A stretch of 64,000 nucleotides of DNA, taken from a virus. The stretch spans positions 1 to 64,000 of IMG/VR virus record IMGVR_UViG_3300030450_002056. One strand, 5' to 3'. Shown here in pieces: positions 1 to 64,000 of this stretch. The position numbers and the translations under genes were made by a program. The notes under the pieces were generated by a model, which did not search any database, was not told the origin of the DNA, and worked only from the letters and a program-made list of their open reading frames with translations. The first letter of the stretch is position 1; every line of letters begins with the position of its first letter.

Positions 1-668
1 TTATACAAACAAGGTAGTATAGGTAATGATTTAACTGGCCTAACAATATCAACTTCTGTTTCTGATACTTCATCCATAGGTTTAACAGTAGGCCATTCAA
101 CTAATTTATTACCATACCTACTTAACACCATTCTTGGTGCTTTTGCTAATTCTAATATATAACTTAATCCGCGCACACTATGTAAGTCTTCTTTCAATAT
201 AGGAATACAAAAATATGCCTCACCGTTCTCATCTTCACTACTTAGATTAACAGTATTCGGAACTCTTCTTAATCTATTAATTTGAATACCGCTATTATCT
301 AATGTAGATAGCCCAGTGTTTTTTAAATCTCTAAACCACGATTGTATTTCACGAATTTCATTTGCTTTCTTTCCATAAACAATTACATGGAATCCCTTAC
401 CACTAAAGAACATATCAAACTTAATGTCTTTCTTTAATAAATCTACTACTACTATTTTGAAATCCCCATAGGCTTCTTCAATTGTAGTTGCGTTATGTGC
501 ATCAAAATCTAAAAAGGCTCTATCTAATATAACAGAAGTATCTACTTTCATACTTTTATTTTTGATGTCGCTGAATCTAAATTCTTCAAAATCATAAATG
601 GTATAATACACATTCATTTTACCATTATATAGATTAATAAAATTAGCCAATTCATTCTTGTTCTTCAC
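1..668 (-). CDS. Archaeo-eukaryotic primase (PriS-like), truncated by window edge
   Basis: Primase catalytic subunit that would lay primers for viral DNA synthesis. About 222 N-terminal residues are visible; the frame leaves the window at base 1 without a stop. Numbering from the GTG at 668, the metal-binding DhD motif is FLDFDA (Asp54, Asp56), motif II is SGKGFH (89-94), and motif III is RVPNTVN (135-141). These three motifs in this order are diagnostic of the AEP superfamily. The GTG start overlaps the upstream gene by 17 bases; an ATG at 617 is the alternative. It lies at the distal end of the leftward replication operon, consistent with a replisome role. Whether a primase C-terminal or helicase domain follows cannot be seen. 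Confidence 0.75.
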   Translation of the reverse strand, partial: MKNKNELANFINLYNGKMNVYYTIYDFEEFRFSDIKNKSMKVDTSVILDRAFLDFDAHNATTIEEAYGDFKIVVVDLLKKDIKFDMFFSGKGFHVIVYGKKANEIREIQSWFRDLKNTGLSTLDNSGIQINRLRRVPNTVNLSSEDENGEAYFCIPILKEDLHSVRGLSYILELAKAPRMVLSRYGNKLVEWPTVKPMDEVSETEVDIVRPVKSLPILPCLY

Positions 669-1035
669 TACTTCTCTTGGAACTTGTGGGGCGTGTCTTA
701 GATGACTTCCCGCCCAAACTTCCTTTGGAAACTTCATTTTTATTATCCTCCTTAAACGATACTTTTGCTTCTTGTAATTCATTCTTTACAATTTCAGCAA
801 CCTTTTCTTTCAAAGTCTTTTGTATTACATTACTATATATTTGCCCAAACGGTGTTAATTCTTCTGCAAAAACATCAACATTCCATACCATATTTAATTT
901 ATCTTTTGTTGGTATATCATCGTAAATTGCTTCAGATATATTATCTATTGTAGAAGATACATTTGCTATTTCTGCAAAAGTCCACGCTTTCTTATTTAAT
1001 TCTTGTTTTACTAATTCTTTAATTTTATCACTCAT
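652..1035 (-). CDS. Unrecognised lysine/glutamate-rich protein
   Basis: 127 residues, not recognised. The ATG at 1035 is chosen because it forms a TAATG overlap with the upstream stop and follows a strong GGAGGG ribosome binding site; a longer reading from 1062 would lack this. The N-terminal half is predicted helical and the last 35 residues are a low-complexity Ser/Lys/Thr tail. It sits between the nuclease/zinc-ribbon genes and the primase, so an accessory replication role is possible but not shown. Confidence 0.7.
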   Translation of the reverse strand: MSDKIKELVKQELNKKAWTFAEIANVSSTIDNISEAIYDDIPTKDKLNMVWNVDVFAEELTPFGQIYSNVIQKTLKEKVAEIVKNELQEAKVSFKEDNKNEVSKGSLGGKSSKTRPTSSKRSSEEQE

Positions 1036-1244
1036 TAATATTCCCTCCTTTCTTCTATACAATCATCACAGATATGTTCGCCATTAAACCCTACTTGGTG
1101 TGCAGAATTCCATTTTCCACAAATATCACAATCCTTTTTCATTTGTTTTCTTTTTTTACCAAGTTTATCTGTTATTTCTTTCTGCTCTCTCTTTCTTCCC
1201 CTTTCATAATTATATTTTCTAGGTTTATTTTTTGTTCCACTCAT
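1035..1244 (-). CDS. Small zinc-ribbon protein
   Basis: 69 residues. A basic N-terminal half (many Lys/Arg) is followed by CDICGKWNSAH and CDDCIEE, a CxxC...CxxC zinc ribbon. The start at 1244 makes a TAATG overlap with the nuclease stop; an in-frame GTG three codons upstream is the alternative. Probably a nucleic-acid-binding protein; exact role unknown. Confidence 0.7.
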   Translation of the reverse strand: MSGTKNKPRKYNYERGRKREQKEITDKLGKKRKQMKKDCDICGKWNSAHQVGFNGEHICDDCIEERREY

Positions 1245-2116
1245 TATATCCACCCATCATCTAATGCCGCAGGGCATATACTATAGAAATCGCAATATTG
1301 AGAACAGGTTTTAGCATAAAACTTAGCAGGGAAATTTTGACCGCCATCAATTCTATCTTCATATGCTTTTAATAATTTAGTTATTGCCCTTAATACAGCA
1401 TTTGTGCTACTCTTCTTAACTGGTTCAACATAGGTATAATTTGATTCTGGATAATACCAACCCCAATGAGTTATTTCATTATTAGGGTCTAGTCCTTTTT
1501 CAGTTAGAATTTCATTCGGGCAATTATCATAGAGCATCTTGTAGAAAGCCATTTCCTTTCTCATATTAGTTGTCTTATAATCTTTCCATATTCCTGTTTT
1601 TAACTCCATCGGTATATGTTGATTATTTTCAATATACATCCTATCAATAATACCCTGTAAATGCACAGTATAGTCTTGATGCAATTCAACCTTTGGATTT
1701 AAGTCTTTTGGAATATGTATTTCAGCATCTAACATTACCTCATTAACTACAGGTAGAAAACTATCCAATTTATCTTCTGCCTTTGCATTTAAAAATAATG
1801 ATGCAGAATTAGAAGCCATAACCTTATAAATATCTGTATATTCGTCTATAGGGTATAGGCTCATAAAATATACCTTTAATTCATCTCCCGTCATATCTTC
1901 TGCCTTTTTAATATCAACTTGATTAAACCAATCTTCTCTACTATTATGCACAGTGCTACCTTTTAGCATGGCTTCAGTTTGGTCTGTTTTTCTCCCTTCT
2001 ATATATGAGAATTGATATTTAATAGGACACCAATTAAATGAACCCATAGAAGATTTACTTATTTTCAATATCGGTTCGTCTTTCGTATAATCCCAATCAT
2101 ATGTAAATTCTTTCAT
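1244..2116 (-). CDS. Cas4/RecB-family PD-(D/E)XK nuclease with Fe-S cysteine cluster
   Basis: 290-residue DNA exonuclease of the RecB/Cas4/AddB type, likely processing ends or recombination intermediates during replication. Visible motifs in order are an SKSSMGSFNWCPIKY N-terminal signature carrying the first cluster cysteine, a His in LKGSTVHNS, the catalytic Asp in LQGIIDRMYI, the ELK motif in PMELKTG, and a C-terminal CSQYCDFYSIC. The last gives the three remaining cysteines expected to hold a 4Fe-4S cluster. The ATG at 2116 overlaps the upstream stop (ATGA) and follows AGGAGGAAGA. The absence of any CRISPR array or other cas gene argues against a Cas4 role proper; free-standing homologues are common in archaeal viruses. 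Confidence 0.82.
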   Translation of the reverse strand: MKEFTYDWDYTKDEPILKISKSSMGSFNWCPIKYQFSYIEGRKTDQTEAMLKGSTVHNSREDWFNQVDIKKAEDMTGDELKVYFMSLYPIDEYTDIYKVMASNSASLFLNAKAEDKLDSFLPVVNEVMLDAEIHIPKDLNPKVELHQDYTVHLQGIIDRMYIENNQHIPMELKTGIWKDYKTTNMRKEMAFYKMLYDNCPNEILTEKGLDPNNEITHWGWYYPESNYTYVEPVKKSSTNAVLRAITKLLKAYEDRIDGGQNFPAKFYAKTCSQYCDFYSICPAALDDGWI

Positions 2117-2403
2117 TCTTCTTCCTCCTTTATGGGAATCCATCTACAACTTCTACAATTGTAGCATTCTTCGCGGTTCTCATCTATATTCTTTAATTGT
2201 CTATCCGCTTCTTCTTTTGTAAAGGCACTATATCCCCATTCATCGGGTTCTCGAATAGCCGAATACAAGTTTGCTTTTATTACTCTTTTTGGAGTATTAT
2301 TCCTTCTGAATCTAGTATAGACTTTAGGCTTTCTGTTAAGAGGATTCACTATCGCATTTAAGTATTCAACTTCTTTTCTACAATGATATTTAAATTCTTT
2401 CAT
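2113..2403 (-). CDS. Small protein with C-terminal cysteine cluster
   Basis: 96 residues, unrecognised. The basic N-terminal half contains RKPKVYTRFRRNN and the C-terminus has CYNCRSC followed by an acidic tail. Its stop overlaps the nuclease start by ATGA and its own start overlaps the next gene upstream, so translation is probably coupled. Metal binding is likely from the cysteines; function unknown. Confidence 0.65.
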   Translation of the reverse strand: MKEFKYHCRKEVEYLNAIVNPLNRKPKVYTRFRRNNTPKRVIKANLYSAIREPDEWGYSAFTKEEADRQLKNIDENREECYNCRSCRWIPIKEEEE

Positions 2404-2681
2404 TTTATATTCCCCTGATTATTTTCTCTCTCTCTCCTTAATTTATGTTTTCCTATGCGGGTTAGTGCTTTTTCATAACATTCTTCACATTTTATTGTAA
2501 CAGTAGGGTGATAATCATCGTCTAAGTTTTTATAATCATAAGAAAGCATATGAAAATGCTTTTCTATTCTTCTTCTAATATCATCTAACTTATAAGACGA
2601 GTTTGTAGCAGACTTAGGATGATAGTTCATTTTTATCTTGCGTAAAGTTTCTTCTTCCAATAATTCTATTATATCTTCCAT
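2400..2681 (-). CDS. Unrecognised small helical protein
   Basis: 93 residues beginning MEDIIELLEEE, with a single CEEC pair near residue 70. The ATG at 2681 is preferred over the ATG at 2696 because the bases between form the GTGGTAAA ribosome-binding context also used at 2896. That junction belongs to a 23-base exact repeat described separately. Function unknown. Confidence 0.6.
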   Translation of the reverse strand: MEDIIELLEEETLRKIKMNYHPKSATNSSYKLDDIRRRIEKHFHMLSYDYKNLDDDYHPTVTIKCEECYEKALTRIGKHKLRRERENNQGNIK

Positions 2682-2916
2682 TTTACCACCACTCATCTAA
2701 TCGGCCAGTCCTCAATTATCATCGCGAGCAGTTGCTCCCTAGCCCATGTATGGTTACAATATCCATGATACCGACAATTCTCTTTCGGGTTTTCTAGTGT
2801 TTCTATACAGATAAGGGCCAAATCGTGAGGCGACACTTTCACCCATGAACTCCCGCGATAAGTAGTTAAATCTTTTATTTTTTCTTCTCTATTCATTTTA
2901 CCACCACTCATCTAAT
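2679..2916 (-). repeat. 23-bp direct repeat at two gene junctions
   Basis: The same 23 bases occur at 2679-2701 and 2894-2916 on the minus strand, both ending in a start codon (core GATGAGTGGTGGTAAAATG). In one copy the bases encode the C-terminal LDEWW and stop of the polymerase fragment; in the other they straddle the stop of a different gene and are read in another frame. Confidence 0.85.
2693..2896 (-). CDS. Unrecognised small protein
   Basis: 67 residues starting MNREEK. The ATG at 2896 lies one base after the polymerase fragment's stop. Contains CRYHGYCNH, a possible metal site, and ends EDWPIR. No family recognised. Confidence 0.6.
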   Translation of the reverse strand: MNREEKIKDLTTYRGSSWVKVSPHDLALICIETLENPKENCRYHGYCNHTWAREQLLAMIIEDWPIR

Positions 2917-3803
2917 GACCTTTGCTTCAAGTCTTTCTTAATATCGTTAATATCCCAATTCATTGCCTCAAATATAGGTGCGGCCTTTCTCACTACTACT
3001 TCTGAATAGTGTTCCCAATCAGGAGTATAATCTTCAAAATCTTCTTCCAAGATACCTGATATATAATCAGGCCTAATATAGTTCCCCGTTAGTGGGTGCA
3101 TTAGTAGATGGCGATGATTTTGATTAACTTTCATAAACAAGAAAGAATCTTTAATTTCATTTCCTGTAACATGGTTATAAAAATATGCTCCCATTAAACC
3201 CGAACCAAAAGAAACCCTTTTACCATTTGATTTCCAATATTTACCTGTCTTCATTGCGCCTGTATATTCATGTTTATGTTCTCCAACGGATAAGGGTTTA
3301 TCTTCAAATATATGAAATGCCTTCTTACAATTCTCACAATACACATGGAAGCGTTCTTCTTTATAACTACTTCGCTTGATGATTTGATTTAATTCAATAT
3401 CACCACTCAATACATCATTGTATCTCTCACGAAGATAATCTAGAATTTCTATTTTAGTGCATCCATTAACCCACATCTTTAATGTGGTTATCTGAATTTC
3501 TTTTGCTAACTTAGTTTCTGATATTCTTTTTGCAGTAAAGCCAGTCATGAAGAATTCTTCTTCTTCTAAATATCTTCCATCTTTCCAAGAAATTAAACCT
3601 GCATTTCTATTCTTAGTTGCACCTACACCAAGACTACTAAAATACTTTTCAAATTCAAGCACTACAGGGTGTTCTTTTAATCCTAATACATTAGGGAATA
3701 TTTTTCTAACTTCTTCATTTAATTTAACTACTATTTCTTCTGCTTGCTCAACAGAATCTACTTGGCAATAAATCGAATCAGTATGACCATAAACTACCTT
3801 CAT
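2898..3803 (-). CDS. DNA polymerase B, C-terminal fragment (palm motif C and thumb)
   Basis: 301 residues forming the second half of a family B replicative polymerase. It opens directly on motif C, YGHTDSIY (residues 5-12); the usual form is YGDTDS, so the first Asp is His while the second (Asp9) is kept. Thumb sequence follows, including a CENCKKAF cysteine pair. The protein ends QRSLDEWW, a textbook PCNA-interacting (PIP) box. The ATG at 3803 overlaps the DUF2061 stop by ATGA with GGAAGA upstream. The N-terminal half is at 4211-5905. Together they total 865 residues, normal for an archaeal PolB, so the enzyme is presumably a two-chain polymerase as known from Methanothermobacter. Confidence 0.88.
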   Translation of the reverse strand: MKVVYGHTDSIYCQVDSVEQAEEIVVKLNEEVRKIFPNVLGLKEHPVVLEFEKYFSSLGVGATKNRNAGLISWKDGRYLEEEEFFMTGFTAKRISETKLAKEIQITTLKMWVNGCTKIEILDYLRERYNDVLSGDIELNQIIKRSSYKEERFHVYCENCKKAFHIFEDKPLSVGEHKHEYTGAMKTGKYWKSNGKRVSFGSGLMGAYFYNHVTGNEIKDSFLFMKVNQNHRHLLMHPLTGNYIRPDYISGILEEDFEDYTPDWEHYSEVVVRKAAPIFEAMNWDINDIKKDLKQRSLDEWW

Positions 3804-4006
3804 TCTTCCAATCCCCAATTAGTAGTTTGCCACGCTCTTTCATGGAAATAATAGAATACAAATTTAGTTAACACTTCAACTGTAATTATACTTGCGGCAA
3901 CTATAGAATCACCAGTAATAAACCATGCTATTACAAAAGTATCTAGCGTTGCTATTAATCTCCATGTTATCGCTTTCATTCCGCTTCTTTTCTTTGTTGC
4001 ACTCAT
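3800..4006 (-). CDS. DUF2061-like small membrane protein
   Basis: 68 residues matching the pattern of the DUF2061 family: KAITWRLIATLDTFVIAWF, then a hydrophobic segment, then FYYFHERAWQTTNWG. Two predicted membrane helices. Family function is unknown. It is inserted between the two halves of DNA polymerase B and overlaps both neighbours by ATGA, which suggests acquisition at a point where the polymerase gene was already, or thereby became, split. Confidence 0.8.
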   Translation of the reverse strand: MSATKKRSGMKAITWRLIATLDTFVIAWFITGDSIVAASIITVEVLTKFVFYYFHERAWQTTNWGLEE

Positions 4007-4101
4007 TCTTCTTCATCTCCATAAACAATATACATTCCTGTTTGCATACATTTGAATGTAGGATTATGTGGGAAATTTGTCGCTACTATTTTTTTACTCA
4101 T
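4003..4101 (-). CDS. Very small ORF in coupled chain
   Basis: 32 residues, MSKKIVATN at the start and GDEEE at the end. Too short to classify. Supported by ATGA overlaps with both neighbours, the same coupling seen at almost every real junction in this operon. Confidence 0.5.
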   Translation of the reverse strand: MSKKIVATNFPHNPTFKCMQTGMYIVYGDEEE

Positions 4102-4214
4102 TTATACAACCCCTCCATACAATCACACAGATGTCGCTTTTTATATGGCCCTCTGGAAGAATGAGGATTAAGAATTCCCCCACACTCCATACATTCTATA
4201 TCTTTCTCTATCAT
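4098..4214 (-). CDS. Very small zinc-ribbon protein
   Basis: 38 residues with CMECGG and CDC, a probable zinc ribbon. It starts by ATGA overlap with the stop of the polymerase N-terminal fragment. One of three small genes lying between the two polymerase fragments. Confidence 0.55.
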   Translation of the reverse strand: MIEKDIECMECGGILNPHSSRGPYKKRHLCDCMEGLYK

Positions 4215-5905
4215 AATTCTCTCACCCTAAATGCCGCCTCTCTAATTGCTTCTCTTGAACTAGCAGTAATGCTAGCGGCTAAATCAATATCACACCAACC
4301 GAATCCTTGATTACCAACAATGCCGTAGAAAGAGGCCATTAATCTTTTAACAGCCATTTGGTTATTATTCCACTTATTGTAATCTTCTTTAGTAGAAGAA
4401 TTTTTCATGTTAGTTTTATACTGATTCCTTAATGTTTTCAATTCCATAACAGAACGAGGAAGTAATCCTAATTTATCCGTTTTGTAATATAACATCTCAT
4501 GTTTTTCAACAGGAGAAAAATCTCTTGGAGTAGATATATTTACTGCAAACTCAGTTGGTTCGGTAGATTTAGTTTCCCATGAGATATTACGGGCAATCAT
4601 CATTGATGGGTATAGACCTGCAAAATCAAATGCCGCCACATTAAGATGCAATCCATTTGTTCCTTCAGATGTGGGGTCATAAATTAATGCCCCTTCATAA
4701 TCTTTACCATCTCTTTTACCACCTGTAGGGGCTTTCCAAGAAGCATTACGCATAAAGTATATAGAAGCCATGTGAGTTGCATGAAAACAAGCCTCAAACG
4801 GTGCTTTCAATATTCGTTGTAATGAAGTTATTGCATCAGTTAAGTTATTGTTATCATCAATCTTTCGTATTAAATCAACATCTATTAGTGCATATTCCAA
4901 ATATGTATCTGTATCTTCTTCCCATGCTCTTCTAAAGAATTCATTTTTTTCTGGGAATTTTTCACTAACAAGTTTCTTATTACCTAATATAGTTTCTGAA
5001 ACATAATCAAGTGATAAAGTTGGTAGTGTTCCTCTTTGGGAATCAATCCATTGTCGCTCAAATGCTAAATCTAAACTAACAACAATTCTACCTTTAATGG
5101 GCTGTTCTTTAGGGCCAAAAAAATCTCTATTGAATTTACTATCTCTAGAATTATATACATAATTAGAAACTTCTAATACAGGAGATAATAACCGAGCATC
5201 AATATTGTAAAATGCACATCTTTCTAATAATTTAGGTAGGTCGAATCTATTACCAAACCAAGCAATTAACATATCAGGGTCTTTTGCCGCACAATAATTT
5301 ACAAAAGTTCTTAACAACATTTCTTCATTCTGAGAAGTAATTAGAGTCACTTGAGAATCAGTATCAATTACAGGAGTATCTCTCTCATACAATTCATCAG
5401 TGGGAAACCAACAATAGAGTATGTATTCATCATCATAATTATCATAACAACTAATACAGGTAATTTTACCATCATGTTCTCCACCTTGTTGCCATTCCAT
5501 ATCCCAATACCACTTACGCATATCATATTCATGGTAAGGAACACCATCTATGAATCTATCAATTGATGCTCTGTAATGATACTGAACATCTGCTTCATAA
5601 GTTTGAGTATCATATAATTCCGTCATTTCTTTAGATACCACTTTTATTTCAGATGGATGATTACAAATTACTTTCGTCAGTTTTTCACCCTCTAAATTAT
5701 ACCACTCGCCTTCTTCATATCGCAGAGAATATACCTTACTGTTTTTCCATCTATCATTTTTATACATTTGGTCTGGCTTAAATGCAGTTTCTTTAACATA
5801 AAAATAAGGTGGGTAATCTGAAAATGGTATTATCTCAGATTCCCTTTCCTTATCTTCATTGCGCCATGCAAAATATATTCCTTTATTTGTATTTGATATT
5901 ATCAT
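4211..5905 (-). CDS. DNA polymerase B, N-terminal fragment (exonuclease, motifs A and B)
   Basis: 564 residues carrying the proofreading exonuclease and first part of the polymerase palm and fingers. Exo I is WYWDMEW (Asp135, Glu137), Exo II is FGNRFD (Asn219, Asp222), and Exo III is YALID (Tyr338, Asp342). Motif A is FDFAGLYPSM (Asp427) and motif B is KRLMASFYG (520-528). All exonuclease acidic residues are intact. The chain stops at FRVREL, just before motif C; the missing motif C and thumb are supplied by the gene at 2898-3803. The break is a clean stop and restart with no frameshift and no intein sequence at either edge. It is followed directly by the sliding clamp gene upstream, a typical replisome order. 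Confidence 0.9.
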   Translation of the reverse strand: MIISNTNKGIYFAWRNEDKERESEIIPFSDYPPYFYVKETAFKPDQMYKNDRWKNSKVYSLRYEEGEWYNLEGEKLTKVICNHPSEIKVVSKEMTELYDTQTYEADVQYHYRASIDRFIDGVPYHEYDMRKWYWDMEWQQGGEHDGKITCISCYDNYDDEYILYCWFPTDELYERDTPVIDTDSQVTLITSQNEEMLLRTFVNYCAAKDPDMLIAWFGNRFDLPKLLERCAFYNIDARLLSPVLEVSNYVYNSRDSKFNRDFFGPKEQPIKGRIVVSLDLAFERQWIDSQRGTLPTLSLDYVSETILGNKKLVSEKFPEKNEFFRRAWEEDTDTYLEYALIDVDLIRKIDDNNNLTDAITSLQRILKAPFEACFHATHMASIYFMRNASWKAPTGGKRDGKDYEGALIYDPTSEGTNGLHLNVAAFDFAGLYPSMMIARNISWETKSTEPTEFAVNISTPRDFSPVEKHEMLYYKTDKLGLLPRSVMELKTLRNQYKTNMKNSSTKEDYNKWNNNQMAVKRLMASFYGIVGNQGFGWCDIDLAASITASSREAIREAAFRVREL

Positions 5906-5912
5906 ATAATCA

Positions 5913-6677
5913 CTATCTTGGGCTAAATCTTGGTGCTTTTAATAGTAGTCTATTTGGGCTACGCATTAGTATTGGGAAATCATCTTTCATATAAATGATT
6001 ACAACTGAATTCATAAAGTTAGAAAATGGCCCTGCAATTGATACACCTGCCTCTTCTCCTTCTATCTGAATAGTATCAATACTCACTGATATGGTTTCAT
6101 TATTATCTGATGGGCTAGTAATATGTAATGCGTCTTCGGTAGCCTCTAAATTATAGATACCTGTATCAGTTACATCACAAGTATTAGTAGCATCTACCAG
6201 TAAGGCAGACTGCACTAATATTTTACATTCAAACGGGGTTTGGTTTTTACCAAATGTAGGCATAGTATCATCAGTAGGTAATTCTATCCCCTTGACCATG
6301 TTTATCATATCAAGATGGGGGTGTATTATTGTGAGAGGAATTGTTGCGCTTTTACCGCTACAATTAAACCGTATCACGTCACCAACTTCTATTGTGACTA
6401 CTCCCTTAAACGCCTTCAAATACTTTACCGTTTTAGGAATATCCAAAATACAATGACCTATATCTAATGCTAGAACCTCGTTATTAATAGGTATAGAATA
6501 GCAACACCCTGTTGTAGAGTCAGCATTGTATATTTCAATCCTATTATTTAGAACCTCTAATAAAGCATATTCTGAGATATTTTTATTTTTAGTGGAAGCA
6601 CCGCTTGGATATTTACCTTTTAATAATACTGCAGTTAATCCATCTATTAATATTTTATTGTTTATTGATATTTTCAT
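5913..6677 (-). CDS. Sliding clamp (PCNA-like)
   Basis: 254 residues, the usual PCNA length. Supporting features are the KISINNKILIDGL start, the EYALLEV strand, the domain connector near residue 130, and a C-terminal VVIIYMKDDFPILMR resembling the final strands and 'D-x-P-[LI]' motif of archaeal clamps. It would form a ring that tethers the polymerase. The start at 6677 overlaps the upstream ATPase stop by ATGA. The partner polymerase fragment ends in a PIP box, and clamp-loader genes lie 2.4 kb upstream. Overall similarity is weak, so family assignment rests on motifs plus context. Confidence 0.7.
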   Translation of the reverse strand: MKISINNKILIDGLTAVLLKGKYPSGASTKNKNISEYALLEVLNNRIEIYNADSTTGCCYSIPINNEVLALDIGHCILDIPKTVKYLKAFKGVVTIEVGDVIRFNCSGKSATIPLTIIHPHLDMINMVKGIELPTDDTMPTFGKNQTPFECKILVQSALLVDATNTCDVTDTGIYNLEATEDALHITSPSDNNETISVSIDTIQIEGEEAGVSIAGPFSNFMNSVVIIYMKDDFPILMRSPNRLLLKAPRFSPR

Positions 6678-7543
6678 ATTTTCCCTTCCCGTAATTCGGG
6701 AACACCAAACCATTGATTTTCTCCATTAGTAGAAAATACAGTCCAACTAGTTCCAACTAATACAGAGTTAGTTTTACTCGCTTCTAATGTAGCATTATAT
6801 GTTGTTACACCTTTATCTTTTATTTTAACAATATGCAACATTTGATTAAACCTTGCAGGTGTGCTTTTGTGCCAATCTGGAACTTCCCCCACTGGAACGG
6901 GATTATAGATATCCCCATAGATAGGTTTCATGTGTGTAATAAAGAACCTATTGGTTTCTAAATTACAAGCCATATCTAAAATTCTATCATTAATCCTATT
7001 TCTAATTTTCCAATCTAACGGGTTAACTTTAATTGAATCAGTTTCAAGAATAATTTGTCCGGTTCTCTTATTTGATTTTGCTAGATGGCTTCTTAATAAG
7101 TCACCCGCTCCCTCATATAATTTATCTACCCCATCAAGAATAAATGCCTTTACCTTTTCACCAGATTCAATCATGTCTTCAACGAATGTTATAAATGCTA
7201 AAGCATTATTCATTGATTCTTCCCAATTAGTAGAACCATCACGGTTAAGTTCAACTGGTTCAAATATGATTATATTCTCATCTTTGCCCCAACATGAACT
7301 CCATGTAGGTTCAGCACCCTTATCAAAATCTAAGACTGCTATTTTATAGCCTTCTTCTATTTCTGCTTCTGTCCTACAATCTAAGGCTAACCCAGTCTTA
7401 CCGACTTTAGGATTACCCGTAATAGAACAACATAAAAAGTGAGAATCCCTTTGGTTTCTCTTCTGAACTTGATTTAGTATCAGTTGCTTTCTTTGCTCAA
7501 ATGTTATTTCTTCTTCTTTATTTTCACTTGTATTCCACGACAT
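6674..7543 (-). CDS. RecA/RadA-superfamily ATPase, Sak4-like
   Basis: 289 residues. Walker A is GNPKVGKT (43-50), a VLDFDKGAEP strand follows, and Walker B is AFILDGVDKL (about 134). Lacks the N-terminal domain of cellular RadA, which fits the short phage Sak4 annealing/recombination ATPases. These usually sit beside a single-strand binding protein, as here (7801-9051). ATG at 7543 follows GGTGATAAA and overlaps the previous gene by 20 bases. Likely acts in recombination-dependent replication or repair of viral DNA. Confidence 0.75.
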   Translation of the reverse strand: MSWNTSENKEEEITFEQRKQLILNQVQKRNQRDSHFLCCSITGNPKVGKTGLALDCRTEAEIEEGYKIAVLDFDKGAEPTWSSCWGKDENIIIFEPVELNRDGSTNWEESMNNALAFITFVEDMIESGEKVKAFILDGVDKLYEGAGDLLRSHLAKSNKRTGQIILETDSIKVNPLDWKIRNRINDRILDMACNLETNRFFITHMKPIYGDIYNPVPVGEVPDWHKSTPARFNQMLHIVKIKDKGVTTYNATLEASKTNSVLVGTSWTVFSTNGENQWFGVPELREGKI

Positions 7544-7844
7544 TTTTATCACCATTGTAATACGGAGGGTTATCTTCTGTTATTCCTCCAAATTTAAATT
7601 TTGACCACTCAGATAAGATAGTATTTAATTCAGGTAAACTTACTTTAACCCTAACTTCTTTATTAGAGTCAGTATGTAATTTAAGCCAGTATTGGCCGGT
7701 ATCATCGTTTAACCTCCATGTGATAAACTCCACCTGCGCAAAACCGACAGCAAAACTATTACCATGAATTATAGAACTAGTAATGCTAAATTGTATGTAA
7801 TCACCACCAATCTTCTGACTCAACAATCTCAATTGTCTGCTCAA
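7524..7844 (-). CDS. Unrecognised protein between SSB-like and Sak4-like genes
   Basis: About 90-106 residues, predicted mainly beta. The start is unclear: the only upstream candidates are TTG codons inside the end of the preceding gene (7844). A GGTGATTAC sequence just after that gene's stop sits where a ribosome binding site would be, followed by ATA rather than ATG. Function unknown; the position suggests DNA metabolism. Confidence 0.55.
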   Translation of the reverse strand: MSRQLRLLSQKIGGDYIQFSITSSIIHGNSFAVGFAQVEFITWRLNDDTGQYWLKLHTDSNKEVRVKVSLPELNTILSEWSKFKFGGITEDNPPYYNGDKNVVEYK

Positions 7845-9051
7845 CTATTTTTCCTCTATTGTTTTCAACATAGATACCGAATACATTTATGCTACATGAG
7901 CCTAATGTTCCATCATCCATTGTCTGTTGAGAAGTCCTACCGACTACGATAATATCAGAAGATATACCAAAATCAATATCAATATGTGGAGGAATCCAAC
8001 AAGTTGTCCCAAAGTATTCATTTGCATCTGGGTCAAATGAACTGTGTAAGTCTGAAATACTTAGCCTCTTGCGCTCCCCATTAAGATTCATATTACCAAC
8101 GTTACCATCAACAAATACAAACTTTTCATTATATTGTTTAGATGCGTTCATAGCATGGACTCTTTCTAAGTCTACAATAGGAGCATAGTGGTCTTCACAA
8201 TACTTCATTAATATCTGCTTCTTATTTACTTCCGACATATCTTTGTATTCTGCATCTTCTTCAGTAAGAGTATCATTATACACTAACGAATTAAGAGTAG
8301 TTTCTTTAACACCATGAATCTTGGAGGAATCTCCACTATTAATGATACATACAAAATGCACCCACTCAAAGGTCTTAGGAGCGAATGCCTGACTAGCCGT
8401 TCCTTTGTAATTAAAGAAGTATCTTCCGAATACTCCATCAACTTCACCAACAAACACTCCGCCTCGTCTATATTCTTCTTTGGCTAACGGCTTACCATAA
8501 TTAGAATTAGGCCCGCTACTATAACTAGCCATTGAATCAAGAGGAATAATCCATTGATTATCTTCTCTTTCAGTAGGCATTGCACTTTCTGGTAATGAGT
8601 CTACTTTCCTTTCTTGTCTTTCTGCGTTAAAATACCTAACAATTGTATATGTTTCATCATCATTCATTGTTGCTAGTGCGGCCTTTCCAGACTTAACTGT
8701 TCCTTCTGCATCCATCATAAATCCTTTCATTAATCTGTCGCGTTGTAGGGCCATCATATCTCTTGATTCCTCAAGATAGACAAACATTCCAAATGCCTTC
8801 TTATACCATGAAGCAGTTGTTGCTTGTTGTGGTGTTTCTGAGTCAGTATTTTTCTGAGCCATTTTTACGCTTGCGAAGTAGTGCCTCCACAAATTGAGAA
8901 TGACTAATGCATCATCATTATTAGACACATCTAAGCCATTTTGATTGCATATTTCAACAATCTTTTCTTTTGCCTCTTCAATGCTCAATCCGAGCATTTC
9001 GGCAGAAGCAGTCACTTCTTTATCCAGTCTTTCTATATTTTCATTTTCCAT
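7801..9051 (-). CDS. Probable OB-fold single-strand DNA-binding protein
   Basis: 416 residues. The N-terminal 45 residues look like a small helical (UBA-like) module. The C-terminal third is beta-rich with alternating hydrophobics (FVFVDGNVGN, DIDFGISSDIIVVGRT, SINVFGIYV) consistent with an OB fold. The chain ends in an acidic tail VESEDWW, reminiscent of the acidic-hydrophobic tip of SSB proteins that docks partners. Its neighbours are clamp loader and Sak4-like ATPase. ATG at 9051 follows AAGGTGAAAAA. The SSB/RPA assignment is inference from fold pattern and context, not from a clear family match. Confidence 0.45.
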   Translation of the reverse strand: MENENIERLDKEVTASAEMLGLSIEEAKEKIVEICNQNGLDVSNNDDALVILNLWRHYFASVKMAQKNTDSETPQQATTASWYKKAFGMFVYLEESRDMMALQRDRLMKGFMMDAEGTVKSGKAALATMNDDETYTIVRYFNAERQERKVDSLPESAMPTEREDNQWIIPLDSMASYSSGPNSNYGKPLAKEEYRRGGVFVGEVDGVFGRYFFNYKGTASQAFAPKTFEWVHFVCIINSGDSSKIHGVKETTLNSLVYNDTLTEEDAEYKDMSEVNKKQILMKYCEDHYAPIVDLERVHAMNASKQYNEKFVFVDGNVGNMNLNGERKRLSISDLHSSFDPDANEYFGTTCWIPPHIDIDFGISSDIIVVGRTSQQTMDDGTLGSCSINVFGIYVENNRGKIVEQTIEIVESEDWW

Positions 9052-9073
9052 TTTTTTCACCTTTTTTTCTTTT

Positions 9074-9985
9074 TTACATTGTTTTTCCAATCAACCAACT
9101 GCATAATAATTTAGGGGTTGTTGAGCGGCTACGCCATTCTGCTTCTCCTATAATCTTTAACAATTGGAATTTTTTTGTTTGCGTCATATTAGTATCTAAA
9201 ACTGCATCGTGCAAATTAATACATACTGTGTTCATATCAGTCACTTGATATATTCTTGAGTGTAATTTATCCAGAGCATTCTCATATTTATTCTCTAATA
9301 TCATTTTTATTATTTCTGAATAAGGTTCAAGACTTTGTTTAGTGACCTTTGATAATGGGCTATTACTGGCGATTGACGCTTGTAGTTCAGTAATGCCTCT
9401 ACGAATATCACCATGCAGACCCCCTATAAATGCCTCGATATTTTCATTATTGGGTAGTTTATGGTTTTCTTGCTTTAATATCCTCTCTAAAATTAACCTG
9501 ATGTTTTCATCAGATAATCTTGTAAATTGATAATTAGCACACCTTGACTGCAATGGGTAGATAATTTTAGACCTATCATTACAAGTTAAGATAAATCTAC
9601 AGTTATCTGCATAGCGTTCCATAATGCGCTTCAATGCATTTTGTGCATCTTTAGTCATACCATCCATCTCATCTAAAAGGATAACTTTAAACGGCACATC
9701 GCCTACTTTAGATGTTGATGCTATTTCTTTAATTTTTGTTCTAACAGTTTCCAACTTTCTATCATCTGATGCATTTAACTCAACAAAGTTAGACTGTTTA
9801 AATTTACCTAACATCTCATTTGCTAATGCTCCTGCGGCGGCAGTTTTACCTGTTCCGGCTACACCAAACAATAAAACATTAGGCATTTCTTTACTAACAA
9901 CCCAATTTTCTGCATCCATAATAAAACTATATTGACCTATTACTTCACTTAAATAATAAGGCCTGTATTTTTCTGTCCATAACAT
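9074..9985 (-). CDS. Clamp loader small subunit (RFC-S)
   Basis: 303-residue AAA+ ATPase that opens and loads the sliding clamp. The family signature opens the protein (LWTEKYRP, 2-9). Walker A is GVAGTGKT (41-48), Walker B VILLDEMDGM (101-110), sensor 1 ILTCN (about 132-136), and the SRC arginine-finger motif is at 147-149. The C-terminal collar region is present. TAATG overlap with the upstream gene decides the start at 9985. Best-supported replisome gene after the polymerase. Confidence 0.95.
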   Translation of the reverse strand: MLWTEKYRPYYLSEVIGQYSFIMDAENWVVSKEMPNVLLFGVAGTGKTAAAGALANEMLGKFKQSNFVELNASDDRKLETVRTKIKEIASTSKVGDVPFKVILLDEMDGMTKDAQNALKRIMERYADNCRFILTCNDRSKIIYPLQSRCANYQFTRLSDENIRLILERILKQENHKLPNNENIEAFIGGLHGDIRRGITELQASIASNSPLSKVTKQSLEPYSEIIKMILENKYENALDKLHSRIYQVTDMNTVCINLHDAVLDTNMTQTKKFQLLKIIGEAEWRSRSTTPKLLCSWLIGKTM

Positions 9986-10245
9986 TACTCTTCCTCTCCT
10001 ACATAAACCCACTTTGAAGTTATATTTTTACCTGCGTTTGGGTTAGTTTGCAGATAATTTGAATCTGAGGACAGTATCGCCCCCAACTGTTGATGTGTTG
10101 TTTGGGTGTATCTATGAAGACCTACCCCATATTTACTTTTATATCTATTTAGAAAATCTACTGCTTCTTGAGTAGAAAACTCAATTTTAGTTTTATGGAA
10201 CTCTAACAGTGCTTTCTTTTTATGGTAATGTTTTCCTAATTTCAT
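9985..10245 (-). CDS. Small winged-helix-like protein
   Basis: 86 residues, MKLGKHYHKK start following AGGAATAAAA. Pattern of a compact helix-turn-helix (EAVDFLNRYKSKYG, then QQLGAILSSDSNYLQ) and a basic N-terminus. Overlaps the neighbouring 10220-10537 gene by 26 bases and shares its general layout. Possibly a DNA-binding regulator; unproven. Confidence 0.55.
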   Translation of the reverse strand: MKLGKHYHKKKALLEFHKTKIEFSTQEAVDFLNRYKSKYGVGLHRYTQTTHQQLGAILSSDSNYLQTNPNAGKNITSKWVYVGEEE

Positions 10246-10537
10246 TTTTATTCCTCTTATGTCTATATATATTATGATTTGCGGTAGATTTTCCAACAAT
10301 AATTACTTTACTATTGTATCTCAAAAAACGAGATACATGAGAATGGTGATAAGAATATTGCTTTCTAACGTTTCCATGTCTGTCTAATTCACCATCTGTT
10401 TCCCAATAATAGGAAAGCCAATTACGCATATCTCTTACAGTAAATGTGCCTTCCATCCTATCTAGAACATAGTCTAATTGTTTCCATCTTCTTGAATTGG
10501 TGTTTAATAGCCAAGGTTTCTTTTTCCCTCTAACCAT
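10220..10537 (-). CDS. Small winged-helix DNA-binding-like protein
   Basis: 105 residues. Basic N-terminus (VRGKKKPW), a helix-turn-helix-like stretch TFTVRDMRNWLSYYW, then SHVSRFLRYNSKVIIVGK, which fits the recognition helix and wing of a winged helix. TAATG overlap fixes the start at 10537. Candidate transcription or replication regulator. Confidence 0.55.
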   Translation of the reverse strand: MVRGKKKPWLLNTNSRRWKQLDYVLDRMEGTFTVRDMRNWLSYYWETDGELDRHGNVRKQYSYHHSHVSRFLRYNSKVIIVGKSTANHNIYRHKRNKNEIRKTLP

Positions 10538-11388
10538 TACAACCACCTGTCTAATGTAACAACCTCTTCTTTAGGTGCTTTGATTCTTCTTTGAGTTCTT
10601 TCACCCAAACCAAGAATCCTATATTGTTTATTATTTAATTTGTTTTTTGCGTATGTTTGAAAATTTGAATCTTCTAATAACAATTTTAACAAATGTTGTT
10701 CTTCTGTTCTTAATTTTAATTTCCTACAGATTGTAGGTAGTTCTGTCTTTACGTTCTTTTTAGGCATATTTAACCTTCCGGCTAATTTACCGTCATGAGC
10801 ATATGTTAACAGTTCATTGAAATATGAAGTGTCCCATTGATATTTAACCTTTGAATCAATAAAAATTAATTCATCTGTTTTGATATTCTTAGAAAGCCAA
10901 ACTAAAAACATTGATTGTTGATTACTCTTTAAGTTGTAATTTAATTTGGTTAGGACTTCTTCTCTATTTGAGTTCTTACAATAATCCATTAATAGTTTAA
11001 ATATATCTAAATCATATAATATAGGCGGGTCGCTTCTAGGCGCAATTTCTTCTATTGTAGAGAAATCCTCTCCACTAGCCCTTTTCAATTTTAACATATT
11101 GAATAAAGTCTTAGGAACATCTTTTTGATTAGAAGAAAGTAATACAACTTTCCCTCTATATTCAGAAAGAGTTTGGGTAATTAAATCAACCTTTGGTTTA
11201 TAGTTGGCTTCTTTAATTAGAATTCCCCTGCTAATAGGAATACTATAGTTATCTTCAATATCATATTCATTGGCATACTTAACAATAGGATTATTTGGTA
11301 AAAGTTCTAATGCCTTTTCCATGCATTTCTTTTCTGACTTGCCTACAATTATTATTGGTCTTTCATTATTATTATTAATAAGTCCCAT
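10537..11388 (-). CDS. Degenerate clamp-loader-like subunit with C-terminal PIP-like motif
   Basis: 283 residues. The layout follows an AAA+ clamp-loader subunit without a functional P-loop. An initial strand PIIIVGKSEKK occupies the Walker A position with no GKT, and KVVLLSSNQKD stands where sensor 1 occurs. A helical collar-like C-terminal half follows, ending VTLDRWL, a PCNA-box-like terminus. Next to the intact RFC small subunit two genes downstream, this may be the non-catalytic partner subunit, as gp62 is to gp44 in T4. The homology is too weak to be certain. ATG at 11388 follows GAGGTAA. Confidence 0.45.
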   Translation of the reverse strand: MGLINNNNERPIIIVGKSEKKCMEKALELLPNNPIVKYANEYDIEDNYSIPISRGILIKEANYKPKVDLITQTLSEYRGKVVLLSSNQKDVPKTLFNMLKLKRASGEDFSTIEEIAPRSDPPILYDLDIFKLLMDYCKNSNREEVLTKLNYNLKSNQQSMFLVWLSKNIKTDELIFIDSKVKYQWDTSYFNELLTYAHDGKLAGRLNMPKKNVKTELPTICRKLKLRTEEQHLLKLLLEDSNFQTYAKNKLNNKQYRILGLGERTQRRIKAPKEEVVTLDRWL

Positions 11389-11397
11389 TAAATTACC

Positions 11398-11796
11398 TCA
11401 GATTAAACCTTTTAATTCAAGTATTCTATCTAACCCTTGTGAGTTTTGATGTCCCTTGACTTCGTGAACAATATTCCTTGCTTCTTTAAATACATTCCAA
11501 TTATTGTTATGTGGAATATTATCTGGAACAAGGTTGCACAACCCATATAATGCGGCCTTACCAGTTACAGTAAGAATCGGTCTGGGCCTTGATTTATGTT
11601 CTTGTGCCTTGAACTTCGCTATGATATTATGTTGTTTTAATGTCCTTCCTATTGCTAATAAATAATCTTCTTTTCCTCGAAAATTAACTCTTAACCTAAC
11701 TCTATAGCCAATACTGGCAGTTAAGTCCCTAGATACGTTTATCTCACATTTGGCTCCTGATATTAATATTCCTTCTAACTGTTCTTTGGTATACAT
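11398..11796 (-). CDS. LAGLIDADG-fold-like small protein
   Basis: 132 residues. The spacing of RVRLRVNF, an ILTVTGKAALYGLCNLVP stretch and the closing GLDRILELKGLI resembles one half of a LAGLIDADG-fold domain (ligand strand, helix, 'eGL..I..LK' end). No acidic LAGLIDADG catalytic helix is visible, so nuclease activity is not expected. TAATG overlap gives the start at 11796. Tentative. Confidence 0.4.
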   Translation of the reverse strand: MYTKEQLEGILISGAKCEINVSRDLTASIGYRVRLRVNFRGKEDYLLAIGRTLKQHNIIAKFKAQEHKSRPRPILTVTGKAALYGLCNLVPDNIPHNNNWNVFKEARNIVHEVKGHQNSQGLDRILELKGLI

Positions 11797-12266
11797 TATT
11801 CATACAACTCCTTACATAATGAGGCTTCAATGTTATGGTCAGGCCAAACCCCGCGACCTTGATTTGGTGAAAGTTGAACCCAATACCAATGACTCGGCAT
11901 TATTCTCCTTTTACCTTCTTGGATTGCATTTTGCTCAGCATAGGAGGCTAACTCTCTAACAAGCCCCTCAATCTGGTCTTTAACAAAATAAATCAAATCG
12001 TTAGATACCGACAACTCAGCAACTTCATCTTTGATTATCTTAGAGAGATTCAAAATTTTAGCCTTCCGTTTAGGGGTCTTTGGCTTGGTTGGAACGATAA
12101 TATCTCCTTTTTCATCAAAGTAAGGACACATTTCTACGCGATACTTTCGCAACCTACCCCTACTTTCCTCTGCGACCTTCTTCAAAAACGCATACCCATC
12201 TTCGATTTTTACACACTGATACGGCCAATTCTCTATTAGGGTCATTTTACCTACTTCAATCATCAT
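11796..12266 (-). CDS. Histone-fold protein (larger copy)
   Basis: 156 residues. Residues of about 70-130 follow the archaeal histone pattern: LSKIIKDEVAELSVSNDL matches the RIIKDAGAERVSDDA region of HMfB. It continues with the long central helix and ends KRRIMPSHW, matching RKTIKAEDI. Predicted to bind DNA as a dimer. It has about 65 extra N-terminal residues and a C-terminal extension containing a Trp/Asn-rich stretch. Start at 12266 overlaps the ligase stop by ATGA with GGAG upstream; an ATG at 12245 after GTAGGTAAA is also possible. A second histone-fold gene lies on the other side of the ligase. Confidence 0.65.
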   Translation of the reverse strand: MMIEVGKMTLIENWPYQCVKIEDGYAFLKKVAEESRGRLRKYRVEMCPYFDEKGDIIVPTKPKTPKRKAKILNLSKIIKDEVAELSVSNDLIYFVKDQIEGLVRELASYAEQNAIQEGKRRIMPSHWYWVQLSPNQGRGVWPDHNIEASLCKELYE

Positions 12267-13813
12267 ATCATCTCCATAACTGTGGTTAGTGTATCTATGT
12301 CTTTAGGGAACTTATCCTCTCGGATTCGTTTTACTCTCGGAAATCTTAGTCCGTAATTACCTTGCTCATCTTGGCTTACTAAATCAGCAGAAACTTCTAA
12401 TACTATTCTAGGTAAGAAATGGAATGTATCTCCTTCATATGAATCAACATTCTTTTTAAGGTTAGTAGTTAATAAAAACAATTGTGCCTCTGATAGTCCC
12501 GTTCCAACAGAACCTACTGGTATATACTCATCCCCGTCTAATACAGAAATTCCTAATGTCCCAAATACACCGCTTCTTTTACCTTCGCCATATTTTCCAG
12601 AAGTAATAACTACATCAAGAGATACTCTAGGAGGTTTATGTTTTAACCAACCTTTACTTCTCTTTCCAGATTGATAGGGCATATTACCATCTTTAATCAT
12701 TATACCCTCAAAGCCTAAATCAATTGCAGTTTGGTAAGCACTTGCTTCTGTAAAATCTCCATCTGAACCAAACACATAAGTTTGATATTCCTTTGGGACT
12801 ACTTTTTGTAGGGTTTCCATCCTTACACTTTGAGGTTGTTCTAAATATGATTTACCATCTAAAGACAATAAATCAAACACGGCTAATTTAACAGGGCATT
12901 GTTGAACAGCCTCCGCCTTATTTAGTTTGTGAACTCTCTTTGCTAACAGTTTATGTTCAGCAGGTGAACCATCTAAATTAATGGGGTATATTTCTGTGTC
13001 TAAAATTACATTTGTGCTTTCAAAATCTCTAACAATGTTAACAATGTCGGGATATTGGCTAGTTACAATATTGCCCTTCCGATTAAAAATAATTATAGAT
13101 ACAGCATTGGCAACCCATGATTTATGTATTTGATATCTATTACCATCATACTTAATATCAACTATAGCATTCCTAACAACATCTCTCGGTTTCTTTGCTT
13201 TAGCCAACATAGGCTTAACAAACTGCCCATGAACTAATTTACACTCTGGAACTTTTCCAGCATCTAACTCAGAACAAATCTTACTGGCTGTATTATATTT
13301 ATGGTATTCCATAACTTTAGAATCACTGTAATACTTTGATAAGACCTTTAATGGTATTTTATTATTAACACCATTTCTAGGCTTTCTAAGCCAATATCTA
13401 ACAAACCATTTTTTCTCTAAGCAATTCATTTGTTTTATTGCTTTAGAAAACCTAACGTAAGATGGGCCTGACTGTGATGCACAATCCATTTCAAGTAATG
13501 ATATAAATTCTGAAATAGTAATACCTGAAGAATCATTTTCACCTTCATACAATACATATAGACCCTCGCCCATATCTCCCCAACAATTTATTTCATATTC
13601 TAGTTCTTCTTCAAATAAACCTAATGCGCTAGAAACCCACTTTATAGATTTCTTAGAACCCATATTATTATTAGCATATTCTAAAGATAGAATCTTAATT
13701 ACAGATGGCTTATCTTCAAAAGAAGAAAGGTTCTCTGAAATTATTTTCACCTTTTCTGTGGGGGGTTTATCTTCAATTAGTTGGCACAAATTAGAAATCT
13801 GTTGAAGACTCAT
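12263..13813 (-). CDS. ATP-dependent DNA ligase (replicative)
   Basis: 516 residues; seals nicks in viral DNA. Adenylation motif I is KYDGNR with Lys221. Later motifs are LDTEIYP (III), AVFDLL (IIIa), EGIMIKD (IV) and GWLKHK (V), then an OB-fold domain. An N-terminal DNA-binding domain of about 200 residues is present, so length and order match archaeal/eukaryotic ligase I. ATG at 13813 follows GAGGTGGTC and overlaps the upstream histone-fold gene by 23 bases. A second, unrelated-looking ligase lies in the virion module at 54541. Confidence 0.93.
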   Translation of the reverse strand: MSLQQISNLCQLIEDKPPTEKVKIISENLSSFEDKPSVIKILSLEYANNNMGSKKSIKWVSSALGLFEEELEYEINCWGDMGEGLYVLYEGENDSSGITISEFISLLEMDCASQSGPSYVRFSKAIKQMNCLEKKWFVRYWLRKPRNGVNNKIPLKVLSKYYSDSKVMEYHKYNTASKICSELDAGKVPECKLVHGQFVKPMLAKAKKPRDVVRNAIVDIKYDGNRYQIHKSWVANAVSIIIFNRKGNIVTSQYPDIVNIVRDFESTNVILDTEIYPINLDGSPAEHKLLAKRVHKLNKAEAVQQCPVKLAVFDLLSLDGKSYLEQPQSVRMETLQKVVPKEYQTYVFGSDGDFTEASAYQTAIDLGFEGIMIKDGNMPYQSGKRSKGWLKHKPPRVSLDVVITSGKYGEGKRSGVFGTLGISVLDGDEYIPVGSVGTGLSEAQLFLLTTNLKKNVDSYEGDTFHFLPRIVLEVSADLVSQDEQGNYGLRFPRVKRIREDKFPKDIDTLTTVMEMI

Positions 13814-14006
13814 CTTGACCACCTCTATAGAATAAACTAATTACCGCCCTTTGAACGTGATGTTTATTTAATTTCTTATCGTCTGCATTATTAAATTCCC
13901 GTATAGTCATATTAATGACTTCCTCTAACCTATGGGCCATATATTTTTCTATTTCCACATAAGTATCGGAATTAACATAAGTTCCTCTTTCTAAATTATT
14001 CTTCAT
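13791..14006 (-). CDS. Histone-fold protein (minimal copy)
   Basis: About 71 residues, close to the size of a single archaeal histone. YVNSDTYVEIEKYMAHRL aligns with the ERVSDDARITLAKILEEM region of HMfB, and DKKLNKHHVQRAV with GRKTIKAEDIELAV, with the same distance between the two blocks (about 46 residues). Helix 1 is poorly conserved. The start is uncertain: ATG at 14006 (chosen) or 14027. Adjacent to the ligase and a PC4-like gene, giving a small chromatin/DNA-binding cluster. Confidence 0.6.
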   Translation of the reverse strand: MKNNLERGTYVNSDTYVEIEKYMAHRLEEVINMTIREFNNADDKKLNKHHVQRAVISLFYRGGQDESSTDF

Positions 14007-14241
14007 TTCTTTCTTCAATGTTCTCATAGATATTATCATTTAAAATCCTCTTTAATGCTTGAAGGACTTTCTGCCCTTCGTCTTTATTGAACCGCACACC
14101 TTTTCTAGTATGCTTTCCATTCTCATACCATCTAATATCAATTATAGGTATGTTCCAAAATTCTGCTTCAACAACCATTAATTCGGTTGTAGCATTTCTT
14201 GGTATTCTTAATACAATTCTTTCATTCTTCAATCCAACCAC
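13996..14241 (-). CDS. PC4/Sub1-like single-strand DNA-binding protein
   Basis: About 81 residues. The C-terminal half PIIDIRWYENGKHTRKGVRF, then KVLQALKRIL, fits the PC4 fold (VDIRxYYxD...PTKKGIxL... helix). PC4 proteins bind melted DNA and can act as transcription coactivators or ssDNA binders. The start is uncertain between GTG at 14241 and TTG at 14232, both overlapping the previous gene. Likely partner in replication or transcription; moderate certainty. Confidence 0.55.
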   Translation of the reverse strand: MVGLKNERIVLRIPRNATTELMVVEAEFWNIPIIDIRWYENGKHTRKGVRFNKDEGQKVLQALKRILNDNIYENIEERNEE

Positions 14242-14641
14242 TCCTAAACATCTGTAATTCTTTATATGTTTTAAAGTATCTTGGACTTTCTAATTCATCT
14301 AACCTACTAACTAGCCAAACTACGCCACCCACACTACTTATTCTAACAATTTCATATTGGCCGTTGCTAACATCAACCACTTCTTCTGTTTCTATTTCAG
14401 GTATTAACCCATATTTTTCAGAAAGAGATTGTGCTACCTCACGCATATTTTCTGCAACATATTTAATTATAAGAAACCGTTGTATTGGAACCTTAGCATC
14501 TACAGTAATATGTAATTTCCCAGTCCAATCACATACCTTACATTTATTCCCTTCGCAAATAGGACAGGGAATTTCTGCGGGTAATGGAGCAGGGAATCTT
14601 ATTGTGACTGTAGGCTTCACACGCATTCCTTTCCGTCCCAC
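14222..14641 (-). CDS. Zinc-finger protein with DnaJ-like cysteine motif
   Basis: About 134-139 residues. N-terminal CPICEGNKCKVCDWTG resembles one repeat of the DnaJ-type zinc finger (CxxCxG). The rest is a mixed alpha/beta domain without a recognised family. Starts at ATG 14626 or the GTG at 14641; both overlap the lipoprotein gene. Function unknown. Confidence 0.55.
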   Translation of the reverse strand: MGRKGMRVKPTVTIRFPAPLPAEIPCPICEGNKCKVCDWTGKLHITVDAKVPIQRFLIIKYVAENMREVAQSLSEKYGLIPEIETEEVVDVSNGQYEIVRISSVGGVVWLVSRLDELESPRYFKTYKELQMFRSGWIEE

Positions 14642-15150
14642 AACCTATACTCAACAGAATAAGTTACTGTTATATCATACTGGAAATCAGGAACATATAC
14701 CCCTGCTAACCCTAGTTGTGGAGCATGACCCATATTAAACAGTATTTTATCTACATCTACTATTGTATAATTATGCGTCATGTTATCGGTTTCATTTACA
14801 AGAATGGTAATTACATATTCTGAAGTTTCTTCTTGATACAAATACCCCATGTTGCCTTCTTGGAAAGTTAAATTGTTAAATATAACAGAATTATTATCTA
14901 CTGTAAAACTAAGATGAGTTGCAGTCATAGTTATTGATTGAATCTCCATCCACTTACTTTCATTACCAATGAATACAGGAACATAAGTTTCGTTTTCTAA
15001 AACGACAATTTCACCTGATTCTGTTTCCCAATCAGGATAACTACAATCACTAAATATCTCATCAGGGCTAGGTAGGCTATCAGCACAACCTGCCATAAAA
15101 CTACATACTATCATTAACGCTATCATTTTCTTTTTATTTGTTTTGCTCAT
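14617..15150 (-). CDS. Secreted lipoprotein with many N-glycosylation sequons
   Basis: 177 residues. Short basic start (MSKTNKKK), hydrophobic IALMIVCSFM, then the lipobox-like AGC, giving a lipid-anchored cysteine at about residue 22. The mature part is beta-rich and carries at least six N-x-S/T sequons (NET, NES, NNS, NLT, NMT, NYT), which suggests surface exposure and N-glycosylation in an archaeal host. It is the only obvious exported protein of the early block. Superinfection exclusion or surface remodelling are possible roles. ATG at 15150 after AAGGTGAAGA. Confidence 0.7.
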   Translation of the reverse strand: MSKTNKKKMIALMIVCSFMAGCADSLPSPDEIFSDCSYPDWETESGEIVVLENETYVPVFIGNESKWMEIQSITMTATHLSFTVDNNSVIFNNLTFQEGNMGYLYQEETSEYVITILVNETDNMTHNYTIVDVDKILFNMGHAPQLGLAGVYVPDFQYDITVTYSVEYRLWDGKECV

Positions 15151-15361
15151 CTTCTTCACCTTTTATTATGCTTTGTTGCCATTCTGTTATTTTTCGATGC
15201 ATGGCTTCGTAATCATCTTCTAATCCATCTTCTCTAATCTGTTGTCCAATATCAAATAATACATTAATAAATTCCTCAACCCCAATCCCAACAGACTCGG
15301 CCCTCTCTTGTATCTCAAGCCATCGTTCTTTGGTTAAGTAGATTGTGGTAAAAGGGTTCAT
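15134..15361 (-). CDS. Ribbon-helix-helix-like small protein
   Basis: 75 residues. The opening MNPFTTIYLTKERWLEIQ, then GVEEFINVLFDIG, has the beta-strand/helix/helix pattern of CopG/Arc regulators. An acidic tail follows. A putative DNA-binding regulator; overlap with neighbours is ATGA-type upstream. Confidence 0.45.
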   Translation of the reverse strand: MNPFTTIYLTKERWLEIQERAESVGIGVEEFINVLFDIGQQIREDGLEDDYEAMHRKITEWQQSIIKGEEDEQNK

Positions 15362-15552
15362 TCTGACCCCTCCGAGTAAAAATCTACTAGAGTGGCATCT
15401 GGTCTATCTTTAAAATAATCGACTCTCATAAGTTCAAGTATTAAATAGTCATCGAAAGAATAAAATCTAGGTAAATAACCTGTGGCCTTTGCCTTCTTGA
15501 AATATTCAACCATTGATTCTCTGTTTTTTACCATATCATCATATATACTCAT
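15358..15552 (-). CDS. Unrecognised small protein
   Basis: 64 residues, aromatic- and acid-rich (FYSFDDYLILELMRVDYF). ATGA overlaps at both ends. No family recognised. Confidence 0.6.
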   Translation of the reverse strand: MSIYDDMVKNRESMVEYFKKAKATGYLPRFYSFDDYLILELMRVDYFKDRPDATLVDFYSEGSE

Positions 15553-15770
15553 TCTTCTTCACCTTGAATCTTGGCTATTTCAGTTCTAATTGCATCTACA
15601 TGATGAGTTACATCTTTTCCAACTGAGTTATAACAAAGGTTGGTTATAATATTGTTTAACCATTCTTCGTCATTTACATTATAAGACATAAGTAACTCTA
15701 ATATTTGAGCCATGCCTTCATCAATGCCATCTTTCTTAATTACTGCTTTTACTACTTCATTTGTATTCAT
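15549..15770 (-). CDS. Unrecognised small helical protein
   Basis: 73 residues, predicted all-helical, ending GEEE. ATGA overlaps at both ends place it firmly in the coupled chain. No family recognised. Confidence 0.6.
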   Translation of the reverse strand: MNTNEVVKAVIKKDGIDEGMAQILELLMSYNVNDEEWLNNIITNLCYNSVGKDVTHHVDAIRTEIAKIQGEEE

Positions 15771-16057
15771 TCTTCTTCAACCCCTTTTATACTAAATTCT
15801 CCAACCAATGTAATATTGTAACGCTCTCTATCCATAAGTTCACCTGTGCTTCTTGCAATCCTAATATCATAACCAGTTGCGATATTATTACAAACATACC
15901 ATATTTTTTCCCAAAGCCTATCTTCGGTTATGGGTGGTTTTATTTTCTGGGTTTTGCTTATCATAGTATCAACTATGTATAAATCTTCAGTATAGCCCAA
16001 AAGAATCAGTGCTTCTCTTAATGACTCTATCTTTTTCTTGTTTAATTCTATGCTCAT
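15767..16057 (-). CDS. Unrecognised small protein
   Basis: 96 residues starting MSIELNKKK. Mixed helix and strand; no recognised motif. ATGA-coupled to both neighbours. Confidence 0.6.
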   Translation of the reverse strand: MSIELNKKKIESLREALILLGYTEDLYIVDTMISKTQKIKPPITEDRLWEKIWYVCNNIATGYDIRIARSTGELMDRERYNITLVGEFSIKGVEEE

Positions 16058-16272
16058 TCTTCTTCACCTTCTAACACAAACCAACTAGAAATTAACCATT
16101 GTTTTGCTACTGCAATAGTAGTTGTTAACCCGTATTCCCAGTCTTCATGGTTTCTAAATTCAATATACCAATCAGGATTGGTCTTTTCCATGTCTTCAAT
16201 AATTTTTAGATACTTTATTGCGTTTTCTAAAGTTATTCTTGCTTCTCTATTTGATGGGCCAGTAAATCTCAT
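16054..16272 (-). CDS. Unrecognised small protein
   Basis: 72 residues. Contains a C-terminal hydrophobic TTIAVAKQWLISSWFVL that is too short and mixed to call a membrane helix. ATGA-coupled to the JAMM protease gene upstream. Function unknown. Confidence 0.6.
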   Translation of the reverse strand: MRFTGPSNREARITLENAIKYLKIIEDMEKTNPDWYIEFRNHEDWEYGLTTTIAVAKQWLISSWFVLEGEEE

Positions 16273-16772
16273 TCTTCTTCCCCCGTATCAATAGTTTTAA
16301 TCGAAGAATCATAAAAGAATATATCTTTTGTATCTCCATTTTCATCAAAGTATATTTTCTTACCCATGTCCTCAGATATCTTATATGCGTAATATTGTAA
16401 ATTACCCAATACAACTGCATATTCCATTACGGTCTTCCAAGTATTAATAGTTCCCCAATCGGTGCTACTAAAATATGCTTCACCAAAAGGATGAGTATGA
16501 ATCCAACACTTAATAGGCAAGCACATCTTCTGCTCATTTAATTCTTCTTCGTGATTCATAAACGATACAAAGGAAGGAGTGCCGCTACTAATAAATATGT
16601 TATTATTTTTATCAATAACAACCTGCACTTCCATACCTTCTAAATCTTCACTAGAAGCCTTCCAAATAGAGGCAAGGAATAGTTCAGCATCAGCATTGGG
16701 GAAATCCCATTTAGCATCTTCCTTAACCATATCCCAATATTCTCTTATTTCAGTCTTCCATTCTGTTTCCAT
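16269..16772 (-). CDS. JAB/MPN (JAMM) metalloprotease
   Basis: 167 residues. CWIHTHPFGEAYFSSTDW contains the complete zinc-protease motif HxH-x7-S-x2-D. An upstream acidic helix (AELFLASIWKASSE) could supply the catalytic Glu. JAMM proteins cut after the Gly-Gly of ubiquitin-like proteins or remove residues beyond it. The virus also encodes an E1-like enzyme at 17444-18019 and a ubiquitin-like protein ending GGY at 22918-23118, so the natural inference is that this protease trims the final Tyr or deconjugates targets. ATG at 16772 lies four bases after the upstream stop with GGAG before it. Confidence 0.85.
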   Translation of the reverse strand: METEWKTEIREYWDMVKEDAKWDFPNADAELFLASIWKASSEDLEGMEVQVVIDKNNNIFISSGTPSFVSFMNHEEELNEQKMCLPIKCWIHTHPFGEAYFSSTDWGTINTWKTVMEYAVVLGNLQYYAYKISEDMGKKIYFDENGDTKDIFFYDSSIKTIDTGEEE

Positions 16773-16776
16773 ATAC

Positions 16777-17151
16777 TTAACTCCAATCAATGTAATTCCC
16801 TTCCGTTAATAAATACAATCCTACAACTGCTGCAATAGAGGCAACTATAAACCTTCTAATCTTTGCTTCATGTTCTAAAACTGTTACCCTGTTTGCGTGG
16901 TTTGTTATTTTATCTGCTAACTTTACATACTCAACTACTTCTTCTGTGGTTATGTCTTCTTTTACATAATGTTCCATATTGTCAACTATGTTCTTTTTAA
17001 TAAGTTGTCGCCTTTTAGAAGAGATAGCACCTTTAGTTCTTTTTGTGCCTTCAAACCTCTCAAGGGTTTCTTTTAATGTGCAACCGTCAGCCACACATTC
17101 TTTCATCACTGTTAATTCATCATCTGTCCATCTTAAATTATATTTTGCCAT
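16777..17151 (-). CDS. Myb/SANT-like DNA-binding protein with C-terminal membrane helix
   Basis: 124 residues. The N-terminal RWTDDELTVMKECVADGC, then KGAISSKRRQL, fits a Myb/SANT three-helix fold. A middle coiled segment follows, and RFIVASIAAVVGLYLL near the C-terminus is a membrane helix. Such a layout could tether DNA to the membrane or carry a membrane-linked regulator. A related Myb-like segment occurs in the protein at 29476. Function inferred only. Confidence 0.6.
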   Translation of the reverse strand: MAKYNLRWTDDELTVMKECVADGCTLKETLERFEGTKRTKGAISSKRRQLIKKNIVDNMEHYVKEDITTEEVVEYVKLADKITNHANRVTVLEHEAKIRRFIVASIAAVVGLYLLTEGNYIDWS

Positions 17152-17162
17152 GTTTAATCACC

Positions 17163-17447
17163 TCATAGTATGCAACCTTTATTGCATCTAAAATGATTTG
17201 GGTTATGTTTTGTTGACCCAAACCAAATTACTTTTCCATCACACTTAGGACAATCATCTTCAAGTTTTAAATCCTTGTAGATTACCCTATTGTGTTCTTT
17301 CATTATTTTCCGCATCATCATAATATCTACGCCGGGTTCTTCTTTAGAGTATCTTACTCCCTTATCCGATTTTCTTACATTTTTATCATTAGGATGCCTT
17401 TCTTTATGGTCTGCTACTCTTTCTATTATTGTTATTTTATCTTTCAT
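17163..17447 (-). CDS. Zinc-ribbon protein
   Basis: 94 residues. Basic N-terminal two-thirds, then CPKCDGKVIWFG and FRCNKGC, a C4 zinc ribbon of the type seen in transcription and replication accessory factors. ATGA overlap with the E1-like gene upstream. Confidence 0.65.
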   Translation of the reverse strand: MKDKITIIERVADHKERHPNDKNVRKSDKGVRYSKEEPGVDIMMMRKIMKEHNRVIYKDLKLEDDCPKCDGKVIWFGSTKHNPNHFRCNKGCIL

Positions 17448-18019
17448 ATACTCACCATCATGTATTCAATTACTTCATCACCGTTAAGATACCTATGCAA
17501 CCATTGCGCCCCCATACCTGCAATAATTGTATGTGTTAAATTAACCCCTTTCGCTTTACCTGCCCAATCCCCCGCTTGGCATGAATACGAACCATCTGGG
17601 CCTTCTAATAAAGAATCGGCCATTTTATCATTTATTTTACAAGAAATTAATGCGCCGTTTCTACCTTGCGCTCGCAAATCTAGCCACTCTATCCCATCAT
17701 CTCCACCTTGATTAGACATATAAATCAACCGTCTAACAGTTAAATTGTCTGCACAACACACTACCATATCATAACCTTTAATCTGATTTACTGTTAATAC
17801 AGGGTATGGTTGCCCAGAAACAGATGAATAGCGAGCCATCATTGCTTCTGCTTTATTTAAAGTAATTTCTTCTTCATTGTAATTTTGATACAGTAGATTT
17901 TTCTTTTCAATAGTATCATTATCAAATACTGTTATAGTGTAACAACCTAATCTATCTAATAGTGGAATTAAGTAACTACCTATTCCACCTGCCCCTATTA
18001 TTAATATTTTCTTTTTCAT
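17444..18019 (-). CDS. E1-like/ThiF-family ubiquitin-activating enzyme
   Basis: 191-residue minimal member of the ThiF/MoeB/UbaA family, which adenylates the C-terminal glycine of ubiquitin-like or sulfur-carrier proteins. Visible features are the nucleotide loop GAGGIGS (9-15), the acidic FDNDTIEKKNLLYQN (the conserved D...NL.RQ region, with Tyr-Gln instead of Arg-Gln), the lysine in NKAEA, and CCADNLTVRRL. CxxC zinc pairs and a rhodanese domain are absent. A candidate thioester cysteine is in SYSCQAGDW. No conjugating E2 was recognised. Confidence 0.82.
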   Translation of the reverse strand: MKKKILIIGAGGIGSYLIPLLDRLGCYTITVFDNDTIEKKNLLYQNYNEEEITLNKAEAMMARYSSVSGQPYPVLTVNQIKGYDMVVCCADNLTVRRLIYMSNQGGDDGIEWLDLRAQGRNGALISCKINDKMADSLLEGPDGSYSCQAGDWAGKAKGVNLTHTIIAGMGAQWLHRYLNGDEVIEYMMVSI

Positions 18020-18025
18020 TTATAT

Positions 18026-18889
18026 TCACCTCATTAATTCATTCATTGTTATATAATCCAAATTGGATTTCTTTATGTTAATTAGTTCTAATACAATCTT
18101 AACATGGTTCCTCAAGCCTACTTCTGATACTTGAGTGATTTCACTTATTCTTTCTTGTGTATAATGTTCTCTTCTAATCAGAGAAACAATATAAAAACAA
18201 GCGGCTAATGTGGCTCGGCTGAATCTTTTATCAACCAAGTTATATTTATTCTCTATATACTTAGAGAAATTTTGAACATCGCCAAGATATTCAGCAGAGG
18301 GGTTAATCAATCTCGCTCCTGCACCACTGACCATACCATTTACATTTAAATTACTAAACACATATGGCTTACCTAATGCACTCCCTAATCTTTTAGCAAA
18401 CCTTAACATATATTTTACTTCAACACCTGCTAATTTTGCGTGTTCTTGGGGGGAAACAGGTATATTTAGTTCCTTCAATATAAAATAAGTTATTCCTGCG
18501 GCTCTTATTTCCATAGAAATAGTTGCTATCTTCTGCTTAGAAAGAAAGGTCTTGTAATATTTAGTTATTCTTTTTCTTATGTCTGGCCTTACCGAATATT
18601 TACTTAAAAGTGCATTCGATAATCTTACCATCCTAACATAGTAGACAGAGTTTGGTTGACCAAATTTCTGTGCTCTATAAAGAGAGAATCCTTTTCTACC
18701 ATATTTAGAAGCATCAGAAGATTTTATCGTGCTACCTAATTCTATCCCTGTTATCTCATGGTTTAATGAAAAGGTTGTTTCTTCTAATAGTTGCTGAATC
18801 AATACAAGTCCACAAGAACCACAAACTATTTCGCCTAATCTTTCTGAATAATCTAAATCATTACTATTACATTCAAAACATTTTTCCAT
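18026..18889 (-). CDS. tfb: Transcription initiation factor TFB (TFIIB-like)
   Basis: 287 residues. N-terminal zinc ribbon CFECNSNDL...CGSCGLVL (about 4-28) that recruits RNA polymerase, a B-finger/linker region, then two cyclin-like repeats (about 95-285) that contact TBP and the BRE. Within repeat 2, FSRATLAACFYIVSLI, followed by QERISEITQVSEVGLRNH, gives the typical helix-turn-helix. Length is that of archaeal TFB. A viral TFB could redirect the host polymerase to viral promoters with particular BRE sequences, relevant to the shared promoter elements at 31.4-35.6 kb. Confidence 0.92.
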   Translation of the reverse strand: MEKCFECNSNDLDYSERLGEIVCGSCGLVLIQQLLEETTFSLNHEITGIELGSTIKSSDASKYGRKGFSLYRAQKFGQPNSVYYVRMVRLSNALLSKYSVRPDIRKRITKYYKTFLSKQKIATISMEIRAAGITYFILKELNIPVSPQEHAKLAGVEVKYMLRFAKRLGSALGKPYVFSNLNVNGMVSGAGARLINPSAEYLGDVQNFSKYIENKYNLVDKRFSRATLAACFYIVSLIRREHYTQERISEITQVSEVGLRNHVKIVLELINIKKSNLDYITMNELMR

Positions 18890-18891
18890 AT

Positions 18892-20286
18892 TTATCTCTC
18901 CGGGAAGTTCACTGTATTTTTAATTGTGTTATATGTTGCACCATATTCTTGCATATTTAAAAGAACATTGTCTGAAATTACATGGGTCTGTGAATCCATA
19001 TACGGTTTTAAGGTTTTTATATAATTACCAGTAACCTTATCATTCATTAAGGCTAATGCTCTTGATGCCATTTGGTCACCTTCACTTGAATTACCGTGTA
19101 GGGTATCTATACAAATAGGGCCGACTAGACCAATAATAGCATTGGGTATTTCTTGATACACAGATTCAAATATTGATATTGGTGTATATTTCTTCGGTAA
19201 TATTGTCCACTCATCAATCTGATACTCTCCTATTACTTTATAGGCGTTTACTTTCTGATGCATACTTCTACTATTATTTGGTATTAACATCCAATCAGAT
19301 ATAGTGCCTCTCACTAACAAGGAATTAGATGGTATTACGTGTTCTTCTCCTCTTTGCATTTGTGTAGTTCGGGTTATAAACTTGTAGATTTGATTAGGGT
19401 GTTCCTTAGTTAAGTCTACAAGTAATTGTTGTGCTCTTTCCTCTACTCTATCTTGAGTTCTATTTTGTTGAAGGAAAGAATACATTAGATTCTTTTGAGA
19501 ATATGAAGGCATGGTTCCAAATAAAGCACACCACAAGTTTTCAGGCATTAAGGCCCATTTCTTTGAACGCTGTTTATCAAACTTATGATAATTAATAAAC
19601 TGATTTAATTCCTTAATCGTAATGGTTGCCCAAATATTTTCAGAAATTTCTAATGCACATTCTGTTTCTGAAATAATTTGTGTGTTTAATGTGACAGAAT
19701 ACTTCTTACCCCTTACTGCCGTATGGCTTAAACTAGAAGGGCGAACATCCCAAAAGGAATAGGGCGTTCTGTTTTCTACACAATACATTACATTGGGAGG
19801 GACTACAATTAATTGATTAAGATATGTATACAATTCTTTACTGTTCCTAACGAAACAAGTTTTGTATATTACTTTAGATAGGATAGACATTATATCTACT
19901 TTATTTAGTTTCATACCATTAATATAAAATTGAGATTTTGTCTGTTGATAAACCATTGTGAAATTACCATCATTAAATTTCCAAGTAAAAATACTAGAAT
20001 AATTTACTGATGGGCTATTATCTCCATTCTGAGCATATCTATACCTACTCCTTGAGGTATTTTTCTGCAATATACGCCCGTCAATAATAGTTTGTAATGC
20101 ACTCAAAATGGGGTCAAGCGTTTTATCATTAGCCATTTGAGGTCGGCAACGGAAAACAATTTCACCAAATTTATTTCTTCCCTCAACTCTACGATTATAG
20201 TTAGGGACATTACTTCTAAATAGAAAACTAGTCGTATAGTTATCCGAACTATCGTCTGGAGATGATATTTTTATTTTTATCTTCAT
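18892..20286 (-). CDS. Unrecognised 464-residue protein
   Basis: Long, well-supported coding sequence between TFB and the ribonucleotide reductase cluster, but no family recognised. Mixed alpha/beta, basic, with no P-loop, zinc ribbon or membrane segment. It has conspicuous Asn/Gln/Ser-rich stretches. ATG at 20286 is favoured, with a GGTGAAAAAT ribosome binding site upstream. Position suggests transcription or nucleotide metabolism; no more can be said. Confidence 0.75.
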   Translation of the reverse strand: MKIKIKISSPDDSSDNYTTSFLFRSNVPNYNRRVEGRNKFGEIVFRCRPQMANDKTLDPILSALQTIIDGRILQKNTSRSRYRYAQNGDNSPSVNYSSIFTWKFNDGNFTMVYQQTKSQFYINGMKLNKVDIMSILSKVIYKTCFVRNSKELYTYLNQLIVVPPNVMYCVENRTPYSFWDVRPSSLSHTAVRGKKYSVTLNTQIISETECALEISENIWATITIKELNQFINYHKFDKQRSKKWALMPENLWCALFGTMPSYSQKNLMYSFLQQNRTQDRVEERAQQLLVDLTKEHPNQIYKFITRTTQMQRGEEHVIPSNSLLVRGTISDWMLIPNNSRSMHQKVNAYKVIGEYQIDEWTILPKKYTPISIFESVYQEIPNAIIGLVGPICIDTLHGNSSEGDQMASRALALMNDKVTGNYIKTLKPYMDSQTHVISDNVLLNMQEYGATYNTIKNTVNFPER

Positions 20287-20554
20287 ATTTTTCACCTATG
20301 TTATTTGTTTCTTTATATGTTTCAAATTTAACTAAATCGTCTAAAGCATTGAATGCGCTATCTTTCGATAGGCCAAGCATAGACATTAGACTACGCACTA
20401 AAAAATGCGTAAAAACTGCATTAGACATTCTATCTGTCTTCAACAATTCATATCTTTTATTAATTGAGGCTTTCACTTTGATATTATCAAAGGAATCATA
20501 AACACTCTGCTCTATTTTTAGCAGAGTTTTTTTAGTATATTTTTTATATTTCAC
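20249..20554 (-). CDS. Unrecognised small basic protein
   Basis: 101 residues read from a GTG at 20554, preceded by AGGTGGACA and overlapping the reductase stop by 11 bases. Contains VRSLMSMLGLSKDSAFNALDDL, a helical segment. No family recognised. Confidence 0.55.
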   Translation of the reverse strand: MKYKKYTKKTLLKIEQSVYDSFDNIKVKASINKRYELLKTDRMSNAVFTHFLVRSLMSMLGLSKDSAFNALDDLVKFETYKETNNIGEKYEDKNKNIISRR

Positions 20555-22451
20555 ACTGTCCACCTGCACAGGCAATTTCGCCTGTAAAATCGGTAAAGTC
20601 TTCTTCTTCAATAATAGAGGTAAAATCTAAGTTAGGAAATCTATTTTCCATATCTATATACTCTTCTCTACTAATAGTTTCATGCGGTGATTGTCTATAT
20701 GAGCCTCCGGCAAAAGGAAACACTGATAATCCATTGTAATAATGCCTATTCATCCACATCCATTCTCCTACTCCATCCCATTCATTATCACGAATACTAA
20801 TGGTAGCAGATACATTATGTGTATTTGTTCCCTTTCTATGCCCTCGCTGAATCCAACGAATAGAAAATCTCTTAACTCTATTTAGAATATCTAATGCAGA
20901 TTCACTTCGGGTTATTGGTTTAAATTCCCCTTCTCCTTTTGGAGATTTAACAGGAATTGAAAATACCGCATCATTGATATTATCGTAATCGTCTTCAATA
21001 AACTCTGGAGCATTCTCTAATAGGAATTTATACACAGGTTCTAATTTAGAAATTCTTACTCTGCGAATGTAATACTCAGACCACCAAGCATGAATACCTG
21101 ATGATGTTCCCAAAACAAGACTTGTTGTTCCTGAAGGTTTAATACAAGTTGTTCTAGCGGCCTCATTTATTCCAATTAATTTAGCAACTCTAGTGTTTTC
21201 TCTCTTTACTTTTTCTGCGGCGTGTTCAATATCCATCATTGCTACTTTATTACTAGCAATACCAGTCATTGATACACCAATTAAGGCTTCTTTCTCAGTA
21301 GTTTTTGACCAAATCTCACGCAAATAGTGAAAATCAGTGTAGGCGGCTTGCAATGTTCCTAAGAAACTTGCCGCTTTTACTCTACTTTCCAAATCCTCTT
21401 GAGAAATAATATCGGAAACATTTACTTCGCATAGATTACAAAACTGAAAAGCCCGTAATCCTATCTCACAGCAGGGGTTCGTTCCCCATTCCTTATCGTT
21501 AGATAAATAAATTCCGGGTTCTCCTTGACCACCTATTTTTATTCTATCCCATAGTTCTTTAAAAAATGGCTTAGTTATTCGGTGTCTTAGGATTACTGCA
21601 GAGTTATTTGCTCTTGCTCTATATGGTGCTTTTTCATGCCATGCGCCAGATTTAGAAGTAATCATTGCCATATCATCTACACTAAATAAAGAAATCATTG
21701 CAGACCTTCTAATTCCTCCAGATATGACTGCATCCCCAATATGGCACATCATATCATGGCATTGTAATGGTGTTAATTGGCTTCCATCTTCTTTCTCTAA
21801 GAGCATATTCTCTATTTTAACTAAACACTCCCTTAACGGTGCAGGGCCGGGTGCTTTACCACCACTAGTCTTTAATCTAGCACCTTTTGGTCTAATATCA
21901 CCATAATCAAATCTTGGGGTTGATGTTCTTTTACCTGTATATGACTCAAATAATACTTTAATTGCATCTGCCCACCCTTCGATAGAATCGTTAATCAAAA
22001 TCCTTCTATATTTATTAGTCTTTGGTTTTGATATTTCTGGTAAACAATTAACATGATGCTTTTGCACTGAAAAACCTACACCTGTTCCACCTAATGATAG
22101 AAACATTGCTTCTGAAAAGGCATCAATTGAATCAATAGGCAAATAAGCACAATTATATAACCTATTAGGAGATAATTCTATTGGCTTACCTGCAAATTGC
22201 ATTGAGCGCATTGATGGTAATATCTTCATTGGTATAACAAACTTCTCATACACTTCTCTAATTTCATCTGCAAATGTAATTTCAGACTCTAATCTATCTA
22301 CTTCATCTACATACTTGAACTTCTTTAAATGCATTTCCATATTCCTATAGCACATTTCTTCCCATGTTTCTCTTCTGTTTTCTTTCTCTATCCACTTAGA
22401 ATATTTAGTGAATTTTACTAAATCTCCTAATGCTTTAATTCCCTTTTCCAT
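20544..22451 (-). CDS. nrdJ: Adenosylcobalamin-dependent (class II) ribonucleotide reductase
   Basis: 635 residues; converts ribonucleotides to deoxynucleotides for viral DNA synthesis using vitamin B12, without oxygen dependence. Visible features are the first redox cysteine in NCAYLP, the substrate loop SLGGTGVGFS, and the radical cysteine region NPCCEIGL. A C-terminal redox pair CAGGQC (CxxxxC) re-reduces the active site. Monomeric class II enzymes of the RTPR type share this layout. The standalone gene with no NrdB-type radical subunit nearby supports class II. The gene is complete. Confidence 0.92.
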   Translation of the reverse strand: MEKGIKALGDLVKFTKYSKWIEKENRRETWEEMCYRNMEMHLKKFKYVDEVDRLESEITFADEIREVYEKFVIPMKILPSMRSMQFAGKPIELSPNRLYNCAYLPIDSIDAFSEAMFLSLGGTGVGFSVQKHHVNCLPEISKPKTNKYRRILINDSIEGWADAIKVLFESYTGKRTSTPRFDYGDIRPKGARLKTSGGKAPGPAPLRECLVKIENMLLEKEDGSQLTPLQCHDMMCHIGDAVISGGIRRSAMISLFSVDDMAMITSKSGAWHEKAPYRARANNSAVILRHRITKPFFKELWDRIKIGGQGEPGIYLSNDKEWGTNPCCEIGLRAFQFCNLCEVNVSDIISQEDLESRVKAASFLGTLQAAYTDFHYLREIWSKTTEKEALIGVSMTGIASNKVAMMDIEHAAEKVKRENTRVAKLIGINEAARTTCIKPSGTTSLVLGTSSGIHAWWSEYYIRRVRISKLEPVYKFLLENAPEFIEDDYDNINDAVFSIPVKSPKGEGEFKPITRSESALDILNRVKRFSIRWIQRGHRKGTNTHNVSATISIRDNEWDGVGEWMWMNRHYYNGLSVFPFAGGSYRQSPHETISREEYIDMENRFPNLDFTSIIEEEDFTDFTGEIACAGGQCEI

Positions 22452-22452
22452 T

Positions 22453-22845
22453 TTAACACCTTAATTTTTTTCTATGTCTTAGTTCGTTAAGTGAACTAAA
22501 TGAATGGACAAACTCTCCATTCTTCATTATTGTCCATTCCTTTTCAATAGTGAAAACCCACTCTGGGAATGTTTCTATTATTTGTATTCCAAATTCTCCA
22601 ATTATTTCTTGAATATCAGTATACTCTTTACCTCGATATTCAAAATGACTTTCGCCATCACAAATAATGACGGCTTTCTTACTAACGGCCAATACATGAC
22701 CATTAGGATAAAAGTCAGGTTTAACTACTGTGAGTGATTCCCCACTTATTGAATAGTTTTGCGATTCTGAATGCGTCCAACCAAACGCACTCATTACTAT
22801 ACCAATTGTATTTACTGGTATAAAATTAACATTGTCTAATAGCAT
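22453..22845 (-). CDS. Unrecognised protein upstream of ribonucleotide reductase
   Basis: 130 residues read from ATG 22845. Predicted beta-rich with repeated short strands (AVIICDGESHFEYRGKEY). Ends RHRKKLRC. It begins just after a strong terminator-like hairpin, so it may head its own transcript with the reductase. No family recognised. Confidence 0.6.
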   Translation of the reverse strand: MLLDNVNFIPVNTIGIVMSAFGWTHSESQNYSISGESLTVVKPDFYPNGHVLAVSKKAVIICDGESHFEYRGKEYTDIQEIIGEFGIQIIETFPEWVFTIEKEWTIMKNGEFVHSFSSLNELRHRKKLRC

Positions 22846-22858
22846 TTTTATAACCCCC

Positions 22859-22904
22859 AAAAAAGGAAGGAGGGGGAACATGGGCAATGCCCCCCCAACC
22901 TTCC
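22859..22904 (-). terminator. Hairpin plus T-run after the ubiquitin-like gene
   Basis: Reading leftward, GGAAGG...GGGGGG at 22904-22886 pairs with CCCCCTCCTTCC at about 22876-22865 and is followed at once by six T residues (22864-22859). It lies 14 bases after the stop of the ubiquitin-like gene. This is the clearest terminator-like structure of the leftward block. Confidence 0.7.
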
Positions 22905-22917
22905 AATTTAATTAGTT

Positions 22918-23118
22918 TTAATAGCCACCGACAATAGCCTGTGTTAGTGTAACTACTTCTACTTCATCCCAAGAAACCTGTGTGATTTCTTGACGAGAAA
23001 CCATTTCACCATCTATAAATACCCAATGTGTAGGGTGTTCATTAATCTGGTCAATGACCTCTTTCTGCGTTACTTCTAATTCAGTATGTCCTGTTTCATT
23101 TAATATCTTTAACAACAT
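22918..23118 (-). CDS. Ubiquitin-like beta-grasp protein ending Gly-Gly-Tyr
   Basis: 66 residues, the size of a minimal ThiS/MoaD/SAMP-type protein. The predicted order is strand (LLKILNE), strand (TELEVTQ), helix (KEVIDQINEH), strand-turn (WVFIDGEMVSRQEI) and final strand (VEVVTLTQ), followed by AIVGGY. The WVFIDGE and VEVV segments occupy the positions of 'VNGE' and 'DxVxI' in MoaD/ThiS. The GG terminus is the activation site for E1 enzymes. The extra Tyr would need removal, a job for the virus-encoded JAMM protease. No homology search could be run; assignment is by pattern. Confidence 0.65.
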   Translation of the reverse strand: MLLKILNETGHTELEVTQKEVIDQINEHPTHWVFIDGEMVSRQEITQVSWDEVEVVTLTQAIVGGY

Positions 23119-23367
23119 TTATTGCACCTCATTTTTTTGTTTTAACTCTTCTTCTAATCCAAGTAATCGCCCTGTTAGCACATTCATTGTCTTCTCATAA
23201 TGAGCGCACAATGCTTTATGTGCATTTACTTGACTAACTAAATCATTGATTATAGTTTGGGCATTCATTATCTGCCCGTTCAACTTCATCACTAATTCTG
23301 ATAATTCACCCTTAGTTAGTTTGGGTTCTACGTCTTTTTCTTCTGTTTTCTTTTTTGTTTTACTCAT
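23119..23367 (-). CDS. Coiled-coil protein
   Basis: 82 residues read from the ATG at 23367 (MSKTKKK). Lys/Glu-rich N-terminus, then a continuous heptad-like helix from about residue 20 to the end. It abuts the ubiquitin-like gene directly. Structural or adaptor role; unknown. Confidence 0.6.
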   Translation of the reverse strand: MSKTKKKTEEKDVEPKLTKGELSELVMKLNGQIMNAQTIINDLVSQVNAHKALCAHYEKTMNVLTGRLLGLEEELKQKNEVQ

Positions 23368-23368
23368 T

Positions 23369-23458
23369 TTACTCATCTCCAAATAATCCGATGGGCCATA
23401 ATGTTGTTATTATTACAGCACCTACGGCAAATCTAGCAATACTACCTAATTTACTCAT
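23369..23458 (-). CDS. 29-residue single-pass membrane peptide
   Basis: MSKLGSIARF followed by AVGAVIITTLWPIGLFG, a single membrane helix, and a GDE tail. Starts by ATGA overlap with the preceding stop. Supported by the coupling pattern and by clear hydrophobicity, though it is very short. Confidence 0.5.
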   Translation of the reverse strand: MSKLGSIARFAVGAVIITTLWPIGLFGDE

Positions 23459-24621
23459 GCATTTTCCTCCCTTTCTTTTAATAATCTATCAATTTCTGCT
23501 GATGCTTGTCTTTTGGATAATTTAGATAAATCACCATCAAAATTTAATCTCAGCAAAAAGGCACATTGTTTTTCAGTCGCACTAACGAAATCTCTTTCAC
23601 TATTGATTATTTTCTCAAGGGTAGCAACTTGCGCCGATGTTGGCTCTTTGCCGCTAAGAATCCATTTACGAACAGACCTTAAGAACTTTCGTTCCCAATC
23701 ATTAGTAGCACTTTCTTCACTAAAAGGCAACATACCATACATTTTACAATTCTCTACAAATTCAGCATCTTCTGTATTTGACTTCATTTCTTCAGCCAAT
23801 ACACGGTTCTCTGCTATTCTTCTTTGATTAGCCATATTCTGCTCTTTAAGTAAAGCAACCTGTTCTTGAACCTCAATAACTCTATTTTGATATTCCTTAT
23901 CCTCTGCTTCAGTCTTATCCTTATGACCTTGAAGTAATGCAAAGAACAAATTCAAATCATTCATTAACTTTTCAGTTGGATAACCTCTTGTATGAATTTG
24001 TGCTTTAGGGTTATCAGGATGATTCCATCTCCAAACAATTGAACCCATTTTATATGTTGCACTACCATATTGACCGGAACTAGTTTTTTTAATTGTCGTT
24101 TTAGGAACATATCTTTTAATTTTAGGGTCATAATATTTCCCCTTTGTTCTAACATTAACTCTCAAATCTAATTCTTTAATTTCATTAAACATTGACTCAA
24201 ATCGCTTACCGTTATTATTCCACCAAGCATTTTTCTTCATAGTGGCAACATTAACTTTAACCCATTCTTCAATCATTTCTTCAGTAATTGCTTCTCTGGA
24301 AATATTCTGTTCTTCCTCAATAGCCCTAATAATCAGATAAGAATTGATGTGGTCTGAACCAACACATTCTCTAATATGATTTTCAGTATTATGAATTTCA
24401 AAATGATATACAATGTTATGTGTGCATAAACATTGGTCTGGGTGTTCCATAGCCCAATGAGGCCTTGATTCACCACAACCCCTCCACCAAACATTACCTG
24501 TTGCTACCCATTCATGTTTAGCCTCATCATAATCGTCTGATACAGATAATTCTGTCATTTTTCTTTTTAGAATTTTATCCCATCTTCCATTTCCTAATTC
24601 TCTTTTCCATTCTTCATCCAT
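23455..24621 (-). CDS. Unrecognised 388-residue protein with N-terminal Cys/His cluster
   Basis: N-terminal WWRGCGES and CLCTHN with a later CVGSDHINSYLI give a probable zinc site. A long coiled coil spans about residues 240-290, and a C-terminal LRLNFDGDLSKLSKRQASAEI module is often found appended to phage DNA-processing proteins. The opening MDEEWKRELGNG contains Trp but not the late-module peptide. Possibly nucleic-acid binding; function unknown. Confidence 0.7.
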   Translation of the reverse strand: MDEEWKRELGNGRWDKILKRKMTELSVSDDYDEAKHEWVATGNVWWRGCGESRPHWAMEHPDQCLCTHNIVYHFEIHNTENHIRECVGSDHINSYLIIRAIEEEQNISREAITEEMIEEWVKVNVATMKKNAWWNNNGKRFESMFNEIKELDLRVNVRTKGKYYDPKIKRYVPKTTIKKTSSGQYGSATYKMGSIVWRWNHPDNPKAQIHTRGYPTEKLMNDLNLFFALLQGHKDKTEAEDKEYQNRVIEVQEQVALLKEQNMANQRRIAENRVLAEEMKSNTEDAEFVENCKMYGMLPFSEESATNDWERKFLRSVRKWILSGKEPTSAQVATLEKIINSERDFVSATEKQCAFLLRLNFDGDLSKLSKRQASAEIDRLLKEREENA

Positions 24622-24836
24622 TATTCTTCCTCCAATTTAAATATCCTATTTGAAAAAGCCTTAACGCGTTTCCGCCTATTATATATTTCGCGTTTACATT
24701 CATCACAATACATTTTTTGTGGCACATAAGCAAATACACCAAGACAATCAGCAGATTGACTCTTACAAAGTGTAATTAACTTCGTTGCTATAGCCTGACG
24801 CAAAATTCTTTCATAATAAGATATTTCCTCATCCAC
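24621..24836 (-). CDS. Small zinc-ribbon protein
   Basis: 71 residues read from GTG 24836, which forms TAGTG with the upstream stop and follows GGAGGAAGA. Cysteines at CKSQSADC and CDECKRE suggest a zinc ribbon; the middle is basic. Function unknown. Confidence 0.55.
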   Translation of the reverse strand: MDEEISYYERILRQAIATKLITLCKSQSADCLGVFAYVPQKMYCDECKREIYNRRKRVKAFSNRIFKLEEE

Positions 24837-24991
24837 TATTCTTCCTCCCATACTGGAATAAGAGGTGCTTCTTTCATTTCATACACTTGTTCTCTTGTGT
24901 AGCCTAACGCTTCTAACACATCATACAGTTTGTTCAATTCGTCAAGTAAATGTCTTTCCATGCTTCCGTCCATCCAATCTTTTTCACTCAT
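24836..24991 (-). CDS. Small unrecognised protein
   Basis: 51 residues, MSEKDWMDGS start, predicted helical, acidic WEEE end. Coupled by TAGTG downstream and ATGA upstream. Confidence 0.5.
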   Translation of the reverse strand: MSEKDWMDGSMERHLLDELNKLYDVLEALGYTREQVYEMKEAPLIPVWEEE

Positions 24992-25089
24992 ATTCTCACT
25001 CCATCTTTATTCCTCTTTCTACAGTGAGGACATGACCTTGCATTCTTTGCTAAACCATAACTACATACTTCACAATGTATTTTAGCCAT
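24988..25089 (-). CDS. 33-residue zinc ribbon
   Basis: CEVCSYG and CPHCRKR give a complete C4 ribbon in a basic 33-residue protein. The coupled ATGA junction supports expression. Confidence 0.5.
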   Translation of the reverse strand: MAKIHCEVCSYGLAKNARSCPHCRKRNKDGVRI

Positions 25090-25331
25090 TATTGTTCCTC
25101 TCCTAAAAATCTTGCTTGGTGAACTTCTCCTATTGCTGCAATTAATGCACAATATGTCATTGGACTCATATGATTAATTACCTTTATCCAATAATCTTTT
25201 TCCATAGAAAATGCACTGTTATTTTGTTCTGTTATGGTATCATTAATTGTATTATGAAGTTGATTGAATTGTTCATGAATAGGACTATCCTCTGGTATTA
25301 AACCATCTCTAACATCATCATAATAACCCAT
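25089..25331 (-). CDS. Unrecognised helical protein
   Basis: 80 residues, MGYYDDVRDG start, helical throughout; the middle (IHEQFNQLHNTINDTI) could be a coiled coil. No family recognised. Confidence 0.55.
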   Translation of the reverse strand: MGYYDDVRDGLIPEDSPIHEQFNQLHNTINDTITEQNNSAFSMEKDYWIKVINHMSPMTYCALIAAIGEVHQARFLGEEQ

Positions 25332-25574
25332 TTACTCCAACCTCTCAAATGCTCTTGTTTCTTTCAAGGTAGCCAATAGAATCTCATCTATCTTTTCATA
25401 AATTACAGGTGATAATCCCCCAATTGTTTTCCTATGAATTGCTAACCAAGTCTTATGATTTTCATTTATCATAACCTTAATCTCATCATTCTCATCCATT
25501 GTAATTACAATGGGTGGTAATTCTTCATCTCTAACTATTCTTAATTCAATTTCTTTCTTTGGTAATTCCATCAT
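25332..25574 (-). CDS. Unrecognised small acidic protein
   Basis: 80 residues, mixed strands and helix, no motif recognised. Starts ATGATG at 25574 two bases after the preceding zinc-ribbon stop at 25575-25577. Confidence 0.55.
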   Translation of the reverse strand: MMELPKKEIELRIVRDEELPPIVITMDENDEIKVMINENHKTWLAIHRKTIGGLSPVIYEKIDEILLATLKETRAFERLE

Positions 25575-25676
25575 TTACATCACTATTCCATTACATCTTG
25601 TGCAGATTACATTGCCTCGCTTTGAGCGAGTAGTTACAACAACCTCTAAACAAGTCTTACATACTATTTTATTCAT
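25575..25676 (-). CDS. 33-residue zinc ribbon
   Basis: CKTCLEV and CTRCNGI form a C4 ribbon. ATGA-coupled to the upstream 34-residue ORF. Confidence 0.5.
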   Translation of the reverse strand: MNKIVCKTCLEVVVTTRSKRGNVICTRCNGIVM

Positions 25677-25777
25677 TCTTCTTCCTCCATTTTTTTACAT
25701 ACCCTACAATATGCTTCCCCAATAACCCTACCATGACTATGGGGCTTTTTACAATTACTATAAGGTCTATTAGTCAT
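25673..25777 (-). CDS. 34-residue cysteine/histidine protein
   Basis: CKKPHSH and CRVCKK, a likely metal site. TAATG-coupled at its start and ATGA-coupled at its end, with GGAGGAAGA before the next gene. Confidence 0.5.
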   Translation of the reverse strand: MTNRPYSNCKKPHSHGRVIGEAYCRVCKKMEEEE

Positions 25778-25929
25778 TATTGTTCCTCCAACATGAAACC
25801 CGTTGATGTGAGCATATGCCAAACTGCATCTGCTTTTGTCTTGAAGTATTTAGCCTCACACTCATCATCATCAATGTGAAGTAATTTCCACTTGTAGGTG
25901 CTATTCCCTTTTCCTAATTTATATTTCAT
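25777..25929 (-). CDS. Unrecognised 50-residue protein
   Basis: MKYKLGKGN start; contains DDDECEAKYFKTKADAVW. ATG at 25929 is one base past the upstream stop and follows AGGAGGAAGA, deciding it against the longer reading from 25974. Confidence 0.5.
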   Translation of the reverse strand: MKYKLGKGNSTYKWKLLHIDDDECEAKYFKTKADAVWHMLTSTGFMLEEQ

Positions 25930-25930
25930 A

Positions 25931-26188
25931 CTATTCTTCCTCCTGCTTTTGCTTATCCCAATACTTCTGCTCATAATACAATTCGATTACACCTTCAACT
26001 GTTAAACACAGCCCGGCCAAAGCCCAAAAGAAATCAGAATCAATATCAGTATAACCTAATACATTACCTAATGGTATAATGGTTAGTGCTAACCCAGTTA
26101 CCACAATCCATTCATATCTCATAAGCATATGTTTAAAGTCGTGGTGGTCTACTTTACCATCATTATTCATATCTAATATATCTCTCAT
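25931..26188 (-). CDS. Membrane protein with N-terminal EF-hand-like loop
   Basis: 85 residues. DMNNDGKVDHHDF near residue 7 matches the calcium-binding EF-hand loop (Asp1, Asn3, Asp5, Gly6, Val8) except that position 12 is Asp instead of Glu. Two membrane helices follow (IVVTGLALTIIPLGNVLG and FFWALAGLCLTVEGVIEL), then a charged tail. A lone EF-hand on a small membrane protein is unusual; it may bind divalent cations at the host membrane. Confidence 0.6.
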   Translation of the reverse strand: MRDILDMNNDGKVDHHDFKHMLMRYEWIVVTGLALTIIPLGNVLGYTDIDSDFFWALAGLCLTVEGVIELYYEQKYWDKQKQEEE

Positions 26189-26424
26189 CTAAAATGACCT
26201 CCATCCCATTCTGTTACTTGCTGAATAGTCCCAATTGGATGTTCAATTTCATCCATATTAGCGGGAGAATCTTCAAGATTTTTTAAATGTTCTTCAAAAT
26301 CATTTGAAGCCAAAAACCTAAACAACCTTACTCTAAATATAAACTTAAAAAGCGGAGCAACATTATATTCAATAATCATTCCGACTAACATTCCTATCCA
26401 TAGTAACCCTATCTCATATAGCAT
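26185..26424 (-). CDS. Small membrane protein
   Basis: 79 residues; one N-terminal membrane helix (EIGLLWIGMLVGMIIEY), a basic juxtamembrane stretch, then a polar acidic domain. ATGA-coupled to the EF-hand membrane protein. Confidence 0.6.
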   Translation of the reverse strand: MLYEIGLLWIGMLVGMIIEYNVAPLFKFIFRVRLFRFLASNDFEEHLKNLEDSPANMDEIEHPIGTIQQVTEWDGGHFR

Positions 26425-26641
26425 ATTTCCACGCCTCAGTCCATTTAGTTATAAGAGCCTCTTTATCTGTCTTATCCATTAAGCCAGTAAATATAGTCCC
26501 ACTAACTAAATGTATAGCAATCTTAAATCGCTCTTTCTTTAATACTCCACCAGAACCTTCTGTGGTTATGGCTGATATATCACTTAACCTAAGCGTTGTT
26601 AGGCCACTGTCTGTCTTCAATTCATAATATTCTTTACTCAT
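26414..26641 (-). CDS. Unrecognised small protein
   Basis: 75 residues. Beta-rich (LRLSDISAITTEGSG, then FKIAIHLVSGTIFTGL), resembling a PH/Sm-like barrel pattern but not assignable. ATGA start at 26641. Confidence 0.55.
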   Translation of the reverse strand: MSKEYYELKTDSGLTTLRLSDISAITTEGSGGVLKKERFKIAIHLVSGTIFTGLMDKTDKEALITKWTEAWKYAI

Positions 26642-26979
26642 CATTCTTCTTCATCTCCAATTTTTTTCATTAATGATTTAATCGCTCTAAGTTCCGCATC
26701 TAATAAAGCCCACGCTTCTTCTTTGTTACCAACAATATTTGCCATTTTGTTTATTCTATCAAATCTATTTTTAATCATTGTGGCTACAAATTCGATTAGA
26801 CTAATATCTTCTTCTTTTACCTTTTCTATCATATATTCTTGGTCTTTTTTATCCAATCCCCACTCAACGGCTATCATTGATTCACAATCCCAACATAAAT
26901 ACTCACCGTAATAAATATTTTTTCTATCTTCATATAAATTAATATTTGTTGACGCACCACATCTAATACATTTATTCAT
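26641..26979 (-). CDS. Zinc-ribbon helical protein
   Basis: 112 residues. CIRCGAS and CWDCES in the first 35 residues form a C4 ribbon; the remainder is helical with a charged end. Coupled to both neighbours by overlap. Confidence 0.6.
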   Translation of the reverse strand: MNKCIRCGASTNINLYEDRKNIYYGEYLCWDCESMIAVEWGLDKKDQEYMIEKVKEEDISLIEFVATMIKNRFDRINKMANIVGNKEEAWALLDAELRAIKSLMKKIGDEEE

Positions 26980-27188
26980 TCTTCTTTCACCTCTACATCT
27001 ATAATTTCAATAACATCTAATATCTGTTGGTTAATTCCTTCAAATACTGCCCCTATTGTAGTCATTGCATCTTCTAGAACTACCCGTTGAACATTACTTG
27101 CTAACATAGGTAATTCCTCATATGCCTCCACCATTCTATTAAAGTGGAATTTTATTTCTTCAAATTTCTTAATTGTTTCTCTACTCAT
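26976..27188 (-). CDS. Unrecognised helical protein
   Basis: 70 residues, entirely helical and amphipathic; possible coiled coil. ATGA-coupled to both neighbours. Confidence 0.55.
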   Translation of the reverse strand: MSRETIKKFEEIKFHFNRMVEAYEELPMLASNVQRVVLEDAMTTIGAVFEGINQQILDVIEIIDVEVKEE

Positions 27189-27301
27189 TTTTTAATCCCC
27201 TTAAACCAATGGGCTATAGAACAATCACATTCTATTGGAGTAAATACATCAATACTAATTTGTTTCATTATTACTCCCCTAATACATTTCTTACATTTCA
27301 T
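27185..27301 (-). CDS. 38-residue cysteine-containing protein
   Basis: MKCKKC start and CDC near residue 26, a possible metal site. ATGA-coupled at both ends. Confidence 0.45.
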   Translation of the reverse strand: MKCKKCIRGVIMKQISIDVFTPIECDCSIAHWFKGIKK

Positions 27302-27384
27302 TTGCAAGCCTCGCATTTTCTTGTTCTATCGTGGCCCCAATGAACTTTCGCTCCACACCATCTACATAACGTTTTATTCTTCAT
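27298..27384 (-). CDS. 28-residue zinc ribbon
   Basis: CRWCGAKVHWGHDRTRKCEAC is almost the whole protein: two CxxC pairs with a His between. Preceded by AGGAGGTTTAAGT, one of the strongest ribosome binding sites in the block, which argues that it is truly translated. Confidence 0.55.
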   Translation of the reverse strand: MKNKTLCRWCGAKVHWGHDRTRKCEACK

Positions 27385-27514
27385 ACTTAAACCTCCTATA
27401 CGGCACAACTTTTGTTGAATTACAATTATCACAACATCTTCCTATTGTGAATGGTGAGGCATTATTCCCATAACCCTCATATTTCTTTTTACATATTACA
27501 CATATTTTTAACAT
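27374..27514 (-). CDS. 46-residue zinc ribbon
   Basis: CVICKKK and CCDNC give a ribbon of two cysteine pairs. First gene of the leftward chain after the tRNA-Lys region; GGAGAAATA precedes the ATG. Confidence 0.55.
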   Translation of the reverse strand: MLKICVICKKKYEGYGNNASPFTIGRCCDNCNSTKVVPYRRFKYEE

Positions 27515-27533
27515 ACTTATTTCTCCTTTTGTC

Positions 27534-27639
27534 GGGATAGAGAAGGAAAGGGCGAAGAACCAAAAACTCCCTTGTTACTGGTCGCGCCAGCGAAGATGAC
27601 ATGAAATTTTTTCCTTTTTATTGTAACAAACTCTATCCC
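27534..27639 (-). ncRNA. Possible structured RNA closed by a 9-bp stem
   Basis: GGGATAGAG (27639-27631, minus strand) pairs perfectly with CTCTATCCC (27542-27534) across about 88 bases. Inside, GTTAC and GTAAC can pair, and CTGGCGCGACCAG makes a short hairpin. It follows tRNA-Lys in the leftward direction and precedes the first zinc-ribbon gene. It could be a stable RNA, a processing stem or a leader; no family recognised. Confidence 0.4.
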
Positions 27640-27666
27640 AATTAACGCACAATTACTGTGCTTGAG

Positions 27667-27743
27667 TGGTAGGTCTGGCAGGATTTGAACCCGCGACCAA
27701 CGGGTTAAAAGCCCGTTGCGCTACCTGACTGCGCCACAGACCT
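27667..27743 (-). tRNA. tRNA-Lys(UUU)
   Basis: Complete cloverleaf. Acceptor AGGTCTG/CAGACCT, D stem GCGC/GCGC, anticodon stem ACGGG/CCCGT with loop CTTTTAA (anticodon TTT), T stem GCGGG/CCTGC with TTCAAAT loop, discriminator A and encoded CCA. The 5' end directly abuts the stop codon of the gene at 27744. It decodes AAA/AAG, the commonest kind of codon in this Lys-rich, AT-rich genome. Confidence 0.95.
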
Positions 27744-28367
27744 TTAACTTAATTTATTCTCTAATTCCTTAATTCTCTTTTCTAATTGAATATTGCGATT
27801 ATTAATAATGTTTATTTGATTAGCGAATCTCTTAGTGACTTCTGATTCTAATGAAAATGAATCTAACTTTTCATTTATTGTTTCATCAATTTCACTCTTT
27901 AACTCTCTAAACTCTGCTAAAGAATTAGAATGTTGTGTTTTTGTTCTTTTAACATAAGCATTATGTATTCTACCCATATCATCATAAAATTCCTTAACTT
28001 CTAATTTATAATTAGAAAGGTCTAAGGATAGTTCTGGTGAGTTATTAACAATATCTTCTATTTTAGGTAGTTTGATTTCATCCACTTTCTTAGTTAAGTT
28101 ATCTATTTCATGCATTGTTTCTACATATCTAACTAGAATATCTGGGATAATTTCACTTCGTAAGTCTTCCACATACTGCCTTAATTCAACTTTAGATTTT
28201 GCTAAGTTAGCCGCTACTAGTCTACTATTCCTCTTGGGGCCTCTACCTTTTAAATGCTCATCACACCTATATCTCCTATAGTTGTGAGATGTCACTTTAA
28301 ATGGCTTTCTACACTTAAATCCGGTTTGTTCATCTACATGGTTACATTCTCTCATCGACATATTCAT
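27744..28367 (-). CDS. Zinc-finger coiled-coil protein
   Basis: About 203-207 residues. N-terminal CNHVDEQTGFKC followed by CDEH gives a zinc-binding module, then basic RGPKRNSR, then helices with a C-terminal coiled coil (NIQLEKRIKELENKL). Starts at ATG 28367 or one of the two ATGs just downstream. Its stop is immediately followed by tRNA-Lys, so both are probably cotranscribed and separated by RNase P. Function unknown. Confidence 0.65.
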   Translation of the reverse strand: MNMSMRECNHVDEQTGFKCRKPFKVTSHNYRRYRCDEHLKGRGPKRNSRLVAANLAKSKVELRQYVEDLRSEIIPDILVRYVETMHEIDNLTKKVDEIKLPKIEDIVNNSPELSLDLSNYKLEVKEFYDDMGRIHNAYVKRTKTQHSNSLAEFRELKSEIDETINEKLDSFSLESEVTKRFANQINIINNRNIQLEKRIKELENKLS

Positions 28368-28455
28368 ACCTCTATTTTATTTCTCTTCGTTTTATTATTG
28401 TTTAGCGGAATGGTTGATTATTACCTTCTCCGGTAAGTCTACATATTAGTGTTTA

Positions 28456-28465
28456 CTTATATAAG
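28456..28465 (-). promoter_or_regulatory. TATA box for the 28367 gene
   Basis: CTTATATAAG lies about 90 bases upstream of the ATG in an otherwise gene-free 149-base stretch downstream of tRNA-Glu. Fits an archaeal TATA box; transcription start would be about 25 bases downstream. Confidence 0.5.
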
Positions 28466-28516
28466 TTCCTTTATCAGTATATTATCAGAAGCGTGTAAGG
28501 CTCCCTATTGAATGGG

Positions 28517-28594
28517 TGGTGCTGAATCCGGAATTTGAATCCGGGTCATCGGGATGAAAACCCGATATGATGGGCCTAACTACACCAATTCAGC
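28517..28594 (-). tRNA. tRNA-Glu(UUC)
   Basis: Complete cloverleaf with acceptor GCTGAAT/ATTCAGC, anticodon stem TCGGG/CCCGA with loop TTTTCAT (anticodon TTC), T arm CCGGA/TCCGG with TTCAAAT, discriminator A and encoded CCA. Decodes GAA/GAG, highly used here. Confidence 0.95.
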
Positions 28595-28606
28595 ATATAA
28601 ATTATA

Positions 28607-28696
28607 TGTGGGCTTCCCACCCAACTCGATAGGTTTTCTCCCACTTCCTATTAAGTGACGAACAGGCGATACCACTAATATGCCTTTGGAGTTTAA
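28607..28696 (-). ncRNA. Structured RNA-like unit, copy B
   Basis: 90-base unit directly adjoining copy A. Minus-strand order is TTAAACTCC, a variable hairpin (AGGCATA with TATCGCCT, one bulge), the conserved ATAGG...CCTAT stem with a GGAGAA-containing loop, then TTGGG(7-base loop)CCCA and the end CACA. Lies between tRNA-Leu and tRNA-Glu. Not a tRNA: no T arm (TTCAAAT) is present. No known family recognised. Confidence 0.5.
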
Positions 28697-28781
28697 TGTG
28701 GGCCTCTCACCCAACTTGATAGGTATTCTCCTACACTTCCTATTAAGCGTGTGTAACCGTGACAAAACGGTTGGAGTTTAA
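28697..28781 (-). ncRNA. Structured RNA-like unit, copy A
   Basis: 85-base unit with the same layout as copy B. The variable hairpin is AACCG/CGGTT, different in sequence from copy B but again able to pair. The ATAGG/CCTAT and TGGG/CCCA stems are kept in sequence, with different loop bases (TGAGAGG here, TGGGAAG in copy B). This supports selection for RNA structure rather than chance duplication. Confidence 0.5.
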
Positions 28782-28868
28782 TGGTTGCGAGAGTGGGATT
28801 TGAACCCACGAAGCACTACGCACAGAATCTTAAGTCCTGCCCCTTTGACCAAACTCGGGTATCTCGCA
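28782..28868 (-). tRNA. tRNA-Leu(UAA)
   Basis: Class II tRNA with long variable arm. Acceptor TGCGAGA/TCTCGCA, anticodon stem CAGGA/TTCTG with loop CTTAAGA (anticodon TAA), variable arm of about 14 bases, T arm GTGGG/CCCAC with TTCAAAT, discriminator A and encoded CCA. Decodes UUA, the preferred Leu codon of AT-rich genomes. Confidence 0.93.
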
Positions 28869-29475
28869 TTATTAATAGAGAAGAATATTTAATCCTACAA
28901 AGAACATATATTTTGAAGATATGACTAGCATATCGTTCCTTGATAAGTTTTCATTTACTATGTATCGTTCAAGTATAACTAGAAACACCAATTACGCATA
29001 CGGCGGCAATGGAACGGGAAGATGTTTCTTACCGTATTCTCCCGTCTAATTACTATACAAGTAACTTGTTTTATTCTTTTTATTTGGCAAACTCTACTCA
29101 GTTGTAACAGTGAGTGTAAAGTGGAAAATGCATTGGTGAGAGAGTCCAACTATCATATATAAGAGAAATGATTGCATTTATTACTTGATAAAACCACGTT
29201 GAGTGTGTGTAGGAAGACAACAGGTTCTTTGCCCTTTTCTGGGTTAGAGAGTGGATGTTTTTTTAGTAAACCTATCTTAGCCATACCCTATTCAGGGGTT
29301 AGTTTATTCTTCAACTTTTTAATCCCTCAACGTTTTCACATTGAATCTACCGGCCGGTATTTACTCTCTTTTTTGATATCTTTGTGTCTTTTTATGTCGA
29401 AAACCTACGACTCCACATTTTCCAGCGTGTATCCCCATACACAAACTGTCTTGGCTTAGATAAACCATGTGAATA
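28869..29475. other. Gene-free, structure-rich interval
   Basis: No credible gene on either strand. Contains ACGGGA/TCCCGT (29014-29045) competing with ATACGG/CCGTAT (28998-29037). Also present are a long-range CGTTGAG/CTCAACG pair (29197-29332), the 12-base palindrome TACCGGCCGGTA (29348-29359) and a GTGTAT-CCCC-ATACAC hairpin at 29427. May be the untranslated 3' part of the leftward transcript plus a tRNA leader. Confidence 0.5.
29427..29442 (-). terminator. Perfect 6-bp hairpin downstream of the 29476 gene
   Basis: GTGTAT and ATACAC enclose a four-base loop, 34 bases past the stop codon. No T-run follows, so it may stabilise an mRNA end rather than terminate. Confidence 0.4.
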
Positions 29476-30801
29476 TTATTTCTTCATTTGAATCTTTAAT
29501 AAGATTAGATATCCGATTAAGTCATCAATTATATCTTCATCGGCTTCTAAGGAATCATCTCCCCTAACTAATCTACTAATCTTATCATCAATTCTAACTT
29601 TGATTTGTTCGCTACTGTCTGCTTTTGAAAATACTCTAATAGGATTCGATACAGAATCACCATATTGCTTATTCTTTGATAATAGCAAATCACAAATAAA
29701 TTGACATTGCGTTACAATATCCTGAGCAGTCTTATCTATTTGATTACCGTCATCATCTACAATTGTAGGATTACCTTGTTCAGTTCTCAAATTAGTATTG
29801 TGAATTTCTGTTGATGTTTCTTCTGTTTTCACCATCGCTTCTTCCAACGCTACTAATGCCTTCATAAGACTTTCATTTGTTTTCTTAAGTATTTTATTTT
29901 CTTTACTTAGATTGATTATAGATTTTGTTTTTACTTGAGTCACCTCATCAGGATAAGGGCCTTTTTGTTGGTCGTTGCTCCAATTCATTAAGTGACTCTT
30001 TCTTGGTTGTCCAATTGTTCCAACAGAAGTTTGCCATGTTCCTGTTTCCAATCCATCTGTATTATCATCCTTTACTGTTGCTGATGAATTAATTGACTTA
30101 AACGAATTTACCAATTTCATTCTTTTTGGTGGAGATAATGCCTCGACTTTCTTTTTTCTTATGTTTCTAATATCTAGAGATTCCATTTTTAACAATTTAC
30201 TTCCTGAATAAACACCATCACCCTTCCTCTTAAGACTAGAAATTTTGCCCGATATTTGTCTATAAGTCCTATTAATAATACCCGTCATGTATTTCTGGGG
30301 TATTCCAGCATTCCACATCCCAATAAGTGTAGCAGTTTCTTTTGTAGACCATTTTCCAAATGTAGGGTTAATAGGGTCATTTTCACTGTATTTAGCATTA
30401 TAGTAGCGGTTCTGTATCATTTGTGTAGTCATAATATATCCATGCTCATATGAGTAAAACATATTATCTCTAATAGTAGACCAAGTTTTACCTTCGTCTA
30501 ATAATTGCTTTATCTGTTCTAGTTCGTCTATTGTTAATTCTCTTACTTTCGTCATATCAATCATACTCTTTTCTTTCTGTCTTTTTTCTCGGTAATAGTT
30601 GTTTAGTTTGTTACGATATTCAGGGTCTTCTTTCAATCTCTTAGTGCGCTTCTTTAGCCACTTAGCAGTAGTAGCCTTAGCCCTAATTTTCTTACATTCA
30701 TCAGAACATAATTCGCTCAAGTGATGTTTTCTAACATACTGCTTATTACATTGTAAACAATTAGCCATTCCATATACATAGTTATGTTTTTTATCCGTCA
30801 T
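29476..30801 (-). CDS. Zinc-finger/Myb protein fused to MazG-like nucleotide-modification-associated domain
   Basis: 441 residues from ATG 30801, which follows GAGGTGATTAAA. Order: N-terminal zinc finger CLQCNKQY...CSDEC, a basic helical segment, a Myb/SANT-like WSTKETATLIGMWNAG...RTYRQISGKI, a coiled coil, and a C-terminal all-helical domain. The latter carries LLLSKNKQYGDSV, KVRIDDKISRLVRGDD and EDIIDDLIGYLIL, the pattern of the DUF1599/MazG-like NTP pyrophosphohydrolase group found in phages. That domain may edit nucleotide pools. The DNA-binding front half suggests a regulator or a multi-function early protein. First gene of the leftward block, behind a long leader. Confidence 0.65.
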   Translation of the reverse strand: MTDKKHNYVYGMANCLQCNKQYVRKHHLSELCSDECKKIRAKATTAKWLKKRTKRLKEDPEYRNKLNNYYREKRQKEKSMIDMTKVRELTIDELEQIKQLLDEGKTWSTIRDNMFYSYEHGYIMTTQMIQNRYYNAKYSENDPINPTFGKWSTKETATLIGMWNAGIPQKYMTGIINRTYRQISGKISSLKRKGDGVYSGSKLLKMESLDIRNIRKKKVEALSPPKRMKLVNSFKSINSSATVKDDNTDGLETGTWQTSVGTIGQPRKSHLMNWSNDQQKGPYPDEVTQVKTKSIINLSKENKILKKTNESLMKALVALEEAMVKTEETSTEIHNTNLRTEQGNPTIVDDDGNQIDKTAQDIVTQCQFICDLLLSKNKQYGDSVSNPIRVFSKADSSEQIKVRIDDKISRLVRGDDSLEADEDIIDDLIGYLILLKIQMKK

Positions 30802-30870
30802 TTTAATCACCTCGTCTTTTCTACCATCTTTCCAATTGGTTAGAATTTTCATTTTGTTATAGATATTGTT

Positions 30871-30885
30871 AATTATGTGGTTCAT
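30871..30885 (-). promoter_or_regulatory. ATGAACCACATAATT element, downstream copy
   Basis: Same 12-base core as the element at 31034-31051 but followed by AATTAAC instead of TATAAAAG. It lies about 70 bases before the ATG of the 29476 gene. Could be a second, weaker promoter or an operator for the same factor. Confidence 0.4.
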
Positions 30886-31033
30886 ATTGAACATGATTCC
30901 TGTCTATTCCACTATTCCGACTTTTCCAGCCCATCCCATAGAGAATAGGGAGAGAGAAGGGAGAGAGAGAAGAGGGGGTAAATAGTATTGTAATAATTGG
31001 AAATTAGAATAATGATTATATTGTATAACATAT

Positions 31034-31051
31034 CTTTTATATGTGGTTCAT
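31034..31051 (-). promoter_or_regulatory. Leftward promoter ATGAACCACATATAAAAG
   Basis: A near-consensus archaeal TATA box (ATATAAAAG) preceded directly by a purine-rich BRE-like AACCAC. Predicted start about 31010, giving a leader of about 200 bases for the 29476 gene. The same core is found rightward at 35741. Confidence 0.55.
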
Positions 31052-31143
31052 TTTGCTTCACTTTGTCTTTTCCACTCATACTGGAAAATTGGAAGTGTTG
31101 CATATTGACCCACATTTGATGTTTCTTATAGTATAATATATAG

Positions 31144-31191
31144 GATATTCTATATTGGATATTGGTATACATATTGATATCTTATAGATAT
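31144..31191. repeat. Four GATAT copies in 48 bases
   Basis: GATAT begins at 31144, 31158, 31176 and 31187, with spacings of 14, 18 and 11. An iteron-like cluster upstream of the leftward promoter; chance is possible in AT-rich DNA. Confidence 0.3.
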
Positions 31192-31393
31192 TCATTTGTT
31201 AATGAAGGTGTTAGAAATACCTGTTAATTTGGAAGAGAAATTTAGTAACGTAATTAAGTTACTTTATAAGATACGTTCTGATTAAACCTTCTCTTGGAAT
31301 TGGTTGGTATTGATTAACAATACAGGGTTCGCGGAGGGGGTTATAAACAAACGACCCGCGACTCCGACCTAATGTTAATTTTAAGCAAATACA

Positions 31394-31432
31394 ATCATAT
31401 GGTGTTATATTGCTTTGAAATATAAATACCCC
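31394..31432 (+). promoter_or_regulatory. Shared-type promoter P1, rightward, no gene behind it
   Basis: ATCATATGGT (one base off the palindrome), internal CTTTG, then TATAAATACCCC starting 18 bases downstream. Same architecture as P2-P4. No open reading frame of useful size follows before the convergent gene at 31603, so it may drive a small RNA. Confidence 0.45.
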
Positions 31433-31579
31433 ATAATTTGATTGTGATGATTAGGGAGTAAAAGAAAGGGTGATATTACCTATTATTTTATAAGAACCTT
31501 AAAATTACTAATTACTTAACTAAGTTAAAACCTAATCACACAACCAAAGGAGGTAGTCGTGAATTGAATAAAAGAGTAG

Positions 31580-32154
31580 TTGTCCCGTTAAGCACAACAA
31601 AATCACTCTTGTTCGTCATCCTCCATGATAGCGGAGGATAGACCGTCTAGGGTTCCATCCCATGTTCCTGCTTTATACAGGCTAGTTGCAGTCTTCTTGA
31701 TTGAAGATGCAATATATGCTCCATAGTCAGCACCATCCGAATAGGACTGCTTGCTGCTACGGCCGTGTGGTGTAAGGAAAGCACGAATACCCTCCCCACA
31801 CTCATCGAATGCCCTTCCAAATGAATTGGATGCATCCTTGCTTAGTGAGTCTACAACGCTAAGTGCGGTTGCTGGTAATACGCCGCCACCGCCTTTTCTC
31901 CAAGGATATCCGGGATAACTCCTTAGAGTTTCCTTTATTGCCTTCTGTATAGATTCAGGTGTTTCTCCTGATGCTTCATACTGTTGATTACCAACATTAC
32001 TTAGCATTTCAAAAGCCTGTCTTACATCATGTGTGATGTTTCCAGCCTCATCTGCGTCAATCATCTGTTGTGCCTTTAATAGTGTATCATTCCAACTTTC
32101 TGCCATAATAATTACCTCTGATTACTTAGTAATCTTGTCGTCTTAACGGGACAA
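31580..32154. repeat. 13-bp perfect inverted repeat flanking gene A
   Basis: TTGTCCCGTTAAG at 31580-31592 and its exact reverse complement at 32142-32154. One arm lies in the predicted 5' leader and the other just past the stop of the 31603-32106 gene, so the two ends of that mRNA could pair. Confidence 0.85.
31603..32106 (-). CDS. Acidic protein A of a divergent paralogue pair
   Basis: 167 residues, family unknown. Clearly related to protein B (32567-33094): both share an LS...S-x-E/D...AI segment, P-[WF]-RKG, LPA, and the block L-T-x-HGRS followed by Y-x-D-(x)-YG. It is richer in GC and in GC-ending codons than its neighbours, like the capsid genes, which suggests high expression. AGAGGTAAT precedes the ATG. 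Promoter P2 lies upstream and an inverted repeat flanks the gene. No membrane, zinc or nucleotide-binding motif. Confidence 0.75.
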   Translation of the reverse strand: MAESWNDTLLKAQQMIDADEAGNITHDVRQAFEMLSNVGNQQYEASGETPESIQKAIKETLRSYPGYPWRKGGGGVLPATALSVVDSLSKDASNSFGRAFDECGEGIRAFLTPHGRSSKQSYSDGADYGAYIASSIKKTATSLYKAGTWDGTLDGLSSAIMEDDEQE

Positions 32155-32172
32155 TATATCCCACCGAGCAAG

Positions 32173-32211
32173 CATATATGAAGGGTTCGGAACAAAGTCG
32201 AACCATATGGT
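32173..32211 (-). promoter_or_regulatory. Shared-type promoter P2 for gene A
   Basis: Reading leftward: the perfect palindrome ACCATATGGT (32211-32202), CTTTG within the spacer, then CATATATG 21 bases later. The predicted start near 32150 leaves a short leader that carries one arm of the inverted repeat and the ribosome binding site. Confidence 0.6.
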
Positions 32212-32463
32212 AGGGTTGGAAACATTGGAAAACTGGAAAGGTGGTGTTCAAAAGAAAGTAGGGTTTTTCATTGATGATTGTTGCTAACACATTGAAAATC
32301 CAAGTTATTATTCTTAGTGTAAATTTTACACCAAAAGAAATACCAATACTGCTTCATAACCAATAGCAATATTGTAATCTCCTGTTGTTATGCTCCCACT
32401 GCTCGCTGACCGACAGCGAAAGTTAGACGCAATAATTAAATTAATCTAATTAAACCAATTACT
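32212..32463. other. Strand-switch intergenic region, origin candidate
   Basis: Between the two divergent promoters lie the palindrome GTGTAAATTTTACAC (32317-32331), a TCGCTG/CAGCGA hairpin (32403-32419) and an AT-only-rich run (about 32421-32457). Transcription diverges here for the whole window, the usual setting for a bidirectional replication origin. Confidence 0.35.
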
Positions 32464-32507
32464 ACCATATGGTGTGAAACTTTGAGTAATCACCCTATAA
32501 CCCCTAT
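32464..32507 (+). promoter_or_regulatory. Shared-type promoter P3 for gene B
   Basis: ACCATATGGT (32464-32473), spacer of 21 bases containing CTTTG, then CTATAACCCCTAT. The last ten bases are shared with P4. Confidence 0.65.
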
Positions 32508-32520
32508 ACTCAACCCAATA

Positions 32521-33114
32521 GTGTAGGCAGGGAAAAACACCTACGGGAGTAATGGAGAGAGAAAATATGACTGATATACGAGTGAAATTTGATAACAAAG
32601 CAGAAGAAGTCGAAGCGTGGATGAATGTTAATCCCGACTATTCGACAGACTACCCGCAACTTGCAGTATTATCGCAGTTGCTAACTATTGGCCGTTCAAG
32701 CGATGAATCGGCACAGTCCATGTATGACGCAATTAGAGCGTGTTTCGTGGGTATTGAGGGCGCACCCTTCCGAAAGGGCAAGACTTCAAGCCTACCTGCT
32801 CAAGTTGTGGCTAACGCAGACAGTGCAACATCTGACCTTAACGCGCTATACACCACATTGATGGCTGATAACGATATAGTCGCCCAACTGATGACCCGAC
32901 ATGGGCGCAGTGGTGGCGGTCTTTATGATGATGCTTCGGAATATGGCGAAGCAGTTTCAAAGCCAGTAAATGCAAGACTCAAGAAGGCCTATTCATCTAT
33001 GGTCGCAAATGATACAGAAGCCGAGTATTGGTGGGATGGAGAACTACCCGTTAATCTAACCCAACCATCGGTAAATTCGGAGGAATCCGAGTAAGCGTAA
33101 TTCCCTGCCTACGC
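32521..33114. repeat. 14-bp inverted repeat flanking gene B
   Basis: GTGTAGGCAGGGAA (32521-32534) pairs with TTCCCTGCCTACGC (33101-33114), 13 Watson-Crick pairs and one G-T. Arms lie in the 5' leader and directly after the stop codon, as in gene A, but with an unrelated sequence. Confidence 0.85.
32567..33094 (+). CDS. Acidic protein B of a divergent paralogue pair
   Basis: About 175 residues from ATG 32567 (an in-frame ATG at 32552 is possible). Paralogue of protein A by the shared blocks FRKG, LPA, MTRHGRS and YDDASEYG. GC-rich codon use relative to surroundings again suggests strong expression. Followed by the inverted-repeat arm and a GGCCC-TTCT-GGGCC hairpin. Function unknown; could be an abundant early protein or a virion component. 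Confidence 0.75.
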   Translation: MTDIRVKFDNKAEEVEAWMNVNPDYSTDYPQLAVLSQLLTIGRSSDESAQSMYDAIRACFVGIEGAPFRKGKTSSLPAQVVANADSATSDLNALYTTLMADNDIVAQLMTRHGRSGGGLYDDASEYGEAVSKPVNARLKKAYSSMVANDTEAEYWWDGELPVNLTQPSVNSEESE

Positions 33115-33121
33115 CCTAAAC

Positions 33122-33135
33122 GGCCCTTCTGGGCC
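33122..33135 (+). terminator. Perfect GGCCC/GGGCC hairpin after gene B
   Basis: Five GC pairs with a TTCT loop, 27 bases after the gene B stop. An AT-rich stretch follows rather than a pure T-run; plausible transcript end. Confidence 0.5.
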
Positions 33136-33172
33136 ATTTGGGGTTATATATTTACAAAGTGCCATTTATACA

Positions 33173-33214
33173 ACCATATGGTAATGCTTTGCTATTGCCC
33201 CATATAACCCCTAT
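33173..33214 (+). promoter_or_regulatory. Shared-type promoter P4, probably leaderless
   Basis: ACCATATGGT (33173-33182), CTTTG in the spacer, ATATAACCCCTAT at 33202-33214. The ATG of the next gene (33232) lies about 25 bases past the TATA box, the usual distance to a transcription start in archaea, so the mRNA is probably leaderless. Confidence 0.65.
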
Positions 33215-33231
33215 CTCTGTTGGTGTATTGT

Positions 33232-33933
33232 ATGAGTTTGAGATATGAAAGAACTGTTGAGATAGAATTGCCTGTAAATGATAGAGAGAAATTAAGAAAT
33301 TTCTTTATTGATATGCAGAATAAGGATTTCTTTTTGGGTGAGTATAAGAATACTAATGAAGAAGATTATTATGTTCCCTATACTGAGGTGAAGCAATCTA
33401 ATAAGTTTGTTTTTACTGCGGAGAATGGTAAGATAATGTTTGAGTCAGATTTAGAATACCACTCCACTAAACTATCAGACCAATTGACTAAAAATGGCTT
33501 TCCGCACACAAAGACTGAGGTTATTGTTGAAGAGGTAAAAGAGAAGGAAAATGAAATCCCTTCAATAGCCTCACTATACCTTACAGATGAAGAGGTTATT
33601 CCACTATATACAGTTGAAGGGGAGGATATGAGGCTTGATGTGTCTTTCTATACTTACAGTTGGCAAGATACTGTTCGTATTAGATATGTAATTACTTGGG
33701 ACACAGATTCTAAACAATCCCCAAAGGAAATAGAGATGAGAATGAATGATTATTTCATAGCAGAAATGGCTCACATACAAAAGGTAATGGTTGAGGGACT
33801 ATTGACTTATGATATAGTAATAAATGAACCTACATTGGATTGTAAGTTTGAATGTATAAGTCATACTTCCCAAACCTGTTCTAATGAAATTGCAGATGCT
33901 ACACTAAATAGATTAAAGGAGAGTATAGAATGA
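33232..33933 (+). CDS. Unrecognised protein, first gene of a short rightward operon
   Basis: 233 residues, beta-rich with a duplicated feel: two halves each with a strand pattern (TVEIELPVND... and RLDVSFYTYSW...). No family recognised. No ribosome binding site is seen before ATG 33232, agreeing with leaderless initiation from P4. Confidence 0.7.
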   Translation: MSLRYERTVEIELPVNDREKLRNFFIDMQNKDFFLGEYKNTNEEDYYVPYTEVKQSNKFVFTAENGKIMFESDLEYHSTKLSDQLTKNGFPHTKTEVIVEEVKEKENEIPSIASLYLTDEEVIPLYTVEGEDMRLDVSFYTYSWQDTVRIRYVITWDTDSKQSPKEIEMRMNDYFIAEMAHIQKVMVEGLLTYDIVINEPTLDCKFECISHTSQTCSNEIADATLNRLKESIE

Positions 33934-34133
33934 ATAACATAGAAGTTAAAGAAGATAATTTTAGATACACCGTTGAATTCGGACAATCAAAGTCTGGCTC
34001 TTATCATGTTTGGATTGTTAAGAGTGTTAAAATAAGAGCAGATTGCACCGATGAGTTAAATGATGCAACTCTTATTGTAATGAATGATATCGAGCCAATC
34101 ATAAAACAACTAAATTCTCCGGAGATGCTTTAA
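33930..34133 (+). CDS. Unrecognised small protein
   Basis: 67 residues, strand-rich N-terminal half (FRYTVEFGQSKSGSYHVW). ATGA overlap with the preceding gene and TAATG with the next. Confidence 0.65.
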   Translation: MNNIEVKEDNFRYTVEFGQSKSGSYHVWIVKSVKIRADCTDELNDATLIVMNDIEPIIKQLNSPEML

Positions 34134-34471
34134 TGGCTAAATATGGAATGTTTGAGTTGATGGAGAAAAATGACCTTGGTAGTTATGAAGTAGGTATGTA
34201 TCTTTTGAAAGTTTTTAACGATACTGAGCGAGGTTATACTTTAGTTGATGTTAGGGATTATCAACCTGCTACGTTTTATGTTAATCAGTGTTTAACAATT
34301 ATGAAGGATAGAGTTAGGTTTAGATGTGGTGATTGTAATAAGTTGATTTATGTTAGTAATTGGGAGGCCGCTAATCCGGCATATCCTAAGTTTGATACTC
34401 CTATATGCGATGAGTGTTTTACTGCTAATTTTTTGGGGAGAGTTATTGATGTGCCTAAAACCCAAGTGTGA
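34133..34471 (+). CDS. Zinc-ribbon protein
   Basis: 112 residues; RCGDCNKL and CDECFTA form a C4 ribbon in the second half. Starts by TAATG overlap. Confidence 0.65.
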   Translation: MAKYGMFELMEKNDLGSYEVGMYLLKVFNDTERGYTLVDVRDYQPATFYVNQCLTIMKDRVRFRCGDCNKLIYVSNWEAANPAYPKFDTPICDECFTANFLGRVIDVPKTQV

Positions 34472-34574
34472 TAATAAGATTTATTACAGAGGATTGTGTG
34501 TTAACCATTATTGGCAGGAATTGTTGAATGAGTATTATGAGCATCTTCATTATATAGAATTAAGAGGTGAATAG
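34449..34574 (+). CDS. 41-residue Cys/His protein
   Basis: CLKPKCDNKIYYRGLCVNHY carries three Cys and one His, a likely zinc site. The ATG at 34449 follows GGGGAGAG and overlaps the preceding gene by 23 bases; a longer frame from 34350 is only a shadow. Confidence 0.5.
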   Translation: MCLKPKCDNKIYYRGLCVNHYWQELLNEYYEHLHYIELRGE

Positions 34575-34575
34575 A

Positions 34576-34659
34576 ATGAAATGTGAAAATTGTGGAATGG
34601 AAATAACAGAATTAAGAATTAAAACAGATGATTGTTGCCAATGGGTAGTGATGAGATGA
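34576..34659 (+). CDS. 27-residue cysteine-rich peptide
   Basis: CENCGME and CC near the end. AGAGGTGAATAGA precedes the ATG. Short but well placed. Confidence 0.45.
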   Translation: MKCENCGMEITELRIKTDDCCQWVVMR

Positions 34660-34745
34660 GTATTCATAATGAAATTGCTATCTGGAGAGAACACTTAAAA
34701 CAATGTAGAAAGGAGGAAGAAAAGAATGAGAGAATACAAGAGTAA
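34656..34745 (+). CDS. 29-residue peptide
   Basis: MSIHNEIAIWRE start; charged and helical. ATGA overlap upstream; downstream it contains the AGGAGGAAG ribosome binding site of the next gene. Confidence 0.4.
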   Translation: MSIHNEIAIWREHLKQCRKEEEKNERIQE

Positions 34746-34914
34746 TTTATTTACAAGAAGACATTATGAATGGTTAGTTGATATGTGCATTAAATTGGAT
34801 TTAAATAATATACAGGTGCATAAGTTATCTAATTTATTAGAATCTACAAATCCTAATTATGACGCAAATAAGTTTGTATATGCTTGGGGGAAGAAAAGCA
34901 ATGAAAGAATATAA
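34726..34914 (+). CDS. Unrecognised small protein
   Basis: 62 residues, MREYKSNLFTRRHYEW start. A strong GGAGGAAG precedes it. No family recognised. Confidence 0.55.
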   Translation: MREYKSNLFTRRHYEWLVDMCIKLDLNNIQVHKLSNLLESTNPNYDANKFVYAWGKKSNERI

Positions 34915-35152
34915 AATAATATGTAGAGAATGTAATGCAGAAGATAGTATTCTTTCAGATGAAAGAATAAAATGCACCTACAAAGTATATCCTACTGGTT
35001 CTGAGGATATAGATTTCGATGGGTCATCAATGAATACCTATGATTCAACCATTGAGAGATATTTCTGTAAAGAATGTAATCACGGTTTTACTTATAGTCA
35101 GGTATTAGAGATGATATACACAGTAGCAGAATCTTTGGGGGGAGAAGAATGA
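34901..35152 (+). CDS. Zinc-ribbon protein
   Basis: 83 residues. CRECNAE near the start and CKECNHG near residue 62. ATG 34901 follows GGGGGAAGAAAAG. Confidence 0.6.
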   Translation: MKEYKIICRECNAEDSILSDERIKCTYKVYPTGSEDIDFDGSSMNTYDSTIERYFCKECNHGFTYSQVLEMIYTVAESLGGEE

Positions 35153-35361
35153 AAGAATATAACTTAACTTTTTGGGAAAAGCAGATAATATGGAATAAGC
35201 GGCTTGTAGTTGTAAAGACAGATAAAGACCCTCTCAAATTAACTATTGAAGATTTAGAACAGTCTGACTTTGATATTAAATGGATAGATGTGTTAGATAC
35301 TATGTATGATGAGGTTCAAGAGATTGACGATATAGAGATAGTTGAGAAAGAAGAAGAATAA
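35149..35361 (+). CDS. Unrecognised acidic protein
   Basis: 70 residues ending in a run of Glu. ATGA overlap with the previous gene. Last gene of the operon started at P4; a hairpin follows directly. Confidence 0.6.
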   Translation: MKEYNLTFWEKQIIWNKRLVVVKTDKDPLKLTIEDLEQSDFDIKWIDVLDTMYDEVQEIDDIEIVEKEEE

Positions 35362-35362
35362 G

Positions 35363-35400
35363 ATTCCCACAATGATGTATCATTGACCCTATGTGAGAAT
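35363..35400 (+). terminator. Hairpin after the P4 operon
   Basis: ATTCCCACA (35363-35371) pairs with TGTGAGAAT (35392-35400) with one mismatch, starting two bases past the stop codon. It contains the internal AATGAT/ATCATT hairpin. Confidence 0.45.
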
Positions 35401-35519
35401 GACTGAGTAAGACGGTAAACGAACAAGTGCGAAATAGGCCTTTAGTAGCATTTTAGTAAGTTATATCGCCCCTGCTCACGAATTCTCATATAATTAAATT
35501 GGGTGGTGGCAAAGCACCT

Positions 35520-35558
35520 ACCATATGGTGTGATAATACAAAAGTCCTATCATATGGG
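35520..35558 (+). promoter_or_regulatory. Shared-type promoter P5
   Basis: Perfect ACCATATGGT (35520-35529) followed by a second site, ATCATATGGG (35549-35558), in the TATA position, 23 bases to TATGGG. CTTTG is missing from this spacer. The transcript may reach the late genes or be a small RNA. Confidence 0.4.
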
Positions 35559-35740
35559 AGTAACTGGGGAATGGGTGCATAGCAGGGAACAAATTTTTTT
35601 TATTTGATTTAATAGTTTAATTAAACGAATTTTTCTTTTATCTTTTATGTGTATAAAATTTAATCCTTTCATCAATTAGGTTTATGTTCTTCTGCTATAT
35701 CCACAGGACAGACGGCTGTAGTTTGGTATTATTGGCTAAT

Positions 35741-35756
35741 ATGAACCATATAAATA
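35741..35756 (+). promoter_or_regulatory. Rightward promoter ATGAACCATATAAATA
   Basis: Good archaeal TATA box (ATATAAAT) preceded by GAACC, matching the leftward promoter at 31034. The first gene lies almost 300 bases downstream, mirroring the long leader of the leftward block. Confidence 0.5.
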
Positions 35757-35771
35757 TAACAATTTAATAAT

Positions 35772-35801
35772 AACAAGCCAAAGAAAAAAACTTGTTTTTT
35801 T
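35772..35801 (+). terminator. AACAAG/CTTGTT hairpin with T-run near the late promoter
   Basis: Six base pairs around an A-rich loop followed by seven T. It falls at or just after the expected transcription start of the 35741 promoter, so it might attenuate it, or end transcripts from P5. Confidence 0.4.
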
Positions 35802-36046
35802 CGATGATATGATTCTATTATTGTTCTAATACATAATGAAACACAATAAAGTTATTTTTATTCTGGTAATGCAATTAAATTAAAATAAAAAAAATCGCAA
35901 GTGCCAAATAAATTACAGCCCATTTTTTGAGATTTTTTCTTTAAATTCAACAATAAAAATTATATGGGGTATTTTTATGATAAGTCGGGCATTTCTCCTA
36001 ATGTTACCTAAACCATTAATTTTCTTGGTTAGGGGAATTGGGAAGA

Positions 36047-36196
36047 ATGACTAGCCAAATGGACGAATACTGGGAAGCGCAAGTAGAAGGATTTAAATCA
36101 TTAGAAAAGAAAAAGAAGATTTGGCGTGATTATAGGAATGAAACTAAAGAAATTATTGATGCGCTTTATGAATGGTATTGGGATAGTGGCGAGTGA
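36047..36196 (+). CDS. Small acidic/aromatic protein at head of late block
   Basis: 49 residues, MTSQMDEYWEAQ start and LYEWYWDSGE end; charged helical middle. GGGAAGA precedes the ATG. No family recognised. Confidence 0.5.
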   Translation: MTSQMDEYWEAQVEGFKSLEKKKKIWRDYRNETKEIIDALYEWYWDSGE

Positions 36197-36238
36197 TTAT
36201 TTAAATTGGTGGATTTACATTTATATGGGGGATTAAGT

Positions 36239-36646
36239 ATGAAGTGGTTTAATGTTTTTAAAGAAGATGTTGATGCACTTCCATTTGAGGAATTAGTAGC
36301 CCGTAGCAAATTGATGAATCAATATACAGTAAGTTTAGAAAAGAAATTAATAGCCCATATTCATGAACAATTAGATATTCATAAAAAATACTTAATTAAA
36401 TTAGTTGAAAAGTATAATGAAGAATTACCGGACACTTTAGAACCAATTAAAATACCAGACGGGTATCAAGTAATAGAATTGCCGAGCAATAAATATATGG
36501 ACAGAACCTTAAACAGAGAACAATATTATCAAATAGCAAACACTGAAACTATGGTTAATAGGATTGCAATGTATAATGTGCAAGTAATAATATTCAAAAA
36601 AATGATTGAGAATAAAGATATTCAAAGACAGGCAGGGTTAATATGA
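36239..36646 (+). CDS. Late-module protein with N-terminal MKWFNVFK peptide
   Basis: 135 residues, helical, probably a coiled coil. The first eight residues (MKWFNVFK) are a variant of the peptide found on other late proteins (see 39090-39097). ATG 36239 follows GGGGGATTAAGT. Candidate virion or procapsid component. Confidence 0.6.
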   Translation: MKWFNVFKEDVDALPFEELVARSKLMNQYTVSLEKKLIAHIHEQLDIHKKYLIKLVEKYNEELPDTLEPIKIPDGYQVIELPSNKYMDRTLNREQYYQIANTETMVNRIAMYNVQVIIFKKMIENKDIQRQAGLI

Positions 36647-36906
36647 AACAATGGTTAATTAAAAAACTAATTGCTTTCATGGGCAATGCTTATGTTTGGC
36701 TCGATAAAAGAATAGAGCATGAAACAGGCCCAATTTTAGGATTAAAAATAGATGATGATTTTGAGGCTATGAGCCGATATGAATTATGTAATCACATTGA
36801 GGATAAATTTGGATTAGAAAGGGATTCATTTTGGTTATTACAATCAACTCAAAAAATTAGATTTTGCTGTCAGACGGCTAGGAATATATTGAATAAGGAT
36901 GATTAG
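36643..36906 (+). CDS. Unrecognised late protein
   Basis: 87 residues. N-terminal helix MKQWLIKKLIAFMGN is amphipathic. ATGA-coupled to the preceding gene. No family recognised. Confidence 0.6.
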   Translation: MKQWLIKKLIAFMGNAYVWLDKRIEHETGPILGLKIDDDFEAMSRYELCNHIEDKFGLERDSFWLLQSTQKIRFCCQTARNILNKDD

Positions 36907-36957
36907 ATTTATTAGAGATTTACTATATGGAATATGGTGCTTAGGGAGATTTAGACC

Positions 36958-37356
36958 ATGAATTTAGTTAGTTGGGTAAAACGACAAATTAAGGAATTGC
37001 CTGATAATCTTACTATGTATGCTATTCCTTTTATGAGAGAAGAATTAACACCCGCAGTAATAGCACATCGAGATGAAAATAGAGAAAAATTATTAGATAT
37101 GTCTGAAAAGGAAAGAATAAAGTTTCTTAAGTTATTTGCTAGGAAATATATATTATCAGAATTGCCTAAATATAATTTAATGAGAACAAAAAATCGTCTT
37201 ATGAATAAAAGCAGTTGGTTTGACCAATTAAAAATGTCTGGTGCAGTAACAACAACTTCAGCAGGAACAAGTAATCTATTTAATAATCAATCAGTAATGG
37301 GGAGGTGTATTTGTGGCAAAGAAAGATGCAAAAAGTGTAACAAAAAAACAACCTAA
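36958..37356 (+). CDS. Late protein with SWVKRQIK start and C-terminal zinc ribbon
   Basis: 132 residues. Starts MNLVSWVKRQIKEL and near the C-terminus has SSWFDQLKMSG, both resembling the late-module Trp/Lys peptide. Ends with CICGKERCKKC, a zinc knuckle, overlapping the next gene by 44 bases. Confidence 0.6.
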   Translation: MNLVSWVKRQIKELPDNLTMYAIPFMREELTPAVIAHRDENREKLLDMSEKERIKFLKLFARKYILSELPKYNLMRTKNRLMNKSSWFDQLKMSGAVTTTSAGTSNLFNNQSVMGRCICGKERCKKCNKKTT

Positions 37357-38437
37357 GATTACAATGGGTAAAGGGACTTCCCGCGTTGAATACAAAGGAG
37401 AATCATTTGCCCAATTATGGAAAGAATGGGAAGATACTGCTAAAAGTATTAATGCAACTGATATGGGAATTAGTAGGTTTACAGGGAGTTTATATGAAAT
37501 GTTAGTTAAACATGGAATAGTGGGAAGAATAATGAAGAATTCTGGCCCTAAAGAAACTCCCGGAATTGGGAAGGAATTAAAGTTCTTAGCGAGTTTAGCA
37601 AAGAAGCCCAAATTTAAACCATCAGAGATGAAACAATTAGAAAGTATTGTTCAAACATTACAAACCTATGGTGGACAACAAAGCGATTTAAACCCAAGAA
37701 ATATAGCATTTGAAGGTGTTGTTAAAGTAAGGGGCAATAAAGCAATTAAGAAACCTATTTTCGGTCATTATCGAACAGATGCTTATGTTAAGTTCAGAGA
37801 AGCCGTTAAAGAAAAAGATGAATTAGATTCTGTGGATAGTTCATGGTGGTCAACTAACAAAGGAGAATCCACCCCTCCTATGTGGCAAGCAATTTATGGA
37901 GATGGAACTAAGGAACCGTTTACAACTAAGGGGTTAACTACTGTAGTTACAGAAGCGGTCAAAGGATTATTAAATGCAAAACACCATATTATTCAAAGTG
38001 ACCCTGTAGCAATAGAAAGTGCAGGTGCTGCTAAATTCGCATATGAAGGATTGTCCGAAGTAAAGACTGCTATGGATAGAATGGTAAATGACCCTCGCTA
38101 TACTACTAGAGCGGGCAATTTCTCATCAAAAGCCGCAAGGACTAGATTAATGAAGATACCATATAATGTCCGGAATAATAAAGAAAGTGAAAATGTTAAA
38201 ACATTATTGGCCGCAAAAGGAACTCCGGGTCAAATAGAAGACTTTTATATTTACATCTCAAGAAGACAACTCAATCATATGGCTAAATTAGCAGGTTGGA
38301 AACCCCATCCCGAATCTACATATATGAAAAATAAAGAGGCAGAAAAAGAAAAGCCTAAAGAAGATAAGGATGAGAAGTTAACAAGTGCTAATAGGGATGT
38401 TAAAGATTGGAGAACTGTAATGAAGGTGGTTGTTTAA
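37313..38437 (+). CDS. Unrecognised 374-residue late protein
   Basis: Starts at GTG 37313 after GGAGGTGTATTT. Basic, helical, no recognised family. The extreme C-terminus, DWRTVMKVVV, resembles the late-module peptide placed at the end rather than the start. Upstream of a probable terminase small subunit; probably a virion-assembly protein. Confidence 0.65.
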   Translation: MAKKDAKSVTKKQPKITMGKGTSRVEYKGESFAQLWKEWEDTAKSINATDMGISRFTGSLYEMLVKHGIVGRIMKNSGPKETPGIGKELKFLASLAKKPKFKPSEMKQLESIVQTLQTYGGQQSDLNPRNIAFEGVVKVRGNKAIKKPIFGHYRTDAYVKFREAVKEKDELDSVDSSWWSTNKGESTPPMWQAIYGDGTKEPFTTKGLTTVVTEAVKGLLNAKHHIIQSDPVAIESAGAAKFAYEGLSEVKTAMDRMVNDPRYTTRAGNFSSKAARTRLMKIPYNVRNNKESENVKTLLAAKGTPGQIEDFYIYISRRQLNHMAKLAGWKPHPESTYMKNKEAEKEKPKEDKDEKLTSANRDVKDWRTVMKVVV

Positions 38438-39093
38438 TGGTAACGAGAAAAAGATGCGTAGTTTGTAACCACGATGATAGAGAGGGCATAGAAGATATGC
38501 TTGAAAATATGCAAATGGATGCAGATAACATTGATAGAGAGAATAATTGGCCCAGTGGCACTACATCTAGGCATCAAAGAAATCATATGGGTGATTATCA
38601 CAATTCTTCCAACCCAAAATGCGCTTTTTGCATAAGCCCTGCACGAATAGACCTTGAGCGGGAGATACATGAAGGTAGATTAGACACAAAAATGGTATCA
38701 GAAATGTTATTATGCTCAGAAGACCAAGTTTTACGGCACATAAGCAGACATTTACAGCCTTTAGTCCAAAAATCAGCCGCAAATATTATTGCACAAAAGC
38801 AAGTGGACGAAATTGCCACATTAGAACATAGCATTAACCGTTTAGACACCAAATTGGACGAATTATTTAACGAAGGTGGAACTGACCCTAAATATATTGA
38901 TAGTTTAACTAAGTTAGCAAGAGAAGTTAGGGAATCATTAAAATATGTTATGGAATTTAAGGGTAAATTGGTGCATCGAAGACAAGATACTGTTATTGTT
39001 GCCCAAATGCAAATTGTTCAAGAAGTATTAGCACAAAATCATCCACAAGTGTGGTTAGATGTTAAAAGTAAAATGGAGGAGAAGTTACAATGA
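38437..39093 (+). CDS. DNA-binding protein, probable terminase small subunit
   Basis: 218 residues from ATG 38437 (TAATG overlap). CVVCNHDDREGIE, TSRHQRNHM, CAFCISPARIDLEREIHEG and SEDQVLRHISRHL make a duplicated zinc/helix-turn-helix motif typical of phage proteins that recognise DNA. The C-terminal half is a coiled coil for oligomerisation. The location ahead of terminase large subunit and portal suits a small terminase, but the family is not proven. Confidence 0.5.
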   Translation: MVTRKRCVVCNHDDREGIEDMLENMQMDADNIDRENNWPSGTTSRHQRNHMGDYHNSSNPKCAFCISPARIDLEREIHEGRLDTKMVSEMLLCSEDQVLRHISRHLQPLVQKSAANIIAQKQVDEIATLEHSINRLDTKLDELFNEGGTDPKYIDSLTKLAREVRESLKYVMEFKGKLVHRRQDTVIVAQMQIVQEVLAQNHPQVWLDVKSKMEEKLQ

Positions 39094-40208
39094 GTTGGGA
39101 AGATACAATAAAGATGCCAAAGCATCTAAAAAGAATTAAGCGCAAAATAGACCAAATGCCAGATTACGAAGTAGTTGAAATAGATGCACAAAGTAGTCAT
39201 GGTGGTAAAGTAGATTTTACAGAAACTGAAGAACATGAGAAACATGAAGATGAACCACATACTATTTATCCCCCTTCTACTCCCAAAGATAAAACCTATG
39301 GTAACTATATGAGGAAATTACCATCTATTATGCGTAGAGCGGCACAGGGTAGAAAGAGGTTTATGAATCAAAGTGGAAGACCGTTAGTAACAAAAGGTGA
39401 AAAAATGAATAATATAAGAAAGATGGCTGAGAGATTTGATTATCAATCTTTACCAGCAGACCTAAGAGAGCAAGTAGATGAATTTTATAGAGATGAAGCA
39501 ATAAAAGATGTTAAAGCAGAAGTTAAAAGAAGAGGAGTAAAGAAACTACAAGAAGGAACTGAAAGGACTTTAATCAGAATGTTAAATACGAGGAAATTTG
39601 AAAATGTATATTTAACTAGTAATAATTTAGAATTTAAAGGCCCATATTTAATTGGTGGTTATGATTTAACTAATCCTGTTGAAATGGCAGCATTTAACAA
39701 AGCACCAAGAAATGCTAAGTATTGGGCTAGTAAAGGGAAACCAATGCCAAAAAGAAAAGTGGAAGATGAAGAATTACCTGAATCATTTTATGATAAGATA
39801 TTTGCACAAGCAAAAATTATTGGTCATCCTATGCCATTTCCAAAAAGACGGCAATCAATAGAGAAATTAATTCAAGTTATTACTGACCATCAGAAAAATA
39901 AAATAAACGAATTAGACCAAACAGATGTTGAAGCAGTAGAAAAAGTAATAGAGATTTTGAGTAAAGATTATGAAGAATATGATTACACAGATGATTCAGG
40001 GCAAATGCAACAGGGCAGGGGTTCAAGCACTACAGGTATGAAAGGTAGACATCTTGATGAATTAAAATCATTATTAGGATTTCTCAAAGATAATGTTAAT
40101 GCAAAGAAATCTTGGAAGAAAACCCTAAAGTCTAATAAAAGTCTTGCTCAACATATTAAAGACATATTAGATGAAATGGGATATGATTCTTCTACAGTTA
40201 AAGTTTAG
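39090..40208 (+). CDS. Late protein with N-terminal MSWEDTIK peptide
   Basis: 372 residues, basic and helical; family unknown. Its first eight residues are one of the clearest copies of the late-module peptide. A similar KKSWKKTLKS lies near residue 345. ATGA overlap with the preceding gene. Presumably an internal head or assembly protein. Confidence 0.65.
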   Translation: MSWEDTIKMPKHLKRIKRKIDQMPDYEVVEIDAQSSHGGKVDFTETEEHEKHEDEPHTIYPPSTPKDKTYGNYMRKLPSIMRRAAQGRKRFMNQSGRPLVTKGEKMNNIRKMAERFDYQSLPADLREQVDEFYRDEAIKDVKAEVKRRGVKKLQEGTERTLIRMLNTRKFENVYLTSNNLEFKGPYLIGGYDLTNPVEMAAFNKAPRNAKYWASKGKPMPKRKVEDEELPESFYDKIFAQAKIIGHPMPFPKRRQSIEKLIQVITDHQKNKINELDQTDVEAVEKVIEILSKDYEEYDYTDDSGQMQQGRGSSTTGMKGRHLDELKSLLGFLKDNVNAKKSWKKTLKSNKSLAQHIKDILDEMGYDSSTVKV

Positions 40209-40218
40209 GTGAATTAAA

Positions 40219-41847
40219 ATGAATTGGTTTTCTGCGCTTAAGTCTGTTGAACCGCAGCCAGCGCAGCCTATCAAAAAAGGAGTCGAAGATTACTTAAACA
40301 GAATTATTACTGATGAGGGCCGAGATAATTTTATTGAAGAAATTAAACAAATTGAGAACACCCAATCTCTAGCATTAAAAAGAAATAATACTAAAAAAGC
40401 ACTTGAAGAGTTTATGGATAATAAAGACAAATATCCTCTATCTCAAGTTCCGGGATTTGAAGAGAGAGTTGTAGAAACTCTTGATATGTTGGAAGAGATG
40501 GGAACTACTAGTGCTAAATATGAACCTAGCATGGAAGCCGCAATAAAAGATTTGAATAGCGGTAAGGTAGATAAAATGTTAGGATTGCTTACTAAAGAAG
40601 TCGTCACAAGGAATAAAGAATATATTACAGCCGTAGTCAAGAAAAATAAGAACAAAATATTAAATGGTCTTAAGAAATTAAATGATACAGATAGAGAAAA
40701 GTTATCCGCAGTTCTCCAAGAGGAATACGGGTTTGGCGAACCAACAGAACCTAAGTATATGATGAGAAGTAATGTTAGTGCGAATAATATAAATGAATAT
40801 ATTAGATATGTTATTTTTGGTAATGTCCCAAGAGGATATAGAAAAGAATTACTTCCAGATTTAGGTGGTGTATTTGGTTCTAATTATACAGTATACCCAA
40901 GAGCACTTGAGTATATTTTAAAAGAATCTGAATTAAAATATGATGGTGGTGATTTTGAAATTCCACCTGCTAATGAATCTCTTGCTAAAATAAAAGCACT
41001 ACGCCTATTAAGGGATAATAAACAAGGCCAAGAACATTCTAATTTACAAACTAAAATGGCTAAAGCGCAAAAATATTACGCATCAAAAGAAAGGAAAGAT
41101 GTAAAGAATAAATTAAATAAAATAGAACTTCGATTTTTGAACGATTTAGATAATGAAGAAAAAAGACAGTTTGCTATTATGATTTCTAAACTTGATATTA
41201 GAGTGTATAATTTACCAATAGAAGATTATCACGCGTTAAATTATAAAGAGGATTATGCACACCTTACTGATAGTGTTGCCCAAGAATATGGATTTAAAGA
41301 CGGTCAAGATTTTGAAGAGTGGTTAGAGGATTCTCCAGAAAGAGAAGACGCGTGGGATAATATGTTAAAGAAATGGAAATCTGATGGTGGGGATGCTGGA
41401 GTTGTTAAACCTATGGTTCCAAGTGATGTTCCATTGTTATCTAAATTATTTAGTATATCTGATAGTGATATTAAACAGACGTTATTAGACCTTTATTCTT
41501 CTGGCCCAAATAAAACTACTGAAACGATTGATGCAAAACATAGACAATTCAAAGATATATTGTTAGTGTTGGATGATTTAGACGGAGATGAACCAACTAA
41601 GTTTTCAAGATTATGGAATAAGTTTCAAAGGCGAAACGCTAATGATGATAAATCTGAACTATTCAATGAAATGATGGAAGAACTAATAAATAATCATCAT
41701 TATCAGAAAATTAGAAATGATGTGCGTAAAGAAATTAATGATACAATTAAACATTTAGTTGAAACAAACTACTCCATTGGGAAGAAAGGGGTAATAGAAC
41801 CACTTGCCAAATTACAAAGTATAGGAGCACTACAGGTGATAACATGA
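40219..41847 (+). CDS. Large late protein with N-terminal MNWFSALK peptide
   Basis: 542 residues, mostly helical, acidic/basic mixed, family unknown. MNWFSALK is a diverged copy of the late-module peptide. AGGTGAATTAAA precedes the ATG. Ends by ATGA overlap with the 912-residue gene. Possible internal virion protein. Confidence 0.65.
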   Translation: MNWFSALKSVEPQPAQPIKKGVEDYLNRIITDEGRDNFIEEIKQIENTQSLALKRNNTKKALEEFMDNKDKYPLSQVPGFEERVVETLDMLEEMGTTSAKYEPSMEAAIKDLNSGKVDKMLGLLTKEVVTRNKEYITAVVKKNKNKILNGLKKLNDTDREKLSAVLQEEYGFGEPTEPKYMMRSNVSANNINEYIRYVIFGNVPRGYRKELLPDLGGVFGSNYTVYPRALEYILKESELKYDGGDFEIPPANESLAKIKALRLLRDNKQGQEHSNLQTKMAKAQKYYASKERKDVKNKLNKIELRFLNDLDNEEKRQFAIMISKLDIRVYNLPIEDYHALNYKEDYAHLTDSVAQEYGFKDGQDFEEWLEDSPEREDAWDNMLKKWKSDGGDAGVVKPMVPSDVPLLSKLFSISDSDIKQTLLDLYSSGPNKTTETIDAKHRQFKDILLVLDDLDGDEPTKFSRLWNKFQRRNANDDKSELFNEMMEELINNHHYQKIRNDVRKEINDTIKHLVETNYSIGKKGVIEPLAKLQSIGALQVIT

Positions 41848-44582
41848 CCCAAGAAATATATAATCAAATAAAAACTGACCAAGATGCGGTAGATGATATA
41901 TTGGATATGCATTTTGGAGGAAATAGAAATATCAATCGGTATTTACAAGAAACTTACCCAGAGATATTAGAGGGGAGTTTTAGACAAAATAAAAGGGAAT
42001 TGTTATCTGCTATATTTCAAGATAAATCTGCTAAGTATCTAAGCGTATCTATTGCTTTAGCAGAAGAAGCAAAGTCAGATGGTTTAGTTCAAGAAAGTGG
42101 CTCTAAGTTAATTATTACCCCTCAAGTGCTTGCTAAGATATTAGAAGGTAAATCAAGTATTGAAGAGGCAGACATAAATAAATATAAGGCTATGGTTAGG
42201 GAAATGTTAGATAGTTATAACCTAACACTCATGCCGATATCAAAGAAAAGAGAAATACAAGTTATATTCTATAATTTATTATCAGATTCTTATAAGGATA
42301 TAGGCCCAGTTACGTCTTCGCAGGTTCAAAAAGATGCAATTAAAGATGTGCTTAAAAGATTCAAAGTAAATGGTAAGGCAATTGCATATGAAAGTCTAAT
42401 GAAACGCCCTCCTTTTGCAGTTAATGATATAACTCTTAGTGATGCAGGTAAATCAGAATATTCAAATAGTAACAATGTTAATTTAGATATTAGTGTTTTA
42501 GCAGAAACTATAAACCAATACACTACCCTTTCAAGTAGACTTAAACCGTTCATTGCTAAATTAAAATATATTATGGAAGCAAATAGATATGAAATAAAAA
42601 CAAGTGAAGTTGATTTATTAGTGGGTTCTTTATCTTTGAAATCTTTAGATAGGAGAAATAAAATTTATGAATATTGGAAAGGTAAGCATGATACTTTTGA
42701 TGATTTTATTGCAATTCAAGATGAAGTAATAGAGAATCTAATGAAGATATTTTCAGAAGCAGAAGGGACTGAATTCATTACTGAAATACTCAAAGAAATT
42801 AATAAAAACAAATTAACAGAAGCAGATAATTATATTGTTAGTGTTCCAAAACAAAAGGTGGATAAAGATAATCTGAATTATACTGCAGCACTTTTATTAG
42901 AAGACTTTTTATCATTTGATTCTAATGATGTTGAGTTTGTTTTTGATAGTCCTGATGATGATGATTTTGGTGAGGATGCGCCATATAGAGGTGAAGACCC
43001 TGATGCCGACCCTGAATCAATTACAATGAGAGGTCGGGGTGAAGATGAAACACGAACTGAAACAGAAAGAGCAGAAATGGCGATTACTCAAGAAGCAGTA
43101 AAATCAATATTAGATGGAATAAATAACATTAAAACAACAAAGGAAACTGACCCACTGTTTTATTATGCTTGGTCACAAGGGGCATTTAATAGAGTTCCCA
43201 TGTTCAAAAAAGATGTATCTAAAATACAAAGAAGAGTAAAGGCGGCAGGTAAAAGATTAACTGTTGTATTAGATGAAAAAGAATTAGAAGAGTTAGATAG
43301 GTATATTGAAGGATTATCTAGGGAAGCATTTGAAGAAACAGATTCAAATTATTATTTACCTTTAACCGATAAAGTTATGGATGAATTTAAAATACCAAGG
43401 GAAAAACAACTTGAAGAGAAACTAACAGCATATTTTAAGTCAATTACGCAATTATATGATTTAGGTGGAAGGAGCAGAAGTCAACTTGCTACTGATATAT
43501 CAACTGGTAAAGTAGGACATAAAGATGTTAAGCGAACTACTTATCAATCATTTGTAGCCAGAAGACAGGGAGAAGGCATAGCAGATATTTTTGATAGAGG
43601 TAGAATAGAAGAGGCTAATGAAGGGATTGATGAACTTATAAATGACTTAACTAAACTAATTGACCATTTATATTCTTCTGTTATTAGACCATTACAAAGT
43701 GAATATATGCCTTTTGATGAAACTGAATTTTCTTTTATTACTAGCAAACAAATGAAGGTTTTAACTGAAAATGCAGAATCTACTGGTGATGCTTTATCTA
43801 CTTTAGTCCATAGAATGAATAATATGGGAACAGCAATTTTCCCAAGAAAAGCATTAAGTCAAGTGGGTAATTTATTAGTTAATTTAGGGGAAATTAAAGT
43901 TGGAGAAAATCTACAAGGCATTAAAACTGCAATGGAAAATCTAGCAAAGCAATTAGATAGGATATATGATTTCCAACATACACATGATATTGCTGAAGAA
44001 TTTGGAGCATCACTTTATGAGATTCGTTCTAAAAATAATCTTGATATTGCTTTGGAATTTAATGGTGTAGATATAGATAAGTTATATGAAAACTATCAAA
44101 GTAAGAGAAGAATGCAAATTTATCCCCTTGCTGCCCTAATTAAAGTTATAAGGAAAGAAGAAGCCTTATTCCGAACTGATACCTTTTTAGTTGGGAGAAA
44201 ACAAGATAGAGGGTTATCTCAGCCAAAAGGAAAAGGAACGGCTGATGGGCAAAGAGATGTAATAAGTAAAATCCTTCAAGCCTATGATAATCTTATTAGA
44301 AAAAAATTATTGGTTAAGGGAGATTTAGAATATAAAATCCTTGAAGCCCATGATTCAATACGAAAGATGATGAATAAGCCTGTGTATTATGGGTTAGGGA
44401 ATATTGATAATTTTGATGACGTAGTTAAAACAATTGACGTTGCTAAAGAGGATTATGATATTAATTTAACTGCTTTAGATGTAGAAAATATTAATTCTGA
44501 ATTTGGAGCATACAGAGAGATTGGTAGAAAACACGGTGTTTCTGCTGAAGTGGTATATTTTATTAAGGCAAACTTTAGGTGA
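41844..44582 (+). CDS. Very large helical late protein (912 residues)
   Basis: Largest gene in the window; helical and charged, with an acidic low-complexity stretch rich in Asp at about residues 360-400. No enzymatic motif recognised. No late-module peptide at its start. Long helical proteins beside head genes can be tape-measure, internal or ejection proteins, but none is supported specifically. GNAT-like gene follows. Confidence 0.65.
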   Translation: MTQEIYNQIKTDQDAVDDILDMHFGGNRNINRYLQETYPEILEGSFRQNKRELLSAIFQDKSAKYLSVSIALAEEAKSDGLVQESGSKLIITPQVLAKILEGKSSIEEADINKYKAMVREMLDSYNLTLMPISKKREIQVIFYNLLSDSYKDIGPVTSSQVQKDAIKDVLKRFKVNGKAIAYESLMKRPPFAVNDITLSDAGKSEYSNSNNVNLDISVLAETINQYTTLSSRLKPFIAKLKYIMEANRYEIKTSEVDLLVGSLSLKSLDRRNKIYEYWKGKHDTFDDFIAIQDEVIENLMKIFSEAEGTEFITEILKEINKNKLTEADNYIVSVPKQKVDKDNLNYTAALLLEDFLSFDSNDVEFVFDSPDDDDFGEDAPYRGEDPDADPESITMRGRGEDETRTETERAEMAITQEAVKSILDGINNIKTTKETDPLFYYAWSQGAFNRVPMFKKDVSKIQRRVKAAGKRLTVVLDEKELEELDRYIEGLSREAFEETDSNYYLPLTDKVMDEFKIPREKQLEEKLTAYFKSITQLYDLGGRSRSQLATDISTGKVGHKDVKRTTYQSFVARRQGEGIADIFDRGRIEEANEGIDELINDLTKLIDHLYSSVIRPLQSEYMPFDETEFSFITSKQMKVLTENAESTGDALSTLVHRMNNMGTAIFPRKALSQVGNLLVNLGEIKVGENLQGIKTAMENLAKQLDRIYDFQHTHDIAEEFGASLYEIRSKNNLDIALEFNGVDIDKLYENYQSKRRMQIYPLAALIKVIRKEEALFRTDTFLVGRKQDRGLSQPKGKGTADGQRDVISKILQAYDNLIRKKLLVKGDLEYKILEAHDSIRKMMNKPVYYGLGNIDNFDDVVKTIDVAKEDYDINLTALDVENINSEFGAYREIGRKHGVSAEVVYFIKANFR

Positions 44583-44586
44583 TTAA

Positions 44587-45138
44587 ATGAAACTTACTCA
44601 AGAAGACATATATTTTGAAGATATGTCTGAAGAAAATGCCGTTAAGGTGTTTCAGGATGATGGGTATAGTGAATACAAGACTAGGATAAATAGATACAAA
44701 AAGTTACCTACAGATGGAATATTTGCTAATTCACCTGAAACACAATTTGTTGCGTTTTTAACAAAAACGGAACAACCAATTGGCGTAGTAGGTTTTTCTA
44801 AGTTTCAAAATTTCTTATTAGGTTCTGGCGTTCATGTTAGAAGGGGATATAGAAAAAGCGATGGATATGATGGAGTATTCGATTTGCTTCTTAATGAACT
44901 ATTAAAACAAAAAGGAAGTAAAACAATGGTGGTAGCCTTTTCACACCCTAAAGCAATGGAAAAATATAGGCAGTATGGTTTTAAAGAAATCAATGAAGAA
45001 AAATTGCCAGAAGATATTTTAGATGAATTAGAAGAAGCAAAGGCAAACGGCACTATTGGTGCATTACAAAAGTTGAAACTTAATAATTGGTGGATGACTC
45101 TTAAGCATGGCAATAAAGTATTAATATACAGGAGGTGA
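44587..45138 (+). CDS. GNAT-family acetyltransferase-like protein
   Basis: 183 residues. FVAFLTKTEQPIGVVGFSKF and GVHVRRGYRKSDGYDGVFDLLL give the beta4/acetyl-CoA-binding region (R/Q-x-x-G-x-G-like, here RRGYRKS). AFSHPKAMEKYRQYGFKEI is the usual C-terminal GNAT motif. It may modify a capsid or host protein. Located between the 912-residue gene and terminase; GGTGATTAA precedes the ATG. Confidence 0.65.
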   Translation: MKLTQEDIYFEDMSEENAVKVFQDDGYSEYKTRINRYKKLPTDGIFANSPETQFVAFLTKTEQPIGVVGFSKFQNFLLGSGVHVRRGYRKSDGYDGVFDLLLNELLKQKGSKTMVVAFSHPKAMEKYRQYGFKEINEEKLPEDILDELEEAKANGTIGALQKLKLNNWWMTLKHGNKVLIYRR

Positions 45139-45142
45139 TTAT

Positions 45143-46582
45143 ATGGCTGAAGTAGAACAACTAGATTTTATGTCTGCAATGGACATGGAGTTATCTAAAA
45201 ACTCTTTTCCATATTTCTTCCAAAATGTATTAGGAATGCAATATCCTGACTATATGCAAGAGTGGAAAGAATTAATGGAAACCACTGATAGAACTGTAAT
45301 TGTATGTAGTCGTGACCACGGAAAATCAGTATTTATGCATTCATGGGTAGTTTGGAAGTTAGTATTTGAAGAACCACCATTTCAGATGCTTTACATTTCT
45401 TCTAACCAAAAGCAGACACTTGTGCATATGAGAGAGATTGATAGATATTTCAACTTACCAGCACTTAAAAAGTATAGACCCAGTAGGGGTTGGGCTATTG
45501 GTAATATTCAATTAACTAATGGTAATGCTATATTAGAGCGTTCTGTTGGTTCTCAGATTCGTGGTCTTCACCCTCAAGAAATTATTATTGACGACCCTTT
45601 GAAGGAATTTAGTTTATCAGGTATTAATAGAGTAACAGATTGGTTCTTTGGAGATATGATACCTACCCTTCACCACACCGCCAGTCTTAGAATGATTGGA
45701 ACTCCTTTTACATATACAGATATATTTACACAGTTAGAAGAAAACGAAGCATATACTGTAAGGAAATATCCTTGTCTAAATTCCCTTAATGAACCACTAT
45801 GGCCTGACCGTTGGGACTATGATGCACTTATGCAAAGAAAATCTGAAATTGGTTCTTTGAAGTTTACAAGAGAATATTTATGTATTCCAGTATCAACTGG
45901 GACTGCATTATTCGACCCTGATTATGTTAATGCTTGTAAGAATAAAGAATACATACTTAAGTTAGGTAATAGAAGGGATAAGGGATATAAATATTATGTT
46001 GGAGTAGACCCCGCTATATCTACTGATGGTGACTACAATGTAATTATGGTTTTAGAAGTAGATGAAGATATGAATAAAGCAATTGTTCATGTTGATAGGT
46101 CTAAGAATGTAGAGTTTAGAGAAAACATAGAAAAAATTAGATTAATTGGGAAACTCTATCAACCTGAAGCAGTGTTATATGAAACTAATACCTTCGCTAA
46201 GGCATTTACTCAAGAATTAAGAAGTATATCTGATTTGAATGTTAAGGATTTTAATACAACTAGAAAAAAGAAACAGGAGATAATTCTCAACTTACAAATG
46301 AACATTGAGAACGGTAAGTTAATCTTCCCTTATGGGGATAATAACAGTAAAAAAATGACGAGAGCATTAATAGAAGAACTCTCAATGTTCTCTATTACTG
46401 AGTCGGGAAGATTTGAAGGAGTGGGAGCGCATGACGATTTAGTGATGGGATTAGCACTTGCTAACGCCGCTTCCCAAGTGGCTACAGACACCTTCATACT
46501 CCTTGATGATATAGGCATATTCGATAGTCCCACTAGCCAACAAACTGCCCCAAATGCAGGGTTATTAGGTTTAAATTTTTAG
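45143..46582 (+). CDS. terL: Terminase large subunit
   Basis: 479 residues; packages DNA into the procapsid with an ATPase motor and a headful/cut nuclease. Walker A variant is CSRDHGKS (55-62), Walker B is EIIIDDP (146-152), and coupling motif RMIGTP follows. The RNase H-like nuclease has VGVDPA (Asp289), YETNTF, and GAHDDLVMGLA near the C-terminus. GGAGGTGATTAT precedes the ATG. Complete gene, and with the portal downstream it fixes the identity of the module. Confidence 0.93.
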   Translation: MAEVEQLDFMSAMDMELSKNSFPYFFQNVLGMQYPDYMQEWKELMETTDRTVIVCSRDHGKSVFMHSWVVWKLVFEEPPFQMLYISSNQKQTLVHMREIDRYFNLPALKKYRPSRGWAIGNIQLTNGNAILERSVGSQIRGLHPQEIIIDDPLKEFSLSGINRVTDWFFGDMIPTLHHTASLRMIGTPFTYTDIFTQLEENEAYTVRKYPCLNSLNEPLWPDRWDYDALMQRKSEIGSLKFTREYLCIPVSTGTALFDPDYVNACKNKEYILKLGNRRDKGYKYYVGVDPAISTDGDYNVIMVLEVDEDMNKAIVHVDRSKNVEFRENIEKIRLIGKLYQPEAVLYETNTFAKAFTQELRSISDLNVKDFNTTRKKKQEIILNLQMNIENGKLIFPYGDNNSKKMTRALIEELSMFSITESGRFEGVGAHDDLVMGLALANAASQVATDTFILLDDIGIFDSPTSQQTAPNAGLLGLNF

Positions 46583-46599
46583 AGCGAAAGGTGAATAAG

Positions 46600-47961
46600 A
46601 TGGTCGGAGAAAAGTCGCAGAAATTAAGAGAATTAGCAGATAAGGTTGAAGAAGTCGAAAGACTTACTGTGGAGCAAAAGGACATTGAAGACGATTTGAA
46701 GCGTAGTGAGTGGTTATTAGAGCAACCCCTTATTGACCATGCTTCTATTGTTAAGGACTATGCTAAGGAGTTTAAATTATCTTATACTGATGCCAACAAC
46801 ATATTAAAGAACCCAATAAAAGAATATATAATTGAGGATAAGAATATACCTGATGTGGTTAAAGATATGCGTATGTTTAGGAGAACATTAAAGGGCGACA
46901 CAAAAATAAACATAACAAATTCGATTGATAATTTAATAGATGCCTATACTGACCATTTAGATAAAAGCATTGGTAGTATTTATTGGCTACATAACTATAA
47001 ACCTCTTATTAAGGAAATGGTTTGTAGTGAAAAAGATATTATTAAATTAGCAAACGTTTATGATGAATCTACAAGAAGGGAAATTATAGATAACTTATGT
47101 AAATATTGGGAGTGTAAATTAGAACAAAAAGATTTACCATTTAATAGTGAATATGCTAAATTAAATAAGGAAATGTCGCAAAGCAAAAAAGATTTCAAAT
47201 CTCTCATTAGAAAACAAAGCACCACAACTGGTATGAAAGTTAAAATAAAAGAATCAATATTAAAATCTGTTTGTGATAATCCCGGAATTTCTGCAAGAGA
47301 AATGCATGAAGCATTGCCTACTAATTTACAATCTAAAAGCACACCTAATATGATTGCTAAGTTAGCAAAAACTCAACATATTACAAATGTTAATGGTGCA
47401 TACTATAAATTAGATAATTCAATTAAGAAAAACATTTGGGCATATACAGCAGCATTCATTGATTCTGATGGTTTTATTACTATAGATAAAAACTTTAATC
47501 CTAGAGTTGGTTTAGTAGCAACAGGTGATAGAGGAAAGGCATTCATGTTAGAGATGCATAAATCATTAGGTATGGGTAGATTACATTTAGACCAAAAATC
47601 CCCTCAAGATACTAGACCAGTTAATAGATTAAATTTCTATTCTCAAGGAGATATACATGATTTATTGACTAAATGCGCCCCTCACTTTAAACTTAAATCT
47701 AAAAATGCACAAGCATTATTAGAATTGGTAAGAATAAAAAAGCACTTTAAAAAGGAAGAATGGTCTAAGAATAGATTGCGAGAGTTGTATAAATTAATGA
47801 AGTATTACAATCACAGTGATAATACTAGATTTGATTTTAGCCAATATGATATTGATGTAGATAGTATCCATAAGTTAGAAGAAAATAATAAGATGGGTAT
47901 TATGGATGAATTGGAACAATCAGGCGTAATTGTTAAGGAAAATAGGGATGAAGAAATATGA
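46600..47961 (+). CDS. Late protein carrying a LAGLIDADG homing-endonuclease domain
   Basis: 453 residues. The first 200 are coiled-coil/helical. A winged-helix-like segment (KESILKSVCDNPGISAREM) follows, then from about residue 285 IWAYTAAFIDSDGFITID, the LAGLIDADG helix and strand with acidic Asp. The rest of a single-motif endonuclease domain continues to about 420. Homing endonucleases normally sit in introns or inteins; here it is fused inside a gene between terminase and portal. ATG 46600 follows AAGGTGAATAAG. Confidence 0.65.
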   Translation: MVGEKSQKLRELADKVEEVERLTVEQKDIEDDLKRSEWLLEQPLIDHASIVKDYAKEFKLSYTDANNILKNPIKEYIIEDKNIPDVVKDMRMFRRTLKGDTKINITNSIDNLIDAYTDHLDKSIGSIYWLHNYKPLIKEMVCSEKDIIKLANVYDESTRREIIDNLCKYWECKLEQKDLPFNSEYAKLNKEMSQSKKDFKSLIRKQSTTTGMKVKIKESILKSVCDNPGISAREMHEALPTNLQSKSTPNMIAKLAKTQHITNVNGAYYKLDNSIKKNIWAYTAAFIDSDGFITIDKNFNPRVGLVATGDRGKAFMLEMHKSLGMGRLHLDQKSPQDTRPVNRLNFYSQGDIHDLLTKCAPHFKLKSKNAQALLELVRIKKHFKKEEWSKNRLRELYKLMKYYNHSDNTRFDFSQYDIDVDSIHKLEENNKMGIMDELEQSGVIVKENRDEEI

Positions 47962-48011
47962 ATCCAAACATTGATATGCAATTGCCCTATCGTCTTGATA
48001 AGGGAGAGTGA
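47958..48011 (+). CDS. 17-residue ORF between endonuclease and portal
   Basis: MNPNIDMQLPYRLDKGE. ATGA overlap upstream and it contains the GGGAGAG binding site of the portal gene. May only serve translational coupling. Confidence 0.25.
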   Translation: MNPNIDMQLPYRLDKGE

Positions 48012-48016
48012 ACACT

Positions 48017-49663
48017 ATGGTAGAAGAAAAGCGCAGGTTTAGTATTACCAATTTATTCAGAAGAAGCACCCCTACACCAGTAGATAGAAAGGTGTTTAAT
48101 CCGGGCATTCAAGAGAAAGATAACTCTTATATGTTAACTTCTCCGGTTATTTATCATATAGCAAATCAATCTGTTGTTGTTAGAACTTGTGTGACTCAAC
48201 TTAAGAATGAAGTATTTAGACGGGGTTATCTTTGGGAAGAAAAATTCGTAGTTAAATGTGATAGTTGTTGTAAAGAACATCAAGCCCCTACTGTAGAATG
48301 TGTGGAATGTGGTTCAACTGATTTAAGTAAGCCTGACCCTAAGCAACTTAAATATGCTCTAAAATTATTAGACGGGTATGTAAATAGTGCAGAACAAATG
48401 TTTATTGATGTTCTCAAAGAAATGGAAGATGATTTAAATATAATGGATGATGCTTATTTAGTATTAGTAAAAGAATATTTCTTAGATAATGATTCAGAAA
48501 TCGCAATGCATCGCATTAATGAAGTGTATCGGGGCGACCCTGTAACAATGCATATTTACGCTGACGAAAAAGGAGAAAGGGGGAATAAAGGGTTCACTTG
48601 TTTGAACCATAGAGATTTCATTTCAGAAGACCCTGTGGGGCGTTGCCAGTATTGTGATACTAGTGCTCTTTATCCTATTCATTATGTTAATAGAGTAAAT
48701 GGAGAAGAACAATATTTCTTAGAGGGAGAAGTATTACACTTTAGTAAATATACACCAAGTCGATTATATGGTTTATCACCTATAATTACATTATGGAATA
48801 GTGTTACTACTTTAATTGCTATGGATAACTATATCAATTCATCATATACTAAGGCAAGAATGCCGAGAGGATTATTAGCAGTCCAAACTAGAAATATTGA
48901 ATCTATGAAATCATTTTGGCGTGGAGTCAAAGAGAAGATGGAACAAGACCCTCACTTTATCCCTGTTATGGGAATAGAATCAGAAGGTGGAAAAGGGTCT
49001 ATTGAGTGGATTAAGTTCATGGATAGCCTAAAGGAAATGGATTATGTATCTGTGAAGGATGACTTAAGAGATAGAGTTTCTGGTTTTTATGGTGTAAGTA
49101 AAATTTTCATGGCAGATAACTCTGCTAGTGGTGGACTCAATAATGAAGGAATGCAGATACTTGTTACTAATCGAGCAGTAGAAATGGCTCAAACTATTTG
49201 GAATAACTATGTGTTCCCATTTGTAACTAAAGAATTTGGAGTTACTGATTGGAAATTAAAACTTCCACCATCAGAAGAAGAAGATGAAATTGCTAAATTA
49301 AGGAAAAGAGAAATAGAAGTTAATATTGCTGCATCAATAAAGAATTTAGGATTTGAAATAGATATGGATGATGAAGGTAGATTTTCTTATACTAAACCTG
49401 AACCTGAAATGCAGGGGCCAAACGAAGAAGGAGGGGGAGATGTGGAATTAGACCCTTATGCGGGAACAGACATTGATGCTTCTCAATTGGGACAACTTCA
49501 AGAAGAAGCCCTATCCGGAAATAAAAGTAAGCCCCAAGAGAACCCGCCAGCCACAAGGAATAAACCCTCTATGAATGTAGGGCCAGACAAGAGATTTAGC
49601 GGTTTACCTAAAGACGCTGGAAATGAGAATGTAGATAAAAGAACTGAAAGGAGAGTAGGTTAA
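48017..49663 (+). CDS. Portal protein with inserted zinc ribbons
   Basis: 548 residues forming the dodecameric DNA entry ring. Family clues are the opening FSITNLFRR, the ASSIGNABLE wing/stem pattern (LYGLSPIITLW, NYINSSYTKARMPRGLLAV), the GVSKIFMADNSASGGLNNEGMQ block and position after terminase. Unusually it contains two cysteine clusters, CDSCCKEH...CVEC near residue 75 and CLNHRDF...CQYC near residue 200. An Asp/Glu/Pro-rich C-terminal tail runs about 90 residues. Confidence 0.85.
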   Translation: MVEEKRRFSITNLFRRSTPTPVDRKVFNPGIQEKDNSYMLTSPVIYHIANQSVVVRTCVTQLKNEVFRRGYLWEEKFVVKCDSCCKEHQAPTVECVECGSTDLSKPDPKQLKYALKLLDGYVNSAEQMFIDVLKEMEDDLNIMDDAYLVLVKEYFLDNDSEIAMHRINEVYRGDPVTMHIYADEKGERGNKGFTCLNHRDFISEDPVGRCQYCDTSALYPIHYVNRVNGEEQYFLEGEVLHFSKYTPSRLYGLSPIITLWNSVTTLIAMDNYINSSYTKARMPRGLLAVQTRNIESMKSFWRGVKEKMEQDPHFIPVMGIESEGGKGSIEWIKFMDSLKEMDYVSVKDDLRDRVSGFYGVSKIFMADNSASGGLNNEGMQILVTNRAVEMAQTIWNNYVFPFVTKEFGVTDWKLKLPPSEEEDEIAKLRKREIEVNIAASIKNLGFEIDMDDEGRFSYTKPEPEMQGPNEEGGGDVELDPYAGTDIDASQLGQLQEEALSGNKSKPQENPPATRNKPSMNVGPDKRFSGLPKDAGNENVDKRTERRVG

Positions 49664-49664
49664 T

Positions 49665-50051
49665 ATGAGTTGGAAGGATATATTGAAGAAAGAAACAGTG
49701 AATCTGACTGATTTAACTAATAAGATAATCAACCCATTAAATGACTTTTTGAATGAACAGTTAGTTATTCGTGGTGAATATGACGAAGAATTAGATGGTT
49801 ATAGAGATGCAGGAGAAGATGAATATCGTATTGGTCGCGGTAGAATAAAAATAATTCCTGATATGACCCATGATGAACATGATGATGTAACTACTGAATT
49901 TGATATAGAATATTATGGTGAAGATGATTACTATAACGGAGTAAGACTTGGCTCTTATACAGGTGGAGAAGGACATTATCTTGCTAGTGAAGATTGGTCT
50001 GAACATGATTTAGAAGTTCTCTTATCTTTATACCGTGATTTATCGAGGTAA
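49665..50051 (+). CDS. Late protein with MSWKDILK peptide
   Basis: 128 residues. After the peptide comes a short helix, then an acidic Tyr-rich domain (EYYGEDDYYNG). First of a run of small late proteins behind the portal sharing this N-terminus. Confidence 0.65.
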   Translation: MSWKDILKKETVNLTDLTNKIINPLNDFLNEQLVIRGEYDEELDGYRDAGEDEYRIGRGRIKIIPDMTHDEHDDVTTEFDIEYYGEDDYYNGVRLGSYTGGEGHYLASEDWSEHDLEVLLSLYRDLSR

Positions 50052-50056
50052 TTAAA

Positions 50057-50323
50057 ATGAGTTGGGAAGATACAATTAAAAGATTACCGGATGCTAGTTA
50101 TGTTAGCAATTTCCCTAAACCAAAGCAAAGTTTAATTGATAGGGCAAAAACAAATTTAGACCAAGAAAAAGCAGCAAGGCATCTTAGTGGTAGTTATGGT
50201 CAATGTAAAGTTAAAAGATGTGGTGCTACCACTTGTCGTTCAAACAAAGATATGCGATGTATGTTAGATGAAATTTATATTGATGATAACGGACATTGCC
50301 AACAATTTGTAAGGAAGGAATAA
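50057..50323 (+). CDS. Late Cys-rich protein with MSWEDTIK peptide
   Basis: 88 residues. Peptide, basic linker, then CKVKRCGATTCRSNKDMRC...HCQQF with five cysteines, a compact metal or disulfide fold. GGTAATTAAA precedes the ATG. Confidence 0.65.
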   Translation: MSWEDTIKRLPDASYVSNFPKPKQSLIDRAKTNLDQEKAARHLSGSYGQCKVKRCGATTCRSNKDMRCMLDEIYIDDNGHCQQFVRKE

Positions 50324-50325
50324 CT

Positions 50326-50538
50326 ATGGATGAAACAAAAGTAAAAGAATTAGAAAAACAATTAGCAGACGCAAGAGCAGAAATGCACAATAATAACAGA
50401 GTAGAAATAAATCGGAATTTAGACGCAGTGGGTATTGATTTATCTACAACCGTTGAGAAAAAGATTCCAGATTCAAATGATATTCCTGATGTTATATTAA
50501 TGCCTAAGAAAAAAAGGCGACCTGAAAATAAGTGGTAA
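50326..50538 (+). CDS. Small coiled-coil late protein
   Basis: 70 residues read from ATG 50326 after AAGGAAGGAATAA. N-terminal coiled coil (VKELEKQLADARAEM), basic end. Lacks the late-module peptide. Confidence 0.55.
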   Translation: MDETKVKELEKQLADARAEMHNNNRVEINRNLDAVGIDLSTTVEKKIPDSNDIPDVILMPKKKRRPENKW

Positions 50539-50540
50539 AT

Positions 50541-51863
50541 ATGCCAGTTTTATCTAAAGCAGACCTCTTTAGGGAGATTTCCCTACCTGCTTCAGATGAA
50601 ATCAAAAAACAATTTAGCCCCAATGTTAAGAATATCTTAAGGAATGATTTAGGTATAGAACCACATTTTATTCGTAATTTAGAAAGGGCAGTAAATAACA
50701 CCCCAAATTCTTTTAAGGAGAAACTTAGAAGACAATTCAAAGATAGCGATTTAATGGTTGTTCCTTCTAAAAAAGGAAAATATATGCATTTCCCTGAGAA
50801 GTATGGAAAAAACCACCCTACTCATGCGGGTGAATACAAACCTAAAGTTATGGATAATGATAGTCTTATTGTTGCTATTAATGGGTATATTGATGTATTT
50901 GAAGGAATATTAGAAGAAGTAAGTAAGATTCCATTAGAAATGAAACTTAGAGTTTTAGAAGGTCAATTAGAAAACCCAGATAGTATTCGTGAATATGTTA
51001 GTGATGGTGTAGCAGATTTATTAATTGAAAGCCCTAGAACATATGACCAAATAGATACAGCAACAAGAACATTAAAGGTATTTTTGAAGCGCATTAAGAG
51101 AAATATAAAACCTGAAAAGGAATCTTTTGTTGGTTTTAATAAAGCCTTAAAAAAAGCAATTAAGGAATATTCCATAAGTGACTTAAAAGAAAATTGGCAT
51201 GGTTCTTATTCAGAATTTGCAAATGCATTTGGATTTTCTTCACAAAAAACCGTTAATGTGTTTTTAAAGAATTATGAAGATGGTAAATTAGCAGTAGAAA
51301 CTCTTGCTATTTTGAATGAAGAATTCGATGGGAAAGAAGGAATAGAGATATTTAAAGAAATGTTAAAAGAAGTAGGTATGAAAACAAGAAGTTTCAAATT
51401 TACAGAAGAAACTAAAGTTCAGGATTACTTTAATATTAGTTTATCTAAGTTATTGAAAGAAATAGAAAAGGCCTCAAACCCTAGTGCTGGATTTGGAGAA
51501 ATTAAATATTTTTTTAGATTAAAAGAAAATACCTTTTTGGATTATGGAGAAACAGTCGAAATGAGATTACTTGATTTATTAGATGATAAAGAAGAAGTAG
51601 AATACTATTACAATGTTACTCCTGATACAAATGAAGAGGATAAACAAGGCATTGCTGATTTAAAAGATGAAACATATCAGGCTGAAATAAAGGTAACAAC
51701 AAGGCAATATGCTTTCATGTATTACATTGGTAAGTTAAGGGATTTAAAATTGGATAGTTCTTTATTGACTAATGATATTTCTGATGATTATTCAGAAGAT
51801 AAATTAGAAGAGAAATTTAAATATGTTAAAGAGGCATTTGAAGAAATGGGGGAAAAAGAATGA
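50541..51863 (+). CDS. Unrecognised 440-residue late protein
   Basis: Helical, charged, family unknown. Start MPVLSKADLFREI has no Trp but LSKADLFREI may be a remote form of the peptide. Contains HFPEKYGKNHPTHAGEYKP. Overlaps the next MSW gene by ATGA. Confidence 0.6.
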   Translation: MPVLSKADLFREISLPASDEIKKQFSPNVKNILRNDLGIEPHFIRNLERAVNNTPNSFKEKLRRQFKDSDLMVVPSKKGKYMHFPEKYGKNHPTHAGEYKPKVMDNDSLIVAINGYIDVFEGILEEVSKIPLEMKLRVLEGQLENPDSIREYVSDGVADLLIESPRTYDQIDTATRTLKVFLKRIKRNIKPEKESFVGFNKALKKAIKEYSISDLKENWHGSYSEFANAFGFSSQKTVNVFLKNYEDGKLAVETLAILNEEFDGKEGIEIFKEMLKEVGMKTRSFKFTEETKVQDYFNISLSKLLKEIEKASNPSAGFGEIKYFFRLKENTFLDYGETVEMRLLDLLDDKEEVEYYYNVTPDTNEEDKQGIADLKDETYQAEIKVTTRQYAFMYYIGKLRDLKLDSSLLTNDISDDYSEDKLEEKFKYVKEAFEEMGEKE

Positions 51864-52405
51864 GTTGGAAAGAGATATTAAAAGCAGATGAATTTTGCGA
51901 TGAATGTGGAGATAGAATTAAAGATGGAGAATCTTATACTGTTGAGTCTATGCCCAAAGATTTTCATTCGGGCAAGAAAGGAGAAAGTGCAACCCTTTGT
52001 GAGAATTGTTATAATGAATTAGATTTGCCTACTAAAGATTGGACTAAAGACCTTGACCCTTTCTTATTTATGCCAGATAAAAAGAAAACACTCGAAAAGG
52101 CAGATATTGGTCTTCTTTCTAAATTAGAAGGTAAAGAGAAAAAGAGATTAAAGAAAGTATTACAGTCTGCTCAACCAACTGAATACTTTGGGCAGGATTT
52201 AACTAAACTATCTAATTTAATAGATGAAATGCAAAAGTTAGATTTGATTAAGTCTGATGAAAAATTATCTAAGAAGATGAAAGGCTTTGAAGAAACTAAT
52301 TTAGATATTGTAGCATCTGCCGCAGAATTAAGAAAGGACTATGAAACTCTATACAATCAATTGAGAGGGATTGTATATCCAAAAAGTAAAGGTGATATGA
52401 AATGA
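51860..52405 (+). CDS. Late zinc-ribbon protein with MSWKEILK peptide
   Basis: 181 residues. Directly after the peptide comes CDECGDRI...CENCYNE, a C4 ribbon resembling treble-clef modules. A helical remainder with the acidic run KKTLEKAD follows. Confidence 0.65.
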   Translation: MSWKEILKADEFCDECGDRIKDGESYTVESMPKDFHSGKKGESATLCENCYNELDLPTKDWTKDLDPFLFMPDKKKTLEKADIGLLSKLEGKEKKRLKKVLQSAQPTEYFGQDLTKLSNLIDEMQKLDLIKSDEKLSKKMKGFEETNLDIVASAAELRKDYETLYNQLRGIVYPKSKGDMK

Positions 52406-52626
52406 GTTGGAAAGATAATTTAAAGAAGTATTCAATACCATCAATGATGTTGGTAGATTTCATGAGATATACTCAAGATTTAGCAAAGTATTCAACTAGT
52501 CTGTCAAAAAATACACTAGAGAAGGGGATGGATAACATGACAGAGGAAAAATTAGAACGACTAGGAGAGTTTGCAAAAAAGGTTCTAGATGAAATAGAGT
52601 TACTAAAAAGAAGTGGTCTGAAATGA
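52402..52626 (+). CDS. Small late protein with MSWKDNLK peptide
   Basis: 74 residues. Peptide, hydrophobic helix (PSMMLVDFMRYTQ), then coiled coil (EEKLERLGEFAKKVLDEIEL). ATGA-coupled on both sides to other peptide-bearing genes. Confidence 0.65.
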   Translation: MSWKDNLKKYSIPSMMLVDFMRYTQDLAKYSTSLSKNTLEKGMDNMTEEKLERLGEFAKKVLDEIELLKRSGLK

Positions 52627-52919
52627 GTTGGGAAGATGTTGTCAAAAGGGTTGGGCCTACTAGGGTAAGAATGTTCTATAATGCGAAGAGAAGACAATCT
52701 AGCACTAATGAACATCTTAAGAGAATTGAAAGAAAACTTGATGAGTTGTATAAGGAACTAGAGGTGTTAGATGGCAAGGATGTTGCTGATATTTCTGCTG
52801 AATATTTAACAGACGAAATGTTAGAGAAACTTAACCTTCTAGGTTATGCTGAAGTTGAATTACAGTCGATATCTAATGCTTTGGAGATAGGTAAAACTCC
52901 ACAGGAATTTGGTGAGTAA
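52623..52919 (+). CDS. Small late protein with MSWEDVVK peptide
   Basis: 98 residues. Peptide, basic segment (RVRMFYNAKRRQ), then helices. ATGA-coupled upstream. Confidence 0.65.
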   Translation: MSWEDVVKRVGPTRVRMFYNAKRRQSSTNEHLKRIERKLDELYKELEVLDGKDVADISAEYLTDEMLEKLNLLGYAEVELQSISNALEIGKTPQEFGE

Positions 52920-52920
52920 A

Positions 52921-53349
52921 ATGAGTTGGAAAGAAATATTAAAAGATGTTAAAAGTGAACTTAAGGAAATGTTTAATGACGAAAAGGTAATAGAAAGGTA
53001 TGATGCAGTGGGTGATGCTGAGAAAGAAATGGTAGAATCACTAATGTTTGTTCCTTCTAAATTTCCTGACAGGGATAAAAGAGTCAGACAGGCTATTTAC
53101 GCTGTGCTTGGTTTAGACTCATACAAAGAATATCCCGAAACTAAATCAGCACCAGATTACCTTGAAGAAAAAGATAAAGAATTTCTTGCGCTAGACTCAT
53201 TATATGAAGAGTATCAAGAGAAAGGAAGAAAAATACTTGAAAAAATTTGGGATGAAAACCCATTTGATGAGAATTCAAGAGAATTTCGTGATTTAGAAGG
53301 AATGTTGGATAGAGAATACGAAGCACATGGAATAAAGCCGCAATACTAA
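52921..53349 (+). CDS. Late protein with MSWKEILK peptide
   Basis: 142 residues, acidic and helical. ATG 52921 follows GGTGAGTAAA. Same eight-residue start as two neighbours; the remainder is unrelated to them. Confidence 0.65.
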   Translation: MSWKEILKDVKSELKEMFNDEKVIERYDAVGDAEKEMVESLMFVPSKFPDRDKRVRQAIYAVLGLDSYKEYPETKSAPDYLEEKDKEFLALDSLYEEYQEKGRKILEKIWDENPFDENSREFRDLEGMLDREYEAHGIKPQY

Positions 53350-53359
53350 GGTGATTAAA

Positions 53360-53560
53360 ATGAGTTGGAAAGAAATATTAAAAGAAATGTCAGATGATGA
53401 CTTAAAAGAACAGTATGATGAAATGCTAGATGAAATATATCCGGAGATTAAAATAGGCACACTTACCTTTTCTCCATCTAGGGTGCTTAGGGAATTAGAC
53501 CCTACAGCATATAGAATAGGATTAAGTGAATATGAAGATTCCTTAATGGAGGATGAATAA
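53360..53560 (+). CDS. Small acidic late protein with MSWKEILK peptide
   Basis: 66 residues. ATG 53360 follows AAGGTGATTAAA. Acidic, helical; contains PSRVLRELDPTAYR. Function unknown. Confidence 0.65.
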   Translation: MSWKEILKEMSDDDLKEQYDEMLDEIYPEIKIGTLTFSPSRVLRELDPTAYRIGLSEYEDSLMEDE

Positions 53561-53561
53561 A

Positions 53562-53792
53562 ATGACGGAAGAAAATGAAATGTTAATGCTCTTGAAAGAG
53601 TTAGTTGAAAAAGTGAAAAGTTTAGAAGAAACGGTGTATAACCAAGATAACCTATTAATGAAATCAGGTTATGTTAAAGTCAATACTCCTAAACCAATGA
53701 TGGGCAATAATACTGCACCAACGGGTGATATAATTTCTAAGATGGAATGGGACGATATACATAAAATCGTTGAGCAAATAGGAGGCAATTGA
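53562..53792 (+). CDS. Coiled-coil late protein with C-terminal MEWDDIHK peptide
   Basis: 76 residues. N-terminal coiled coil (LKELVEKVKSLEETV); the C-terminus, SKMEWDDIHKIVEQIGG, resembles the C-terminus of the protease/scaffold protein (SSMSWGDIHNLARKF). This links the small proteins to the scaffold. Confidence 0.6.
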   Translation: MTEENEMLMLLKELVEKVKSLEETVYNQDNLLMKSGYVKVNTPKPMMGNNTAPTGDIISKMEWDDIHKIVEQIGGN

Positions 53793-53793
53793 A

Positions 53794-54531
53794 ATGCCAG
53801 AAAAAGTAACAAAAGAAGAGAAATTAATTGAAGTAGCAATAATGAAAGCCAAAGAAGTTTTACAGGAGTTTCAAGATGGAACTACTGTTATGTTAGATGA
53901 AGATGTAATGGGTGAAGATATTAAATTAAAAAGGCCCAAGAAAAATCCATCTGAAGAAAAGATAAAAAATCCAACAGGTGATGAAGGATATGGCTATATT
54001 GGTAAGGCAATAATGAAAGAGAGTAATCCCTTTTTAGATGATGAAAGGGATAGGAATCTAAAATTACGCATAGAGAGAATTCAAGGTGATATAGAAGAAG
54101 TAGAAGTTGAACTAGATGAAATGGATATTTCTGGTGCTAAGGATAATCCCTCACTATTTACTCGTCAAAGTAAATTGCAGAATAAACTAAAAAATCTACA
54201 GGGGCAATTGGGAGATGCTTATGATGCATTAGGTAAAGCAGTTATGCTTAAAAGAATGTTAAAAGCAGCAGAAGCGATTGATTTAGTATCTAAGATGGAA
54301 TTAGATTCTATTGTTAAGAGTAAAATGGATGATTTGAAATTATCTATTCAAGCCGCATTTGAGAAGTTTATGGCTAGTCCTATGAAAGATGCCGACCAAA
54401 AAGCATATGAAAGGGAATATCTTAGATTAAAGAAATTAATTGATAGGTTTGATGGTCATGCTGAAACTGAAATGGATGCAGAACATTCACCTGCCGCCCA
54501 TGTGAAAAGAAAATATGGATATAGATTATAG
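53794..54531 (+). CDS. Helical late protein
   Basis: 245 residues, coiled-coil rich from about 90 to 150; family unknown. LVSKMELDSIVKSKM may be a weak internal relative of the late peptide. Precedes the large ligase gene. Confidence 0.6.
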   Translation: MPEKVTKEEKLIEVAIMKAKEVLQEFQDGTTVMLDEDVMGEDIKLKRPKKNPSEEKIKNPTGDEGYGYIGKAIMKESNPFLDDERDRNLKLRIERIQGDIEEVEVELDEMDISGAKDNPSLFTRQSKLQNKLKNLQGQLGDAYDALGKAVMLKRMLKAAEAIDLVSKMELDSIVKSKMDDLKLSIQAAFEKFMASPMKDADQKAYEREYLRLKKLIDRFDGHAETEMDAEHSPAAHVKRKYGYRL

Positions 54532-54540
54532 AGTGATATT

Positions 54541-57087
54541 GTGGCTATATCTGGCGTTTCCTTTGAAAAAGAAAAAAATGCGCTATCCAAGCGTGTTTTA
54601 GATTTCTTTGAGAGGACTCGCTATTCTTATTTATCTGCGAAAGAAGACCCAAATAAATATGGTAAAAAATGGAGAGCAACAGTTAAGTCTATTCGTGAGT
54701 CATTTGATGGCTTAGATTCTTTTACTAGAGTATTGAAGAAATACATTGATGAAGACGCAGTATTTGATGATAATGTAGAAGACCCTAATTCAACTCAAGC
54801 CAAGCGACTATATGATGCGATTAAAGAAATGAGGTTTCAATCTGAAGAAGTTTCTGACCCATTCGCTAATCAGTTGGGTGAAGAAGTAATTGATGTATTA
54901 CTCAATAATTCTAGTGTCTTTGCGGCCTTTATTCACTATGCCCTTCGCAAACATTCCCTCCCTATCCCTGCATCGGCATGGAAAAAACACGGCCTTAAGC
55001 CCGATGAAATAACTCAAAATGCCAACGGATTAGATTTAGAGATGAAAGATATACCCTTATACATTTCAGAACACTATGGGGAAGATAAAGACACTAAGCG
55101 TATCAAAACCAAATTTAAAAGCGTTTTGTCTATCCTAAAGAAAGTGTTTCTTGAGGAATATAGCGAAAAAGAATGGGATGCTCTAATTGATATAGATATT
55201 AAAAAGTCTGAAAAGAGTTCAGATGAGAAGTCTGAGATTAATTTCCTAACCCCTAATAAACCAATGTATCGAATATTTGAATTAAAAGACTTAGAGCAAT
55301 TGAAAGGTTTTTCTGGTGAATATGTAGTTCAAGAAAAATATGATGGTATGAGAGTGCAAATCCATAAAAATGGTAAAACCATTAAAATTCTTTCTTATAA
55401 CCAAAAAGATATTTCTGATAAATGTCCAGAGCAAATAGAAAGATTGCGTGGAAAGGAAATAGGGAACTGTATCTTAGATGGAGAGTTAATGATATTTAAG
55501 AACGGTAAAGCATTACATAGGGCCGCTACAATTTCACACATTTTTAAGAAGCCTATTGAAGATAGCCAATTAAGACTTCATGTTTTTGATATTATGGAAC
55601 ATGATGATAAAGATTTAATAGATGAACCTTTGAGGGAAAGAATTAATATTCTGTTATATCAATATGCTCAACATTCATCTGAAGAATTAGCATATCCTTC
55701 AAAGAAAGACACTAGAATTGCAGATTCTATAAAAGAAGTAGGGGATTATTCTGAAGAAATAATGAATCTACCCGCTTCTGAAGGTGTGGTTATTAAAGAT
55801 ATTGAATCTACATATCAATTAGGTTCAAGGAAAAATCCTAAGTGGGTTAAATGGAAGAAATTTGTTGATTTAGATGTTATTGTCTTGGATGATAAAACAA
55901 CAAAGAGTGGTCTTCATTCATATACTTTAGGTATTGGCCCATTATCCGCAGAACAAGCCCGTTCTTATAAGACTGTAGAATTGAAAGATAAAGCATATCT
56001 TTCTGTAGGTAAAGCACTAAACACTAAGCAATCCGTTAAGGTGGGTAGTATTGTTAGAGTTAAGGTGGATGAGGTAAAGAAGACTAAAGAGGGTTTTAGT
56101 TTATTCTCAGCGAAAGTTATTGAAATTCCTGAAGTGACTCAATCAGATAAATTAGAAACTTTAGAGTTATTATCAGACAAAGCCAAAAAATCAATTTGGG
56201 AAGATTTAGATAAGCCGTTTAAATATAAATTAAAAGGCGTAAAGAAAATGTATATTACTGATGAAATACATGGGGAAGCAGAAATTCTTATGAAATCTAA
56301 TTTAGATGGATTTACTATTTACGGTTTTAATGGTGATAGTTTAATGGAGAAACAAGCCCTATACGATATAGATGTTTGGAAAGAAGATTTACAAATTGCA
56401 CTTAAAAGTGTTCGTTCTGAGTTAAGAATGGCTATTAAAAATAAATTAATTGAGTGGGAAGAACCTGTAGAATTTGATAAAATACAAGAGTTTGTGTTAG
56501 AAAATTATATTGACCATTTTAAAGGGCCGGCATTTAATAGTGATGTAAAGAAATTAAAGAAGTGGTTAATTAGGCAAGAAGATATTGTTTATCATCGCAC
56601 TAATGATATATTTTCAGTGAACCCTACTGATATAGCAAAGGATGAAAAGGTTAATCCAAAAGAAGGTAAATTTACAATTACAACTACTGAAGATGATAAC
56701 TTATTATTAATTTATGTTGTAAATGATAAAAGGTTAGCGTGGTTAATAGATATTGAAGATTCTTCTGATATTTATAACTTATTTGGTAAATCTAATAAAT
56801 TTCCTGCTAAAATTGTTTTGGGTAATGCTAGAGAAAGTAAAATATTAGATAAAGGAATTATTACTCTTGGTGTTCAAAGGGACGGTTATCACGAATTTAA
56901 ATTAGCAGGTGATAAATTTGATACTAGATTGCATATTAGGGTTGTTCCTTTAAATGATGAAAAACATTGGGTAGTTTGGACAGGAAAGAAACAAACTATG
57001 CTAGAATCAAAGGATGACGATGGTTTGTGGGATATTACCGAAGATAGATATAAAAATTTACCCCTGCCCGAAGGCAATCCCGCTTAG
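54541..57087 (+). CDS. Second ATP-dependent DNA ligase, multidomain, in virion module
   Basis: 848 residues from GTG 54541. About 255 residues of unique helical sequence come first. The adenylation domain has motif I EKYDGMR (Lys266), LDGELM, HVFDIM, EGVVIKD and WVKWKK. An OB domain extends to about residue 540, and about 300 further residues follow. Part of the last domain (RDGYHEFKLAGDKF followed by a WVVWTGKK end) is faintly like the LigD 3'-phosphoesterase fold but lacks its His-rich site. All catalytic motifs are intact. It differs from the early ligase at 12263 in domain plan, and its place among head genes suggests a packaged or late repair/end-sealing role. Confidence 0.82.
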   Translation: MAISGVSFEKEKNALSKRVLDFFERTRYSYLSAKEDPNKYGKKWRATVKSIRESFDGLDSFTRVLKKYIDEDAVFDDNVEDPNSTQAKRLYDAIKEMRFQSEEVSDPFANQLGEEVIDVLLNNSSVFAAFIHYALRKHSLPIPASAWKKHGLKPDEITQNANGLDLEMKDIPLYISEHYGEDKDTKRIKTKFKSVLSILKKVFLEEYSEKEWDALIDIDIKKSEKSSDEKSEINFLTPNKPMYRIFELKDLEQLKGFSGEYVVQEKYDGMRVQIHKNGKTIKILSYNQKDISDKCPEQIERLRGKEIGNCILDGELMIFKNGKALHRAATISHIFKKPIEDSQLRLHVFDIMEHDDKDLIDEPLRERINILLYQYAQHSSEELAYPSKKDTRIADSIKEVGDYSEEIMNLPASEGVVIKDIESTYQLGSRKNPKWVKWKKFVDLDVIVLDDKTTKSGLHSYTLGIGPLSAEQARSYKTVELKDKAYLSVGKALNTKQSVKVGSIVRVKVDEVKKTKEGFSLFSAKVIEIPEVTQSDKLETLELLSDKAKKSIWEDLDKPFKYKLKGVKKMYITDEIHGEAEILMKSNLDGFTIYGFNGDSLMEKQALYDIDVWKEDLQIALKSVRSELRMAIKNKLIEWEEPVEFDKIQEFVLENYIDHFKGPAFNSDVKKLKKWLIRQEDIVYHRTNDIFSVNPTDIAKDEKVNPKEGKFTITTTEDDNLLLIYVVNDKRLAWLIDIEDSSDIYNLFGKSNKFPAKIVLGNARESKILDKGIITLGVQRDGYHEFKLAGDKFDTRLHIRVVPLNDEKHWVVWTGKKQTMLESKDDDGLWDITEDRYKNLPLPEGNPA

Positions 57088-57116
57088 TTCATATAGTGAA
57101 AGGTGAAGTGTAGTTT

Positions 57117-58307
57117 ATGTTAGAGCGGCCAGTTCTAATGAAGCAAGAAACTAAAGACTTCACAATACTAAAGTCAGATGATTTAATTATAGGTGGATAT
57201 GCTTCAATAGAAATGGTAGATAAGCAGAACGATTTAATTACTTTACAAGCATTACAAAAAGCAGTTAAAGATTACATGGGAGAAAAGAAATTCAGAAATG
57301 TAATGTCTAATCATTCAAATGTTCAAGTAGGAGAAGTAGTAGATTCTTATAGAGATAAGAACGGAGTAGTCCATAAATCTCAAGTTGATGATGTAGGATT
57401 TTATGTTGTTATTAAATTAAGAGATGATATTGAAAAAGCCAAAGAAATATCAAGAGGAATTAGAAAAGGCACATTACGTTCATTTAGTATAGGAGGACAA
57501 GCGATTTCAAAACGCAAAAGAAAATCAAATGATTTTGGCGAATATAATGAAATTGATGAGTTAGAGTTGCATGAAGTCACAATTTGTGAAAAAGGAATAA
57601 ACCCAGAAGCAAAGTTTGATATATTAAAAGAAGAAAAAAACAAAGGTGAAAAAATGACTGAAAAATTGGAAAAAGCCCTTGAGGAGTTAAATGACCTGAT
57701 GAAACAGGTTAATGAACTCCAAAAGGAAGAAGAAACGCCACTTGAGGCAGACATGGAATACATGGCTACTGAAGGTGAAGCCGAAGAAGAGTTGGAATTA
57801 TCCGATGACTCTTTAGGCGAAGATGAAGCAGAAAAAGCACTGGATGAAGATAGCACCCGTGATTATGAAGCCGGAGAAGAAGTAGTAAGTGGCGGAACGC
57901 CAACTGCAACACCTGCTCCACTAAAGGTTTCAAAAGAGTGGGATTCGTCTGAATTCACTACGCTTGACTTATCTGTTGAGAATGTCGAAAAGGCATATGA
58001 ACAGTTTAAGGCAGAACAACTAGAAAAGATTGCTTATGATAGTATGAATAAGCACTTTGAGAGCAGGTTTGCTACAGAGCAATCCATTAGAAAGGCATCT
58101 GTTGAGCGAAATGAATATGACGCTCGTTCAGAAGTAGCCGAACTAAAAGAACAGTTCGCAGACCTACGCAAATCATTAACAACAGAAAATTCGCAAATAG
58201 TAAAAGAGGAATCAACAGTTTCTCTACCGGATGGTTTTCCAACCACATCTGAAGAATTATCTTCGATGAGTTGGGGAGATATTCACAACTTAGCGAGGAA
58301 ATTTTAA
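57117..58307 (+). CDS. Prohead protease fused to scaffold
   Basis: 396 residues. The N-terminal 180 residues are an HK97/U35-type prohead protease with the His in MSNHSNVQVGEV, the Ser in RSFSIGG and the ELHEVTI strand. The C-terminal 215 residues are an acidic coiled-coil scaffold ending SSMSWGDIHNLARKF, which matches the peptide on the small late proteins. The protease would mature the capsid after assembly. An internal start at 57654 may give the scaffold alone. ATG is the first of several; TTATG at 57118 with GGTGAAGTG upstream. Confidence 0.82.
   Translation: MLERPVLMKQETKDFTILKSDDLIIGGYASIEMVDKQNDLITLQALQKAVKDYMGEKKFRNVMSNHSNVQVGEVVDSYRDKNGVVHKSQVDDVGFYVVIKLRDDIEKAKEISRGIRKGTLRSFSIGGQAISKRKRKSNDFGEYNEIDELELHEVTICEKGINPEAKFDILKEEKNKGEKMTEKLEKALEELNDLMKQVNELQKEEETPLEADMEYMATEGEAEEELELSDDSLGEDEAEKALDEDSTRDYEAGEEVVSGGTPTATPAPLKVSKEWDSSEFTTLDLSVENVEKAYEQFKAEQLEKIAYDSMNKHFESRFATEQSIRKASVERNEYDARSEVAELKEQFADLRKSLTTENSQIVKEESTVSLPDGFPTTSEELSSMSWGDIHNLARKF
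57654..58307 (+). CDS. Nested scaffold protein from internal start
   Basis: In frame within the protease gene, AAAGGTGAAAAAATG matches the ribosome binding site and spacing used at 60157 and 60444. The product (217 residues, MTEKLEKALEELN start) would be exactly the scaffold part, as in lambda Nu3 within C. Supported by sequence only. Confidence 0.55.
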   Translation: MTEKLEKALEELNDLMKQVNELQKEEETPLEADMEYMATEGEAEEELELSDDSLGEDEAEKALDEDSTRDYEAGEEVVSGGTPTATPAPLKVSKEWDSSEFTTLDLSVENVEKAYEQFKAEQLEKIAYDSMNKHFESRFATEQSIRKASVERNEYDARSEVAELKEQFADLRKSLTTENSQIVKEESTVSLPDGFPTTSEELSSMSWGDIHNLARKF

Positions 58308-58319
58308 GGAGATGAAAAA

Positions 58320-59696
58320 ATGACTGGATATACAAACACATTAAAAGACTTAGAAGCCGCAACATACGGATTAACTGGCCCTGCTGGTAATGCTCTACTA
58401 AAGAGTTCTGGTGTTGTTGGTGGATTCGGAACGCCCCATGATGCGGCATCAAACCCGTTTAGTGCCGCTAGTGGATTAGGCGACTTATACAACGTTCTTT
58501 ATGGACAGAAAGTATGGTCTATGTTAAATCAAGAGGTTAACCCTCTTTCTATCTTAGCAAAGAGGCCTTACACTTCAAGCGGTTGGAGGGTTCTAAAGAG
58601 CCGACCTACTGGTGGTAGTGGTTCTTCGTTTACAACAGGTTCAACTGCTGTAGCCGCAAATACTGCTGATTTATCTACTCCACGACCAGACCAAATTGGT
58701 GGTGTTGAGGAAAATGCTTCATTAGACGGTGCAAATGGATTTAGGCCATTATCACCCGAATACGCTAAACTATATGTTAGCCCTAAGACTGTTGCACATC
58801 TATTTGAGTTCTCAGAACTTGGAATGGAATTAGCAGCCATTGATGACGGAGTAGGCGATATTCGTGCTATTATCCGTGAGGACATGGGTAAGCATCACGC
58901 AGAAACACAGAGCAAGATGTTAGTAATGCCGTTTGAAAACTATGATGACGGAACTGCAACAGACATTGAGAGAAACTACACTTCTCTACTAAAGATTGTA
59001 TCTTCAGCAGCAGAAATCGCTGCAATGTATAATGCTAACTTACTAAACACAGGCGCAAACAACGGAGATAACTCCGCAGTAGTTGCTGATGTAAAGAATA
59101 TCTTTGGAACATCAAGAACAGTAACTATTTCGTCTAACGCTGCAACAGGAACTGCATCTTACTTAGATGCTGAAGTTGACTTCGGTGATGGATATGCGGC
59201 TGGTGATGCTAGGGTTCTAACTCTAAGTATGCTAAATAGCATGATTCGCAGAATCCGCCAGAACGGTGGAAACCCGAAGTGCATCCTAACAGGCTATGAT
59301 ACAATTCAGCACATTGCTGACTTGCTACAGAGTCAAGAGCGATTTATGGATAGGAAAGAGATTGTTCCTACTCATAATGGTGTAAAAGGCGTAAAGGGAA
59401 CTGAGGCTGGATTTAGAGTAGCAACTTACTTTGATATACCATTAATCCCTGCAAAGGACATGGGTTCAACGGGTGCTAACACTACAAACACCCTAAGTGA
59501 CTTATTGTTCTTAGACACAGACCATATGTGGCTATCTGTTATGAAGCCTACTCAATACTTTGAGGATGGTATTAGCAACGGAAACCCATTTGGTGTTGGA
59601 AAACTAGGGAATCAGGGTATGTATCGCACAATGGGCGAAACTTGCTGCTCTTTCTTCAAGGGACAGGGTAAAATAACCAACATTAAGAGTGCGTGA
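58320..59696 (+). CDS. Major capsid protein, HK97-like
   Basis: 458 residues immediately downstream of the protease/scaffold, the standard position. The length, a flexible Gly/Ala-rich N-terminal region, LGDLYNVLYGQKVWSMLNQEVNPLSIL and the C-terminal beta segment with DTDHMWLSVMKPTQYFEDG fit the HK97 fold with an inserted domain. GC-ending codons are more frequent than in neighbours, a sign of high expression. AAGGAGATGAAAAA precedes the ATG. The fold is inferred from position and general pattern rather than a unique motif. Confidence 0.82.
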   Translation: MTGYTNTLKDLEAATYGLTGPAGNALLKSSGVVGGFGTPHDAASNPFSAASGLGDLYNVLYGQKVWSMLNQEVNPLSILAKRPYTSSGWRVLKSRPTGGSGSSFTTGSTAVAANTADLSTPRPDQIGGVEENASLDGANGFRPLSPEYAKLYVSPKTVAHLFEFSELGMELAAIDDGVGDIRAIIREDMGKHHAETQSKMLVMPFENYDDGTATDIERNYTSLLKIVSSAAEIAAMYNANLLNTGANNGDNSAVVADVKNIFGTSRTVTISSNAATGTASYLDAEVDFGDGYAAGDARVLTLSMLNSMIRRIRQNGGNPKCILTGYDTIQHIADLLQSQERFMDRKEIVPTHNGVKGVKGTEAGFRVATYFDIPLIPAKDMGSTGANTTNTLSDLLFLDTDHMWLSVMKPTQYFEDGISNGNPFGVGKLGNQGMYRTMGETCCSFFKGQGKITNIKSA

Positions 59697-59707
59697 GGTG
59701 ATTAAGA

Positions 59708-60061
59708 ATGGCTTTAGCATATACAGTAACATTGCTTGCTGACCATAAGGGTGTAACAACCCCAAAGGTCATGGGTGATGAATACATGGTGGATGCATTA
59801 ATTGATGTAACGTCTATTGTAGCGGCAGGTTCAGTAATACCTGCCTCTGCATTAGGCCTATCATCAGTTCACGCTGTTTCGATAACTGGCTCTGACAATG
59901 CTAATGCAGTATTGCCTTTAGTAGAGATTAGTGCCGCAGGTGCTTATGAGAGTGGAACATCTTTTGCTCTCATGTTTACAGCATTAGACGGAACTAACGC
60001 TACTTTGGCTAATGACGCTAATGGCGGCTCTGTTAGAGTAAGAGTTTGGGGAAACCTTTGA
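59708..60061 (+). CDS. Probable capsid decoration/head protein
   Basis: 117 residues, Ala/Val/Thr-rich, beta, no Cys; directly behind the capsid gene with the same GC-rich codon use and before a strong terminator. Fits a decoration or head-stabilising protein. Confidence 0.6.
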   Translation: MALAYTVTLLADHKGVTTPKVMGDEYMVDALIDVTSIVAAGSVIPASALGLSSVHAVSITGSDNANAVLPLVEISAAGAYESGTSFALMFTALDGTNATLANDANGGSVRVRVWGNL

Positions 60062-60093
60062 CTCTGATAACTGAAAATTAAACCATAATAATA

Positions 60094-60141
60094 CGCGGCT
60101 TCATTCCCCCCTTAATTGGGGGGAGTGGGTCGCACTTTTTT
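60094..60141 (+). terminator. Strong terminator after capsid genes
   Basis: CATTCCCCCC (60102-60111) pairs with GGGGGGAGTG (about 60119-60128) around a TTAATT loop, with an outer GCG/CGC pair and six T at 60137. Clearest terminator of the late block. Confidence 0.8.
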
Positions 60142-60156
60142 ATCAAGGTGAAAAAA

Positions 60157-60435
60157 ATGAACTGGAAAACTATATTAAAAATAAGTGAAGGTGAAACATC
60201 TGACTTTAGTCGATTTGGGCAACCTGAATGGGATGAAGGTTTAGAAGAAATAAAGGGTAATAAAGAAAGAGAAGCCCTTAAATGGGTATTAGAACAACGC
60301 CCTAAATATGCAGCCAAGTTGAAAGAGTCTGAGCATAAGCAATTGATTGCTCAATTAGCACTTATGGCAAGAAGTTTAGAAGGTAAACATCAAAAAAAGA
60401 TGTTAGCAACTATTCATGGTGTTCTAAAAAATTAG
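60157..60435 (+). CDS. Small late protein with MNWKTILK peptide
   Basis: 92 residues read from ATG 60157 after AAGGTGAAAAAA. The MNW form uses AAC and differs in codons from the MSW forms. Remainder is helical. It is the only peptide-bearing gene beyond the capsid terminator. Confidence 0.6.
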   Translation: MNWKTILKISEGETSDFSRFGQPEWDEGLEEIKGNKEREALKWVLEQRPKYAAKLKESEHKQLIAQLALMARSLEGKHQKKMLATIHGVLKN

Positions 60436-60443
60436 GTGAAAAA

Positions 60444-60848
60444 ATGAGTAAAGTAAAATTATCAAAACCAAAACATGACGGCCCTCTTTTCTTAAGAAGA
60501 GGCGGAGTAGTTTATGAGATTAAATATGATGTAGATGTAGATATACCTGCTAATATTGCAGTAGGTATGTTAGGTGATGCAGGGTTAATAGTAAAATTTA
60601 TCGAAGAAGATAAGAAAACCGTATTAACTATGTCTGATTATGAACTAAAACTATTACGAAGAGAATTTAATTTAGAAGGAACTGCTAAGGATATAGCAGA
60701 AGTAATGTTTCCTTCAAAGAAAGTATTAATTCCTAAGAAACCTAAGCCAATAAAGGCTGAAAAAAAGGTAGTAAAAGAAACACCTAAAAAGGAATTAAAA
60801 CCAAAGGTGGAGGCCAAAACCCCTGTTGAATCTTCTGATTCAGCATAA
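60444..60848 (+). CDS. Unrecognised late protein with Lys/Pro-rich tail
   Basis: 134 residues. Beta-rich first half (GPLFLRRGGVVYEIKYD), then a Lys/Pro/Glu-rich tail from about residue 95. Possibly a head-completion or linker protein; unproven. Confidence 0.55.
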   Translation: MSKVKLSKPKHDGPLFLRRGGVVYEIKYDVDVDIPANIAVGMLGDAGLIVKFIEEDKKTVLTMSDYELKLLRREFNLEGTAKDIAEVMFPSKKVLIPKKPKPIKAEKKVVKETPKKELKPKVEAKTPVESSDSA

Positions 60849-60889
60849 GGTTGATAAGGCAAATCTACTTTGACGGGATGAGGGTTGAA

Positions 60890-61189
60890 ATGGGTAGTCC
60901 ATCGTGTAGCACAAGTGGGGTAATATCCGCTTCAAAAGTAGTATCAACTGCTAGAACTAAGTTAGTTAGTATTTATGTTACTTCGACCACAAATGCGTTA
61001 TTTACCGTTAAAATATGGGATAGCGCAAATAGCACCACAACAAGTAAGAAAGAAGTAGCCCGCTTAAATCTTCATGCGGGTGGAACTGCTCAAACAGTTG
61101 AGTATGACTTTCATGGGGCAATCTTGGCTCAGGGACTATATGTTCAGTTTTCAACTGGTTCCGGTTCAGTGACTGTTAATTATGCATAG
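60890..61189 (+). CDS. Small beta-rich virion-like protein
   Basis: 99 residues from ATG 60890, which follows GAGGGTTGAA; an earlier TTG (60851) is possible. Ser/Thr/Ala-rich beta strands (LVSIYVTSTTNALFTVKIW, then LYVQFSTGSGSVTVN) suggest a jelly-roll-like decoration or receptor-binding module. Confidence 0.55.
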   Translation: MGSPSCSTSGVISASKVVSTARTKLVSIYVTSTTNALFTVKIWDSANSTTTSKKEVARLNLHAGGTAQTVEYDFHGAILAQGLYVQFSTGSGSVTVNYA

Positions 61190-61198
61190 GTGATTAAG

Positions 61199-61618
61199 AT
61201 GCCAAGTTTAGAAGACGATACAAGATTAGTAATGACGATTTTATTTGTAGGGGCAGTTAGTGGAGTAAATATATACTTCTATACCCAATATGGGTTTTTG
61301 TTCCCATATGCAGGATATAGCCATGCTTTATTATTCGGCATCCTAACCATAGGTGGGATAATGATTTTGAAGGCAATATTTGATTTGGCTCTATTCGATA
61401 GAATTGAAGATGCATTGCTTCAAAGAAAAATAGACGCTTATTGGGCAAGGAAACAAAGAGAAGAGGAAAATAGAAAGAGAGTTAGAGATACTATGCGCCA
61501 ATACGAGCAACAGTATAATCCTACTTTTGGTGTTCCTAATCCCCCTCCCCCTGCTACTTACTATGGGGCTGAGAATGAGAACACTATTAGCCCAACATTT
61601 TTAACTATGAATGAGTGA
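61199..61618 (+). CDS. Membrane protein with Pro-rich tail
   Basis: 139 residues. Two membrane helices (VMTILFVGAVSGVNIYFY; ALLFGILTIGGIMILKAIF), a charged coiled segment, then NPPPPATYYG tail. AGGTGATTAAG precedes ATG 61199. Confidence 0.6.
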   Translation: MPSLEDDTRLVMTILFVGAVSGVNIYFYTQYGFLFPYAGYSHALLFGILTIGGIMILKAIFDLALFDRIEDALLQRKIDAYWARKQREEENRKRVRDTMRQYEQQYNPTFGVPNPPPPATYYGAENENTISPTFLTMNE

Positions 61619-61623
61619 GGTAT

Positions 61624-61848
61624 ATGGTATCAGAAATACTAATGGGTTTTGATGAATCAACATTAGCATATGACCTACAACGTGCGCATTCAGCAGATGT
61701 ATGGTTTCTAAGGGCTAGATTTTTTCTTTGGGGAACTATTGCATCGGTTAGTAGTTTTCTGTTGGGTCATGCTTTACCCTTTTGGGGGGTAAATATTTAT
61801 GGCTCAGTTTGGGGAGGATTGGTTGATTTTTGGACACATTTATGGTGA
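61624..61848 (+). CDS. Small membrane protein
   Basis: 74 residues read from ATG 61624. One to two membrane segments (FLWGTIASVSSFLLGHALPFWGV). GTGAGGTAT upstream. Adjacent to another membrane protein and the GTPase, suggesting a membrane-linked unit. Confidence 0.55.
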   Translation: MVSEILMGFDESTLAYDLQRAHSADVWFLRARFFLWGTIASVSSFLLGHALPFWGVNIYGSVWGGLVDFWTHLW

Positions 61849-61866
61849 ATATAATGGTGATGTATA

Positions 61867-62538
61867 ATGTCGCTAATGGCTGGATTCATTGTAGTAATAG
61901 CGGAAAGTTTAGGGAGGCTTTGGAATAAAGTTCATTCAGTGCCTTTTGGAGTATATGGAGCAACTCAAGTAGGAAAAACAACACTACACCATCAATTAAG
62001 AACAAGAGGGGAAGTTCCTGATATAACAAATAGAACAGTTGGAAAAGAAAGAGCCACTAGAAAAGCAATCAAATTAGATGGAGATGTTAGAACAATAAAA
62101 ACAGCAGATGTTGGTGGAGAAACAATTTATTGGACTGAATGGCTTAAGGATATGCATGATAGAAAAGTGAAATATGTTATCTTTATGATTGATGATAGAC
62201 ACATGAATAAACATTATGATATTGAGCAACAATTATGCTGGACATTTTTAGTAGATACAATATGCTCTCCTTATTGGGATAAAGATAACAAAAAAGATAA
62301 AAAGAAATCACATGACTATCCATTAGCAGTAGGAGTATGGGCAAATAAATATGATATATGGAAAGACCGATACAATCACAACGGAGAAATAAAAGACCAC
62401 CCAATATTTGAACCTTTTAAAAGTGGAATGTCTAAATTAAATGATGCAGGAATACCATGTTTCAAATATATAGTAAGTGCAAAATCAGATTCAGAAATGG
62501 TGTATAGAGGAATACTAACCATGATTAAAGATTATTAG
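61867..62538 (+). CDS. Ras/Arf-like small GTPase
   Basis: 223 residues. N-terminal hydrophobic helix, P-loop GATQVGKTT (31-39), switch I region with candidate Thr about residue 54-57, switch II DVGGE (81-85, like Arf DVGGQ), specificity motif NKYD (160-163) and SAKSD (204-208). All five G-box elements are thus visible. The Gln usually needed for hydrolysis is Glu. It follows two membrane proteins. Role unknown; may act at the host membrane or in virion assembly. Confidence 0.8.
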   Translation: MSLMAGFIVVIAESLGRLWNKVHSVPFGVYGATQVGKTTLHHQLRTRGEVPDITNRTVGKERATRKAIKLDGDVRTIKTADVGGETIYWTEWLKDMHDRKVKYVIFMIDDRHMNKHYDIEQQLCWTFLVDTICSPYWDKDNKKDKKKSHDYPLAVGVWANKYDIWKDRYNHNGEIKDHPIFEPFKSGMSKLNDAGIPCFKYIVSAKSDSEMVYRGILTMIKDY

Positions 62539-62546
62539 GTGATTTT

Positions 62547-62621
62547 ATGTTTGATGAGTTAATTGAGTTTCATAATCACTCCGGCGGAGTGTTTTATTAT
62601 TTATATGAGGTGAAGACATGA
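62547..62621 (+). CDS. 24-residue ORF
   Basis: MFDELIEFHNHSGGVFYYLY start. AGGTGATTTT precedes it and ATGA couples it to the next gene. May be a coupling peptide. Confidence 0.35.
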   Translation: MFDELIEFHNHSGGVFYYLYEVKT

Positions 62622-63277
62622 GTATGCAATATAACCCCCCATCATTAATTGGTGCTTCTAATGCTTATGTGGAACCAAATGCTTTTTTACCACAAAAGCA
62701 AATGGCTAGGGCCGCAGGAAGTGTAATGAAGTATGAGTTTAAATCATTAAAACCAAAGAAACAACTCAAAGAAATAATTAAGGTATTAATGCCGGAAAAG
62801 AAAAAATTTCTAAAAATTCCATATAAATTTGCTTTTAACATAAAAGATAGATGTGTTGTATGTGGGACTCAAAAGATATGGGAAGGAAACGACCCTATGA
62901 GGCCACCAATACCTTTACACAAAGTAAGAAAGGGTTATCCAATGAGGGGAAATTATTGTGAAAAACATTCCCACCTTCATAGGCAATATGAAATGTTAGA
63001 ACAACAAATGTTAGCAGAAGAACATGGGCTTTCTTTTAGTGCATATATCCCTACTGCTAGAAGCCTGAACCCATTAGCATCAGGCCCATTAACTTCTCTT
63101 AAGGAAGAAGATATAAGTAGTTTATCTTCATTAGGTTGGTCAATTAAACCCCCATCAGGGTTATCAGAATCTAAAGAAGAAGAACTATTTAGAATAATCA
63201 TAGAAGCAAATTCCATTAATGATAGAGTTAAAACTTTATTGAGAGAAGGAACTAAACTAATAGAAGTGGAGGAATAG
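62618..63277 (+). CDS. Unrecognised zinc-binding late protein
   Basis: 219 residues. Basic N-terminal half, then CVVCGTQKIW and YCEKHSHLH, an HNH-like or zinc-ribbon pattern without a clear catalytic set. Helical C-terminus. Function unknown. Confidence 0.6.
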   Translation: MSMQYNPPSLIGASNAYVEPNAFLPQKQMARAAGSVMKYEFKSLKPKKQLKEIIKVLMPEKKKFLKIPYKFAFNIKDRCVVCGTQKIWEGNDPMRPPIPLHKVRKGYPMRGNYCEKHSHLHRQYEMLEQQMLAEEHGLSFSAYIPTARSLNPLASGPLTSLKEEDISSLSSLGWSIKPPSGLSESKEEELFRIIIEANSINDRVKTLLREGTKLIEVEE

Positions 63278-63279
63278 AT

Positions 63280-63969
63280 ATGTGGGGAACAAGTAATAGT
63301 GCATTAGCAAAACAAATGACTGCCAGTAATCAAGAACAATTTAAGTCAATGAATAATTTATTGACTTTACAAGAAAACCATGTAGAAGAATTCTTCTATT
63401 ATCATGGTGAAGCATTTTTAACTTCTTTTGAGCAACTATTTGAAGATATAATTGAAAGAGTATTAGGACAAATGCTTCCTAAATTAAAATTTGTGCAAAA
63501 TACTTCTGGAGAATTAGAAATGCATCCTGATGCGTTAAGGGAATATGAAGGAATTACCTCTGCTAATATTCAACTAGATTTGCAAAATTTATTACAATCT
63601 GCAATTAATTCTGAAGTTGTTATGCAAAGGAAAATGGCTAAAGAACAATATTTACAATCTCAAGGATTTAATACGGGAGGGGCGGCACAAGCGGCTCAAG
63701 CCCAATTACCAGCACCACAAGGAATGTCGCCTAATAATATACAAGGCGCACCTGCTATGGGTGGGATGAACCAACAAATGATGCAACAGCAGATGGCTAT
63801 GAATAATGGTAGTGGTTATCCTATCCCTCCAAGTGGGTATGACCAATATAACAACCCATACTGGGTAGACCCCGCTACAGGTCAAATGACGTATACACCT
63901 CCACAAAGCGGTTTAGGATTAGGTGGAGCAATTAGTAAAGGAATTGCATGGGCTAAATGGTTGGCGTGA
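63280..63969 (+). CDS. Late protein with Gln/Met/Pro-rich tail
   Basis: 229 residues. Helical first 130, then Ala/Gln-rich and Met/Gln repeats (NQQMMQQQMAMNN), a GYxxYxNPYWVDPATGQ segment and a Gly-rich amphipathic end. Likely structural. Family unknown. Confidence 0.55.
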   Translation: MWGTSNSALAKQMTASNQEQFKSMNNLLTLQENHVEEFFYYHGEAFLTSFEQLFEDIIERVLGQMLPKLKFVQNTSGELEMHPDALREYEGITSANIQLDLQNLLQSAINSEVVMQRKMAKEQYLQSQGFNTGGAAQAAQAQLPAPQGMSPNNIQGAPAMGGMNQQMMQQQMAMNNGSGYPIPPSGYDQYNNPYWVDPATGQMTYTPPQSGLGLGGAISKGIAWAKWLA

Positions 63970-63990
63970 TAATAACATGGGGGTTATTAT

Positions 63991-64000
63991 ATGGTTAATA
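63991..64000 (+). CDS. Start of a further gene, cut by window edge
   Basis: GGGGGTTATTAT followed by ATG at 63991 suggests the next coding sequence begins here; only three codons are visible. Confidence 0.3.

Follow-up and report, generated by a model that had tools for sequence, protein, structure and literature searches.

Two divergently transcribed paralogous genes, each with its own palindromic promoter element and each enclosed by an inverted repeat, lie at 31580-33114 of the window, the 64-kb stretch that we analysed out of a 95.5-kb virus record. The paralogy of A and B is supported by an E-value of 1e-8 in a direct search, and of 1e-47 or lower with a profile that includes both proteins. 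The following features were defined at the locus, with transcription start sites placed by promoter spacing:

31603-32106, minus strand: gene A, coding for a 167-aa all-alpha protein of an uncharacterised magrovirus-type family (ORF, family profile matches, AlphaFold2 model with pLDDT 86 and seven helices)
32202-32211, minus strand: palindromic promoter element of gene A, ACCATATGGT, then CTTTG and the TATA-like CATATAT
32142-32154, minus strand: 5' arm of gene A, TTGTCCCGTTAAG, its first base being the putative transcription start
31580-31592, minus strand: 3' arm of gene A, CTTAACGGGACAA, beginning 11 nt past the stop codon and covarying with the relative L150
31593-31602, minus strand: 3' extension of gene A, TTTTGTTGTG, which would lengthen the A helix beyond a bulged G (sequence and whole-mRNA RNAfold MFE)
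32135-32154, minus strand: alternative local 5' hairpin of gene A, TTGTC(CCGTTAAGAC)GACAA, with TTGCC/GGCGA in a relative (group-level support moderate)
32120-32134, minus strand: second small leader hairpin of gene A, GATTACT-A-AGTAATC, with both sides changed in the relative's GATAACT-C-AGTTATC (sequence comparison)
32567-33094, plus strand: gene B, coding for a 175-aa paralog of A
32464-32473, plus strand: palindromic promoter element of gene B, ACCATATGGT
32521-32534, plus strand: 5' arm of gene B, GTGTAGGCAGGGAA, its first base being the putative transcription start
33101-33114, plus strand: 3' arm of gene B, TTCCCTGCCTACGC, beginning 7 nt past the stop codon
32523-32544, plus strand: alternative local 5' hairpin of gene B, GTAGG(loop)CCTAC, directly beside the GGGAG ribosome-binding region (individual p 0.019)
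33173-33182 and 35520-35529: further perfect ACCATATGGT palindromes with CTTTG and a TATA-like element

An earlier note on this DNA had already recognized the divergent paralogs and the repeats around A (13 bp, 100% complementary) and B (14 bp with one T-G pair), and had placed one arm of each in the leader, which proved to be at its predicted 5' end, and the partner just past the stop codon. All of this is found in the sequence, with a small correction to the position of the B repeat, whose full arm starts at 32521. Besides, an in-frame ATG of gene B at 32552 overlaps its Shine-Dalgarno region.

Regarding the virus itself, Pfam matches in the window (PolB, DNA ligase, TFIIB, B12-dependent ribonucleotide reductase, SU10-type capsid protein and terminase) combine archaeal-type replication and transcription genes with a tailed-virus module, a gene set that we take to be that of magroviruses. 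Magroviruses (Magrovirales) are viruses infecting marine Poseidoniales. From this gene content we infer a virus of the magrovirus type, with no named magrovirus record matching it in the phage collection, and the hosts of this marine virus group are probably archaea. The TFIIB-like protein is encoded at 18026-18889 and might act at the ACCATATGGT promoters. An ATP-dependent DNA ligase domain is present in two separate genes (12263-13822 and 54541-57087), the second of which codes for a long protein inside the structural module; the B-family DNA polymerase region at 2898-5905 is split across at least two ORFs (4211-5905 and 2898-3818, minus strand), and tRNA genes for Lys, Glu and Leu are clustered at 27667-28868 on the minus strand.

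Using profiles built from A, B and their relatives, we identified about 80 genes of the A/B family in marine virus contigs. They occur in 1 to 4 copies per genome and code for proteins of 150-200 aa with an all-alpha predicted fold and an acidic tail. No convincing identity for these proteins was found in Pfam, PHROGs, NCBIfam or the PDB, by sequence or by fold, and the BFVD matches are without names. Annotated phage records gave no family relatives, GTDB genomes gave none by one single conserved-peptide pattern, and nothing relevant matched in Rfam. One family alignment was too divergent for back-translated scans.

To score the arms, we took for each gene the best ungapped helix that its leader can form with the 50 nt past the stop codon and compared it with dinucleotide shuffles, for which p-values have a floor of about 1/400 to 1/1000. 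In a first null, flanks of 130 and 110 nt gave inflated values, because the palindromic promoter repeats of neighbouring genes pair mutually; the flanks were then confined to the transcript. The helices of A and B beat almost all shuffles (p at the test floor), and among the 59 window genes tested these two alone gave p<0.01. Across the family, arms were detected at p<0.05 in 24 out of 32 gene groups (defined at 70% protein identity) and at p<0.01 in 19 of them. A second, separately fetched gene set, found with an A-like subgroup profile and hence a separate rather than a fully independent sample, showed arms in 10 out of 15, beyond which L267-L269 carry a weak or one-bulge form. The pairing spans 10 to 24 nt, and arms from different groups share no sequence (compare TTGTCCCGTTAAG, GGTGGCGACCGAAC, TGTTAAGTGGGGTTGAAT and CCCCGAAACTTGGG). 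Family copies without a leader of their own, either inside operons or leaderless, have no arms. The same is true of a third paralog type of the L004-L006 viruses, which has a different promoter (TTATATATGG) and was located in three viruses (L147:4255-4734, plus strand; L148:6506-6985, counted on the minus strand; L149:6539-7021, plus strand).

The arms occupy a fixed place relative to the promoter. In these viruses the promoter signature ACCATATGGT-(N)-CTTTG-(N)-TATA is common to many genes, and in 37 non-family genes carrying it the start codon typically lies 58-65 nt (about 62) past the palindrome. Given this distance of about 60 nt, most of their mRNAs are probably leaderless, as for the gene at 33238-33933. 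Family genes typically have their start codon 95-112 nt past the palindrome, and in most of them the 5' arm begins 51-68 nt past it (mode 57-60; 57 nt in A and B alike). The 5' arm thus starts where non-family start codons fall, and would therefore be the first stretch of the mRNA; arm start and promoter-predicted start differ by a median of about 1.5 nt. The 3' arm starts 1-23 nt past the stop codon, and in most genes the 5' arm ends about 20-48 nt before the start codon. As a control we compared genes with the same promoter, among which a significant helix was found in 16 of 19 family members vs 1 of 33 other genes. This comparison shows that the predicted arm pairing is restricted to the family.

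To see whether pairing or sequence is conserved, we counted double changes between the arms of orthologs. Pairing was kept in 60 cases and broken in 21, counts that include related comparisons and so give a tendency rather than a number of independent events; sliding the partner by 1-3 nt as a control gave 5-21 kept and 14-31 broken. Gene A and its closest relative, L150, share 94% identity in the promoter, 91% in the coding sequence and 64% in each arm, and both arm sets are perfect complements despite this low arm identity. The arms of this pair evolve faster than the adjoining promoter and coding sequence. Read on the sense strand, the mismatches in the interior of the arms comprise 20 G-U and 3 A-C cases (binomial p 2e-4, with some of the helices related). 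Since a repeat acting at the DNA level would give equal numbers of both, this excess places selection on the sense RNA. According to these comparisons, it is the end pairing itself that is under selection, with the sequence free to change, and we regard a panhandle formed at the RNA level as very probable.

Folding of the full-length mRNAs with RNAfold gave the panhandle with a mean pair probability of about 0.9 in most genes, the L124-type cluster giving none. Predicted energies of the arm duplexes range from -13 to -36 kcal/mol, vs -3 to -15 kcal/mol for the leader hairpins. These form when the leader (median 48 nt) is folded alone: in most genes a small 5' hairpin is predicted (mean z -1.35), between the first part of the arm and the segment immediately preceding the Shine-Dalgarno sequence, and it would compete with the panhandle for bases. 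In many genes the remaining arm is predicted to sit in the hairpin loop, where it would resemble a toehold for the 3' arm. A stem test anchored at the 3' end of the arm was weak, since arm and local stem share bases; it was repeated with the promoter-defined start as anchor. The hairpins reached p 3e-4 in a swap test and p 0.01 in a Fisher test, and p<0.05 individually in only 3 of 24; given how short the local stems are, we consider their support moderate. Both predicted states keep the 5' terminus paired, with medians of 2 and 1 unpaired nt.

We also calculated the energy needed to open the ribosome site, which averaged 4.2 kcal/mol in the full mRNAs vs 4.7 kcal/mol with the 3' arm removed. 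Opening was easier with the 3' arm in 9 out of 21 cases and harder in 4, so there was no consistent change and no effect on translation is predicted in either direction. Masking of the ribosome site, as in hok, was considered as well and rejected, given that the opening energies gave no such effect. Finally, a scan of the helices for bulge-helix-bulge motifs (two 3-nt bulges on opposite strands, 4 bp apart) found 7 in 24 vs a shuffle mean of 3.55 (maximum 7), and a further count gave 2 in 24 vs a mean of 2.75 (maximum 6), with no clear enrichment. The earlier note had proposed that pairing and not sequence is kept, that arms should be compared in related viruses and that the mRNAs would form closed loops; the compensatory changes and the arms of the 24 divergent groups bear out the first, and a closed loop is the predicted fold. 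Its likeness to archaeal rRNA processing stems was not borne out, most arms being uninterrupted helices.

Taking these results together, we propose that the mRNA of each family gene would be short and monocistronic, its first 10-24 nt being complementary to the segment just after the stop codon. During transcription, the small 5' hairpin would hold the first bases; once transcribed, the 3' arm would pair first with the hairpin loop and then displace the stem, so that the panhandle closes the mRNA. Such an mRNA would have its 5' terminus base-paired and its 3' end within a stem, and would most likely be protected from both 5'-end-dependent and 3'-exonucleolytic decay; Archaea are known to degrade mRNA in the 5'-3' direction (aCPSF2, PMC3792030). 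The panhandle would also join stop and start in a closed loop, which would help a presumably abundant viral protein to be expressed persistently or efficiently. We give about an even chance to this reading, a dedicated 5'-3' panhandle mRNA with a predicted fold and a presumed use in end protection, expression or both. As a counterpoint, translating ribosomes would intermittently hinder the 3' arm. A more specific version is decidedly more tentative: the family may own a sequence-free device in which the loop offers a toehold to the strand of the 3' UTR and closes the mRNA only at complete transcription, coupling stability or translation to completeness.

The nearest known anatomy is that of the toxin mRNAs hok and AapA, in which long-distance 5'-3' pairing is combined with metastable 5' hairpins (PMC6733600). 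One could argue for a timing switch of the same kind, in which the 5' hairpin keeps ribosomes off the RNA while it is being made and the long-distance pairing then decides whether the completed mRNA is translated, either silencing it until it is processed or permitting translation of the complete molecule only. Here too a predicted 5' hairpin and a long-distance helix would compete for the same bases, relatives show compensatory changes, the hairpins often end beside the Shine-Dalgarno sequence, and hok and AapA3 are precedents (PMC6733600). However, hok, AapA and icaR pairing hides the ribosome site, whereas in the virus family the helix does not include that site, and pairing shifts its predicted accessibility in no consistent direction. 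Unlike in hok and AapA, the helix begins at the first (promoter-predicted) nucleotide, in a virus of archaeal type. Those mRNAs encode a small membrane toxin countered by an antisense RNA antitoxin; the virus proteins (150-200 aa, around 170 aa typically) have an all-alpha model and an acidic tail and are no small hydrophobic toxins. We hold such a switch to be rather improbable. End protection and the closed loop are preferred to masking, since neither predicted state leaves the 5' end single-stranded and the panhandle clamps the 3' end.

Less likely still is a device acting mainly on translation, in which the helix brings the stop codon to the start so that terminating ribosomes re-initiate, in an RNA-only closed loop. 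The positions of both arms relative to the stop and start codons would suit it, as would the presence of leadered, Shine-Dalgarno-bearing mRNAs amid mostly leaderless neighbours, but many 3' arms lie so close to the stop codon that a ribosome there would occlude part of them. It is very improbable that the helix is a processing stem, cut to circularise the mRNA as in archaeal pre-rRNA. The geometry of a helix enclosing the gene is alike, and circular RNAs are known in Archaea (PMC7714728); the archaeal rRNA stems, however, depend on bulge-helix-bulge motifs, which the splicing endonuclease cuts (PMC7714728), and here a coding mRNA is enclosed, such motifs are not clearly enriched and the helices are mostly uninterrupted. 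Least probable of all, inverted repeats acting in DNA (mobile-element ends, invertible cassettes or cruciforms) would explain gene units bounded by repeats with several paralogs per genome, but they are disfavoured by the excess of sense-strand G-U mismatches, by arms that share no sequence between groups, unlike element-specific terminal repeats, and by arms that start at the promoter-predicted start site and are missing from operon copies.

Our preferred reading, the panhandle mRNA, can be set beside two further systems. The icaR mRNA of Staphylococcus aureus pairs its 5' UTR with its 3' UTR and is an RNase III substrate (PMC3868564). In that single gene a short motif is directed at the Shine-Dalgarno region, whereas here 10-24 bp of free sequence pair at the extreme ends across a whole family, with 5' arms that in most genes stop short of the Shine-Dalgarno region. 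As modelled, the architecture is common to hok/AapA and icaR, with the Shine-Dalgarno sequestration that defines them absent from the prediction. Flavivirus cyclisation sequences (PMC7999817) are terminal RNA segments that likewise pair end to end, there serving replication of an RNA virus genome, whereas here the molecules are mRNAs of a DNA virus. A 2023 survey of magroviruses (PMC10160649) makes no mention of an inverted repeat, promoter, leaderless or UTR, and for 5'-3' mRNA pairing or circular mRNA in Archaea we found nothing closer in the open-access literature.

Direct 5'-3' pairing within one mRNA had previously come from a few bacterial cases, namely type I toxin mRNAs and icaR. That it recurs in dozens of virus genes whose arm sequences are almost unconstrained is strong comparative evidence of function. 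The family places natural variants at hand for testing whether end pairing controls the decay or translation of archaeal mRNAs, and its sequence-independent signature, with one arm at the start site and the other past the stop codon, can be searched for in other viruses.

Follow-up and report, generated by a model that had tools for sequence, protein, structure and literature searches.

A short tryptophan-centred peptide on unrelated late proteins of an archaeal-type tailed virus, and its possible role in capsid targeting

Tagged late genes and the head module

The DNA described here, which we call the window, is the whole 64,000-nucleotide stretch at positions 1 to 64,000 of IMG/VR record IMGVR_UViG_3300030450_002056. 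It belongs to a member of the Caudoviricetes with an HK97-type head module, in which the terminase large subunit (45143..46582), the portal protein (48008..49663), an S78 protease and an HK97-like major capsid protein (58320..59696; SU10_MCP, phrog_24667) follow in this order on the plus strand, the first two being untagged landmarks. A number of archaeal-type genes are present, namely PolB, a clamp-loader-like AAA ATPase, an ATP ligase and TFIIB. The magroviruses (Poseidoniales viruses) are described as having a genome of about 90 kb, archaeal-type replication genes and a halovirus-related capsid (PMC10160649), and the genome studied here, with 95,498 bp and haloviral relatives of its major capsid protein, fits this description. 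The ocean viruses of this lineage appear to infect archaea.

Eleven late genes of the window, all on the plus strand, begin with M-x-W-xxx-[hydrophobic]-[basic]. The most upstream tag, MKWFNVFK (36239..36262; identical in one relative, G001), opens a 135-aa protein (36239-36646) and has GGGGGA upstream; MSWEDTIK (39090..39113) begins a 372-aa protein (39090-40208), and MNWFSALK (40219..40242) a 542-aa protein (40219-41847) with an untagged homologue in another genome (G002). Downstream of the portal gene come MSWKDILK (49665..49688; 128 aa, 49665-50051), MSWEDTIK on a Cys-rich protein (50057..50080; 88 aa, 50057-50323), MSWKEILK (51860..51883; 181 aa, 51860-52405), MSWKDNLKK, in which residue 6 is non-aliphatic and Lys9 is present (52402..52425; 74 aa, 52402-52626), MSWEDVVK (52623..52646; 98 aa, 52623-52919), and MSWKEILK twice more, at 52921..52944 (142 aa, 52921-53349) and 53360..53383 (66 aa, 53360-53560). 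The last tag, MNWKTILK (60157..60180), starts a 92-aa protein (60157-60435) directly 3' of the capsid gene. The family of the 181-aa protein was found in 13/13 of the first genomes, with the tag on 8 of them.

A scan of both strands of the window, requiring at least 40 codons after the motif, gave no further start of this kind and none on minus-strand genes, and a GGTGA/GGAGG-like ribosome-binding-like sequence lies 6-12 nt 5' of every tagged start (n = 11). The tag opens 11/44 plus-strand late genes, for which the probability by chance is about 4e-21, taking the early-strand rate of 2/1134 from 21 genomes. A sequence-only reading had listed ten of these starts, with that at 36239 as a close variant, and had described the proteins as otherwise unrelated. 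All eleven coordinates check out and no BLAST kinship is left once the tag is removed; the observation is true, and its extent is greater than first described.

Distribution and sequence rules of the tag

The comparison set comprised 21 near-complete genomes of the lineage, with major capsid proteins 44-100% identical. In these genomes the strict motif opens 256 of 1,300 late-strand genes, whereas the opposite strand has it on 2 of 1,134 (Fisher p=4e-72); each genome has 2-26 tags. The motif occurs in 20/20 near-complete relatives, so that two of the three tests put forward with the sequence-only reading, presence in related viruses and limitation to late genes, came out in its favour. An IMG/VR-wide pattern scan gave at least 117 new stretches, at least 83 of them with a blast match to lineage proteins, the remainder among the matches listed being mostly single unrelated genes; a tag general to marine viruses was rejected, since the pattern matches listed mostly (83/117) hit lineage proteins.

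Orphans account for 54% of tagged proteins versus 16% of untagged late proteins. Pfam recognised one family only, PAP2, among 101 representative tagged proteins; recognisable domains are absent from nearly all tagged proteins, with no injected function visible, and a strong hydrophobic segment was found in 0/257. Against PHROGs, nine weak family matches were obtained, most of them to nameless families and one to 'minor head protein and DNA pilot', whose carrier was not pinpointed by scans of 20 large tagged proteins.

The consensus of the tag is M-[STN]-W-[EKFQ]-[DNES]-[IV]-[LI]-K. Residue 8 is Lys/Arg in every strict tag, and conservation drops sharply past it. The tag end reads [ILV]-x-K, Lys9 being present when residue 6 is not aliphatic: counting one tag per family, Lys9 occurs in 26/44 tags lacking I/L/V at residue 6 versus 33/254 others (p about 2e-10). 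In variant tags the Trp is shifted to positions 2-15; the K/R found at W+6 in 38/39 of them is partly forced by the regular expression and carries no evidential weight. The peptide is also found at C-termini (14 late copies, 1 early) and between domains, and [ILVM]-x-K precedes 13/41 of the non-N-terminal copies versus a background of 6%.

These features bear on two explanations that do without a targeting role. The shared start could act in late genes at the nucleotide level or as a signal for translation initiation, as the Ser2 codon might suggest: AGT is used in 95% of tags, whereas it makes up 56% of the Ser2 codons in untagged late genes and 27% in bulk. The codons for Ile6, Leu7 and Lys8, however, match bulk usage, so that selection acts on the peptide, and the C-terminal and inter-domain copies, like the shifted positions, indicate a movable peptide rather than a translation signal; we rejected this explanation, the least probable of all. 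The claim that synonymous variation reveals selection on the peptide thus stands for residues 6-8 but not for Ser2. Hardly more credible are diverged paralogues whose N-terminus is the last conserved part. Small tandem paralogue sets do exist among tagged proteins (e.g. in G043), but clustering after tag removal, which yields 173 unrelated families, mostly orphans, in the 21 genomes, led us to reject paralogy; the proteins range from 41 to 822 aa, include domains as unlike as PAP2 phosphatase and Cys-rich proteins, and in some families mix tagged and untagged members.

W-tails, putative cleavage sites and a proposed role

The S78 protease of the head module (57117..58307, plus strand; Peptidase_S78, PF04586, E=5e-9) is fused to a coiled-coil scaffold, and the best PDB match of its protease model is T4 gp21 (5jbl, E=4e-4). 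The protein ends in SSMSWGDIHNLARKF, with a W-tail, MSWGDIHNLARKF (58266..58304), predicted to form a short C-terminal helix (386-395), in which Trp is the sole invariant residue. A coiled-coil protein of 75-80 aa (53562..53792, plus strand), conserved in 21/21 genomes, closes with SKMEWDDIHKIVEQIGGN; its W-tail, MEWDDIHKIVEQIGGN (53742..53789), has I-S-K just before it and invariant Met and Trp. Both proteins are likely to be procapsid-internal, by homology or likely role. The core W-x-[DE]-[IVL] closes 90/90 complete protease-scaffold tails and 97/99 coiled-coil protein tails. N-tags and C-tails both contain M/L-x-W-x-[DE]-[IV], which continues as [LI]-K in tags versus [HN]-x-[LMI]-[VA] in tails, so that the echoes of the tag reported at the ends of these two proteins are real as far as the core, but not in what follows it. 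Given this divergence, a common docking site is no more than possible. Both W-tails are also present on the only four contigs from cellular genomes with the capsid gene, which are binned in bacterial MAGs and are probably misbinned virus.

Triplets of the type [ILV]-x-K are invariant at protease K19 and K171, capsid K28 and coiled-coil K37. I-L-K19/S (57165..57173) directly precedes the protease domain and I-L-K171 (57621..57629) lies in the low-confidence linker to the scaffold (K12 and K164 in the numbering of alignment A3), both being putative self-cleavage sites; I-V-K363 (58197..58205) separates the scaffold helices from the W-tail. L-L-K28/SSG in the capsid N-arm (58395..58403) is a putative maturation site, and L-M-K/SG in the coiled-coil protein (53655..53663) a putative release site. 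Tag residue 9, which would be P1', shows no Ser/Ala enrichment, unlike the putative capsid and scaffold sites. In C-terminal copies, cleavage behind the Lys of the tag itself would leave the cargo unreleased, and an upstream site is found in only about a third of them; both observations speak against tag release. The model of the capsid protein is modest in quality (mean pLDDT 59, with values below 50 in the N-arm) and its PDB matches, HK97-type shells and encapsulins, are weak, none being below E=0.001; no docking pocket can therefore be argued from structure.

We propose, with a probability of roughly 0.68, that the peptide serves as a portable signal for capsid targeting and release, the packaging and cleavage of tagged proteins being inferred. 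The Trp-centred helix would find a docking site within the procapsid; the simplest candidate is the capsid protein's inner face, where the scaffold tails would be anchored too, and tagged proteins would thereby enter the prohead along with the scaffold. The T4-gp21-like protease would then cut after the Lys of [ILV]-x-K, excising itself from the scaffold, trimming the capsid N-arm and removing the tag after its own [ILV]-x-K, steps to which the invariant triplets lend support, and the cargo would be freed inside the head. Ejected together with the DNA, the freed proteins would act at an early stage in the next host; this could account for the variability of the cargo.

Two other readings share part of this scheme. 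Prohead targeting without tag cleavage, with the Lys and the hydrophobic pair serving for docking only, is possible though doubtful: [IV]-[LI]-K could line one side of a short amphipathic helix, and the composition of P1' and the Lys retained in C-terminal copies agree with it, whereas the Lys9/residue-6 covariation, the sharp end of conservation and the same triplet at invariant domain borders are better suited to a P3-x-P1 protease site. It seems improbable that late proteins are instead brought by the tag to a hub of assembly, be it the portal, the terminase, a chaperonin or a membrane site, and never enter the virion, the carriers being assembly helpers or host-shutoff factors. Gene position is in line with such a hub, since 230/241 tagged genes from sets with all landmarks lie before the terminase or in one of the two intervals that separate it from the portal and the portal from the protease; the C-terminal echo on the two probably procapsid-internal proteins, the release logic of [ILV]-x-K at the tags and an extreme turnover unlike that of core assembly factors argue against it.

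The targeting-and-release reading may be extended to a general cargo code, on which our judgement is evenly divided: a W-anchor that scaffold and cargo have in common, flanked by [ILV]-x-K cut sites, might allow almost any late gene product to be loaded, freed and injected once about eight residues have been added at one of its ends or between its domains. If so, the roughly 300 tagged families would represent injected effectors directed at archaeal hosts, a pool as yet unexplored. The sequence rule would predict packaged, probably injected virus proteins where homology is nearly silent (one Pfam family in 101), as well as giving a direct cleavage-rule prediction for the whole protease group, and the short peptide could potentially be used to load foreign proteins into a tailed-virus head.

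Comparison with known systems

It is mainly from T4 that capsid-targeting peptides are understood in detail. If our proposal is true, an independent system exists in viruses apparently of very abundant marine archaea, and an import-and-release label has evolved repeatedly. In the case of T4, the targeting sequence is carried by the internal proteins IPI-III and Alt and consists of targeting residues followed by a site cut by gp21 (PMC9026906). As in T4, a short N-terminal peptide is common to unrelated, variable late or head-internal proteins, and a prohead protease of gp21 fold is encoded with them. P1, however, is Glu in T4 and Lys here (residue 8 being Lys/Arg, the tag has no gp21 site), and the tag is W-centred, has up to 26 carriers per genome, many more than T4, is also used C-terminally and internally, and is related to a scaffold tail, in an archaeal-type virus. 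The earlier suggestion of a T4-like equivalent is supported in part, by the gp21/S78-type protease adjoining the scaffold and by the match of the tag end to invariant putative cleavage sites in capsid, scaffold and protease, but does not extend to the sequence or the cleavage residue; the likeness is best read as functional only, analogous and not homologous.

In the giant phages SPN3US and phiKZ, gp245 removes N-terminal propeptides of head and ejection proteins at a motif of P3-x-P1 type; these propeptides mostly have 111-254 residues and few carriers, and the portions of that account on which we draw report no common short targeting motif (PMC10052503). HK97 gp5/gp4 resembles the present system in its S78-type protease and in cutting after Lys, at K103/S104 of gp5 (PMC10275583; F-N-K/S in sequence), but its scaffold is the N-terminal domain of the capsid protein and no family of tagged cargo is known, whereas here only 28 capsid residues precede the putative site and the protease carries the helical scaffold as a fusion. 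Encapsulin cargo-loading peptides are short and bring cargo into an HK97-fold shell; that shell is a cellular compartment, and the peptide is a different one and is not known to be removed. The terminase and portal found here set the virus apart from such stand-alone shells. Among named viruses, the capsid protein has its closest relatives (23-24%) in the Druskaviridae haloviruses HVTV-1 and HCTV-1, which lack both the W-tag on late proteins and the W-tail on the protease; a tag ancestral in haloviruses was rejected, HVTV-1, HCTV-1 and vir335 being without it. What HVTV-1 and HCTV-1 do share with the present virus is a protease with a long acidic C-terminal region.

A selected, portable peptide of late genes

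The sequence-only reading had listed ten late proteins of the window (starts at 39090, 40219, 49665, 50057, 51860, 52402, 52623, 52921, 53360 and 60157) that open with a shared peptide, here the tag (M-x-W-x-x-[hydrophobic]-[hydrophobic]-K), with the 36239 start close to it. All are present in the sequence, and among all start codons on both strands followed by at least 40 codons the loose motif occurs at exactly these eleven, every one on the plus strand and within 36-61 kb. Despite a longer open frame at four of them (36239, 52921, 53360 and 60157), the tagged starts are credible, because a GGTGA- or GGAGG-like sequence lies immediately upstream of all eleven.

Searches of IMG/VR retrieved 531 relatives by capsid and 169 by portal; twenty near-complete ones were read over their full length, with genes from a simple coding-potential caller and "late" assigned from strand and gene content. 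The expectation that the motif would recur in relatives' late genes was borne out: across the 21 genomes, M-x-W-xxx-[ILVFM]-[KR] opens 256 of 1,300 capsid-strand genes versus 2 of 1,134 on the opposite strand (Fisher p=4e-72), one of these two (MNWTEEFR) being a false match. Genomes carry from 2 to 26 tags, mostly on genes that precede the terminase gene or fall in the portal-protease interval, and in the first 13 genomes Trp stands at position 3 in 139 late genes and at every other position in nine or fewer. The tag is a selected, portable peptide, specific to the late genes of one virus lineage. No earlier report of it was found in the literature searched, preprints and most subscription journals being outside its scope.

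Conservation spans residues 1-8 and ends at residue 9. The synonymous codon variation from which selection on the peptide had been argued holds for Leu7, Ile6, Thr2 and Lys8, which match bulk usage, but not for Ser2, where AGT reaches 95% (27% of bulk serines, 56% at Ser2 of late genes without the tag) and TCN codons are almost missing; this bias may reflect a shared origin of the tag segment or an additional constraint acting on nucleotides 4-6. Beyond the tag the proteins are indeed unrelated, 257 of them falling into 173 BLAST families after its removal. Tagged and untagged members occur together in 31 families, and homologues in the other 20 genomes are missing for 54% of tagged proteins, compared with 16% of late proteins that have no tag, an excess present in every size class. 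None of the 257 has a strong hydrophobic segment, and among 101 representatives Pfam recognised the PAP2 phosphatase domain alone, in a soluble form that bears the signature K-RP / PSGH / SR-H-D and has the tag in five viruses (L174:9940-10467; also G006, G013, G027 and G043). In two genomes a second domain is joined to this phosphatase, and the tag core persists where they meet. In one relative, related genes with the tag stand in tandem (M-x-W-x-D-I-L-K-E-x-I-T-Q-x; L377, G043:C1:71083-75892), one cargo family having expanded locally.

The core also survives where Trp is shifted (MWFDILK, MADWFDFLK, MSNWMDILK). Copies occur at C-termini (14 late, 1 early; e.g., KKSWNEILKVN, LKSWIDILRN) and between domains, as in a PAP2 fusion with KIEKWQDILHKK, and therefore the tag is not a translation signal.

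Virus identity and gene content

The window, which belongs to a 95,498-base IMG/VR virus record, carries genes for a clamp-loader-like ATPase, ATP-dependent ligases, a TFIIB protein and a B12-type ribonucleotide reductase, along with a B-family polymerase that is split into two pieces. It also encodes terminase, portal, S78 protease and an SU10-type capsid protein whose closest named relatives are the haloviruses HVTV-1 and HCTV-1. By its size, gene content and kinship, the genome is consistent with the magroviruses of Poseidoniales, as described in PMC10160649; because no named magrovirus record matched, this assignment, like the host, is one that we infer.

A small ORF (3800-4006) lies between the two polymerase genes (4211-5905 and 2898-3818; window 2898-5905). 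The head module also contains, between the coiled-coil and protease genes, a protein of 848 aa (54541-57087) whose ATP-dependent ligase core is accompanied by additional domains; similar proteins of 848-880 aa occupy the same location in other genomes, and a second, ordinary ligase is found in the early region (12263-13822). Between terminase and portal, the middle part of the 46591-47961 protein resembles a LAGLIDADG endonuclease (AAFIDSDGFITI); the protein has no Pfam match at E<=0.001.

Scaffold tails and a putative release site

The tag is related to the tails on both scaffold-like proteins. The protease-scaffold fusion (57117-58307) ends in [ML]-[STDE]-W-x-[DE]-[ILV]-[HN], a few with I or V first, in 90 of 90 complete tails (five cut by contig ends are left out), and the coiled-coil protein (53562-53792) ends in the same motif in 97 of 99. 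In both alignments Trp is invariant and its neighbours variable; in a structure model the scaffold tail is a predicted short helix. The echo of the N-terminal pattern proposed for these C-termini stands for W-x-[DE]-[IV], but the sequences diverge afterwards, so that a docking site common to tags and tails is likely rather than established. Haloviruses have neither the tag nor a protease-scaffold tail.

In HVTV-1, [RK]-V-Y-[IV]-x-S-P-x-[ED]-A-P-E-G recurs at the N-termini of three head-region proteins (genes 113, 115 and 116; L341:11230-14376, 15623-19564 and 19557-20018), of which one has a zeta toxin annotation; the small product of gene 116 contains the element twice. It could be the equivalent, in haloviruses, of a shared module for head targeting. 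One relative, IMGVR_UViG_3300021958_000021 (184,733 bp; G034), has two protease-scaffold gene copies about 91 kb apart (L280, L290), so that the contig is a doubled assembly or else two genomes joined together.

Taking one tag per family (298 tag families), Lys9 is present in 33 of 254 tags with I, L or V at residue 6 (~13%) versus 26 of 44 others (~59%; p about 2e-10, worst of 200 draws 8e-8), as expected if a working unit [ILV]-x-K can shift one residue downstream. Such a triplet with invariant Lys flanks the S78 domain (F-x-I-L-K directly before, F-D-I-L-K directly after) and lies at putative cuts in the capsid N-arm (L-L-K/S) and the coiled-coil protein (L-M-K/S), and the Lys of the I-x-K ahead of the scaffold tail is nearly invariant. 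[ILVM]-x-K precedes 13 of 41 internal and C-terminal tag copies, versus 6% for other Trp residues. Further conserved [ILV]-x-K triplets occur within the folded protease domain, and therefore the pattern by itself is not specific.

Comparison with T4, HK97 and herpesvirus systems

We consider that the tag imports proteins into the prohead, with a probability of about 0.7. Its removal by cutting after Lys is slightly favoured, and delivery of the tagged proteins into the next host is an even chance. T4 gp21 is the best match of the protease model, and a herpesvirus protease ranks third. In HK97, the capsid protein is cut at K103/S104 (PMC10275583), a site that reads F-N-K/S. The T4 capsid-targeting sequence is cut by gp21, and mutation assigns residues 4 and 7 to targeting and 8 and 10 to processing (PMC9026906). 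In function, the layout of the tag (a Trp3 core, then [ILV]-x-K) closely parallels that signal, but its sequence and its putative P1 residue are different. The tag does not belong to the T4 signal family, since on inspection its putative cleavage residue is a different one; by analogy, it would work like the T4 signal.
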